Below are positions 1 through 34,197 of a stretch of 34,197 nt of DNA, piece by piece. Numbering within the stretch: position 1 is the stretch's first letter; every line of letters starts with the position of its first letter. This DNA is from an uncultured Bacteroidales bacterium (GTDB lineage: Bacteria > Bacteroidota > Bacteroidia > Bacteroidales > Bacteroidaceae). The notes under the pieces are model-generated. The model saw nothing but the letters and a program-made list of their open reading frames with translations, was not told the origin of the DNA and did no database searches. The position numbers were made by a program, and so were the translations under genes. The DNA is taken from the NCBI GenBank assembly GCA_902800925.1, contig CADCGD010000033.1, positions 1-34,197 of the forward strand, given 5' to 3'.

Positions 1-99
1 CCGCTGAACGATGCCCATCGCAGCGAACTCTCCGGGCAGTGCCGCCAGGTGATAGAGGAAGAGACCAAGCGCGGCTTCCGTGTGAAACTGATCATATAA
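1..99 (+). CDS. C-terminal fragment of an unidentified protein
   Basis: An open frame enters from the left edge in frame 1 and ends at TAA 97-99, giving 32 residues (ending GFRVKLII). The fragment is too short to place in a family; it is rich in charged residues and looks like an ordinary cytoplasmic C-terminus. It converges with the lipoprotein gene that follows, separated by a hairpin. The reading frame is clear but the identity is unknown. Confidence 0.55.
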   Translation, partial: PLNDAHRSELSGQCRQVIEEETKRGFRVKLII

Positions 100-134
100 A
101 AAAGTGAAAGCGGCAGATTGGGTTATTTCACTTT
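98..134 (-). terminator. Intrinsic terminator of the lipoprotein gene
   Basis: The arms AAAGTGAAA (101-109) and TTTCACTTT (126-134) are perfect inverted repeats with a 16-nt loop. Read on the minus strand the hairpin is followed by a run of T. The upstream arm overlaps the last codons and stop of the lipoprotein gene (stop at 125-123). The long loop makes it moderate rather than strong; it could also serve the convergent gene on the left. Confidence 0.5.
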
Positions 135-950
135 AGTCATTTCGAAGGTGGCGGTGTAGGTCGTGCCGTCCTCGCGCATACGCAGGGCAGTCCACTTCAT
201 CTTGCCGTCCTTAATGCTCTCAATCTCCCACCACTCGCGCAGCTCTTTGCTGTCGGTAGTCTTCTTCCAACGGGTGCACAGCAGGGTGCCATCGACGAAG
301 TACTCGGCAAGTGCGTCGTTGCTATTCACCCACTGATCGCCTGACTTGTTATAATAGACATAGGTGCCGTTGGCTTTGTACTCCCAGCGGTGCATTTCTC
401 CGTCGGTGTGCTCGTCCTCTTGGCTGGTTACCTTGCCTTCCCATGTGCCAATGATGTCTTTTTCATAGTCATTGCTGATGCGCTCGTAGCATTCACTATT
501 CCAGGCTTCACCACCAATTTCTACGCCATCCTCATAGACTCTCCAATCGGAACTCAGCCACATGTTTTTGTCCGTGATGCGGGAAATGTCCACTTTCGTT
601 ACGTGTGTGATGTGCTCATTCTCTTTCGCTGTGAGCGTCACTTTGTTGCCGTCAATGACAACGGTGGCTGTAGCATGGCTGTTCCACGACTCACTAAGGA
701 TATCAGAGAGACTACCGTAGGCTTCCGTTGCTGACAAGAACGTGATAACGGCTTTGTAGTTGGTAGGACATTTCTGGCCGTCCAGTTCATCTACCATCCA
801 CTTACCAATAATCTTCTCGGAGATATTATTGGTCTTGTCAGAATTGTCATCATCAGATGAACATGCTGTGAATATACTTGCACCGCATAAAACCATGGTG
901 AATACCAATGTACGGGTGGCGGTGAGCGCCCAATTCTTTGTCTGTTTCAT
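123..950 (-). CDS. Lipoprotein with two lipocalin-like repeats
   Basis: A 275-residue protein with an N-terminal signal (KNWALTATRTLVFTMVLCGASIF) and a lipobox ending FTAC, so it is predicted to be lipidated on Cys30. The residues after the Cys (SSDDD) match the acidic export signal that sends Bacteroidetes lipoproteins to the outer face of the outer membrane. The mature part holds two similar halves, each opening with an I-I-G-x-W motif (near residues 47 and 165) followed by alternating beta-strand pattern, as in lipocalin-like proteins of this phylum. No catalytic motif is visible and the ligand is unknown. It is a single-gene unit with its own promoter and terminator. Confidence 0.8.
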   Translation of the reverse strand: MKQTKNWALTATRTLVFTMVLCGASIFTACSSDDDNSDKTNNISEKIIGKWMVDELDGQKCPTNYKAVITFLSATEAYGSLSDILSESWNSHATATVVIDGNKVTLTAKENEHITHVTKVDISRITDKNMWLSSDWRVYEDGVEIGGEAWNSECYERISNDYEKDIIGTWEGKVTSQEDEHTDGEMHRWEYKANGTYVYYNKSGDQWVNSNDALAEYFVDGTLLCTRWKKTTDSKELREWWEIESIKDGKMKWTALRMREDGTTYTATFEMTKVK

Positions 951-996
951 AATCTTTTGTTTTTAGTTATAATTTGTTGTACAGTTTTTATGGCGA

Positions 997-1026
997 CAAA
1001 GATAATAAAAAAACTCCAAAGCACAA
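997..1026 (-). promoter_or_regulatory. Bacteroidetes-type promoter for the lipoprotein gene
   Basis: On the minus strand TATCTTTG (1004-997) fits the -7 consensus TAnnTTTG. A TTG lies 19 nt upstream (1026-1024). The start codon is 46 nt downstream. The -33 element lies inside the terminator hairpin of the upstream oxidoreductase gene, so the two signals overlap. Confidence 0.6.
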
Positions 1027-1038
1027 TACTTTGGAGTT
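1005..1038 (-). terminator. Intrinsic terminator of the oxidoreductase operon
   Basis: A perfect 10-bp stem AACTCCAAAG (1012-1021) / CTTTGGAGTT (1029-1038) with a 7-nt loop; on the minus strand it is followed by seven T. It lies just past the stop codon of the UxuB-type gene and would end the operon running from the GNAT-like gene through parE. Confidence 0.85.
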
Positions 1039-1063
1039 GATTTTATTGAAAATTGCTAATTTT

Positions 1064-2650
1064 TTATCTTGCGGCAACGTACTTGTGCAGCGTAGCACGT
1101 ACGGCACCCTTGCCGGCATAAAGCTCCTTGACCATGCCTTCTATCTGGTCGCCCAGACCAGCCTCATAGAGGTCGAGGCCGAAGACGTCCTTGCGGCTGT
1201 AGAGCTGCTTCAACGGACTCCAGTCCTGGTCGGCCTTGCCAATCTCCAGAGGAGCAACGATAGCCTGCAGCTCTGCCAGCATGGGGTCGGGAGAGGGCTC
1301 AAAGGTAGTGAGGTCGTCCTTCAGTCCCTTCAGGTAGCGGGCATAGCCAGCCAGCGTGAGCGGGATGAGTACGAGGTTCGACTTGTCGAGGCCGCGAGCT
1401 ATGTACTTCTTGAGTGTCTCACCAAAGCGGATGGGGAGCTTCTGAGAGGTATCCATAGCGATGCGCTGAGGAGCGTCGGGCATGAAGGGGTTGGGCAGGC
1501 GCTTGTTAAGCACGGCACCAATGAACTCGTAGGGGTTCAGCACTCCTGGGTCAACAACGACAGGCATGGCCTCCATATAGCCAATCTTCTGGATGAAAGC
1601 ACGCAGGTCGTCGTCCTTCATTTCAGCAGAGATGAGCGTATAGTCGAGCATGCAACCATAGATAGACATAGCGGTATGCAACGGGTTCAGACAGGTGGTC
1701 ACCTTCATGGTCTCTACCTTGTCGACCGTCTCACGAGTGGTATAGAGCGCACCGCCCAGATCCAATGGCGGACGACCGTTGGTGTAGTGGTCCTCGATGA
1801 CCAGATACTGCACCTCTTCAGCATTCACAAACGGAGCTGTGAAGGTGTGTTTCTCAGTCTCGATATAGTCATTATCCTCGAATCCATCGGCAGCGAGCAA
1901 CTCTTTCACCTTCTCATGCGGACGTGGTGTGATCTTGTCAATCATGGACCAGGGGAAAGTAATCTTCGTCTCATCTTTCAGATAGTCGATGAAGCCCTGC
2001 TCCACCAGACCATCCTGCAGCCAGCGCTCAGCATAGGCAAAGACGCCAGCCTTCACCTTGTCACCATTGTGCGAACAGTTGTCCATAGACTGAACGGTGA
2101 GAGGCAGTTTACCTGCCTTGTAGCGCTCCAGCAAGAGTGCACAAACTTTACCCATAGCGAAGAGCGGCTTCATGCCACGAGCCAGGTCGACCTCGTTGAA
2201 GGTGTAACCCTTCTCGGTGATGGTGAACGAGATCATCTGCAGCGATGGATTCTTGAAAATCTCTACCAGACGGTTCCAGTCCTCGAACTGTGGGTCTGCC
2301 TTCAGGGCCTCCGCCACGGAAGCAATCACCTTCTTCTCAATAGAGCCGTCAGAGCAGAGGTTGACGCAGAGCGACAGATTATCGTAGGGTGCGTAGGCCT
2401 TGTCGATGACTTCGAAGTCGAAGGTCTCGGCAACGATGACGCCACGGTCGTACTTGCCCGTGTTCAGCGCATCGTTGAGAATGGCTGCAGGAAACGCACG
2501 GAAGATGTTGCCACCACCGAAGTGTACCCAGGTGGGTTCTTTGGCGGTTTTCTCGCGTACAGCCTTGATATCATACTTAGGAAGCTCATAGCCTTTGGCT
2601 TCCCACTCGGTAGCATTCAGCTGACCATTCAAGATGTCCTTTAGTTTCAT
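1064..2650 (-). CDS. Mannitol dehydrogenase / fructuronate reductase family oxidoreductase
   Basis: A 528-residue member of the polyol-specific long-chain dehydrogenase family (MtlD/UxuB/UxaB), which interconverts keto sugars or hexuronates and polyols or aldonates using NAD(H). Visible family marks are the nucleotide-binding GGGNIFRAF (45-53) and the catalytic K-x5-N-x2-H signature with Lys316, Asn322 and His325. Family length is about 490-540, so it is complete. The substrate cannot be read from sequence; the UxuB-like branch (fructuronate to mannonate) is plausible because a KDG-type kinase occurs elsewhere in the window, but the two genes are about 13 kb apart. It starts 15 nt after the S41 protease gene and is the last gene of the minus-strand operon. 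Confidence 0.85.
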   Translation of the reverse strand: MKLKDILNGQLNATEWEAKGYELPKYDIKAVREKTAKEPTWVHFGGGNIFRAFPAAILNDALNTGKYDRGVIVAETFDFEVIDKAYAPYDNLSLCVNLCSDGSIEKKVIASVAEALKADPQFEDWNRLVEIFKNPSLQMISFTITEKGYTFNEVDLARGMKPLFAMGKVCALLLERYKAGKLPLTVQSMDNCSHNGDKVKAGVFAYAERWLQDGLVEQGFIDYLKDETKITFPWSMIDKITPRPHEKVKELLAADGFEDNDYIETEKHTFTAPFVNAEEVQYLVIEDHYTNGRPPLDLGGALYTTRETVDKVETMKVTTCLNPLHTAMSIYGCMLDYTLISAEMKDDDLRAFIQKIGYMEAMPVVVDPGVLNPYEFIGAVLNKRLPNPFMPDAPQRIAMDTSQKLPIRFGETLKKYIARGLDKSNLVLIPLTLAGYARYLKGLKDDLTTFEPSPDPMLAELQAIVAPLEIGKADQDWSPLKQLYSRKDVFGLDLYEAGLGDQIEGMVKELYAGKGAVRATLHKYVAAR

Positions 2651-2665
2651 TTGTATCTGTTTTAG

Positions 2666-4252
2666 TTAACGATTTTCTTTATCAATGAGTTTCATAGCAT
2701 GCTGCACAATATCGTTTTGCTCATTCATGATGGCGAAATACTCCGTCATGGTCCATAAGTCACGGGCAATCAATGCTTTCAGTTGCGCGCGCAAATATGG
2801 CAGGGTGCGTTGCAACTCTGCATCATCTTTAGGCTCTATCTTCTGTTTCTTACCTTCAGCGAGGATGTTGTCGATGAGCTTCTGTGGAATCTCATAGCGC
2901 TTGCGGAAGTCGGCAAAGTCAGGATACTGCTTCTTCAGTTGCTTGCGATGGTTATCGACATAGCGCAAGTTCTGGTTGATGATGACTGACTTGGCCGCCA
3001 GTTCCCGATGGAATCGGGTATATTTGGTCGTGTCAAGAGGTACAAACTCATCAGGCATGATACCTCCACCACCATAAACCACACGATGTTCACGAAGCGT
3101 GTAATACTTCAACGAGTCGCTGAAATGGACACTGTCGGCCGACATCAGCTCACCGCTCTTCAGACGGTTGTTGACATCCATGGCGTAATCCAGCTTCTTA
3201 CCTTTCTCGTAAGGCTTCTGGATGCAGCGACCCGAAGGTGTGTAGTAGTGGGCGATGGTCAGACGAATCATAGAACCATCAGGCAGGTCGATGGGACGCT
3301 GAACGAGACCCTTACCAAAGGTACGACGTCCGACGATAATGCCACGATCATAGTCCTGAACAGCACCAGAGACAATCTCTGCTGCCGAGGCCGTATAGCT
3401 GTCAACCAACACAATGACTTTTCCTTCCGTGAAGAGTCCTCCACCACGTGCCGTATATTCGCTGCGATTCACGCGTCGTCCCTCTGTATAAACGATGAGA
3501 CTGCCCCGCTGCAGCAGCTCGTTGGCCACCTCCACGGCAGCATGCAGATAGCCACCACCATTCTCCTGAAGGTCGAGGACGAGGGTCCGCATACCTTCTG
3601 AAAGCAGTTTCGTCAGACTCTCACGGAACTCATCAGGCGTCGTAGCGCCAAAGTTACCTATACGGATGTAGCCCACAGTGGGACGAATCATATAAGTAGC
3701 ATCGATGGAATGGACAGGAATCTTGTCGCGGGTGATGGTAAAGGAGAGTCGGTCGGCAATGCCTGGGCGCACAATACCCAGCAGCACTTTTGTTCCTTTA
3801 GGACCACGCAGGCGCTTCATGATCTCCTCTTTCGACATCTTAACACCAGCAATGGCAGTGTCGTTGACAGAGACGATGCGGTCGCCTGCCAGAATACCCA
3901 TCTTCTCAGAAGGACCACCGCTGACCGTCTGGATGACGAGCAGCGTGTCTTCCACCATATTGAACTGTACACCAATACCCTCGAAGTTGCCTTGCAAGGG
4001 CTCATTCATCTCCTTGACCTCTTTAGGCGTGGAATAGGTGGAGTGTGGGTCCAGCTTCTCAAGCATACCGCGGATGCCATCCTCAACCAACTTGTTCTCG
4101 TCGACAGATTCCACATAATAATCTTTTATCATCTGCTCTGAATAGCTAAGTTTCAGCATAGGAGACTTCTCGCTAGCGCCAAACTTAAACTGAGCATAAC
4201 CAATAAAAGGAATCAGCCATAACATGGCCGCATAGAGTACGCGTTTATTCAT
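2666..4252 (-). CDS. S41-family C-terminal processing protease with PDZ domain
   Basis: A secreted or periplasmic serine protease of the CtpA/Prc (S41) family, 528 residues. An N-terminal signal peptide ([20 protein letters not shown]) precedes a helical cap, a PDZ domain (about 85-170) that recognises C-terminal tails, and the peptidase core. The Ser-Lys dyad is Ser289 in SYTASAAE and Lys314 in FGKG, the 25-residue spacing usual for the family. The start is taken at ATG 4252-4250; an in-frame TTG two codons upstream is less likely. The start overlaps the 3' end of parE as ATGAATAA, so the two are translationally coupled. Confidence 0.92.
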
Positions 4253-6185
4253 AATCAAAATCCTCCGGTTTGTCTTCCTCGATGACGAGGTTGTCGATGA
4301 TGAAGTTCTGACGCTCCATCGTGTTCTTACCCATATAGTACTCCAAGAGTTTCTGCACCTGATCGTTCTTGTGGAGCGTTACCTGTTCCAGACGCATGTC
4401 AGGTCCGATGAAACCGGCAAATTCTTCAGGCGAAATCTCACCAAGACCCTTGAAGCGGGTTATCTCTGGATCAGGAGCTAACTCCTGAATAGCTTTCTGA
4501 CGTTCCTCTTCGCTATAGCAATAGCGAGTTACGAAGTCACCCTTCTTGGTGTCGTCGAGCATCTTCTTGTTCTTAATCTTCGTACGTTTGTTACGAACGC
4601 GGAACAAGGGGGTCTGCAACACATAGACATGACCTTTCTTGATGAGTTCAGGGAAGAACTGCAGGAAGAAGGTGATGATGAGCAGACGGATGTGCATGCC
4701 GTCGACATCAGCATCGGTAGCCACTATCACCTTATTATAACGGAGGGTATCGAGACCTTCCTCGATGTCGAGGGCAGCCTGCAAGAGGTTAAACTCCTCG
4801 TTCTCGTAGACCACCTTCTTGGTGAGTCCGAAGCAGTTGAGGGGCTTGCCTCGCAACGAGAAGACCGCCTGCGTATTGACATCACGACTCTTGGTGATGG
4901 AACCACTGGCCGAGTCACCCTCTGTGATGAAGATGCACGACTCTTCCTTCTTATCGTTCTTGACATCGGAGAAGTGGATGCGACAGTCGCGTAACTTACG
5001 GTTGTGCAGATTAGCCTTCTTGGCACGCTCTCGAGCCAGCTTGGTAACGCCAGCCATCGCCTTGCGTTCACGTTCCGTCTCCTTGATTTTACCCTCGATG
5101 ACCTCAGCAACATCCTGATGGATATGCAGGTAGTTGTCGACTTGCTGTTTGATGAAGTCGCCTACATATTTATTAATGGTGTCCCCATCGGGAGCCATCT
5201 GCGTAGAACCCAACTTGATCTTCGTCTGACTCTCGAAGACGGGCTCCTCCACATTGATGGCTATGGCAGCGACGATACCCGTACGGATGTCACCATATTC
5301 GTATTTACCGAAGAACTCCTTGATGGTCTTGGCAATATGCTCCTTGAAAGCACTCTGGTGGGTACCACCCTGCGTGGTGTGCTGACCGTTAACGAAGGAG
5401 TAATACTCCTCACCGTACTGGTTGGCATGGGTAAAGGCTATCTCGATGTCGTCACCTTGCAGATGGATAATGGGGTAGAGGGGGTCATTGGTCATGCGGT
5501 CTTTCAGCAAGTCCTGCAAGCCGTGACGACTGAGGATGCGCCGACCATTATACATAATAGCCAACCCTGTATTCAGGTAGGTGTAGTTACGCAGCATGTT
5601 CTCCACGATGTCGTCGTGGAAGGTATAGTCCTTGAATAGCGTGTTGTCTGGCTCAAAATAGATATAGGTGCCGTTCTCATCCTGGGTGTCCTCCGTATTG
5701 TCCGTCTGCAGAATGCCCCGTTCAAAGGTAGCACGACGCACCTTGCCATCACGATAGCTGGCCACCTCAAAGTGAATACTCAGCGCATTGACCGCCTTCA
5801 CACCCACGCCATTCAGACCTACCGACTTCTTGAAGGCCTTCGAGTCATACTTACCACCTGTGTTCAGCACGCTGACAGCCTCGATGAGCTTACCCTGCGG
5901 AATGCCACGACCATAGTCACGAACGGAGACACGCAGATTGTCGTCGATGGTGATCTCCAGGCGGTCGCCAGCCTTCATCTTGAACTCGTCGATGGAGTTG
6001 TCGATGACTTCCTTCAGCAACACGTAGATACCATCTTCTGGCAGAGAGCCGTCGCCCAAGCGTCCGATATACATTCCAGGACGGGTACGGACGTGTTCCA
6101 TGTCCGACAAGTGTCGGATATTATCGTCAGTATAATCCGGGGTGTTGGGTGTTGGGTGTTGGGTGTTAGTTATTTGTTCTTCCAT
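4245..6185 (-). CDS. parE: DNA topoisomerase IV subunit B
   Basis: A type IIA topoisomerase ATPase subunit of 646 residues, which with ParC decatenates daughter chromosomes. The GHKL ATPase motifs are clear ([17 protein letters not shown], and QTKIKLGS as the switch lysine), followed by the TOPRIM domain with EGDSASGS and [10 protein letters not shown]. It is called ParE rather than GyrB because the window has a separate canonical GyrB and because the TOPRIM context ([19 protein letters not shown]) is the ParE type. No parC is in the window. Codons 6-15 are made of four 7-bp repeats, encoding a Pro/Thr/Asn tail before the conserved YTDDNIRHL start of the domain; this tail is absent from the core fold and probably disordered. 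Confidence 0.93.
6141..6168. repeat. Perfect-register 7-bp array (GGTGTTG x4) inside parE
   Basis: Four adjoining units: GGTGTTG three times and GGTGTTA once. It lies within codons 6-15 of parE (minus strand unit CAACACC). Seven is not a multiple of three, so gain or loss of one unit would shift the ParE frame just after the start codon. Confidence 0.9.
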
Positions 6186-6199
6186 AATTACTCATCCTC

Positions 6200-7354
6200 T
6201 TACAATGTTTTCTTATAACACCTTCTGCGTTTATGTTGTATGTGCTCCAGATACTGCCACTGCGACTGCACCTTCTCGTTGGTTTCCATCTCGACATTCG
6301 TCTCACCCCACTTGAACCCATACTTCTGATAGATAGGAATCAAGTCGTAGAACAACAAGGCGTTAGCTCCTTTCTGCTGATATTCTGGCAAGATGCCAAT
6401 AAGCATCAGGTCGAGACACTCTGCCTTGTGGAACTTCAAAGCCCGCAGGCAATGCCACCAGCCAAAGGGCCAGAGACGTCCGTTCTTACACTTCTGCAGG
6501 GCACGTGTCATATTGGTGATGGAGATTCCTACACCTATTACCTCGTGGTTGGGCGTGTTCCAGTCTTCAATGAGACAGAGCATATCCATGTCGAGCATGG
6601 GGAAGTACATCTTCAGGTACTCGTCAATCTGACGCTCCGTCATCTGGGAATAGCCATAGAGGTGACCAAACGACTTGTTGACGACATCAAGCACCTTGCG
6701 GCCATACTGTTCCTTGCCGAATACCTGACTGCGCTTGGGGTGCATGGGGTGCAGGTTATAGCGCTTCATGACCATCTCAGCGACCTTGCGGAACTTCTCG
6801 GGCATGCCTTCCTTGGGCACGATGAGTTTGTACTCCACGTAGTCGTTGTCCTTGACAAAGCCGCCCAGCTGTTCAATATGTTGAGGGTAGTAAGGGTAGT
6901 TGTAGATGGTGGCCATGGTGCCCAACTGGTCGAAACCCTCAATGAGCATGCCCTCCGGGTCCATGTCGGTGAATCCTAACGGACCGATTATCTCTGTCAT
7001 GCCTTTCTCGCGGCCCCACCGTTCAACAGCATCAAAAAGCGCCTTAGACACTTCCATATCATCGATAAAATCAACCCATCCGAAGCGTACACTCTTGGAC
7101 TCCCAACGGTCATTGGCCCGATGGTTGATAATGCCAGCAATACGTCCTACGACCTTACCGTCGCGATAGGCCAGGAAATACTCCGCCTCGCAGAATTCGA
7201 AGGCAGCATTTTGGTCCTTGCTCAACGTATGAACCTCGTCGCTGTACAGGTTGGGGGCATCATACTCGTTACCCCGATACAAGTCGTAGTGGAGTTGGAT
7301 GAAAGCATCAAGCTCTTTCCTGTTGGTGACTTTTCTAATCTCTACTGGTGACAT
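6200..7354 (-). CDS. GNAT-fold acyltransferase-like protein of unknown substrate
   Basis: A 384-residue cytoplasmic protein. Residues 40-190 show a GNAT-like arrangement: the beta-strand pair EYFLAYRDGKVVGRIAGIINHRAN, then GWVDFIDD and a helix before ITEIIGPLGF-like segments. Near 315-365 is a second GNAT-like block (LMLIGILPEYQQKGANALLFYDLIP, with an R/Q-x-x-G-A/x acyl-CoA loop, then YGFKWGETNVEMETN). Proteins of this type are common in Bacteroidetes but I cannot assign a substrate. It precedes parE by 14 nt in the same operon and has its own well-formed promoter. Membership of the GNAT superfamily is fairly safe; the function is not known. Confidence 0.75.
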   Translation of the reverse strand: MSPVEIRKVTNRKELDAFIQLHYDLYRGNEYDAPNLYSDEVHTLSKDQNAAFEFCEAEYFLAYRDGKVVGRIAGIINHRANDRWESKSVRFGWVDFIDDMEVSKALFDAVERWGREKGMTEIIGPLGFTDMDPEGMLIEGFDQLGTMATIYNYPYYPQHIEQLGGFVKDNDYVEYKLIVPKEGMPEKFRKVAEMVMKRYNLHPMHPKRSQVFGKEQYGRKVLDVVNKSFGHLYGYSQMTERQIDEYLKMYFPMLDMDMLCLIEDWNTPNHEVIGVGISITNMTRALQKCKNGRLWPFGWWHCLRALKFHKAECLDLMLIGILPEYQQKGANALLFYDLIPIYQKYGFKWGETNVEMETNEKVQSQWQYLEHIQHKRRRCYKKTL

Positions 7355-7382
7355 TTGCTATACTCTCTTATAAACTATCTTG

Positions 7383-7414
7383 CAAAGGTAACGAAAAAGC
7401 AGGAGAAATCCAAA
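7383..7414 (-). promoter_or_regulatory. Promoter for the GNAT-parE-S41-oxidoreductase operon
   Basis: TTTG (7414-7411), then exactly 20 nt, then TACCTTTG (7390-7383) on the minus strand: a textbook Bacteroidetes -33/-7 pair. The GNAT-like start codon follows 28 nt later. The -33 element abuts the stop codon of the methyltransferase gene upstream. Confidence 0.8.
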
Positions 7415-7418
7415 ATAT

Positions 7419-8597
7419 TTAACCAATTTTACGGCAAATAAATAGACTGTGCGCTCCGTCTGCCTCGGTAGTAGCAAAGATATATACATCGCCACCATCC
7501 TTCAATTTCAACTTTTTACGTAGCTGATCGACTGTCAGTGGAAAGTTGCGTACAGCAATATTTGCCTTTCCAACGCCTGTCAATGCATCCTTCAACTCAC
7601 GCTTGTTCATCGATGAAATGGCCAGTATTTCAAAACTGCGACCAGGGAAATCATCGATTTCATCGACAGAAAGAAACAGATGTGAGTTCACAGATACTTG
7701 TCTTACCGCATAGCGTTCCTCTAGCGCATCAAAGCATCCTGCCTTCATGATACTGGCATTGGGTTCGTAGAGGTGGGTTGGGTGATGGGTGAAGGGTGTT
7801 GGGTGTTTGGGGTTGGATGATGGTACTTCGAAAATATGGTCGTTGTTCACACATACCAGACGCAAGGGTCTAACCGCCGATTCCAGTACCAACAGCAGTT
7901 CCTTACATTCGTTGTCTACACTAACGATGTGTACCTCTGCAACATGCTGAAGGTCTGAAGCAGCCTTGCGCCAGTCGAGCATTGGCGATAGTTTAAGAAT
8001 GACTCGGTCTGCTTTCTGCATCAACACAGGTAGCAGTTCCATGACGTTCGGACTACAATCTGCGATGTCGTAGGTACGTCCCCCATGCTCGTCTCTGCGT
8101 GCTGGGTCCAGGTATATCACGTCTGCGTGGTCCAGCTGCGTTAAGTACGTTGCTGTGTCACAGCAACAAACGGAACAAGCTAAGCCAAGCGTGCGGAAAT
8201 TTTCCGTTGAAATGGAGCATAATTGTTCGTTTTGCTCTACATAGATGCGCTCTTTGAAGCCTTGCGACATCCAATAGAAGTCCACACCAAAACCACCCGT
8301 CAGGTCTACAAAAACGCCATCCCCCTCGCCTTTTGGAGAGGGGTTAGGGGTGAGGCTCGCCTTGTAACGAGCTGTCTGTTCACTGGAACATTGTTCCATG
8401 TTCAGATGAGGCGGATAGACAACACCATCATGGGCGGCCCATGAAGGCAGCTTCTTCAGGGCCGTCTGTCGTCCTGCTATCTGTTGCAACGCCATCGGCA
8501 TATCCACATCAGCATCTTTCGTCCCCTGCAGTGCCAATTTACGCACATCGTCAGTAGCGTGCTGGCGGACGAATTCCCACGTCTGTTCATTAATCAT
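7419..8597 (-). CDS. PG_1098-like class I SAM methyltransferase with THUMP-like C-terminus
   Basis: A 392-residue protein with a Rossmann-type methyltransferase core: motif I DLTGGFGVDF, acidic end of strand 2 in VEQNEQL, and the DPARRDEHGGR block seen in the Bacteroidetes PG_1098 family. The C-terminal third (FPLTVDQLRKKLKLKDGGD...) matches the THUMP-like module, so an RNA substrate is likely, though the modified base is unknown. The start is ATG 8597-8595, set by the promoter only 4 nt upstream. Two repeat elements are inserted in frame: residues about 81-93 (SLTPNPSPKGEG-type palindrome, just before motif I) and about 260-276 (7-bp array, Pro/His/Thr-rich), each in a linker between folded parts. 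Confidence 0.85.
   Translation of the reverse strand: MINEQTWEFVRQHATDDVRKLALQGTKDADVDMPMALQQIAGRQTALKKLPSWAAHDGVVYPPHLNMEQCSSEQTARYKASLTPNPSPKGEGDGVFVDLTGGFGVDFYWMSQGFKERIYVEQNEQLCSISTENFRTLGLACSVCCCDTATYLTQLDHADVIYLDPARRDEHGGRTYDIADCSPNVMELLPVLMQKADRVILKLSPMLDWRKAASDLQHVAEVHIVSVDNECKELLLVLESAVRPLRLVCVNNDHIFEVPSSNPKHPTPFTHHPTHLYEPNASIMKAGCFDALEERYAVRQVSVNSHLFLSVDEIDDFPGRSFEILAISSMNKRELKDALTGVGKANIAVRNFPLTVDQLRKKLKLKDGGDVYIFATTEADGAHSLFICRKIG
7771..7819. repeat. 7-bp array (TTGGGTG type) inside the methyltransferase gene
   Basis: Seven units in register: AGGTGGG, TTGGGTG, ATGGGTG, AAGGGTG, TTGGGTG, TTTGGGG, TTGGATG. It encodes a Pro/His/Thr-rich linker (residues about 260-276) on the minus strand with no stop codon. 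Confidence 0.85.
8320..8356. repeat. GC-rich palindromic repeat inside the methyltransferase gene
   Basis: The sequence CCCTCGCC-TTTT-GGAGAGGG (8323-8342) folds as a hairpin with one G.A mismatch, followed by GTTAGGGGTGAGG. On the minus strand it encodes LTPNPSPKGEG. I recognise this peptide as a frequently met translated repeat in bacterial genomes. It sits directly upstream of SAM motif I. Confidence 0.75.
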
Positions 8598-8601
8598 GGT
8601 A

Positions 8602-8609
8602 CAAAGATA
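8602..8609 (-). promoter_or_regulatory. -7 box 4 nt from the methyltransferase start codon
   Basis: TATCTTTG (8609-8602, minus strand) is followed by only four bases (TACC) before ATG 8597-8595. In this promoter class transcription begins a few bases after the box, so the mRNA would be leaderless. No clear -33 TTTG is seen at the right distance. Confidence 0.6.
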
Positions 8610-8629
8610 CAAATAAAGTTTAAATTATC

Positions 8630-8664
8630 CATAATTCTCAATTCTCAATTCACAATTTTCAATT
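8630..8664. repeat. 7-bp array (CTCAATT type) between divergent promoters
   Basis: Five units: CATAATT, CTCAATT, CTCAATT, CACAATT, TTCAATT. It lies exactly between the divergent -7 boxes of the methyltransferase gene and dapB and would occupy the -33 region of dapB. Confidence 0.85.
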
Positions 8665-8672
8665 AAATATTG

Positions 8673-8680
8673 TATCTTTG
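8673..8680 (+). promoter_or_regulatory. -7 box of the dapB-lepB operon
   Basis: TATCTTTG matches TAnnTTTG and lies 23 nt before the dapB start codon. The -33 position is occupied by the 7-bp array and shows no TTTG. Confidence 0.65.
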
Positions 8681-8703
8681 CAAGGTTTTAATAAAAGAAG
8701 AGT

Positions 8704-9420
8704 ATGAAAATAGCTTTAATCGGCTACGGCAAGATGGGTAAGATGATAGAACAGATAGCCCTCAGCCGTGGTCATCAGATTGTGAGTATCATCGACATTG
8801 ACAACCAGCAGGACTTTGAGAGTGAAGCTTTCAAGAGTGCAGATGTCGCCATAGAGTTTACTGCACCACAAGCTGCCTACAGCAACTATCTGAAAGCATG
8901 GGCCGCAGGTGTGAAGGTTGTTTCTGGTTCCACAGGTTGGATGAAGGAGCATGGCGACGAGGTTCGTCGTATGTGTTCAGAAGAAGGAAAAACGCTTTTC
9001 TGGGCATCCAACTTCTCCATTGGTGTTGCCATCTTCTCAGCTGTCAACAAGTATCTGGCAAAGATCATGAACCAGTTCCCACAGTATGATGTAGAGATGG
9101 AAGAGACACATCACGTGCATAAGCTCGACCATCCTAGTGGTACAGCTATCACCTTGGCAGAGGGCATTCTGGAGAATATCGATCGCAAGGAAGCCTGGGC
9201 CGAGGATACCACAGACCCGAAGCTGTTGCGCATAGACCATATCCGTCGCGGTGAGGTAGCAGGCATCCATACCGTCCGCTACGACTCGGAGGCAGACATC
9301 ATCACTATTACGCATGATGCCCATAGTCGTCAGGGCTTTGCCTTGGGTGCTGTCCTTGCAGCCGAGTACACCAAGGAGCATCAGGGACTGCTGACCATCA
9401 GCGATATGTTTAAGTTCTAA
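8704..9420 (+). CDS. dapB: 4-hydroxy-tetrahydrodipicolinate reductase
   Basis: Reduces hydroxy-tetrahydrodipicolinate with NAD(P)H in the diaminopimelate/lysine pathway, feeding peptidoglycan. The 238-residue protein has the N-terminal Rossmann motif IGYGKMGKMIE and the catalytic and substrate loop EETHHVHKLDHPSGTA (about 132-147). It belongs to the short Bacteroidetes form (E. coli DapB has 273 residues). It heads a plus-strand operon with the two signal peptidase genes 4 nt downstream, so precursor supply for the wall and protein export are co-expressed. Confidence 0.96.
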   Translation: MKIALIGYGKMGKMIEQIALSRGHQIVSIIDIDNQQDFESEAFKSADVAIEFTAPQAAYSNYLKAWAAGVKVVSGSTGWMKEHGDEVRRMCSEEGKTLFWASNFSIGVAIFSAVNKYLAKIMNQFPQYDVEMEETHHVHKLDHPSGTAITLAEGILENIDRKEAWAEDTTDPKLLRIDHIRRGEVAGIHTVRYDSEADIITITHDAHSRQGFALGAVLAAEYTKEHQGLLTISDMFKF

Positions 9421-9438
9421 GAGAATGGAGAAGAGAGA
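9418..9438. repeat. Weak 7-bp-register stretch at the dapB-lepB junction
   Basis: TAAGAGA, ATGGAGA, AGAGAGA continue in 7-bp register from the dapB stop codon (TAA 9418-9420) and supply the first lepB ATG (9425). It is purine-only low-complexity sequence, so it is a weaker member of the family. Confidence 0.4.
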
Positions 9439-10861
9439 AAAGAAAAAACTGAACATGAAGGTGCAGTGGGCAAAGTTCATCTGCGTCATAGTGCTCTACC
9501 TGCTGTTCCTTTACTGGGTAGGTTCATGGTGGGGACTGCTCGTGACACCTTTCATCTATGATGTTTATATCACCAAGAAGATTAACTGGCAATGGTGGAA
9601 GGATGCAGAGGGCCCTGTTCGTTGGGTGATGTCGTGGGTTGACGCTCTCGTCTTTGCCCTCGTAGCCGTCTACTTCATCAACCTGTTCTTCTTCCAAAAC
9701 TACGTCATTCCATCGAGTTCGTTGGAGAAGTCGCTCTTGACAGGTGACTACCTCTTCGTTAGCAAGGTGAGCTATGGTCCCCGTATCCCTGAGACGCCAT
9801 TGACGATGCCATTGACCCAGCATACGATGCCCATCTTCGAGTGTAAGTCGTATATCGAGTGGCCCCATTGGGACTATCGTCGCGTCAAGGGTTTGGGCAA
9901 AGTACAGCTCAACGATATCGTCGTCTTTAACTTCCCTGCGGGTGACACCATCTGTAGCGATGCACGTTATCAGGCCTACGACTATTATCAGTTGTGCTAC
10001 CAGATTGGCTATCAGGTCTATCCACAACGCCCAAATCCCGATTCGCTGAGCATAGAGCAGTTGCCGCTGTATTTCAACACCATCTATCAGGCAGGTAAAC
10101 AGACCATTGAGGCCAATCCTCAGGAGTATGGACTCATTGACACCCGCCCTACTGATCGTCGCGAGAACTATGTAAAGCGCTGTGTGGGTCTTCCTGGACA
10201 GACACTGCAGATAAAAGACCGCGTCGTCTATATCAATGGCAAGGCCAACAAGGAGCCAGAGAACGTACAATACACGTATCACCTGAAGCTAAAGCGCCAT
10301 TTCACCGATGAAGAGATGCAGGAATGGGGTATCACGATGGAAGAGTTGAAGGACCTCAACAACTACGGATATATGCCGATGACCAACAAGACGGCAGACA
10401 TCTTGAAGAAACGTCCCGACATTGTGGAGAGCATTCAGTTGAATACTGATGCCAGCGACTTAGACACCTATCCTCTGAATGGCAACATGCATTGGACCCG
10501 CGACAACTATGGTCCTATCTGGATTCCTGCCAAGGGCGAGAGCATCGACTTGACGCTGAAGAATCTGCCCATCTACGAGCGCCCCATCCGTACTTATGAA
10601 GGCAATAAGCTGGAGGTGAAGGATGGCAAGATATTCATCAACGACAAGGAGACCACGAAGTACACCTTCAAGATGGACTATTACTGGATGCAGGGAGACA
10701 ACCGTCACAACTCACTCGACTCCCGCTACTGGGGCTTCGTTCCTGAAGACCATATCGTGGGTAAGCCCATCTTCATCTGGTGGAGTTCAGATCCAGACCG
10801 AGGAGGTTTTAGTGGTATCCGCTGGAATCGTCTGTTCCGCTTTGTTGATAATATCAAGTAA
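9425..10861 (+). CDS. lepB: Signal peptidase I, long Bacteroidetes form
   Basis: An inner-membrane protease that removes signal peptides from exported proteins. It has 478 residues, with two to three N-terminal membrane segments (about 17-45 and 70-92) before the catalytic domain. Box B IPSSSL carries nucleophile Ser99 and box D YVKRCVGLPG carries general base Lys251; box E MQGDNRHNSLDSRYWG is intact. The extra length against E. coli LepB (324) comes from insertions between boxes C and D (about 175-240) and between D and E (about 275-400). ATG 9455 is an alternative start that removes ten charged residues encoded by repeat-like sequence. It should be the active enzyme of the pair. Confidence 0.95.
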   Translation: MEKREKKKLNMKVQWAKFICVIVLYLLFLYWVGSWWGLLVTPFIYDVYITKKINWQWWKDAEGPVRWVMSWVDALVFALVAVYFINLFFFQNYVIPSSSLEKSLLTGDYLFVSKVSYGPRIPETPLTMPLTQHTMPIFECKSYIEWPHWDYRRVKGLGKVQLNDIVVFNFPAGDTICSDARYQAYDYYQLCYQIGYQVYPQRPNPDSLSIEQLPLYFNTIYQAGKQTIEANPQEYGLIDTRPTDRRENYVKRCVGLPGQTLQIKDRVVYINGKANKEPENVQYTYHLKLKRHFTDEEMQEWGITMEELKDLNNYGYMPMTNKTADILKKRPDIVESIQLNTDASDLDTYPLNGNMHWTRDNYGPIWIPAKGESIDLTLKNLPIYERPIRTYEGNKLEVKDGKIFINDKETTKYTFKMDYYWMQGDNRHNSLDSRYWGFVPEDHIVGKPIFIWWSSDPDRGGFSGIRWNRLFRFVDNIK

Positions 10862-10862
10862 G

Positions 10863-10906
10863 GGTGATAGGTGATAGGTGATAGGTGATGACGTAAGAAG
10901 TAAGAG
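10863..10906. repeat. 7-bp array (GGTGATA x4) filling the lepB-lepB2 gap
   Basis: GGTGATA three times and GGTGATG once (10863-10890), continuing in looser 7-bp register (ACGTAAG, AAGTAAG, AGATGAT) up to the start codon at 10907. The array begins one base after the lepB stop codon and so occupies the whole intergenic space. Confidence 0.85.
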
Positions 10907-11407
10907 ATGATAAAATGGCTGAAGAACGTGATGGTACTAGCATCAGCTTTCGCACTGATGCTTGCCTTCCGTGCTTTGGTCTTTTCTGTTCATAGCGTCA
11001 ATGGCAGTGGACTGGCACCAACTTACAAAGAGGGCGACCGCTTACTGGTAAACCGTTGTAGCTACGGACTGCGCATCGAGGGGCACGGGCTCCTACCCTA
11101 TAGTCGTTTGCTGCGCAGTCAGGTAAAACGTGGTGATGTTGTCGCTTTCACTGTGCCCAGTGATTCCATCACAGGGATATATATTGCCCGTTGTAAGGCT
11201 GTTCCTGGAGACACCATCAACACCCATAAAGGAGTGATGGTCGTACCAGGACTGAAAACCTGCGCCAAGGTCGACTACTACTGGTTGGAGGCTATCAACA
11301 AAGACAATCCTGCCGACTCACGCCATCTGGGATTTATTCCGGAGAACAATATCATCGGAGAAGTGATCACCGTATTGTATAATCGTCATAATATCAGACT
11401 GCAATGA
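10907..11407 (+). CDS. Signal peptidase I paralogue lacking both catalytic residues
   Basis: A 166-residue S26-family protein with one N-terminal membrane anchor (WLKNVMVLASAFALMLAFRA). It aligns box by box with LepB: SVNGSGLAPTYKEGDRLLVNR matches box B/C, YIARCKAVPGD matches YxKRxxGxPGD (box D), and YYWLEAINKDNPADSRHLGF matches box E. The nucleophile position directly before the Met/Leu is Gly35 and the general-base Lys position is Ala94, and GDN of box E is INK. The codons are clear (GGA and GCC). Fold conserved but activity not expected; it may partner or regulate the adjacent active LepB. Ser34, one position early, is the only candidate substitute nucleophile. Confidence 0.85.
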   Translation: MIKWLKNVMVLASAFALMLAFRALVFSVHSVNGSGLAPTYKEGDRLLVNRCSYGLRIEGHGLLPYSRLLRSQVKRGDVVAFTVPSDSITGIYIARCKAVPGDTINTHKGVMVVPGLKTCAKVDYYWLEAINKDNPADSRHLGFIPENNIIGEVITVLYNRHNIRLQ

Positions 11408-12063
11408 GTGCGGCACTGCTACAGACCACCTATTTCGGACCCATCCAGTGGTATCAGAAACTATATCGATACGACCACTGTCTGATAGAGCAGTACGACT
11501 CCTACCAAAAGCAAACCTACCGCAACCGTTGTGTCATAGCTACCGCTAACGGCCCACAGGCGCTAACAGTACCTGTGGAAGGAACAAACGAGAAATGTCT
11601 TGTTAAAGACCTGCGTATTAGTGACCACAACAACTGGCGACGAATACATTGGAACGCTTTGTTGTCGGCCTATAGCGAAAGCCCCTTCTTTGACTATTAT
11701 GCCGACGATATCCATCCTTTCTTTGAAAAGAAATACGACTTCTTAATCGATTTCAACGAGGCCATCCGTCAGAAGGTGTGCGAACTATTGGATATCCATC
11801 CGAACGTAGTTCATAGTTCACAGTTCATAGTTCATAATTATGAGCCGCAGCCAGCGCAGAACAACTATGAACTATGCACTATGAACTATGAACTGATTGC
11901 CGACTTCCGTGAAGTCATTAATGCCAAGCACCCACAGGCAGACCCAGATTTCCAGCCTCAACGCTATTGGCAAGTCTTTGAAGGGAAGCACGGCTTTCAG
12001 GCCAACCTCTCGATACTCGACCTTCTCTTCAATATGGGACCAGAATCAATTTTTTATCTATAA
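11404..12063 (+). CDS. WbqC-like family protein
   Basis: A 219-residue member of the WbqC family (LLQTTYFGPIQWYQKL at the N-terminus; LRISDHNNWRRIHWNALLSAYSESPFFDYY; FQANLSILDLLFNMGPES at the C-terminus). The family is often linked to O-antigen or glycan loci but its reaction is not established. It overlaps the previous gene by 4 nt (ATGA), so it is coupled to the signal peptidase pair. Residues 135-164 are encoded by a repeat element inserted in frame between two conserved blocks, giving Tyr/Glu/Asn-rich sequence with no match to the family. The protein is otherwise full length. Confidence 0.85.
   Translation: MSAALLQTTYFGPIQWYQKLYRYDHCLIEQYDSYQKQTYRNRCVIATANGPQALTVPVEGTNEKCLVKDLRISDHNNWRRIHWNALLSAYSESPFFDYYADDIHPFFEKKYDFLIDFNEAIRQKVCELLDIHPNVVHSSQFIVHNYEPQPAQNNYELCTMNYELIADFREVINAKHPQADPDFQPQRYWQVFEGKHGFQANLSILDLLFNMGPESIFYL
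11806..11895. repeat. Complete inverted-repeat element with 7-bp-array arms inside the WbqC gene
   Basis: Left arm: GTAGTTC, ATAGTTC, ACAGTTC, ATAGTTC, ATAATTA (11806-11840). Centre of 22 nt (11841-11862) containing GCAGCCAGCGCAG. Right arm: AACTATG, AACTATG, CACTATG, AACTATG, AACTG (11863-11895), the inverted complement of the left arm. The 90-bp element adds 30 codons without a stop. Confidence 0.9.
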
Positions 12064-12096
12064 ACCCTATTTATTCATTTAAAAATTCAAAACAGT

Positions 12097-12648
12097 ATGA
12101 AAAAAATTAGTTTGAAAGTAGTAACATGTCTCCTCGCAGGAAGCTTCCTGTTCAGTTCATGTTTCGTTGGCAAATATGCTCTGTGGAACAAGTACATCAA
12201 CTGGCAGAATCACATGACAAGCAGCAAGTTCGTCAATGCCATCGTAGGCTTCTTCCTGGTTCCCATCGTTGGTGGTGTTTGTACGCTTGTTGACGTTCTA
12301 GTACTCAACACTATCGAGTTCTGGTCTGGCAGCAACCCCGTGGCCTCTAACATTGGCAAGACCCAGCAGGTGATGGGTAAGGACGGTCGCTACTATGCAG
12401 TTACCACACTGAAGAACGGCTACGAGGTAAAAGCTCCCACTGGCGAGATTACCTATTTCATCCACGACGATGCTAACGACTCTTGGAGCGTTGAGCAGAA
12501 TGGTGTCGTTAAGGAACTGTTCCGCTTCAATGGCGACGGTACCATCCAGGCTAACGTCAATGGCGAGACCAAGAACTTCACCCTCAACGAGGCTGGTGTC
12601 TATGAGGCTCGCATGGCTGCCAATGGCACTTTCTTTGCAATGAACTAA
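12097..12648 (+). CDS. DUF3332 family lipoprotein
   Basis: A 183-residue protein with a signal peptide and lipobox (LFSSC, Cys22). After the lipobox, a tryptophan-rich stretch (ALWNKYINWQNHM) and a hydrophobic segment (FVNAIVGFFLVPIVGGVCTLVDVLVLNTIEFW, about 46-77) match the DUF3332 family. The C-terminal half is a run of short beta repeats built on G-x-Y/F-x-A and NG turns. The function is unknown. It starts 33 nt after the WbqC gene and may be co-transcribed; no promoter is evident in the gap. Confidence 0.85.
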   Translation: MKKISLKVVTCLLAGSFLFSSCFVGKYALWNKYINWQNHMTSSKFVNAIVGFFLVPIVGGVCTLVDVLVLNTIEFWSGSNPVASNIGKTQQVMGKDGRYYAVTTLKNGYEVKAPTGEITYFIHDDANDSWSVEQNGVVKELFRFNGDGTIQANVNGETKNFTLNEAGVYEARMAANGTFFAMN

Positions 12649-12654
12649 GGGATT

Positions 12655-14088
12655 TTATTCCCAACACTCTATCTCGTCTTCTATCTCAGGCAACTGACTG
12701 CGATGGAAGACGGGTTCTTTGATGCCCTTTCGTTTCTGTTGGCGATAGTCATCCAGCAGTCGGAATGCATAACGTCCCAAGATGACAATGGCGATGAGGT
12801 TGCAAGCCGTGAGGAATGCCATGAAGAAGTCGACGATATTCCACACCAGTTCAAAGCTGGCCATGGCACCAAACACCACCATCAGACCAGCTGAACAGAT
12901 GCGATAGATGGTCATTACCGTGTTGTTTGGCGTGATGAAGCGGATGTTGGCCTCACCATAATAGTAGTTACCAATGATGCTGGAGAAGGCAAAGAGAAGA
13001 ATGGCCACGGCAATAAAGATTGGGCCTATGGCACCCACCTCTGACTGCAAGGCTGTCTGTGTAAGAGCAATGCCGTTCAGCTCAGGCACCTTGTAGAGTC
13101 CGCTGATCAAGATGATGAAGGCAGTACACGAACAGACGAGCAGTGTGTCCGTGAAGACACCCAGCGCCTGGATGAGTCCCTGCTTGACAGGATGCGATAC
13201 GGTAGCTGTCGCTGCTACGTTTGGCGCGCTACCCTCGCCTGCTTCGTTAGAGAACAGTCCACGCTTGACGCCATTTATGATGGTTGCACCAATACCGCCA
13301 CCTGCAATCTGCTGGATACCAAAGGCATCTTCTACAATGATCTTAAACACATAGGGTATCAAGCCAATGTTCATGATGATGATGACGATAGCCAGTAGCA
13401 GATAGCCGACAGCCATCACGGGAACCAATACGGCACTGACTTGGGCAATGCGCTGAATGCCACCAAAGACTATGAACAAAGCGAGTATTGCTAAGAAGAG
13501 GCCTACCCATAGCGGTGACCAGCCAAAGGCCTCCTGCATGGCTCCACAGATGGTATTGGCCTGTATGGAGTTGTTGGAAAGGCCAAACTGACAGGTGATA
13601 AGGATGGCAAAGGTGATGGCCATCCAACGCTGCTTCAGACCTTTCTGGATATAGTAGGCGGGACCGCCAATGAACGAGTCCTTGTGTTTCTGCTTGTATA
13701 GCTGTGCCAGCGTCGACTCTACAAAGGCCGTTGCTGAGCCGATGAGGGCGATGAGCCACATCCAGAAGACGGCGCCAGGACCACCAATAGCAATGGCTGA
13801 TGCCACACCCGCCAGGTTGCCGGTTCCCACACGCGTGGCTACACTGACAGCAAAGGCTTGGAATGACGAGATATGCTTACTGGTCTCACCTCTCTGCTGT
13901 TCCTTCACTTGTTCTTCTACCGTGTTGACAGCAGAATCTGTCAGTAGTCGGAACATCTCACCCACCATGCGGAACTGGACGAAACGTGTCTTAATGGTAA
14001 ACCACACGCCACAACCCACTAATACAAAGATGAGTACGTAGCCCCATATGGCATCGTTTACGGAAGTAATCAGTTCATTCAAATCCAT
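12655..14088 (-). CDS. Alanine/glycine:cation symporter family transporter
   Basis: A 477-residue inner-membrane protein of the AGCS family, which takes up Ala or Gly with Na+ or H+. About ten hydrophobic segments are seen, starting with WGYVLIFVLVGCGVWFTI. Family marks include GTGNLAGVASAIAIGGPGAVFWMW, FIGGPAYYIQKGL, and the region GVKRGLFSNEAGEGSAPNVAA that is highly conserved in the family. The length is typical. It begins 7 nt after the fur-family gene and so is co-transcribed with it, which suggests the regulator and transporter share control. It converges with the DUF3332 gene with a 6-nt gap. Confidence 0.93.
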   Translation of the reverse strand: MDLNELITSVNDAIWGYVLIFVLVGCGVWFTIKTRFVQFRMVGEMFRLLTDSAVNTVEEQVKEQQRGETSKHISSFQAFAVSVATRVGTGNLAGVASAIAIGGPGAVFWMWLIALIGSATAFVESTLAQLYKQKHKDSFIGGPAYYIQKGLKQRWMAITFAILITCQFGLSNNSIQANTICGAMQEAFGWSPLWVGLFLAILALFIVFGGIQRIAQVSAVLVPVMAVGYLLLAIVIIIMNIGLIPYVFKIIVEDAFGIQQIAGGGIGATIINGVKRGLFSNEAGEGSAPNVAATATVSHPVKQGLIQALGVFTDTLLVCSCTAFIILISGLYKVPELNGIALTQTALQSEVGAIGPIFIAVAILLFAFSSIIGNYYYGEANIRFITPNNTVMTIYRICSAGLMVVFGAMASFELVWNIVDFFMAFLTACNLIAIVILGRYAFRLLDDYRQQKRKGIKEPVFHRSQLPEIEDEIECWE

Positions 14089-14095
14089 AGTCCTT

Positions 14096-14533
14096 TTATT
14101 CTCGTGCGCGTACCTTATTACTACACTGTGGACAAACTCCCTTTACGACATATTCCGCCTCTTCCATCAGAAAGCCATTTGGTAGTGGCACAGAAGGAAT
14201 ATGAACATCTTTCAGACAGAACGTACGATGACAATATCGACAGGTGAGATGCACATGCCCAAAGCACTGGCGTGTATCATCCAGATGGCAAACACAATAT
14301 TTCTGCGAGCCAGAACCATCATCGATATCATGCAGCAGATGAGCTTCAGATAGCAACGTCAGGGTGCGGAAGATAGTCGAGCGGTCAACAGTAGGCAAGG
14401 CTGCTTCCAGATCTGCCAGACTAAAAGCGTCACTAAACCCATGACGCACCTTACGCCAGATAAGCAGTCGTACAGCAGTAACACGGATGCCTGCATTGTC
14501 CAATACCTGTTCGTCAGAGATGTCGAGATGCAT
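14096..14533 (-). CDS. Fur-family metal-responsive repressor
   Basis: A 145-residue regulator with an N-terminal winged helix (about 5-75, recognition helix VDRSTIFRTLTLL) and a C-terminal dimerisation and metal domain. The structural zinc cysteines are present as C98-x2-C101 and C134-x2-C137, and His residues in HVHLTC suit the regulatory site. Whether it responds to Fe, Zn or peroxide (Fur, Zur, PerR) cannot be told from sequence. It is divergent from an Fe-S assembly-type gene with overlapping promoters, which favours an iron link. It is the first gene of a two-gene unit with the AGCS transporter. Confidence 0.9.
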   Translation of the reverse strand: MHLDISDEQVLDNAGIRVTAVRLLIWRKVRHGFSDAFSLADLEAALPTVDRSTIFRTLTLLSEAHLLHDIDDGSGSQKYCVCHLDDTRQCFGHVHLTCRYCHRTFCLKDVHIPSVPLPNGFLMEEAEYVVKGVCPQCSNKVRARE

Positions 14534-14564
14534 TGTAATATGAAACTTTTTCTTGTTATGGGTG

Positions 14565-14596
14565 CAAAGTTACGAAAAAAAATTGTACCTTTGCAA
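14565..14596 (-). promoter_or_regulatory. Promoter of the fur-family gene
   Basis: TAACTTTG (14572-14565) on the minus strand fits the -7 consensus; TTG lies 21 nt upstream (14596-14594). The -33 element overlaps the divergent -7 box of the PaaD-like gene, so the two promoters share DNA and a bound repressor could block both. Confidence 0.65.
14586..14593 (+). promoter_or_regulatory. -7 box of the PaaD-like gene
   Basis: TACCTTTG lies 21 nt before the start codon at 14615. No clear -33 TTTG is present at 19-21 nt. Confidence 0.65.
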
Positions 14597-14614
14597 CATA
14601 ACACTGATAATATT

Positions 14615-14935
14615 ATGACGCAAGAAGAGAAAACAAAGCTTGAAGAGCGTATCGTTGACGTCTTGAAAACCGTCTACGACCCAGAGATACCTGTCAACAT
14701 CTACGACCTGGGAATGATCTACAAGATCGATGTGCAGGATGATGGCTCTGTAGATATGGACATGACATTCACTGCTCCTAACTGTCCTGCTGCCGACTTT
14801 ATTCTTGAAGATGTACGCACCAAGGTAGAGAGCGTTGAAGGTATCAAGGGAGCCAATGTCAATCTCGTATTCGAACCCGCATGGGACCAGTCGATGATGA
14901 GTGAAGAAGCACGCGTCGAACTAGGGTTCGACTAG
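14615..14935 (+). CDS. MIP18/PaaD-like (DUF59) Fe-S assembly protein
   Basis: A 106-residue cytosolic protein of the DUF59 family (SufT/PaaD/MIP18), implicated in Fe-S cluster maturation. The motif DPEIPVNIYDLGMIYKI (about 22-38) and FTAPNCPAAD with its conserved Cys are typical. The start is ATG 14615, placed by the upstream promoter; the longer in-frame extension would cross that promoter. It stands divergent from a Fur-family gene and is followed by lpxH through a 7-bp repeat array whose first unit holds its TAG stop. Confidence 0.9.
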   Translation: MTQEEKTKLEERIVDVLKTVYDPEIPVNIYDLGMIYKIDVQDDGSVDMDMTFTAPNCPAADFILEDVRTKVESVEGIKGANVNLVFEPAWDQSMMSEEARVELGFD

Positions 14936-14981
14936 TGAATAGTGAAAAGAGAATAGTGAAAAGTGAATAGTGAAAAGTCAT
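14933..14981. repeat. 7-bp array (TAGTGAA type) filling the gap to lpxH
   Basis: Seven units in register: TAGTGAA, TAGTGAA, AAGAGAA, TAGTGAA, AAGTGAA, TAGTGAA, AAGTCAT. The first unit contains the stop codon of the PaaD-like gene and the last runs into the lpxH ATG (14980). Confidence 0.95.
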
Positions 14982-15744
14982 GAAGAACGTCTATTTCCTT
15001 TCCGATGCCCACCTTGGGTCGCTAGCAGTGCCCCATCAGCGTACACAAGAACGCAGATTGGTACGTTTCCTTGACTCCATCAAGGAGAAGGCAGCTGCCA
15101 TCTACTTGCTTGGCGACATGTTCGATTTCTGGTATGAATATAAGTACGTGGTTCCTAAAGGCTTCACCCGCTTCCTGGGCAAGATCTCAGAACTGACAGA
15201 CATGGGTGTCGAGGTGCACTACTTCACGGGTAACCATGACATCTGGGCCTATGAATATCTGGAGAAGGAGTGCGGCGTCATCCTACACAAAAAACCGGAG
15301 ACGACAGAGATTTATGGGCATGAGTTCTTCTTGGCTCATGGTGACGGTATGGGTGACCCCAACAAGTCATTTAAGGTCATTCGTGCCATCTTCCACAATA
15401 AGGTGTGCCAGTGGCTCTTCTCTGGTCTGCACCCTCGCTGGGGCCTCAGCTTCGGACTGGCGTGGGCCAAGCACAGCTATATCAAGCATAAGGAGAAAAA
15501 CGATGTGGTATATCTGGGTGAGGATAAAGAACACTTGGTACTCTATGCCAAGAAATATATTGAAGACCATCCCAATATCGACTACTTTATCTTTGGTCAT
15601 CGACATATTGAGTTAGATATCAAGCTGGCACGCAACACACGAATGATAATTCTGGGCGACTGGATTAGCCAGTTCACCTATGCGGTCTATGATGGTGAAC
15701 ACATGTTCCTGGAGGAATATGTAGAGGGTGAAAGCCAGCCGTGA
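14980..15744 (+). CDS. lpxH: UDP-2,3-diacylglucosamine diphosphatase
   Basis: A calcineurin-like metallophosphoesterase of 254 residues that hydrolyses UDP-2,3-diacylglucosamine to lipid X in lipid A synthesis, at the inner face of the inner membrane. The five metal motifs are in order: SDAHLG (8-13), GDMFDFW (about 45), GNHD (about 85), AHGDG (about 116) and GHRH (about 206). The insertion between the fourth and fifth motifs with aromatic residues (WLFSGLHPRWG) fits LpxH rather than general phosphatases. It sits between two 7-bp arrays in a plus-strand unit. Confidence 0.9.
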   Translation: MKNVYFLSDAHLGSLAVPHQRTQERRLVRFLDSIKEKAAAIYLLGDMFDFWYEYKYVVPKGFTRFLGKISELTDMGVEVHYFTGNHDIWAYEYLEKECGVILHKKPETTEIYGHEFFLAHGDGMGDPNKSFKVIRAIFHNKVCQWLFSGLHPRWGLSFGLAWAKHSYIKHKEKNDVVYLGEDKEHLVLYAKKYIEDHPNIDYFIFGHRHIELDIKLARNTRMIILGDWISQFTYAVYDGEHMFLEEYVEGESQP

Positions 15745-15747
15745 ATA

Positions 15748-15810
15748 AGCGGGCTTCGCCCTAGTGAAGAGTGAATAGTGATTAGTGAATAGTGAAGAGA
15801 GAAGAGAGAA
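15748..15810. repeat. GC hairpin plus 7-bp array between lpxH and the sugar kinase gene
   Basis: GGGC-TTC-GCCC (15751-15761) within GCGGGCTTCGCCCTA is followed in register by TAGTGAA, GAGTGAA, TAGTGAT, TAGTGAA, TAGTGAA, GAGAGAA, GAGAGAA (15762-15810). The last base is the A of the kinase ATG. It begins 3 nt after the lpxH stop codon. The same hairpin-plus-array layout recurs at 33314-33359. Confidence 0.92.
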
Positions 15811-16868
15811 TGGGAAAGAAGATAGTTACTTTTGGAGAATTGTTGCTTAGGTTCTCGAAACCGGGACAGCTACGCTTGACACAGGGCGACCTGTTTACCA
15901 GTAAGTATGGTGGTAGTGAGGCCAATGTCGCTGTATCGCTGGCCACGCAAGGTGAGGAGGTGACCTACATCACCAGACTGCCAGACACCCCCGTTGGTCA
16001 TGCTGGTGCCATGAATCTGGCTCAGCTGGGTGTTAACACCAATCAGGTGCTCTATGGCGGTCAGCGTATTGGCACCTACTATTTCGAGCCTGCTGCAGGT
16101 ATGCGTGCTGCCAAGGTCATCTACGACCGCTCTGGTTCAGCATACTATGACTTAAAACCAGGCATGATTCCCTGGCGTAAAATTCTGAAGGACTGTGACT
16201 ATTTCCATGTATCGGGCATCACCGCAGCCATCTCCCAACAGGCTGCTGAGGCCACTTTCGAGGCTCTCGACATTGCCGATGAGCTGGGCGTCACCATCTG
16301 TTTCGATATCAACTACCGCAAGAACCTGTGGAAATACGAGGGTGCTGAACCTCGCAAGACGCTGAGCAAGATGCTGTCGCGTTGTGACATGATGTTTGGT
16401 GATGCTATTGAGTTTGACTGGCTGTCACAGCATCCGCAGCCACCCTTTACTGCTACTGATTCAAACTTCCAGATGCAGATGAAGGAATATGGCGAATGGT
16501 TCGACGAGCTACACGCACAATATCCACGTCTGAAACACTGGATGATGGGTATGCGCAATATCGTTAGCTCCAATCACCACACGTTGACTGCCCTACTCTG
16601 GACAGAAGGAAAACTGCTGCAGGCACCTATTATGGATATTCCAGACGTGGTAGACCCTGTGGGTGTAGGCGATGCCTTCATGGGTGGTTGGCTGCACGCT
16701 ATCAGCCTCTTCCCTGAAGACAAGCAAAAGCAGTTGAACTACTCGTTAGCTGCTGCAGCGCTGAAGAACACCATCCCTGGCGACTTCAACCTATCTACAG
16801 AAGAAGAAATCCTGGATGTGATGGAGGGACGCCATAACCTCTCAACGCTCTACAAGACTTTCGAATAA
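15810..16868 (+). CDS. PfkB-family sugar kinase, 2-keto-3-deoxygluconate kinase type
   Basis: A 352-residue ribokinase-family kinase. The N-terminal glycine motif KYGGSEANVAVSLATQG and the C-terminal ATP/catalytic motif DPVGVGDAFMGG (catalytic Asp in GVGDAF) are both clear. The opening KIVTFGELLLRFS and the insertion with QMQMKEYGEWFDEL are as in Bacteroidetes KDG kinases, which phosphorylate 2-dehydro-3-deoxygluconate in hexuronate breakdown; the exact substrate is an inference. The start is ATG 15810; an upstream in-frame GTG lies within the repeat array. A strong terminator follows, shared with the convergent ackA. Confidence 0.88.
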   Translation: MGKKIVTFGELLLRFSKPGQLRLTQGDLFTSKYGGSEANVAVSLATQGEEVTYITRLPDTPVGHAGAMNLAQLGVNTNQVLYGGQRIGTYYFEPAAGMRAAKVIYDRSGSAYYDLKPGMIPWRKILKDCDYFHVSGITAAISQQAAEATFEALDIADELGVTICFDINYRKNLWKYEGAEPRKTLSKMLSRCDMMFGDAIEFDWLSQHPQPPFTATDSNFQMQMKEYGEWFDELHAQYPRLKHWMMGMRNIVSSNHHTLTALLWTEGKLLQAPIMDIPDVVDPVGVGDAFMGGWLHAISLFPEDKQKQLNYSLAAAALKNTIPGDFNLSTEEEILDVMEGRHNLSTLYKTFE

Positions 16869-16890
16869 TACGCATGCTATGAACAATACA

Positions 16891-16918
16891 AAAAGCGAGG
16901 CCTGTAAGCCTCGCTTTT
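16891..16918. terminator. Bidirectional terminator between sugar kinase and ackA
   Basis: A perfect 11-bp stem AAAAGCGAGGC (16891-16901) / GCCTCGCTTTT (16908-16918) with a 6-nt loop. It ends in T on either strand and serves both convergent genes. Confidence 0.92.
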
Positions 16919-16944
16919 ATAGTATGTGTAAACAGCTCAGCTGT

Positions 16945-18135
16945 TTACAACAGGTTCATCGTATCAGTAGCAATCATCAGCTCCTCATCAGTAGGAATGA
17001 CAACCACCTTTACCTTTGAGTCATCTGCAGAGATGACAACCTCTTCACCACGAACGTTGTTCTTCTGGTCGTCGAACTTCACTCCCAGGAACTCTAGACC
17101 CTTGCAGACCTCAGAGCGCATAGAAACCTGGTTCTCGCCTACACCGGCAGTGAAGACGATAACATCCACGCCACCCATAGCGGCAGCATAGGCACCAATA
17201 TATTTCTTGATGCGATAGAAATACATCTCCTGAGCCAATATGGCACGAGGTTCGCCAGCCTTGGCAGCGTTCTCTACGTCGCGCATGTCGCTGGAGCCAC
17301 CAGTGATACCAGCCACACCACTCTTCTTGTTGAGCAGGTTGCTCATGCCATCGGCATCCAGACCGAGCTTCTTCTGGAGGAAGGTGACAGCTCCACCGTC
17401 GATATCACCAGAGCGGGTACCCATGACGAGACCCTCCAGTGGGGTAAGACCCATTGAGGTGTCGATGCATTTGCCATCCTTCACGGCAGCAATAGAACCA
17501 CCATTACCGATGTGGCAGGTAATCATCTTCGTACCCTCAGCCTTCATGCCTAAGAACTCCAGTGCACGGGCTGATACATAGCGGTGAGAGGTTCCGTGGA
17601 AGCCATAGCGGCGCACACCATATTTCTCGTACAGCTCGTAAGGAATAGCATACATATAAGCCTTAGCAGGCATGGTCTGGTGGAAGGCGGTATCGAAGAC
17701 ACCTACCTGGGGCAGACCAGGCATCAGCTCCTTCACGGCATTGACACCCTTCAGGTTGGCAGGGTTGTGCAACGGAGCCAGGTCAGAGCACTCCTCGAAG
17801 GCCTTCAACACCTCGTCGGTAAGAATCACGCTCTTATTAAACTTCTCGCCACCATGCACCATACGGTGACCCACAGCGTCGATCTCATCAAGACTCTTGA
17901 TAACACCAATCTCAGGATCGGTAAGCAATGAGAAGATGAACTTCACGCCCTCGGTATGCTCGGGGATGTCGTGCATAATCTGCTTCTTCTCGCCATTGGC
18001 CAGCTTCACCTTGACAAAGGCACCATCGAGACCTACGCGCTCAGCACCACCACTAGTCATCACGCTCTTGTCGTCCATGTTGTACAGGGCGTACTTAATA
18101 GACGACGAACCACAATTTAATACTAATATCTTCAT
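16945..18135 (-). CDS. ackA: Acetate kinase
   Basis: Converts acetyl phosphate and ADP to acetate and ATP, the last step of acetate production. The 396-residue protein shows the acetokinase signatures VLNCGSSSIKYALY at the N-terminus and MVHGGEKF, plus GFHGTSHRYVS, HIGNGGS and MTTPLEG-like MGLTPLEGLVMGTRSGD. It lies downstream of pta, from which it is separated only by a 7-bp array that contains the pta stop codon. The pair forms the usual Pta-AckA overflow pathway. Confidence 0.97.
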   Translation of the reverse strand: MKILVLNCGSSSIKYALYNMDDKSVMTSGGAERVGLDGAFVKVKLANGEKKQIMHDIPEHTEGVKFIFSLLTDPEIGVIKSLDEIDAVGHRMVHGGEKFNKSVILTDEVLKAFEECSDLAPLHNPANLKGVNAVKELMPGLPQVGVFDTAFHQTMPAKAYMYAIPYELYEKYGVRRYGFHGTSHRYVSARALEFLGMKAEGTKMITCHIGNGGSIAAVKDGKCIDTSMGLTPLEGLVMGTRSGDIDGGAVTFLQKKLGLDADGMSNLLNKKSGVAGITGGSSDMRDVENAAKAGEPRAILAQEMYFYRIKKYIGAYAAAMGGVDVIVFTAGVGENQVSMRSEVCKGLEFLGVKFDDQKNNVRGEEVVISADDSKVKVVVIPTDEELMIATDTMNLL

Positions 18136-18136
18136 A

Positions 18137-18165
18137 ACTATTCACTATTCGTTATTCACTATTCA
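18137..18165. repeat. 7-bp array (ACTATTC type) filling the pta-ackA gap
   Basis: ACTATTC, ACTATTC, GTTATTC, ACTATTC, then ACT (18137-18167 region). On the minus strand the unit is GAATAGT, the same as the arrays at 14933 and 15762 read in the other direction. The pta stop codon (18165-18163) lies inside it and the ackA ATG is 2 nt beyond it. Confidence 0.92.
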
Positions 18166-19173
18166 CTTTTTTGCGTCCATTGCCTGACAAGCAGTGATGG
18201 CAATCATGTAGTAGATGTCATCCACAGAGCAGCCACGAGAGAGGTCGTTGACAGGACGTGCAATACCCTGAAGTACTGGACCGATAGCGATAGCATCGCC
18301 CAGACGCTGTACCATCTTATAACCGATATTTCCTACCTCGAGGTTGGGGAATACCAGCACGTTAGCCTTACCTGCGATGTCAGAACCAGGAGCCTTCTTA
18401 GCACCTACAGAAGGTACGAGAGCAGCATCAGCCTGCAACTCACCGTCAATCTTCAGGTCGGGAGCCATCTCCTTGGCCAACTTGGTTGCCTCAATGACTT
18501 TGTCGCAAACCTCATGCTTTGCAGAGCCCTTTGTTGAGAAGCTCAGCATAGCTACTCGGGGATCCTCGAAACCAGCAACAGCCTTGGCCATCTGAGCGGT
18601 GCAGACGGCAATCTGAGCCAACTGATTAGCATCAGGCATGGGGGTTACAGCCACGTCAGCAATGACAAGCACACCATCCTCACCATACTGCTTCTGCTTA
18701 GAGATGAGCAGCAGACCACCGCTTACGCAGGTAATACCAGGCTGGCACTTGATGATCTGCAGGGCAGGACGCAGGGTGTCACCGGTAGTTGACAATGCAC
18801 CGCTGATCTGACCATCAGCACCCTCGGTCTTGATAATCATACAACCGAGATACAGCGGGTTCTTAATCAGCTTGCGAGCCTCCTCAATGGTCATACCCTT
18901 TGACTTACGAATCTCAGCCAGTTTCTCAGCGAGCTCTTCGCTCTTGTCGTAGTTCTCAGGATCGATGAGAGTAGCCTTACCAATATTGGTCAGTCCCTTC
19001 TCCTTTGCCAGAGCCTCAACCTTAGCGGGATTACCAATCAGGATGATGTCTGCGAGGTCATCAGCCAATGCCTTGTCGGCTGCACACAGTGTACGCTCCT
19101 CTTCTGCTTCAGGGAGCACGATGCGCTGCTTGTTACTCTTAGCGCGCGCTACGATTTGACTTAATAAATCCAT
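18163..19173 (-). CDS. pta: Phosphate acetyltransferase
   Basis: Transfers the acetyl group of acetyl-CoA to phosphate. The 336-residue protein is the short, catalytic-domain-only form. Typical sequence includes the N-terminal RIVLPEAEEERTL, GCMIIKTEGADGQISGALSTTGDTLRPALQIIK, and the C-terminal NVLVFPNLEVGNIGYKMVQRLG with GPVLQGIARPVNDLSRG. It is the first gene of the pta-ackA unit with a -7 box 41 nt upstream of its start. Confidence 0.97.
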   Translation of the reverse strand: MDLLSQIVARAKSNKQRIVLPEAEEERTLCAADKALADDLADIILIGNPAKVEALAKEKGLTNIGKATLIDPENYDKSEELAEKLAEIRKSKGMTIEEARKLIKNPLYLGCMIIKTEGADGQISGALSTTGDTLRPALQIIKCQPGITCVSGGLLLISKQKQYGEDGVLVIADVAVTPMPDANQLAQIAVCTAQMAKAVAGFEDPRVAMLSFSTKGSAKHEVCDKVIEATKLAKEMAPDLKIDGELQADAALVPSVGAKKAPGSDIAGKANVLVFPNLEVGNIGYKMVQRLGDAIAIGPVLQGIARPVNDLSRGCSVDDIYYMIAITACQAMDAKK

Positions 19174-19213
19174 AGTTTGTTCGTATTATATTTAATAATG
19201 TTTTACTTGTCTG

Positions 19214-19221
19214 CAAAGGTA
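19214..19221 (-). promoter_or_regulatory. -7 box of pta-ackA
   Basis: TACCTTTG (19221-19214) on the minus strand matches TAnnTTTG; no TTTG is seen 19-20 nt upstream, where a 7-bp array begins instead. Confidence 0.55.
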
Positions 19222-19240
19222 CTATAAAATTATGAAATAT

Positions 19241-19261
19241 GAATGACGAATGACGAATTAT
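19241..19261. repeat. Short 7-bp array (GAATGAC type) between cdaA and pta
   Basis: GAATGAC, GAATGAC, GAATTAT in register, in the gap after the cdaA stop codon and in the -33 region of pta. Only three units, so weaker than the others. Confidence 0.65.
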
Positions 19262-19274
19262 TTTGCGTTTACGT

Positions 19275-20051
19275 TTACGCAAGCTCTTGTGTAAGGATGC
19301 TTTCCAGCTTTTCTGCTGACAGTCGCAACTGATAATCGCTTCGAATAGCCACACTGATGCTACCCGTTTCTTCACTCACCACAATGGCTATGCTGTCACT
19401 CTCGTGGGTGATACCCAGCGCAGCACGATGGCGTAAGCCCAACTCTTTGGGAATGTCGAGACTGTGACTGACAGGGAGGATACAACCTGCAGCACGGATA
19501 CGCTGACGGGCAATGATCATGGCACCATCATGCAGCGGCGAGTTCTTGAAAAAGACGTTCTCTATCAGCTGCTGACTGATTCTGGCATCAATGAGTTCAC
19601 CAGTAGCCACAATGTCATCTAACGGAGTCCCTCGCTGGATAACGATGAGTGCGCCTACCTTCTTCTTACTCATTGACATGCACGCCATCACAATGGGCAT
19701 GATAATCTGCTTCAGCTGCTCAGGATCCTGCTTCTTGTCACCACTGGAAAACAGACGACGCAGTGCCCGCATACGCTGATGAGCACCTAGATTATAGAGG
19801 AACTTGCGGATGTCTTCCTGGAAAAGGATGATGAGTGCGATGACACCCACTGATACCAGCTTGTCAAGAATACTTCCTAGCAACTTCATCTCCAGCACTT
19901 GCGAGACGATAAGCCAGAAGACGACAAACATCAGTATACCCATGAAGACGTTCAGCGAGCGCGACTCCTTCATGAGGCGATAGACATAGAACAGCGTCAG
20001 TGCGACGAGTACAATGTCGATAATATCCTTTATTCCAAATTCGAAAAACAT
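19275..20051 (-). CDS. cdaA: Diadenylate cyclase (c-di-AMP synthase)
   Basis: Makes cyclic di-AMP from two ATP. The 258-residue membrane protein has three N-terminal hydrophobic segments (about 8-75), a linker, and a DisA_N cyclase domain with the two key motifs NSPLHDGAMII and LGLRHRAALGIT. The start is taken at MFFEFG (20051); an in-frame ATG three codons upstream is possible. Its start lies inside the 3' end of folP (overlap about 22 nt), so the two are coupled; this folP-cdaA order is familiar in Bacteroidetes. Confidence 0.94.
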   Translation of the reverse strand: MFFEFGIKDIIDIVLVALTLFYVYRLMKESRSLNVFMGILMFVVFWLIVSQVLEMKLLGSILDKLVSVGVIALIILFQEDIRKFLYNLGAHQRMRALRRLFSSGDKKQDPEQLKQIIMPIVMACMSMSKKKVGALIVIQRGTPLDDIVATGELIDARISQQLIENVFFKNSPLHDGAMIIARQRIRAAGCILPVSHSLDIPKELGLRHRAALGITHESDSIAIVVSEETGSISVAIRSDYQLRLSAEKLESILTQELA

Positions 20052-20839
20052 TTTATACATTCTATAGCTTCCTTCACATCGTGAACGCGCAGGATATTGG
20101 CGCCTTTCATCAGGGAGATGGTATTCAGCACCGTCGTTCCGTTCAGAGAATTCTCAGGAGATGATCCTAAGAGTTTGTATATCATTGACTTTCTGGATAT
20201 CCCCACCAATATAGGCAGATGCAGCATTTGCATACGCTCCAGTTCGTTCATCACCTTGTAGTTTTCATCTACCGTCTTGCCAAAGCCGAATCCAGGGTCC
20301 AGGATGACGTCCTTCTGTCCCATCGAGCGCAGGGTATCTACCACTTCTGCACAGTCCAGCAGCACCTCTTTCATCGTTGCTTTGCGCGACATATATATAT
20401 AAGGTACACCCAGACGGCTGACTATGCGAAACATGGCGAGTTGAGGAGTTGACAATTCACAGTTAACAGGTGCGCCCACATCGTTGATGATGTCTGCACC
20501 AAACTCTTCAACCACCATACGGGCAACGTCAGGACGATAGGTATCTACAGAGATTACTGCCTCTGGAGCCTCGCGACGCACGATGGAAAGTGCCATTCGC
20601 AGACGTTCCATCTCCTCAGCCTCTGTCGCTGGCTCGCTGTCGGGACGTGTCGAACAGGCGCCCACATCGATGATGGTGGCTCCTTCGTCTAATATCTGGT
20701 GCGTACGCTCGGCAATCTCCTGTTCCGTCTGCATCCTGCTACCTGCATAAAATGAATCGGGCGTAGCATTCAGTATACCCATCACTTGCGGCGTCTTCAG
20801 CTCCAGCAATTTCCCGTTGCAATTCAGCGTGTATTCCAT
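20030..20839 (-). CDS. folP: Dihydropteroate synthase
   Basis: Condenses p-aminobenzoate with dihydropterin pyrophosphate in folate synthesis. The 269-residue TIM-barrel protein shows VMGILNATPDSF, the pterin-binding GATIIDVGACSTRPDSE, ISVDTYRPDVA and DPGFGFGKT. The start is ATG 20839-20837; a longer in-frame extension would run through a -7 box and a 7-bp repeat and is not credible. The -7 box is only 8 nt away, so the mRNA leader should be nearly absent. Followed by cdaA in overlap. Confidence 0.95.
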   Translation of the reverse strand: MEYTLNCNGKLLELKTPQVMGILNATPDSFYAGSRMQTEQEIAERTHQILDEGATIIDVGACSTRPDSEPATEAEEMERLRMALSIVRREAPEAVISVDTYRPDVARMVVEEFGADIINDVGAPVNCELSTPQLAMFRIVSRLGVPYIYMSRKATMKEVLLDCAEVVDTLRSMGQKDVILDPGFGFGKTVDENYKVMNELERMQMLHLPILVGISRKSMIYKLLGSSPENSLNGTTVLNTISLMKGANILRVHDVKEAIECIKCFSNLE

Positions 20840-20847
20840 ATTAGCCG

Positions 20848-20855
20848 CAAAGATA
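20848..20855 (-). promoter_or_regulatory. -7 box 8 nt from the folP start codon
   Basis: TATCTTTG (20855-20848, minus strand) is separated from ATG 20839 by eight bases, implying a leader of only a few nucleotides. Confidence 0.6.
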
Positions 20856-20865
20856 CAAAATATTT

Positions 20866-20893
20866 CATAATGCATCATGCATAATTCATAATT
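20866..20893. repeat. 7-bp array (CATAATT type) between folP and murF promoters
   Basis: CATAATG, CATCATG, CATAATT, CATAATT in register, lying between the divergent -7 boxes of folP and murF, as at 8630-8664. Confidence 0.85.
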
Positions 20894-20899
20894 ATTTTG

Positions 20900-20907
20900 T
20901 ATTTTTG
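20900..20907 (+). promoter_or_regulatory. -7 box of murF
   Basis: TATTTTTG matches TAnnTTTG, 20 nt before the murF ATG. The -33 region is the 7-bp array and has no TTTG. Confidence 0.6.
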
Positions 20908-20927
20908 CGCCAAAATTCACGAAGATT

Positions 20928-22325
20928 ATGGAAATAAAGGAACTTTATAAGCTCTATCAGCAGCATCCGTGTATCACGACAGACTCGCGTAACTGTCCTG
21001 AGGGTAGCATCTTTCTGGCCTTGAAGGGTGAGTCGTTCAATGGCAACAAGTTCGCTCTCCAGGCGCTGGAGAAAGGTTGTGCCTATGCTATTATAGATGA
21101 AGAGTGTAGAACGGAGAATGTAGAGTTTGCTACTGCGCAGCCATCAAGCGCAGCCCCTACATCGGTAGAAAACTCAACACTCAACACTCTAAACTCTAAA
21201 CTAATCCTCGTAGACGACTGCCTTCAGACCTTTAAAGACTTAGCCCGTGAGCATCGACGCCAGTTTGAAATGCCGATGGTGGGTATCACAGGCACAAATG
21301 GCAAAACTACTACGAAGGAACTGATTCGTGCCGTCTTGACAGAGTGCTACAATGTGATGGCTACGGAGGGTAACTTCAACAACGACGTGGGTGTGCCCAA
21401 AACCTTGTTCCGCCTTAACAATGACCACGATATTGCAGTCGTTGAAATGGGTGCCTCGCATCCTGGCGATATCAAAACGCTGGTGGAGACTGCCGAACCC
21501 ACCTGTGGTCTCATCACCAACGTGGGTCGTGCTCACCTACAGGGTTTCGGTTCCTTCGAAGGCGTCTGTAAGACCAAGGGCGAACTCTATGATTTCCTCA
21601 TCGCTCACGATTGTCCCATCTTCGTCAATCGCGACAACGAGTATCTGATGAAGATGGTGAAAGAAAGAGGAGGCAATCCAGACATCTATTACTACGGCCA
21701 GAGCGATAACGAGGACATCCTCATTCGTGGCGAAGTCATCTCATGCGCTCCTTTCCTGAAGTTCCGCTGGCGCGAGCAAGACCATGATGCGAACTACACC
21801 AGCGAATGGATGGAGGTACAGACCCACCTGATTGGTGCATACAACCTCGACAACATGCTGGCTGCCATCACTGTGGGTTACGTCAACAACATCCCCTTCG
21901 AGCAGATTAACCATGCACTGGCAAGTTACGTGCCTACCAACAACCGTTCACAGTTGACGGAGACAGAGAAGAACCACCTCATCGTCGATGCTTATAATGC
22001 CAATCCAACATCAATGAAGGCCGCCATCGACAACTTCCGCCTCATGGAGGTGTCGCCCAAGATGGCCATCCTGGGTATGATGGGAGAACTGGGTGACGTC
22101 TCGCAAGAGGAGCATCAGAAAATCATTGCCCAGTTACAGCAGGCCGGCTTCGACGAGGTCTGGCTCGTAGGTGCAGAGTTCCAGAAAGTCTCATCCCCCT
22201 TCCGCACCTTTGCGAATGTCGACGAGGTGAAGGAAGCTATCGCCCAAGAGCAACCACAGGGCAGATATATCCTCATCAAGGGTTCGAACAGCGTCAAACT
22301 TTTCCAGTTGCCTGAATTACTTTAA
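20928..22325 (+). CDS. murF: UDP-N-acetylmuramoyl-tripeptide--D-Ala-D-Ala ligase
   Basis: An ATP-dependent ligase that adds D-Ala-D-Ala to the UDP-MurNAc-tripeptide, the last cytoplasmic step of the peptidoglycan monomer. The 465-residue protein has an N-terminal substrate domain (TTDSRNCPEGSIFLALKGE), the P-loop GITGTNGKTTTKEL (119-132), a central domain with HPGDIKTLV and NVGRAHLQGF, and the C-terminal ligand domain with DAYNANPTSM. Residues about 59-91 in the N-terminal domain are encoded by an in-frame inverted-repeat element and have no counterpart in the family, lying between IIDEE and LILVDD. It ends in a 4-nt tail-to-tail overlap with recO. Confidence 0.95.
   Translation: MEIKELYKLYQQHPCITTDSRNCPEGSIFLALKGESFNGNKFALQALEKGCAYAIIDEECRTENVEFATAQPSSAAPTSVENSTLNTLNSKLILVDDCLQTFKDLAREHRRQFEMPMVGITGTNGKTTTKELIRAVLTECYNVMATEGNFNNDVGVPKTLFRLNNDHDIAVVEMGASHPGDIKTLVETAEPTCGLITNVGRAHLQGFGSFEGVCKTKGELYDFLIAHDCPIFVNRDNEYLMKMVKERGGNPDIYYYGQSDNEDILIRGEVISCAPFLKFRWREQDHDANYTSEWMEVQTHLIGAYNLDNMLAAITVGYVNNIPFEQINHALASYVPTNNRSQLTETEKNHLIVDAYNANPTSMKAAIDNFRLMEVSPKMAILGMMGELGDVSQEEHQKIIAQLQQAGFDEVWLVGAEFQKVSSPFRTFANVDEVKEAIAQEQPQGRYILIKGSNSVKLFQLPELL
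21102..21198. repeat. Complete inverted-repeat element with 7-bp-array arms inside murF
   Basis: Left arm: GAGTGTA, GAACGGA, GAATGTA, GAGTTTG (21102-21129). Centre (21130-21170) holds GCGCAGCCATCAAGCGCAGC flanked by CTAC and GTAG. Right arm: AACTCAA, CACTCAA, CACTCTA, AACTCTA (21171-21198), the inverted complement of the left. The centre shares GCAGCCA...GCGCAG with the WbqC-gene element at 11841-11862. Confidence 0.9.
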
Positions 22326-23068
22326 GCCCATAGTTCCTGAAGCACGCCAAGACTCTTGAGCTCAGGGAACTGTGGGATGTGTAGACGATAGTAGTGGAGG
22401 AGGACGTCAACGATACGGTTGCGATCGTAATGCGATAACTGGAACAGATGCATCGTGGGGAAATCCATACGCATCAAGGTGTGAATAAGTTGCGAGTCCT
22501 TGCTGTCAAGGAAATCACGATGCAGTGGAGTGGTTGTACAGAAGCGACCCTCGCGCAAGTCGAACAGCAAAGACTGTTCTCTCACCTCTCTCCCCTCACT
22601 TCTCACCTCTAGATTAGGATAGAAACCTAAGAATCGACTCATACGCATCAAAAAGGTAAGGTGGAAGTTGGCATAACCAGTCGTTGCCATATCGAGCCAC
22701 AGCATGGAATCGCAGACATAGGCGAAGAGCAATTTATCCTGCTGTTCAGAACGTAAAGCATGATATAGGAACTCTGCGATGAAGAGCGACAGCGCCAGTT
22801 TCTCAGGGGAGTAAGGTATGGAGGTATAGGCTGTCAACAGATGGGCATCCTTCAGTTTCTGTAGTTGTACGTTCTGACGCACGTCACACTCCACTTCCAA
22901 GAGCGTCATAGGTTGAAAATATTGCTTCTTCATGCGCCCCTTGGAGGTCTTAGGTATGGAGATGATAAAAGACTGTCTACCAACTTCTTCAGTAAACATA
23001 TCCACAATCATTCTGGACTCGCCATACTTGAAAGAATGGAGTACTATAGCCCTTGTTTTCACTAACAT
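22322..23068 (-). CDS. recO: DNA repair protein RecO
   Basis: A RecF-pathway mediator that helps load RecA onto SSB-covered DNA. The 248-residue protein has an N-terminal OB fold (VKTRAIVLHSFKYGESRMIVDMFTEEVGRQSFII) and a helical C-terminal part in which FHLTFLMRMSRFLGFYPNL is typical of Bacteroidetes RecO; these lack the zinc-finger cysteines. The start is ATG 23068; an upstream in-frame ATG would include promoter sequence. Residues about 154-163 (Arg/Glu-rich) come from a 7-bp array inserted between FYPNLE and FDLREG. Confidence 0.9.
   Translation of the reverse strand: MLVKTRAIVLHSFKYGESRMIVDMFTEEVGRQSFIISIPKTSKGRMKKQYFQPMTLLEVECDVRQNVQLQKLKDAHLLTAYTSIPYSPEKLALSLFIAEFLYHALRSEQQDKLLFAYVCDSMLWLDMATTGYANFHLTFLMRMSRFLGFYPNLEVRSEGREVREQSLLFDLREGRFCTTTPLHRDFLDSKDSQLIHTLMRMDFPTMHLFQLSHYDRNRIVDVLLHYYRLHIPQFPELKSLGVLQELWA
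22580..22607. repeat. 7-bp array (TCTCACC type) inside recO
   Basis: TCTCACC, TCTCTCC, CCTCACT, TCTCACC in register. It encodes Arg/Glu/Val-rich residues on the minus strand between two conserved RecO blocks. Confidence 0.85.
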
Positions 23069-23083
23069 CGCCCCAAAATTACA

Positions 23084-23091
23084 CAAAAATA
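23084..23091 (-). promoter_or_regulatory. -7 box of recO
   Basis: TATTTTTG (23091-23084) on the minus strand, 15 nt before the recO ATG. The leader would be short, about 10-12 nt. No TTTG is seen at the -33 position. Confidence 0.5.
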
Positions 23092-23120
23092 CGCAATTAT
23101 TGCATTTTTCTTTAAGAAAA

Positions 23121-23152
23121 TTTGTCCATTTCGGAAAAAAGCAGTACCTTTG
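23121..23152 (+). promoter_or_regulatory. Promoter of tRNA-Glu and rpsT
   Basis: TTTG (23121-23124), 20 nt, TACCTTTG (23145-23152): a full Bacteroidetes promoter. It is the only good promoter ahead of tRNA-Glu and rpsT, so both are probably on one transcript. Confidence 0.85.
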
Positions 23153-23170
23153 CACCCACTTTTGCGCATG

Positions 23171-23191
23171 GTGTTCATTATTCATTGTTCA
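23171..23191. repeat. Short 7-bp array in the leader of tRNA-Glu
   Basis: GTGTTCA, TTATTCA, TTGTTCA in register, between the promoter and the tRNA-Glu gene. It would be part of the 5' leader removed in tRNA processing. Confidence 0.65.
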
Positions 23192-23206
23192 CTAGCGTAG
23201 CGAAAG

Positions 23207-23278
23207 GGTCCCTTCGTCTATCGGTTAGGACGAGAGATTTTCATTCTCTAAAGAGGAGTTCGACTCTCCTAGGGACTA
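23207..23278 (+). tRNA. tRNA-Glu (TTC)
   Basis: A 72-nt cloverleaf: acceptor GGTCCCT / AGGGACT with discriminator A23278, D-arm with GGTTAGGACG, anticodon stem AGAGA / TCTCT enclosing loop TTTTCAT (anticodon TTC), T-arm AGGAG-TTCGACT-CTCCT. The 3' CCA is not encoded. A 143-nt spacer links it to rpsT. Confidence 0.97.
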
Positions 23279-23421
23279 CGAAATCTGGCATCTGCACAGC
23301 CAAGTGCTACCAGCAATGGGGACACGGTGTCAGAGGGCTTCGAAAGGAGTCCGCCCAGGGCAGCCCATTAGAGGCGCAAGACCCTCAAGCTTTATTAACA
23401 CATTAAACAACAAAAAACAAA
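23279..23421 (+). other. GC-rich spacer between tRNA-Glu and rpsT, possible structured leader
   Basis: No gene is seen. The segment 23310-23395 is more GC-rich than other gaps here and offers nested pairings: GACA/TGTC around CGG, GGGC/GCCC, GGGC/GCCC-type GGGCAGCCC, and an outer GAGGG/CCCTC. It stands directly before rpsT, so it could be an autoregulatory leader for S20, but I cannot match it to a named RNA family. Confidence 0.35.
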
Positions 23422-23697
23422 ATGGCAAACCACAAGTCAAGCCTGAAGAGAATTCGTCAGGACAAGAAAAAGGCAGAACACAATCATTATTATGCCAAGA
23501 CCATGCGTAACGCAGTGCGCAAGCTCCGCGCTATGACCGATAAGGACGAGGCTACAAAGCTGTACCCCACCGTACAGAAGATGCTGGATAAGTTGGCTAA
23601 GAACAACATCATCCACAAGAAAAAGCACCCGATAAGACTGAAAAGTATAAAAAGTCGCAAACCATTGGTTCGCGGCTTTTTTGTTGCTGCAAACTGA
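23422..23697 (+). CDS. rpsT: 30S ribosomal protein S20, unusual C-terminus
   Basis: Binds 16S rRNA early in 30S assembly. The first 66 residues ([43 protein letters not shown]) are canonical S20. After IHK the family continues NKAxNLKS and ends near residue 84, but here the sequence is [19 protein letters not shown] and runs to 91 residues. The last 17 codons are the arms of an intrinsic terminator hairpin, so the stop (23695-23697) lies beyond the terminator. Possible causes are loss of the normal stop by a deletion, or a sequence error. A one-base indel in the A-run near 23625 would end or extend the frame but does not restore an 84-residue S20. Confidence 0.88.
23649..23682 (+). terminator. 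Intrinsic terminator inside the 3' end of rpsT
   Basis: AAAAAGTCGC (23649-23658) pairs with GCGGCTTTTT (23672-23681), with an inner AACC/GGTT stem and an ATT loop, followed by T. It should end the tRNA-Glu-rpsT transcript, yet the rpsT reading frame continues 15 nt past it. Confidence 0.85.
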
Positions 23698-23751
23698 TGG
23701 TTTTTGTACTTTTTTAGCAGATAAACATTCGTTTATCTCATGTTTATTTTG

Positions 23752-23759
23752 TATCTTTG
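23752..23759 (+). promoter_or_regulatory. -7 box of gyrB
   Basis: TATCTTTG lies 24 nt before the gyrB ATG (23784). No clean TTTG is present 19-21 nt upstream. Confidence 0.6.
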
Positions 23760-23783
23760 CATCCAAATTGCAAAAATAGCACA

Positions 23784-25757
23784 ATGACAGAAGAACAACT
23801 GAATCAAGAACAGAATTATTCCGCGAGCAATATTCAGGTGCTCGAGGGTTTGGAAGCCGTACGTAAGCGTCCGGCCATGTATATCGGAGACATCAGTGAG
23901 AAGGGTCTCCATCACCTCGTAAACGAGACCGTCGACAACTCTATCGACGAAGCAATGGCAGGCTATTGCACGCATATTGAGGTAACAATTAATGAAGACG
24001 GCTCTATCACCGTTCAGGACAACGGACGTGGTATCCCCGTCGACGAACACGAGAAGATGCACAAGTCGGCCCTTGAGGTCGTTATGACCGTGCTCCATGC
24101 TGGTGGTAAGTTCGACAAGGGTTCCTACAAGGTATCTGGTGGTCTGCATGGTGTGGGTGTCAGCTGTGTGAACGCGCTGTCTACCCACATGATGTCGCAG
24201 GTGTTCCGCAACGGACATATCTACCAGCAGGAATACGAGAAGGGTAAGCCTCTCTACGACGTGAAGATTGTTGGCGATACCGATATGACGGGTACACGCC
24301 AGCAGTTCTGGCCTGATGGCAGCATTTTCACCACCACAGAATACAAGTACGACATCATTGCCAAGCGTATGCGCGAGCTGGCCTACCTGAATGCCGGCAT
24401 CACCATCACGCTGAAAGATATGCGTCCTGACGAGGATGGCAACCTCCGTGAAGAAGTTTTCCATGCCAAGGAAGGTCTGAAGGAGTTCGTGCGCTACGTC
24501 GATCGTCACCGCACCCACCTCTTCGACGACGTCATCTATCTGAAGACTGAGAAGCAGGGTGTGCCCATCGAGGTCGCTGTGATGTACAACACGGATTATA
24601 GCGAGAATATCCACTCTTACGTCAACAATATCAACACCATCGAGGGTGGTACCCACCTGCAGGGTTTCCGCATGGCTCTGACCCGTACGTTGAAGAAGTA
24701 TGCCGATGAGGACCCCAATATCTCCAAGCAGATTGAGAAGGCTAAGATTGAGCTGGCTGGTGACGACTTCCGCGAGGGTCTGACAGCTGTCATCTCTATC
24801 AAGGTCGCTGAACCTCAGTTCGAGGGTCAGACCAAGACCAAGCTGGGTAACTCAGAAGTCGCTGGTGCCGTACAGCAAGCTGTTGGTGAGGCACTGAGCA
24901 ACTACTTGGAGGAGCATCCCAAGGAGGCCAAGCAGATTTGCGAGAAGGTCGTGCTGGCAGCAACTGCCCGTATCGCCGCCCGCAAGGCCCGTGAGAGCGT
25001 ACAGCGCAAGAACCCCATGACGGGTGGTGGTCTGCCTGGTAAGCTCGCCGACTGCTCAGAGAAAGACCCCAAGGTCTGCGAAATCTTCCTCGTCGAGGGT
25101 GACTCCGCAGGTGGTTCTGCCAAGCAGGGTCGTGACCGTCACTTCCAGGCTATTCTGCCCTTGCGTGGTAAGATTCTGAACGTCGAGAAGGTCCAGTGGC
25201 ACCGCGTCTTCGAGGCCGAGTCTGTGATGAATATCATCCAGTCCATCGGTGTCCGCTTCGGTGTTGATGGCGAGGGTGACCGCGAGGCCAATATCGACAA
25301 GCTGCGTTACGACAAGATTATCATCATGACCGATGCCGACGTCGATGGTTCTCACATCGACACGCTCATCATGACACTCTTCTATCGTTTCATGCCACAG
25401 GTCATCCAGGGTGGCCATCTCTATATCGCTACCCCACCGCTTTACAAGTGCACCTTCAAGAAGTTCTCTGAGTACTGCTATACCGAGCAGCAGCGTCAGG
25501 CCTTCATCGACAAGTATGTCGCTGGTGACGAGAACGCTACAGCGCTCCATACGCAGCGCTACAAAGGTCTTGGTGAGATGAACCCCGAGCAGCTCTGGGA
25601 GACCACCATGAATCCTGAGAACCGCCTCTTGAAGCAGGTCACCATCGAGAATGCCGCTGAAGCTGATGAGATCTTCTCTATGCTGATGGGCGACGACGTA
25701 GAGCCTCGCCGCGTATTCATCGAGAAGAACGCTACCTACGCTAATATCGACGCATAA
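23784..25757 (+). CDS. gyrB: DNA gyrase subunit B
   Basis: The ATPase subunit of gyrase, which introduces negative supercoils with GyrA. The 657-residue protein has GHKL motifs ETVDNSIDEAMAG and DNGRGIPVDEH, the lid GGLHGVGVSCVNALS, the QTKTKLGNSE switch lysine, and TOPRIM motifs EGDSAGGSAKQGRDR and DADVDGSHIDTL, closing with RYKGLGEMNPEQLWETTMNPENR. It lacks the 170-residue insert of the E. coli protein, as is normal outside Gram-negative proteobacteria. The start is ATG 23784; an earlier in-frame ATG overlaps the -7 box. It is monocistronic with a strong terminator. Confidence 0.97.
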   Translation: MTEEQLNQEQNYSASNIQVLEGLEAVRKRPAMYIGDISEKGLHHLVNETVDNSIDEAMAGYCTHIEVTINEDGSITVQDNGRGIPVDEHEKMHKSALEVVMTVLHAGGKFDKGSYKVSGGLHGVGVSCVNALSTHMMSQVFRNGHIYQQEYEKGKPLYDVKIVGDTDMTGTRQQFWPDGSIFTTTEYKYDIIAKRMRELAYLNAGITITLKDMRPDEDGNLREEVFHAKEGLKEFVRYVDRHRTHLFDDVIYLKTEKQGVPIEVAVMYNTDYSENIHSYVNNINTIEGGTHLQGFRMALTRTLKKYADEDPNISKQIEKAKIELAGDDFREGLTAVISIKVAEPQFEGQTKTKLGNSEVAGAVQQAVGEALSNYLEEHPKEAKQICEKVVLAATARIAARKARESVQRKNPMTGGGLPGKLADCSEKDPKVCEIFLVEGDSAGGSAKQGRDRHFQAILPLRGKILNVEKVQWHRVFEAESVMNIIQSIGVRFGVDGEGDREANIDKLRYDKIIIMTDADVDGSHIDTLIMTLFYRFMPQVIQGGHLYIATPPLYKCTFKKFSEYCYTEQQRQAFIDKYVAGDENATALHTQRYKGLGEMNPEQLWETTMNPENRLLKQVTIENAAEADEIFSMLMGDDVEPRRVFIEKNATYANIDA

Positions 25758-25775
25758 GACGCTAAATAATAATTG

Positions 25776-25804
25776 AAAAGGGAACCGAAATGGTTCCCTT
25801 TTTT
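25776..25804. terminator. Terminator between gyrB and the beta-barrel protein gene
   Basis: AAAAGGGAACC (25776-25786) / GGTTCCCTTTT (25792-25802), loop of 5 nt, then T. Symmetrical enough to stop the convergent gene too. Confidence 0.92.
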
Positions 25805-25829
25805 CTATTGATATATTTCAAATATCGAC

Positions 25830-26411
25830 TTACTTCAGTTCGAATTTGTAGCCGATAGTCAGAGAACCACCATCGGTGTAGTACTTAAGATCGTTGCCAT
25901 CGAATTTGTCAACTCTGGTCAGGGAGTAGCCTCCACGCAGGTCGAGGGTAATGCCGTTCTTGAACTCATAAGAGAGACCAACGGGAATAGAGAAGTTGAA
26001 AGATTTGCATTCTCCATTGGCATTATCGTTAACCAGGAAGCCTGGCTGCAAACCAACCTTCAAGGCAAAACCCTTGGCAACATAGAAGTTAGCCATAAGA
26101 GGGATGTCGATGTAGTCAAGCTTTACAGTGTTAGCATTCTTCCACTCCCAACCCAACTGCTCGTATTTCAAAGCTGCAGAAAGAGAGAGCCAGTCGGTCG
26201 TAGTGTAATACTCTGCCTCGGCACCAATAGCGAGACCTACACGAGCTTCGTTTCCGGTTATAGTACCACTAGTGTATTCACCTCTGAAAGTACCCACAGA
26301 GAAACCAATCATTGGCTGGATTGTGATTTGACCTGCGCCGTGACGCATCTTCTGAGCATTTGCAGTCAGGCACATAACGGCCATCACTGCGATCATCATC
26401 ATTTTCTTCAT
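25830..26411 (-). CDS. Outer-membrane beta-barrel protein
   Basis: A 193-residue protein with a clean signal peptide (MKKMMMIAVMAVMCLTANA, cleaved before QKMRHG). The rest is alternating amphipathic strands with aromatic ends, about eight in number, and closes with LTIGYKFELK, a typical last beta-strand ending in an acidic/basic pair with Phe near the terminus, as in porin-like OMP_b-brl proteins. The function is unknown. It is monocistronic with its own promoter and a terminator shared with gyrB. Confidence 0.85.
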   Translation of the reverse strand: MKKMMMIAVMAVMCLTANAQKMRHGAGQITIQPMIGFSVGTFRGEYTSGTITGNEARVGLAIGAEAEYYTTTDWLSLSAALKYEQLGWEWKNANTVKLDYIDIPLMANFYVAKGFALKVGLQPGFLVNDNANGECKSFNFSIPVGLSYEFKNGITLDLRGGYSLTRVDKFDGNDLKYYTDGGSLTIGYKFELK

Positions 26412-26449
26412 AACTAATAATTTTATAGAGTTAATACTTTATCGGGGTG

Positions 26450-26480
26450 CAAAGATAGTTAAATTATTTTAAACGACAAT
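26450..26480 (-). promoter_or_regulatory. Promoter of the beta-barrel protein gene
   Basis: TATCTTTG (26457-26450) on the minus strand with ATTG 19 nt upstream (26480-26477). The start codon is 38 nt downstream, giving an AT-rich leader. Confidence 0.65.
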
Positions 26481-26552
26481 ATATTTTTGCGATTTTTTTA
26501 CGCTTTATGGTCATTTTTATCACTAGTGTTATGGTTTCTCTTTTTTATATTG

Positions 26553-27737
26553 CTATTTGAATATCTTCTGAGCAAATATTGTCAGGTAAATGCGCCAGTT
26601 GCGCCAGATGTGTCCACCATCATTCTCATAATATTCATAGGGATAGTGGTGCTCGTCAAGATAGTGACGCAGGTCAGTATTCATCTGCATCAGGAAGTCA
26701 TCCTTGCCAATGGCTATCCAGAATAGCTTGGGTTTGGAGGCGAAGAGCCGCACCATCTGTCCGTCAAAGTCATCGTTGAGTTTAGAATTAGGTGTGTTGG
26801 GTGTCAGCTCACGAGGCATACGACAAGCTGCCGACTGCAGACCGTAGTAATCGAACACCTGAGGATAGAGACGCGAGATGCCGAAGGTGTGGCCACCACC
26901 CATTGAGAGTCCTGTCACAGCACGTGCCTCACGCTTCTTGATGGTCTTGTAGTGGCTGTCTACGAAGCTGACGATATCCATAAAACTCTCTTCCATCGTT
27001 GACTTGGCACCACGCTGGTTGAAGGCATTGCCATCAGGGGTGTACATGCCCTCATGCCACCAACCTGGCGCAGCATTACACGTTGGGTTTCCATTAGGCA
27101 TGACGACAATCATAGGTACACATTTGCCTTCCGCAATCAGGTTATCCATAATCTGAGACGTGCGTCCCAAATCGCCCCAAGACGTTTCGTCGCCACCATG
27201 ACCATGCAACAGGTACATCACAGGGAAGCGCTTCTTACCGTCATAAGTTGGTGGCAGATAGATGGTCATACGACGCTGCTGGCCCAACGTAGGACTGTCG
27301 TACCAGACACGCGACAGGGTGCCGTGGGGCACGTTGTTCACAGCATAAAGGTGGCCCTTGTCGCTGTCCGACTTCGACACAATGAAGATATTGCTAAGCG
27401 TCGAGATGTCACGATTGACATAGCTGTTGGCAGGGTCTATGAAACGCTGTCCATCAACCGTCAGACTATAGGAATAGAGTTCTGGCGCCAACGGACTCGT
27501 CGTCACTGTCCATACCCCATTATTCTGCTTGGTCATATCCAGTTTCTGACCACTAATCTCCTTGAAGTCGCCAAAGACGCTGACAGACTGGGCTGAAGGG
27601 TCGTAGAAGTTGAACGTCACCGTACCATCAGCATTCACTACGGGTGACTGCACCCTTGGGCGCTGGCCCAATTGCTGTTGTGCGAAACTGCCTACAGCAA
27701 GAAGTCCGCAGACAGCCAAAGTAAGAATTCGTTTCAT
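26553..27737 (-). CDS. Secreted esterase with N-terminal E-set domain
   Basis: A 394-residue alpha/beta-hydrolase of the esterase D / feruloyl- or acetyl-esterase type. A signal peptide (MKRILTLAVCGLLAVGSFAQ) is followed by an immunoglobulin-like E-set module (about 28-125; NADGTVTFNFYDPSAQSVSVFGDF, as in isoamylase N-terminal domains) and the catalytic domain. The triad is visible: Ser in GLSMGGGH, Asp in IGKDDF and His in NDGGHIWRNW; the oxyanion segment is YLLHGHGGDE. Such proteins deacylate plant cell-wall polysaccharides, but the substrate is not readable here. The start is ATG 27737. A short 7-bp-like stretch encodes the linker TPNTPNSKL near residue 312. Confidence 0.88.
   Translation of the reverse strand: MKRILTLAVCGLLAVGSFAQQQLGQRPRVQSPVVNADGTVTFNFYDPSAQSVSVFGDFKEISGQKLDMTKQNNGVWTVTTSPLAPELYSYSLTVDGQRFIDPANSYVNRDISTLSNIFIVSKSDSDKGHLYAVNNVPHGTLSRVWYDSPTLGQQRRMTIYLPPTYDGKKRFPVMYLLHGHGGDETSWGDLGRTSQIMDNLIAEGKCVPMIVVMPNGNPTCNAAPGWWHEGMYTPDGNAFNQRGAKSTMEESFMDIVSFVDSHYKTIKKREARAVTGLSMGGGHTFGISRLYPQVFDYYGLQSAACRMPRELTPNTPNSKLNDDFDGQMVRLFASKPKLFWIAIGKDDFLMQMNTDLRHYLDEHHYPYEYYENDGGHIWRNWRIYLTIFAQKIFK
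26782..26803. repeat. Possible 7-bp repeat remnant inside the esterase gene
   Basis: TTAGAAT, TAGGTGT, GTTGGGT keep 7-bp register and resemble the parE and methyltransferase arrays (GGTGTTG/TTGGGTG). It encodes TPNTPN, echoing the ParE N-terminus. Short and imperfect. Confidence 0.45.
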
Positions 27738-27827
27738 GTTTGTTGTGTTGTTGGTTATGCTGTTTATTATAACGAAACACACTGACATTTATTATTTTAT
27801 ACTGAACGAAATAACTTGTCAACCCAA

Positions 27828-27867
27828 ATAAGAAAAAGACGTTGCAAACCATAATTGCAACGTCTTT
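27828..27867 (-). terminator. Terminator of tRNA-Leu
   Basis: A perfect 13-bp stem AAAGACGTTGCAA (27835-27847) / TTGCAACGTCTTT (27855-27867) with a 7-nt loop. On the minus strand it follows the tRNA and ends in TTTTTCTTATTT. Confidence 0.9.
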
Positions 27868-27881
27868 GCCTTGAAGCTTTG

Positions 27882-27963
27882 TACCCAGACCCGGGCTCGA
27901 ACCGGGATGGGTTGCCCCACTGGTGTTTGAGACCAGCGCGTCTACCGATTCCGCCATCTGGGC
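27882..27963 (-). tRNA. tRNA-Leu (CAA)
   Basis: An 82-nt class II tRNA on the minus strand: acceptor GCCCAGA / TCTGGGT, discriminator A, D-arm ATGGCGGAATCGGTAGAC, anticodon stem CTGGT / ACCAG with loop CTCAAAC (anticodon CAA), variable arm TGGGGCAACCCA and T-arm with GGTTCGAGCC. CCA is not encoded. Confidence 0.96.
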
Positions 27964-27976
27964 TTCTTAGCGGGTG

Positions 27977-28007
27977 CAAAGGTACGAAGAAGAATGGAAA
28001 AAACAAA
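27977..28007 (-). promoter_or_regulatory. Promoter of tRNA-Leu
   Basis: TTTG (28007-28004), 19 nt, TACCTTTG (27984-27977) on the minus strand: a full Bacteroidetes promoter, with the mature tRNA beginning 13 nt after the -7 box. Confidence 0.82.
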
Positions 28008-28102
28008 ATAAATGGATAAAAAAATAAAAAATAATTGCTTTTTCTTGCTTGGTAAGTAAAAAAAGCGTACCTTAGTAGTCGAATTTTAAATCTATATACC
28101 AA

Positions 28103-29194
28103 ATGGAAAAATCCAATCAGAACTATTGTGTGATATTAGCCGGAGGAAAAGGTCGTCGGTTGTGGCCTTGTAGCCGTGAAGATCACCCCAAGCAGTTTAT
28201 CGACTTCTTTGGTGTGGGTCGCACGCAGCTGCAGTCGACATTTGACCGCTTCTCGAAGGTGATACCACTTGAGAATATATTTATATGTACGTGTCAGGAA
28301 TACCTGTCGATGGTCAAAGAGCAGGTGCCTGAGATTGACGAGCGCAACATCCTGGTAGAACCCGTCAACCGCAATACGGCACCCAGCGTGGCGTGGGCCA
28401 ATATGCGCATCAAGCGCACCAATCCCGATGCGAATATCATCATTACGCCGTCTGACCAGCTGGTCGTTGATGAGGCATCGTATATGCGTAGTCTGGAGAC
28501 AGGCATCAGCTATGTCTCCGAGCATGACGTGCTGTTGGTGATGGGTGTGAAGCCTACGCGTCCGGAGCCTGGCTACGGCTATATCCAGATGGGCGACCCG
28601 AGTTGCAAGCCCGACGTCTTCAAGGTGAAATCGTTCACCGAGAAGCCTGAGCGTGAGTTTGCCAAGATGTTCATGGAGAGCGGTGAGTTCTATTGGAATA
28701 CTGGTGTGTTTATCACCAACAGTCGCAAACTGACACAGAGCTTCGAGAGCATCTTCCCCAGCGTGTTGCGCAATCTGAAGTTTGAAAAGCCCCAGTACAA
28801 CTATGACGAGGAACTGGAGTATGTCGCCCAGAACTATCCGCGCTACCCTAACCTCTCCATTGACTATGCCATTCTGGAACATAGCGAGGACGTCTACATG
28901 ATGAAGTGCGACTTCGGCTGGGCCGATCTGGGCACGTGGCATGCTGTCTATGAGTATATGAGCAAGAGCGAGGGCGACAACGTGGTGGTTAACTCAGAAG
29001 TCATGCTGGAAGACTCGCGTAACAACGTCATCAAGTTGCCAAAGGGTAAGGTGGCCGTCATCAACGGACTGGACGGCTATATTGTGGCCGAAGAGGGCAA
29101 CGTCTTGCTCATCTGCAAGAAGGGCGACTCGTCGGCACTGGTGCGCAAGTATGTCAACGAGGTACAGATGAAATATGGTGACGACTTCGTTTAA
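28103..29194 (+). CDS. manC: Mannose-1-phosphate guanylyltransferase
   Basis: Makes GDP-mannose from mannose 1-phosphate and GTP, the donor for mannose, fucose and related sugars in surface glycans. The 363-residue protein has the nucleotidyltransferase signature VILAGGKGRRLWPCSREDHPKQF (part), the mannose-phosphate motif FTEKP, and FYWNTGVF and FGWADLGTW, all hallmark for GMP. It is the short form without the isomerase domain. It is linked to a GT4 glycosyltransferase by a 7-bp array. The -10 region upstream reads TACCTTAG, one base off the -7 consensus. Confidence 0.95.
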   Translation: MEKSNQNYCVILAGGKGRRLWPCSREDHPKQFIDFFGVGRTQLQSTFDRFSKVIPLENIFICTCQEYLSMVKEQVPEIDERNILVEPVNRNTAPSVAWANMRIKRTNPDANIIITPSDQLVVDEASYMRSLETGISYVSEHDVLLVMGVKPTRPEPGYGYIQMGDPSCKPDVFKVKSFTEKPEREFAKMFMESGEFYWNTGVFITNSRKLTQSFESIFPSVLRNLKFEKPQYNYDEELEYVAQNYPRYPNLSIDYAILEHSEDVYMMKCDFGWADLGTWHAVYEYMSKSEGDNVVVNSEVMLEDSRNNVIKLPKGKVAVINGLDGYIVAEEGNVLLICKKGDSSALVRKYVNEVQMKYGDDFV

Positions 29195-29226
29195 TTCAAA
29201 ATTCGCAATTCATAATTCGTAATTAA
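29192..29226. repeat. 7-bp array (TAATTCA type) filling the manC-glycosyltransferase gap
   Basis: TAATTCA, AAATTCG, CAATTCA, TAATTCG, TAATTAA (29192-29226). The first three bases are the manC stop codon and the last base is the A of the next ATG. Confidence 0.95.
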
Positions 29227-30323
29227 TGATAGTTGGTATTGACGCTAAGCGCATCGTGCGCAATGGAACGGGACTAGGCAGTTATGGTCGCACGCTGGTG
29301 AACGACCTTATCCGCTTGGGCGACAGTGACATGCAACTGCGGTTGTATGCCCCTGACGAAGGTCGCGACGAGTTGCGCAGCCAGATTATCGAGGGTGCTG
29401 AGTTCTGTTATCCCAAGGGACATCCTGCCGCCCTGCGCAAGGCGTGGTGGCGCTCACGTAGCATTGTCAGCGATTTGGTGCGCGATGGCGTAGAGGTCTA
29501 TCACGGCTTGTCAGGTGAACTGCCAATAGGCCTGCGTAAGGCCGGCATCCGTGGCATCGTCACCATCCACGACCTTATCTTTATGCGCCATCCAGAGTAT
29601 TACCATTGGCTCGATACCAAGATCTACGAGTGGAAGTTCCGCCAGTCATTGCGCGAGGCCGACCACATCATCGCCATCAGCGAGCGTACCCGTCAGGACA
29701 TCCTGGAATTGGGTGGTGAGGAATATGCCGACCGCATCAGCGTCATCTATCAGAGTTTTGCACCCCACTTCTCTAGTTCTGTCCAGGACGAGCGCAAGGC
29801 CGCTGTCCGCGAGAAGTATAAGCTGCCCCAGCGCTTCGTGCTGAATGTCGGCACCATCGAGGCCCGTAAGAATCTCGCGCTGGCCGTCGAGGCTGTCGAC
29901 CTGTTACCACAGGATATCCATCTCGTAGCTGTTGGTCGCCAGACCGATTATGTCCGTCAGTTGCCCCACAGCGAACGTCTGCACCTGTTGAGTGGTGTGC
30001 CCGACCAAGACCTCGCAGCCATCTATGCATTGGCCGAAGCTTTTGTTTATCCGTCACGCTACGAAGGGTTTGGCATTCCCATCATCGAGGCCATTGCTGC
30101 CGGACTGCCTGTTGTCGCCTGTACGGGTTCGTGTCTGGAGGAAGCCGGTGGACCTCATAGTCGCTATGTCGGTCCTGACGACGTCATCGGTATGGCAGAG
30201 GCACTGAAGATGTCGCTGCGTGGTGCCCGCGGTCGTCAGGAGCGCATTCTGCGCAGTCGTGAGTATATCCGGAAGTTTGAGGGTAACGACGTAGCCCGTC
30301 AAGTTGCGGAACTGTATAAGTAA
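29226..30323 (+). CDS. Family 4 glycosyltransferase
   Basis: A 365-residue GT-B-fold retaining glycosyltransferase. The N-terminal domain opens with IVGIDAKRIVRNGTGLGSYGRTLVNDL; the mid part VYHGLSGELPIGLRKAGIRGIVTIHDLIF and IIAISERTRQDI is typical of GT4 mannosyl- or related transferases. The donor domain has RFVLNVGTIEARKNL and the E-x7-E motif within EAFVYPSRYEGFGIPIIEA. Next to manC it may use GDP-mannose, but that is inferred from position only. It ends in a repeat array where it meets the convergent HhH gene. Confidence 0.92.
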   Translation: MIVGIDAKRIVRNGTGLGSYGRTLVNDLIRLGDSDMQLRLYAPDEGRDELRSQIIEGAEFCYPKGHPAALRKAWWRSRSIVSDLVRDGVEVYHGLSGELPIGLRKAGIRGIVTIHDLIFMRHPEYYHWLDTKIYEWKFRQSLREADHIIAISERTRQDILELGGEEYADRISVIYQSFAPHFSSSVQDERKAAVREKYKLPQRFVLNVGTIEARKNLALAVEAVDLLPQDIHLVAVGRQTDYVRQLPHSERLHLLSGVPDQDLAAIYALAEAFVYPSRYEGFGIPIIEAIAAGLPVVACTGSCLEEAGGPHSRYVGPDDVIGMAEALKMSLRGARGRQERILRSREYIRKFEGNDVARQVAELYK

Positions 30324-30355
30324 TTACGAGTTACGAATTACGACTTTTGAATTAC
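30321..30355. repeat. 7-bp array (GAATTAC type) between convergent stop codons
   Basis: TAATTAC, GAGTTAC, GAATTAC, GACTTTT, GAATTAC. The first unit holds the glycosyltransferase TAA (30321-30323) and the last unit holds the TAA of the HhH gene (30354-30352). Confidence 0.93.
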
Positions 30356-32340
30356 AACTTCACGTTGAGTTGTACCAGCAGGTCGGCCATCGACGATTGG
30401 TCTATCTGTTGCAGGCCTGTTCCTATGATGCTACGGTCAAAGTAGTTGGTAACACCCAGTTTCGTTGCCAACGCCAGATGCTTGCCGATATCTGCCTGTG
30501 CCATGAAAATATAGCGGATGCCATGCCCATAATAGGCAGGAAAGGAGAAGTCGTATTGCATGGACGGCTCATACTGGTAGAGGCGACTATCGTAGTCGTC
30601 GCTATGAAACCACGCCAACGTGCCCGTTACCTTCAGCCACTGCTGTTGCCAGCGAACCTGCTGACCCACCATCACACCACGACTGTTGGAGCCTTGTTCG
30701 TTAATCACCACCCCATCGCCCTGAGTACGTAGCGTCAGTGTTGGCGTCGCTGACCAGTCTACAGCCATTCGCAGGCGATGACTCGTCTGGTTAATAATCA
30801 ACTTCTTCGTATCATTGTCGTGCTGACGGATATGCATGCGATAGCGCATGTTCCACGTCCACCGCTTTCTACTGTAACGGGCAGCCAACAAGGCATCGAA
30901 GGCATCGCTGCTTGCCGACACTTGATAGCGAGGCCATGAGAAGTGTGCATAGTCCATATAGCCTTGAAAGTACCAACTACGCACGAGTTGCCACGTAGCA
31001 CCCAGGTAGATGCCGTGCTCATTCTGTATGCCGCTACCCTCCCTGAAACTGTTGGCATGGTGTGCTGTATAGCGCTTGTCGTAGTAGCGGTGCAGCAACA
31101 TCAGCGACAGCTGGTCGGTGACCTTGCAGTTAGCCGTATGTATCAGTGCCACAGCACCTTTCTTGTTCAGCGCCGTCTCGCCACTGAATGCCCAACGGTG
31201 GTTATTCCATCCGTAGTCCAGACTCATGTTCAGGAAGTCGTTACCCTCGGCGGCATAGGCGCGATAGAGTGCATTCTGCTGGGGTTGCAGTGGTCGGTCG
31301 TAGTGGGTATAGACCGCATTGGCATTGATGTGCAACGTACCCTGTTTCCACCCGATGCTCGCACCCAGGTCAGCCTCCTCGGTGTTGTGTTTCTTCTCCA
31401 GCTCCGTGGGTGTGCGGTGGTAGCCACTATATAGCAAGGTACGAGCCGAACCGTTGTCGTTCAGCGTGGCATCGATGGCCTGATATGAGGCAAAGGCCGT
31501 CACCCGCCATTGCTGGGCGATACGCACCGTAGCGGCAACGCCCTGCAGGTGGTCGCTGACCGATCGTGAACTGTGTGCCGACAGCGTATGCATGCTGCGT
31601 CCCATGGTCTGCAGCATAGCCAGTTTACCTAACCGGAAACTCGTGTTCATCACCAGTCCCAGCCCCATCTGCACCCGATAGTGTCCCAAGTTCAGCTCCT
31701 CCAGGCGTCCGAAGTCGCGCAACTGCACATAGTAGTTATACTGGTCGTAGCCCCAACCGTTCTTGTTGGTAAAGAACGGCTCGCCAGCATCCTGTGCTGC
31801 CGTGATGCCAGCCTTAATGCGGTTGTCCAGTGTGTACTGGTAGCGCAGGTCGTGGCGATACTTATAACCCAGATAGCCGTTCCTGTCGCCCTGACGTTCA
31901 TAGAACGGAATCTTGCCTGTCAGCGTCAGGCGGTGATGGCCACGTTTCAACAGGTCGTCCAAAGTGGGCCATACCGACGGCTTCCGCTCTTCGCCAGCCA
32001 CCACAAAGTGTTGCAGCAGTCGACGCGTGTGGTAGTCCAACCCCTTCACCATCTGCAGCTCGCTGAGTGAACGGACAGGCTTGTAGTGGTCCAAATATTC
32101 CATGATGCCTTCCACCTGCTGCGCAGTCAGAAAGGGCAGTGCCTCCAGTTCCTCCCTACTGGTCTGGTTCAGGTTGATGGGTGTCTGCACCCGTTCCTCC
32201 AACTGTTCCAGGAGTTCCTCGCCGTAGCTCTCCTCCATATCCTCTGCCGTCAGCCACTCGCGTAACGACTCCTGCCAGTCACTCTGTGCAGCGACTGGCA
32301 GTGTCATCATCATCAGCCATAAGACCATCAGTTGTTTCAT
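30352..32340 (-). CDS. Helix-hairpin-helix protein with C-terminal beta-barrel-like region
   Basis: A 662-residue exported protein. A signal peptide (MKQLMVLWLMMMTLPVAAQ) is followed by a region with two ComEA-like helix-hairpin-helix segments: TSREELEALPFLTAQQVEGI and SLSELQMVKGLDYHTRRLL (about 60-115). The remaining 500 residues are a long series of amphipathic strands with Tyr/Trp ends, ending in VQLNVKL, which suggests an outer-membrane barrel. An HhH of ComEA type can bind DNA, so a role in DNA uptake or anchoring is possible but unproven. The start is ATG 32340, placed by a -7 box 8 nt upstream. Confidence 0.82.
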   Translation of the reverse strand: MKQLMVLWLMMMTLPVAAQSDWQESLREWLTAEDMEESYGEELLEQLEERVQTPINLNQTSREELEALPFLTAQQVEGIMEYLDHYKPVRSLSELQMVKGLDYHTRRLLQHFVVAGEERKPSVWPTLDDLLKRGHHRLTLTGKIPFYERQGDRNGYLGYKYRHDLRYQYTLDNRIKAGITAAQDAGEPFFTNKNGWGYDQYNYYVQLRDFGRLEELNLGHYRVQMGLGLVMNTSFRLGKLAMLQTMGRSMHTLSAHSSRSVSDHLQGVAATVRIAQQWRVTAFASYQAIDATLNDNGSARTLLYSGYHRTPTELEKKHNTEEADLGASIGWKQGTLHINANAVYTHYDRPLQPQQNALYRAYAAEGNDFLNMSLDYGWNNHRWAFSGETALNKKGAVALIHTANCKVTDQLSLMLLHRYYDKRYTAHHANSFREGSGIQNEHGIYLGATWQLVRSWYFQGYMDYAHFSWPRYQVSASSDAFDALLAARYSRKRWTWNMRYRMHIRQHDNDTKKLIINQTSHRLRMAVDWSATPTLTLRTQGDGVVINEQGSNSRGVMVGQQVRWQQQWLKVTGTLAWFHSDDYDSRLYQYEPSMQYDFSFPAYYGHGIRYIFMAQADIGKHLALATKLGVTNYFDRSIIGTGLQQIDQSSMADLLVQLNVKL

Positions 32341-32348
32341 ACTACCTG

Positions 32349-32380
32349 CAAAGGTAGCCATTTCCTCCTTTGTTTCCAAA
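32349..32380 (-). promoter_or_regulatory. Promoter of the HhH gene with near-zero leader
   Basis: TTTG (32380-32377), 20 nt, TACCTTTG (32356-32349) on the minus strand. The box ends only 8 nt before ATG 32340, so the leader should be about 3-5 nt. Confidence 0.78.
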
Positions 32381-32421
32381 TATTGGACAAAGATAATAAC
32401 AATTGTAGCACAAGGATTCTT

Positions 32422-33309
32422 TTATTTCACCTTCGCAACCAGCGTATCTGGATAGCTGGGCATAGCACCGTTCTGTGTGCAGACGTAGGCCGAGACTTCT
32501 ACAGCTATGCGGTGAGCCTCCTCTATGGGTTTGCCGTTAAGGATGGCGGCACAGAAACTGCCCGTGAACGAGTCGCCAGCACCGACGGTATCTGCCACGG
32601 TGACCTTGGGTGTCTCTTGGAACGAGGTCAGACCGGGGGCAAAGACGTACGAACCGTTAGTACCACAGGTCAGCACCAGCATCTTCAACTTGTAGTCAGC
32701 CAGAATCTTCTCGCAGATGCCTCGCATGTCGAGGTCGTCATAGCCATACATACGCTTGATGACTACCAATTCCTCGTCGTTGATCTTCAGGATGTTGCAA
32801 CGTTTCAGCGACTCCTCGATGACGTCCTTGGAATAGAACTGCTGACGCAGGTTGATATCAAAAATCTTCACGCAGTCTGCTGGGGTATCGTCCAGGAACT
32901 GACGAATGGTAGCCCATGACACCACGTTTCGCTGAGCCAGTGAACCAAAGCAGACGGCACGACAACTCTTGGCAATCGTTGCTATCTCAGGGGTATAGGG
33001 AATGTTGTCCCATGCCACGCCCTCCTTAATCTCATAAGCGGGAATACCGTCGCCAGAGAGTGTCACCTGTACCGTACCCGTTGGATAAGGCACACGCGGC
33101 ATCAGATAGTTCAACTTGTGCTCCTTCAGCGCTTCAATGGTTTCTTCAGCCAGGGCGTCCTCACCCAATGCACTGATGGCCAGCGTCTGCAGGCCAAACT
33201 GTCCGGCATGATAAGCGAAGTTGGCAGGTGCACCACCCAGTTTCTTTCCTTCGGGAAGCACGTCCCACAGCGCTTCACCCAGTCCTACTACATAACGTTT
33301 TGTATTCAT
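32422..33309 (-). CDS. PfkB-family fructokinase
   Basis: A 295-residue ribokinase-family enzyme that likely phosphorylates fructose to fructose 6-phosphate. It starts with VVGLGEALWDVLPEGKKLGGAPANFAYHA (fructokinase-type first motif), has FDINLRQQFY and NDEEL in the middle, and the catalytic DTVGAGDSFTGSF near 250. It lies 50 nt downstream of an FHS-family sugar transporter gene on the same strand, forming a transport and phosphorylation pair as in Bacteroides fructose loci. Confidence 0.92.
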   Translation of the reverse strand: MNTKRYVVGLGEALWDVLPEGKKLGGAPANFAYHAGQFGLQTLAISALGEDALAEETIEALKEHKLNYLMPRVPYPTGTVQVTLSGDGIPAYEIKEGVAWDNIPYTPEIATIAKSCRAVCFGSLAQRNVVSWATIRQFLDDTPADCVKIFDINLRQQFYSKDVIEESLKRCNILKINDEELVVIKRMYGYDDLDMRGICEKILADYKLKMLVLTCGTNGSYVFAPGLTSFQETPKVTVADTVGAGDSFTGSFCAAILNGKPIEEAHRIAVEVSAYVCTQNGAMPSYPDTLVAKVK

Positions 33310-33313
33310 ATCT

Positions 33314-33359
33314 TTTATTATTTATCAATTATCATTTATCATTTAGGGCGATGCCCGCT
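33314..33359. repeat. 7-bp array plus GC hairpin between transporter and fructokinase genes
   Basis: TTTATTA, TTTATCA, ATTATCA, TTTATCA, TTTAGGG (33314-33348) followed by GGGC-GAT-GCCC (33346-33356). Read on the minus strand the hairpin core is GCGGGCATCGCCCTA, one base different from 15749-15763, and the array follows it in the same order. Confidence 0.9.
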
Positions 33360-34197
33360 TTATCGTTTGATTCTTGGAATATAAGTAAAGAGGTAGATGA
33401 CACCAATGGCCATGACGGCAACGGCACCGGCCTGTCCCATGGCATCGCTCATGAATCCCATGATGAGTGGGAAGATGGTTCCACCAAATAGTCCCATAAT
33501 CATCAGACCAGAAACTTCGTTCTGCTTGTCAGGCACAGAGAGCAGTGCCTCAGAGAAGGCCATCGAGAAGATGTTCGAGTTGCCATAGCCCACCAGTGCG
33601 ATTGCGGTATAGAGCACCATCTTCGACTGTCCACCAAACATCAGCGCCATCGAGGCAGCCATCAGACAGACGCTGATGATGAAGAACCAGCGGGTCTTCA
33701 TGACACGCAGGAAGAAAGACCCCGTCAGGGCACCGATTGTACGGAAGATAAAATAGAGCGAGGTGGCAAAAGCTGCCTCGTTGAGCGACATCCCCACACG
33801 TTCCATCAGCAGTTTAGGTGCAGTGGTATTGGTACCTACATCAATACCCACATGACACATAATGCCAAAGAACGACAACAGCACGATGGGTTTCGACAAC
33901 AGCTTGAAGCAGTCCACAAATTCAGAGAAGACAGACTGACCTCTCACCTCTTGCTCCTTATCCCTTGCTCCCTGCTCCTCATAAATCGGTGTCACCCACA
34001 GCAGCAAGGTGCCCAATACACCTACCACAAAGTAGACGATGAACAGTACGCGCCAGTCGTAGCCAAACGATGGCATGGCTGCTGTGGCACCCCACATGGC
34101 CAGATAGGGAGCCAGGAACGAGGCGATAGCCTTGACAAACTGTCCGAAGGTCAGCGTCGAGGCCAGATTCTTGTCGCCAATAATGAGCATGGCCAAC
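33360..34197 (-). CDS. FHS-family sugar:H+ symporter (MFS), 5' end beyond the window
   Basis: The C-terminal 279 residues of an MFS transporter of the FucP / glucose-galactose type. At least seven hydrophobic segments are visible, e.g. WRVLFIVYFVVGVLGTLLLW, VLLSFFGIMCHVGIDVGTNT and FFIISVCLMAASMALMF. IFSMAFSEAL and GGTIFPLIMGFMSD are typical of the fucose/hexose permease branch. Adjacent fructokinase suggests fructose as substrate. The central cytoplasmic loop contains a 14-residue Glu/Arg-rich insert from a 7-bp array. The gene continues past the right edge. Confidence 0.88.
   Translation of the reverse strand, partial: LAMLIIGDKNLASTLTFGQFVKAIASFLAPYLAMWGATAAMPSFGYDWRVLFIVYFVVGVLGTLLLWVTPIYEEQGARDKEQEVRGQSVFSEFVDCFKLLSKPIVLLSFFGIMCHVGIDVGTNTTAPKLLMERVGMSLNEAAFATSLYFIFRTIGALTGSFFLRVMKTRWFFIISVCLMAASMALMFGGQSKMVLYTAIALVGYGNSNIFSMAFSEALLSVPDKQNEVSGLMIMGLFGGTIFPLIMGFMSDAMGQAGAVAVMAIGVIYLFTYIPRIKR
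33940..33981. repeat. 7-bp array (CTCCTTG type) inside the sugar transporter gene
   Basis: Six units: CCTCTCA, CCTCTTG, CTCCTTA, TCCCTTG, CTCCCTG, CTCCTCA. 42 bp, encoding 14 Glu/Arg/Gln-rich residues in the cytoplasmic loop between two membrane halves. Confidence 0.85.

Follow-up and report, generated by a model that had tools for sequence, protein, structure and literature searches.

What makes short tandem arrays that keep a 7-bp step while the repeated unit changes from one array to the next? The question arises from the 34,197-nucleotide stretch analysed here as a whole (the window), in which an earlier note, made from the letters alone, had listed 17 such arrays and pointed to similar repeats in cyanobacteria. 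A cyanobacterial host was rejected, the window genome being a Prevotella-type MAG of 66 contigs.

Heptamer arrays in the window and across the genome

A lag-7 array was called strict when it had at least 12 of 14 matches. By this threshold the window contains 15 arrays compared with 0.03 per dinucleotide shuffle, which confirms that the heptamer arrays are real; strict arrays at lags 8 to 13 number 0, 2, 0, 0, 0 and 0. Twelve of the 17 listed positions overlap a strict array (Table 1), three (22580, 29192 and 33940) hold only weaker tandem repeats below the threshold and two are marginal, while three strict arrays, at 9421, 11863 and 21169, had been missed. Position 21102 (14/21) belongs to a palindrome: it is the left, degenerate arm, and the right one lies at 21169. 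The array at 8614–8664 adjoins Bacteroidetes-type -7 boxes, and the one upstream of pta adjoins a -7-like box. The proposal that every unit carries one or two T on its purine-rich strand fails for 4 of the 17 units: on the strand richer in purines these contain three T.

Table 1. Arrays and palindromes of the window, with strand and gene context.
Feature	Position	Strand	Context
GGGTGTT array (sense AACACCC)	6140–6181	-	First codons of ParE/GyrB-like gene (4245–6185, minus)
TGGGTGA array	7777–7823	.	Inside ORF 7419–8612 (minus)
AATTCTC array	8614–8664	.	Between two divergent genes; identical in L049
GAGAAAA array	9421–9448	+	Start codon of signal-peptidase-like gene (9425–10861)
GGTGATA array	10860–10905	+	Fills junction of two signal-peptidase-like genes
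Palindrome	11805–11894	+	CATAGTT array 11805–11839, inverted AACTATG array 11863–11894
TAGTGAA array	14930–14978	+	Stop codon of SUF-associated gene to start codon of lpxH-like gene
TAGTGAA/AGTGAAG array	15763–15810	+	3′ of small GGGCTTCGCCC hairpin; ends at kdgK-like gene start
Array, sense unit GAATAGT	18137–18170	-	Between pta and ackA; 79 orthologous places compared
AATTATG/AATGACG array	19228–19260	.	Upstream of pta
ATAATTC array	20860–20893	.	Between divergent folP-like and murF genes
Palindromic element	21097–21203	+	In-frame insert in murF, residues about 60–92
CTCTCAC array (weaker)	22579–22610	.	Inside recO ORF 22322–23185 (minus)
Weak TAGTGAA-like run	23164–23191	-	Near recO start; lag-7 matches 13/21
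TAATTCA array	29192–29224	+	Junction of two sugar-metabolism genes; clearer at lag 14
AATTACG array	30322–30353	.	Between two convergent genes
TAAATGA array	33309–33345	-	Ends at ribokinase-like gene start codon; preceded by GGGC-N3-GCCC hairpin
Weak heptamer-like run, indels	33939–33978	.	Lag-7 matches 14/21

The genome-wide lag-7 excess that the earlier note proposed to look for is present. A 400-kb sample (the first 20 kb of 20 contigs outside an earlier TAGTGAA-guided sample) contains 68 lag-7 arrays, compared with 0–1 in five Markov simulations; the window's 15 arrays in 34 kb amount to about 2.6 times that density. The sample also holds 18 arrays at lag 8 and 27 at lag 9 (16 intergenic, 11 coding). 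Lag 8 is a second, smaller period, and because octamer arrays form a second class, the period is not strictly fixed at 7 bp as had been supposed. Called coding sequence holds 26 lag-7 arrays, whereas lag 6 gives 12 and lag 9 gives 11; the dominance of lag 7 even there points beyond selection alone, which would favour multiples of three.

By home-made gene calls, array density is 1.06 per kb in intergenic versus 0.085 per kb in coding sequence, with 50 of 83 arrays intergenic. The 68 arrays of the sample comprise 29 canonical units, and the 278 arrays in 80 relatives comprise 95. Within an array, adjacent units resemble each other most: identity between units 1, 2, 3 and 4 apart is 0.81, 0.76, 0.74 and 0.68 in 41 own arrays of at least 35 bp, and 0.82, 0.77, 0.75 and 0.69 in 130 arrays of relatives. 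A higher-order 14-bp period was rejected as a rule, lag 14 exceeding lag 7 in only 7/41 own and 29/130 relatives' arrays, as was a stop codon in every unit, given the stop-free GGTTATT array of G033.

Orthologous sites often keep the period and change the unit

Comparison of orthologous loci in relatives, also suggested in the earlier note, revealed array gain, loss and change of unit. Different species often have different units at the same orthologous promoter or junction, and the step sometimes passes from 7 to 8 bp. Counting units as distinct even when one base apart, lag-7 arrays occupy 21 of 30 places at the folP/murF site (11 distinct units), 22 of 79 at the pta-ackA site (10 units; 7 further places with lag 8 only, and 57 of the 79 without a lag-7 array), 18 of 40 at the site upstream of pta (10 units) and 8 of 55 at the lpxH site (7 units; 6 places with lag 8 only). 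A unit within one base of the window's own is found in 11 of the 18 arrays upstream of pta and 7 of the 21 at folP/murF. The single array-bearing ortholog found for the 7777–7823 array (L053) has another 7-bp unit; at the lpxH site, comparison of the window with G007 gave an identical unit in an array 15 bp shorter. At two junctions the codon and stop preceding the array match its unit better than do permuted pairs, in a permutation that ignores kinship. Unit differences at orthologous sites with the period kept support the idea of a process that makes heptamer arrays, but copying contributes as well.

Inverted partners, a palindromic core and copying

For 25 of 83 arrays, a nearby inverted partner scored above the 99th percentile of random placement. 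The palindrome at 11805–11894 lies in frame within ORF 11404–12063, and its RNA folds at z = -9.3. The murF element consists, in order, of a heptamer arm, the TTTGCTACTGC core, a loop, the inverted core and an inverted heptamer arm. This palindromic element of about 105 bp is in frame at ten places in its own genome (MurF and about nine other open frames): among 24 rows of the in-frame search, 10 were stop-free sense matches with E ≤ 5.6e-6, and the remaining rows were either weaker or read those places in antisense. At the MurF insert site 29 of 29 relatives are shorter (24–90 nt, median 30, versus 99), the insert region is in frame in 30 of 30, and L164 carries a different palindrome-like insert.

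Rickettsia palindromic elements are small palindromic repeats in frame within protein-coding genes, and intragenic enterobacterial repeat units are likewise small in-frame repeats within such genes. As in the Rickettsia type, one palindrome is read in the same frame in several genes, and the MurF insert is absent or different in orthologs. In contrast to that type, heptamer-array arms here surround a TTTGCTACCGC core, and similar arrays also stand alone outside genes.

The core pattern TTTGCTRCCGC...GCGGYAGCAAA was found in 6 of 35 genomes searched and its reversed-pattern control in none; core palindromes number 7 in the own genome, 14 in G034, 5 in G023, 2 in G022 and 1 each in G033 and G031. 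Of 161 own arrays, 17 have GCTACCGC in the 3′ flank, where 0.11 would be expected; for the relatives the count is 15 among 278 arrays, with 0.13 expected. Units are identical in 7.6% of comparisons within a genome versus 2.4% between genomes, with a permutation that ignores kinship, and G031 carries exact copies of one degenerate 26-mer at 12 places. That a degenerate array and the core element each recur exactly shows copying, for which slippage does not account.

The constant core with its empty control, the flank enrichment, the ten in-frame copies and the 26-mer would all suit small non-autonomous mobile palindromes (REP/MITE-like) with heptamer arms, moved by an enzyme, lone arrays being half elements or remnants. 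Yet the core is absent from most arrays, units vary at fixed sites, and G034, richest in cores, has few arrays (2 in 35 kb). Y1_Tnp (PF01797), the REP transposase family, does not track array density: no match was obtained in high-array G008, G019, G023, G030 and G035 (some genomes incomplete), whereas low-array genomes such as G010, G004 and G029 have one. Among core-bearing genomes, a Y1_Tnp match is present in G034 and G022 but not in G023 (56% complete). Nor does Y-family polymerase (PF00817) track density; G000 and G033 (both about 83% complete) lack a match. Both RAYT/Y1_Tnp and Y-family polymerase were rejected as array makers because their presence does not follow density. The arrays differ in this from RAYT-moved REP elements, whose transposase would be expected where elements are abundant. 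They differ also from GTAG-tagged REP elements, short palindromes with an unpaired GTAG tag (PMC3733652): the core holds GGTAGC, but its GTAG lies inside the stem, and the parts of that article drawn on here do not name Bacteroidetes among the GTAG phyla. We consider enzyme-moved palindromes a rather unlikely source of the arrays.

Arrays at start codons and in signal peptides

In bamA, a leader array is accompanied by an array encoding the signal-peptide core, and both differ between species. The two arms change together: of 10 genomes, 6 or 7 have complementary arms, the mean score being 34.3 within a genome versus 20.7 across array genomes, and 0 of 20,000 permutations, which ignore kinship, scored as high. 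No array is present in 19 of 29 bamA and 22 of 28 skp signal-peptide stretches, and in skp the best partner of the own leader is the signal-peptide array in only 2 of 6 array genomes. Six own-genome RNAs running from leader to signal peptide fold at z -4.7 to -8.0; the lowest-energy fold of the own bamA leader has no arm-to-arm pairing. Two composite signal-peptide queries gave 31 and 4 matches in the own genome at E up to 10, mostly weak.

Of the arrays in tandem gene gaps (n = 34), 20 have their end no more than 15 nt from a start codon and 22 have their beginning equally close to a stop codon, in counts made without a random-placement control and in gaps that are short. The purine fraction of leader arrays is slightly above that of other short gaps (0.578, n = 34, versus 0.542, n = 68). 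These positions, the leader folds, the covariation in bamA and the span of 33–40 bp in 17 of the 21 relatives with a folP/murF array are consistent with a selected function that depends on period and composition and not on sequence, such as translation or promoter spacing, or start-codon hairpins controlling envelope-protein export. However, many orthologs are array-free, as the pta-ackA, bamA and skp counts illustrate, and arrays also occur in coding sequence and between convergent genes. Selected function is an unlikely general cause, and most arrays probably have no dedicated function.

Lineage distribution and known heptamer repeats

The arrays are limited by lineage: 20 genomes from the same order but from other families show no lag-7 excess (0.5 arrays per 100 kb). 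Within the genus density is patchy, 0–70 per 100 kb across 33 genomes sampled, 12 of which have 0 to 2.5 lag-7 arrays per 100 kb in small samples. Of 80 relatives' loci, 71 hold lag-7 arrays, among them that of Xylanibacter brevis ATCC 19188 (L054, 6 in 21 kb). A single origin in the genus was rejected, as the high/low label needs 8 tree changes, 6 of them forced by well-supported branches. Record titles describe the array-bearing Prevotella group as mostly ruminant-derived.

A slippage origin with a 7-bp footprint was put forward for the heptanucleotide repeats of many genomes (Mrazek 2007, via PMC4679880 and PMC4692102), and heptanucleotides are reported to outnumber every other long-SSR class in most genomes. 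That ranking would fit slippage as a general property of bacterial polymerases, but the low densities in other families and in 12 of 33 genus genomes, which should have the replicase in common, make this explanation very improbable. Chance, low complexity or an assembly artefact is negligible, even for a 66-contig MAG, given the excess over simulation and the arrays in relatives' loci, the X. brevis strain included.

A partial literature search gave no account of heptamer arrays in Prevotella. Heptanucleotide STRR of filamentous cyanobacteria, work of Mazel from 1990, reportedly form short arrays with several unit sequences per genome. The present arrays resemble them as short heptamer arrays, mainly intergenic here, but in the present case one clade has many units, the unit at an orthologous site can differ, there are inverted pairs as well as signal-peptide and in-frame coding copies, and the phylum is another. 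The parallel drawn earlier extends to the excess of tandem 7-bp repeats and not to a few fixed units per genome.

TAACTGA direct repeats of Beggiatoaceae, cyanobacteria and five Bacteroidetes form arrays of 2–6 copies in the main genome, mostly directly before start codons, with strain-specific histories and 7-nt indels between close strains, according to the sections cited (MacGregor 2015, PMC4679880). Whereas one unit is fixed there and related heptamers are seldom repeated, the unit here is variable and octamers occur; TAACTGA was not found as a unit of the arrays here, with one copy inside a mixed array (L034 2448). The GGGAATC and GGGGA(C/T)T repeats of Xanthomonas and Nostoc are, in the portions of the report used, intergenic heptamer arrays, some inverted, that vary in length and sequence between close relatives (Rehm 2015, PMC4692102); their unit is a G-quadruplex unit, in contrast to the mostly A-rich units here, which have no common motif.

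A proposed model for array generation

We favour, at a probability of about 0.5, slippage-like and fold-back generation of arrays in this Prevotella group, with secondary copying and exaptation. At gene junctions, at promoters and in protein loops that tolerate change, slippage-like duplication would repeatedly create and rewrite short arrays whose step is 7 bp or, less often, 8 bp. Each array would be homogenised as units are locally duplicated and lost, so that the unit at a site could be replaced while the period stays. Fold-back copying in replication or repair may yield the inverted partner, and hairpin arms would thus match although the unit differs. Finished arrays and palindromes, some with the fixed core, are also copied to new places, and selection would retain those that fit: between promoters those rich in AT, in coding sequence those that read without stops, and as signal-peptide cores those whose T-rich read is hydrophobic.

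More speculatively, a lineage-specific DNA-writing activity might, in a single event, place matching arrays with a 7- or 8-bp step to either side of a start codon, one arm becoming the leader and the other, translated in frame, a new hydrophobic signal-peptide core. We rate this as rather unlikely; if true, array writing of this kind would continually supply these Prevotella with signal peptides, leader hairpins and protein loops. Heptamer repeats are reported to be over-represented in bacteria. Relatives with and without arrays, together with the unit-variable orthologous sites, make the question of why seven testable in culturable isolates. The arrays offer a visible route from non-coding repeats to signal peptides and protein insertions, and envelope genes may possess a start-codon hairpin whose arms co-change.

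Heptamer arrays in the window and its genome

In a mechanical scan, a strict array was called wherever 12 or more matches at the lag tested fell within a 14-base stretch. Lag 7 yielded 15 strict arrays in the window (GC content 50%), compared with 0.03 in dinucleotide shuffles, and each other lag from 4 to 13 yielded at most 2; Tandem Repeats Finder concurred with the lag-7 scan. The earlier note had listed 17 array positions: 12 overlap strict arrays, 3 proved to be weaker repeats and 2 are marginal, and the scan added 3 strict arrays absent from that list.

The metagenome-assembled genome that holds the window (2.72 Mb, 82.9% complete) was sampled twice. Sample 1 (L009-L028) was picked near TAGTGAA hits and is therefore biased; sample 2 (L029-L048, 400 kb) takes the opening 20 kb from each of 20 contigs outside sample 1. 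Sample 2 contains 68 arrays at lag 7, 18 at lag 8 and 27 at lag 9, and five Markov simulations of it produced only 0-1 lag-7 arrays. According to home-made gene calls, 42 of these 68 arrays are intergenic, and in the window and sample 2 together the density is 1.06 per kb in intergenic versus 0.085 per kb in coding sequence. The 26 coding lag-7 arrays, some of which may be miscalled, still outnumber those at lags 6 (12) and 9 (11), which argues that array formation, not the reading frame, sets the seven-base step. Octamer arrays in sample 2 occupy the same kinds of places and often carry CG in the unit.

Positions of array-associated features and of two GyrB/ParE-type genes
Feature	Sequence	Position	Remark
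In-frame palindromic element	window	MurF residues about 60-92
GyrB/ParE-type gene	window	4245-6185	one of two in the window; heptamer array in first codons
GyrB/ParE-type gene	window	23757-25757
GGGC-N3-GCCC-like small hairpins	window	15751-15761, 33346-33356	immediately before several arrays; also in loci L036 and L040
CG-containing octamer arrays	L033	15276-15486	can exceed 100 bp, longer than listed heptamer arrays
	L036	18198-18319	as above
	L040	14075-14178	as above
49-bp higher-order repeat	L036	8967-9097	three copies, each an ATTTATC array, the core and GCGAATGCG

The unit often differs at orthologous sites

The flanks of arrays in the window were located in 112 genomes or loci, a number of which may belong to one species, and units were counted as distinct even when differing by a single base. 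At the divergent folP/murF promoters, 21 of 30 orthologous places carry a lag-7 array and none a lag-8 array only; 11 distinct units occur; 17 of these arrays are 33-40 bp long and the other four 96-140 bp. The pta-ackA junction has lag 7 at 22 of 79 places and lag 8 only at 7 more (10 units), the lpxH junction lag 7 at 8 of 55 and lag 8 only at 6 (7 units), and the region upstream of pta lag 7 at 18 of 40 (10 units). Units that equal the window's or differ from it by one base account for 7/21, 3/22, 3/8 and 11/18 of the lag-7 arrays at these sites, respectively; the remaining sites yielded few orthologs (0-16 each). Close relatives can differ at lpxH, where the window has TAGTGAA, genome G033 GGTTATT and locus L049 an octamer. 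TAGTGAA is retained there in G007 and L053, and identical arrays occur in L049 at 8614 and in L104 at pta-ackA. A different repeat, of the GACCCCCTCCCA... type, takes the place of the heptamer array at the pta-ackA junction of L049 and L054, where it is about 140 bp long, and in the MurF linker of L053.

Inverted arms and a shared core

An inverted partner that scores above the 99th percentile of a random control lies no more than 130 bp away from 13 of the 50 intergenic arrays and 12 of the 33 coding arrays in the window and sample 2. Across the two own samples (0.82 Mb) 19 inverted pairs were counted, and 23 in the relatives; a few of the entries overlap. Of the own pairs, 10 are intergenic, 5 lie inside coding sequence, 3 flank a called start and 1 is mixed; several classed as intergenic also flank an ATG. 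The in-frame palindrome at 11805 has an RNA fold z of -9.3. Some pairs enclose the core TTTGCTRCCGC...GCGGYAGCAAA, which occurs in 6 of 35 genomes; the arms around it are AGAGTGT-like in coding copies and AGTGAAG- or AAAGTGA-like in intergenic ones. A mobile palindrome family would account for these core-bearing copies but leave most arrays unexplained, making it an unlikely source.

Arrays in signal peptides and MurF

A rough filter, with a few doubtful reads among its picks, places 12 of the 161 arrays from the own genome (window plus both samples) in signal-peptide-like N-termini, and 4 of the 278 from relatives; some of the proteins appear to resemble BamA, Skp and PorU. Many of these signal peptides end in A-Q, the ending expected under the Bacteroidetes Q-rule (PMC5837995). 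A bamA ortholog was matched in 29 of 30 genomes; 10 of 29 bamA genes and 6 of 28 skp genes have a lag-7 or lag-8 array inside the stretch that encodes the signal peptide. The bamA leader scores highest with its own signal peptide in 6 of these 10 genomes (G000, G033, G007, G020, G013 and G022, the last tied with one foreign leader); the own partner ranks second in G018, fourth in G032, eighth in G031 and ninth in G025. Own pairs average 34.3; the mean is 20.7 when leader and signal peptide come from different array genomes, and 14.8 in the rest. The skp sum (126 versus 97.8, p 0.015) is driven by G000 and G033. Six leader-to-signal-peptide RNAs of the own genome have fold z values between -4.7 and -8.0, five of them with arm-to-arm pairing; the lowest-energy fold of the bamA RNA (-4.7) pairs differently.

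A 35-residue read of one of these palindromic elements has 10 stop-free matches in sense orientation in the own genome, the query itself among them, all with E of at most 5.6e-6. The open frames concerned are 139 to 1152 residues long, and the shortest is perhaps no gene. The MurF insertion spot is in frame in all 30 genes measured and shorter in all 29 relatives (24-90 nt, median 30, versus 99 nt in the window), three of which carry another lag-7 repeat there. The MurF element has a fold z of -3.2. In L164, the MurF locus of G028, the same spot holds a palindrome-like in-frame insert of 90 nt and different sequence.

Origin and lineage distribution

Adjacent units within arrays resemble each other more than distant ones. 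The final codon plus stop codon that precede an array agree with its unit, at the lag of that array, in 105 of 180 at pta-ackA (89.6 permuted) and 44 of 90 at lpxH (38.0 permuted), by a permutation that ignores kinship. Identical units are commoner within genomes (7.6%) than between them (2.4%; 0 of 2000 permutations as high). Among 35 genomes, the degenerate 26-mer TATTCACTATTCACTGTTCACTATTC has 12 occurrences in G031, two in the own genome and one in G007; its reversed control had no match in these genomes. By manual reading, 12 of the 15 places encode LFTIHCSLF at a signal-peptide position, 1 is intergenic beside the core and 2 are ambiguous. Selection on the LFTIHCSLF read could repeatedly favour this variant, but the intergenic copy speaks for copying.

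An AckA search gave 593 confirmed loci, of which the best 80 (1.41 Mb; top identity 99%), labelled Bacteroidales, Prevotellaceae, Prevotella or Xylanibacter, represent the relatives. Per 100 kb, these 80 carry 19.7 arrays at lag 7, 6.3 at lag 9 and 3.4 at lag 8, and 9 lack any lag-7 array. Other families of the order have 0.5 lag-7 arrays per 100 kb (20 genomes, 382 kb), a lineage limit that a general replicase footprint would leave unexplained, rendering that source highly improbable. Within the genus, densities vary between 0 and 70 per 100 kb (33 genomes, 7-400 kb each, counts mostly small). On an LpxH+MurF tree, the high/low array label requires 8 changes, against a mean of 11.4 after shuffling (14 of 500 shuffles needed no more than 8), and is somewhat clustered, yet forms no single clade. 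The highest density observed, 14 lag-7 arrays in 20 kb, is that of G008 (L249), on a separate branch.

No gene responsible for the arrays was found. Slippage and fold-back copying, both of which we infer, would account for most of the facts, and we put this reading at roughly one in two. We read the arrays as a variant form of the bacterial heptanucleotide repeats that differs from the known ones in that the unit varies under a constant period, the inverted arms are matched, and the arrays are recruited into signal peptides and protein loops.
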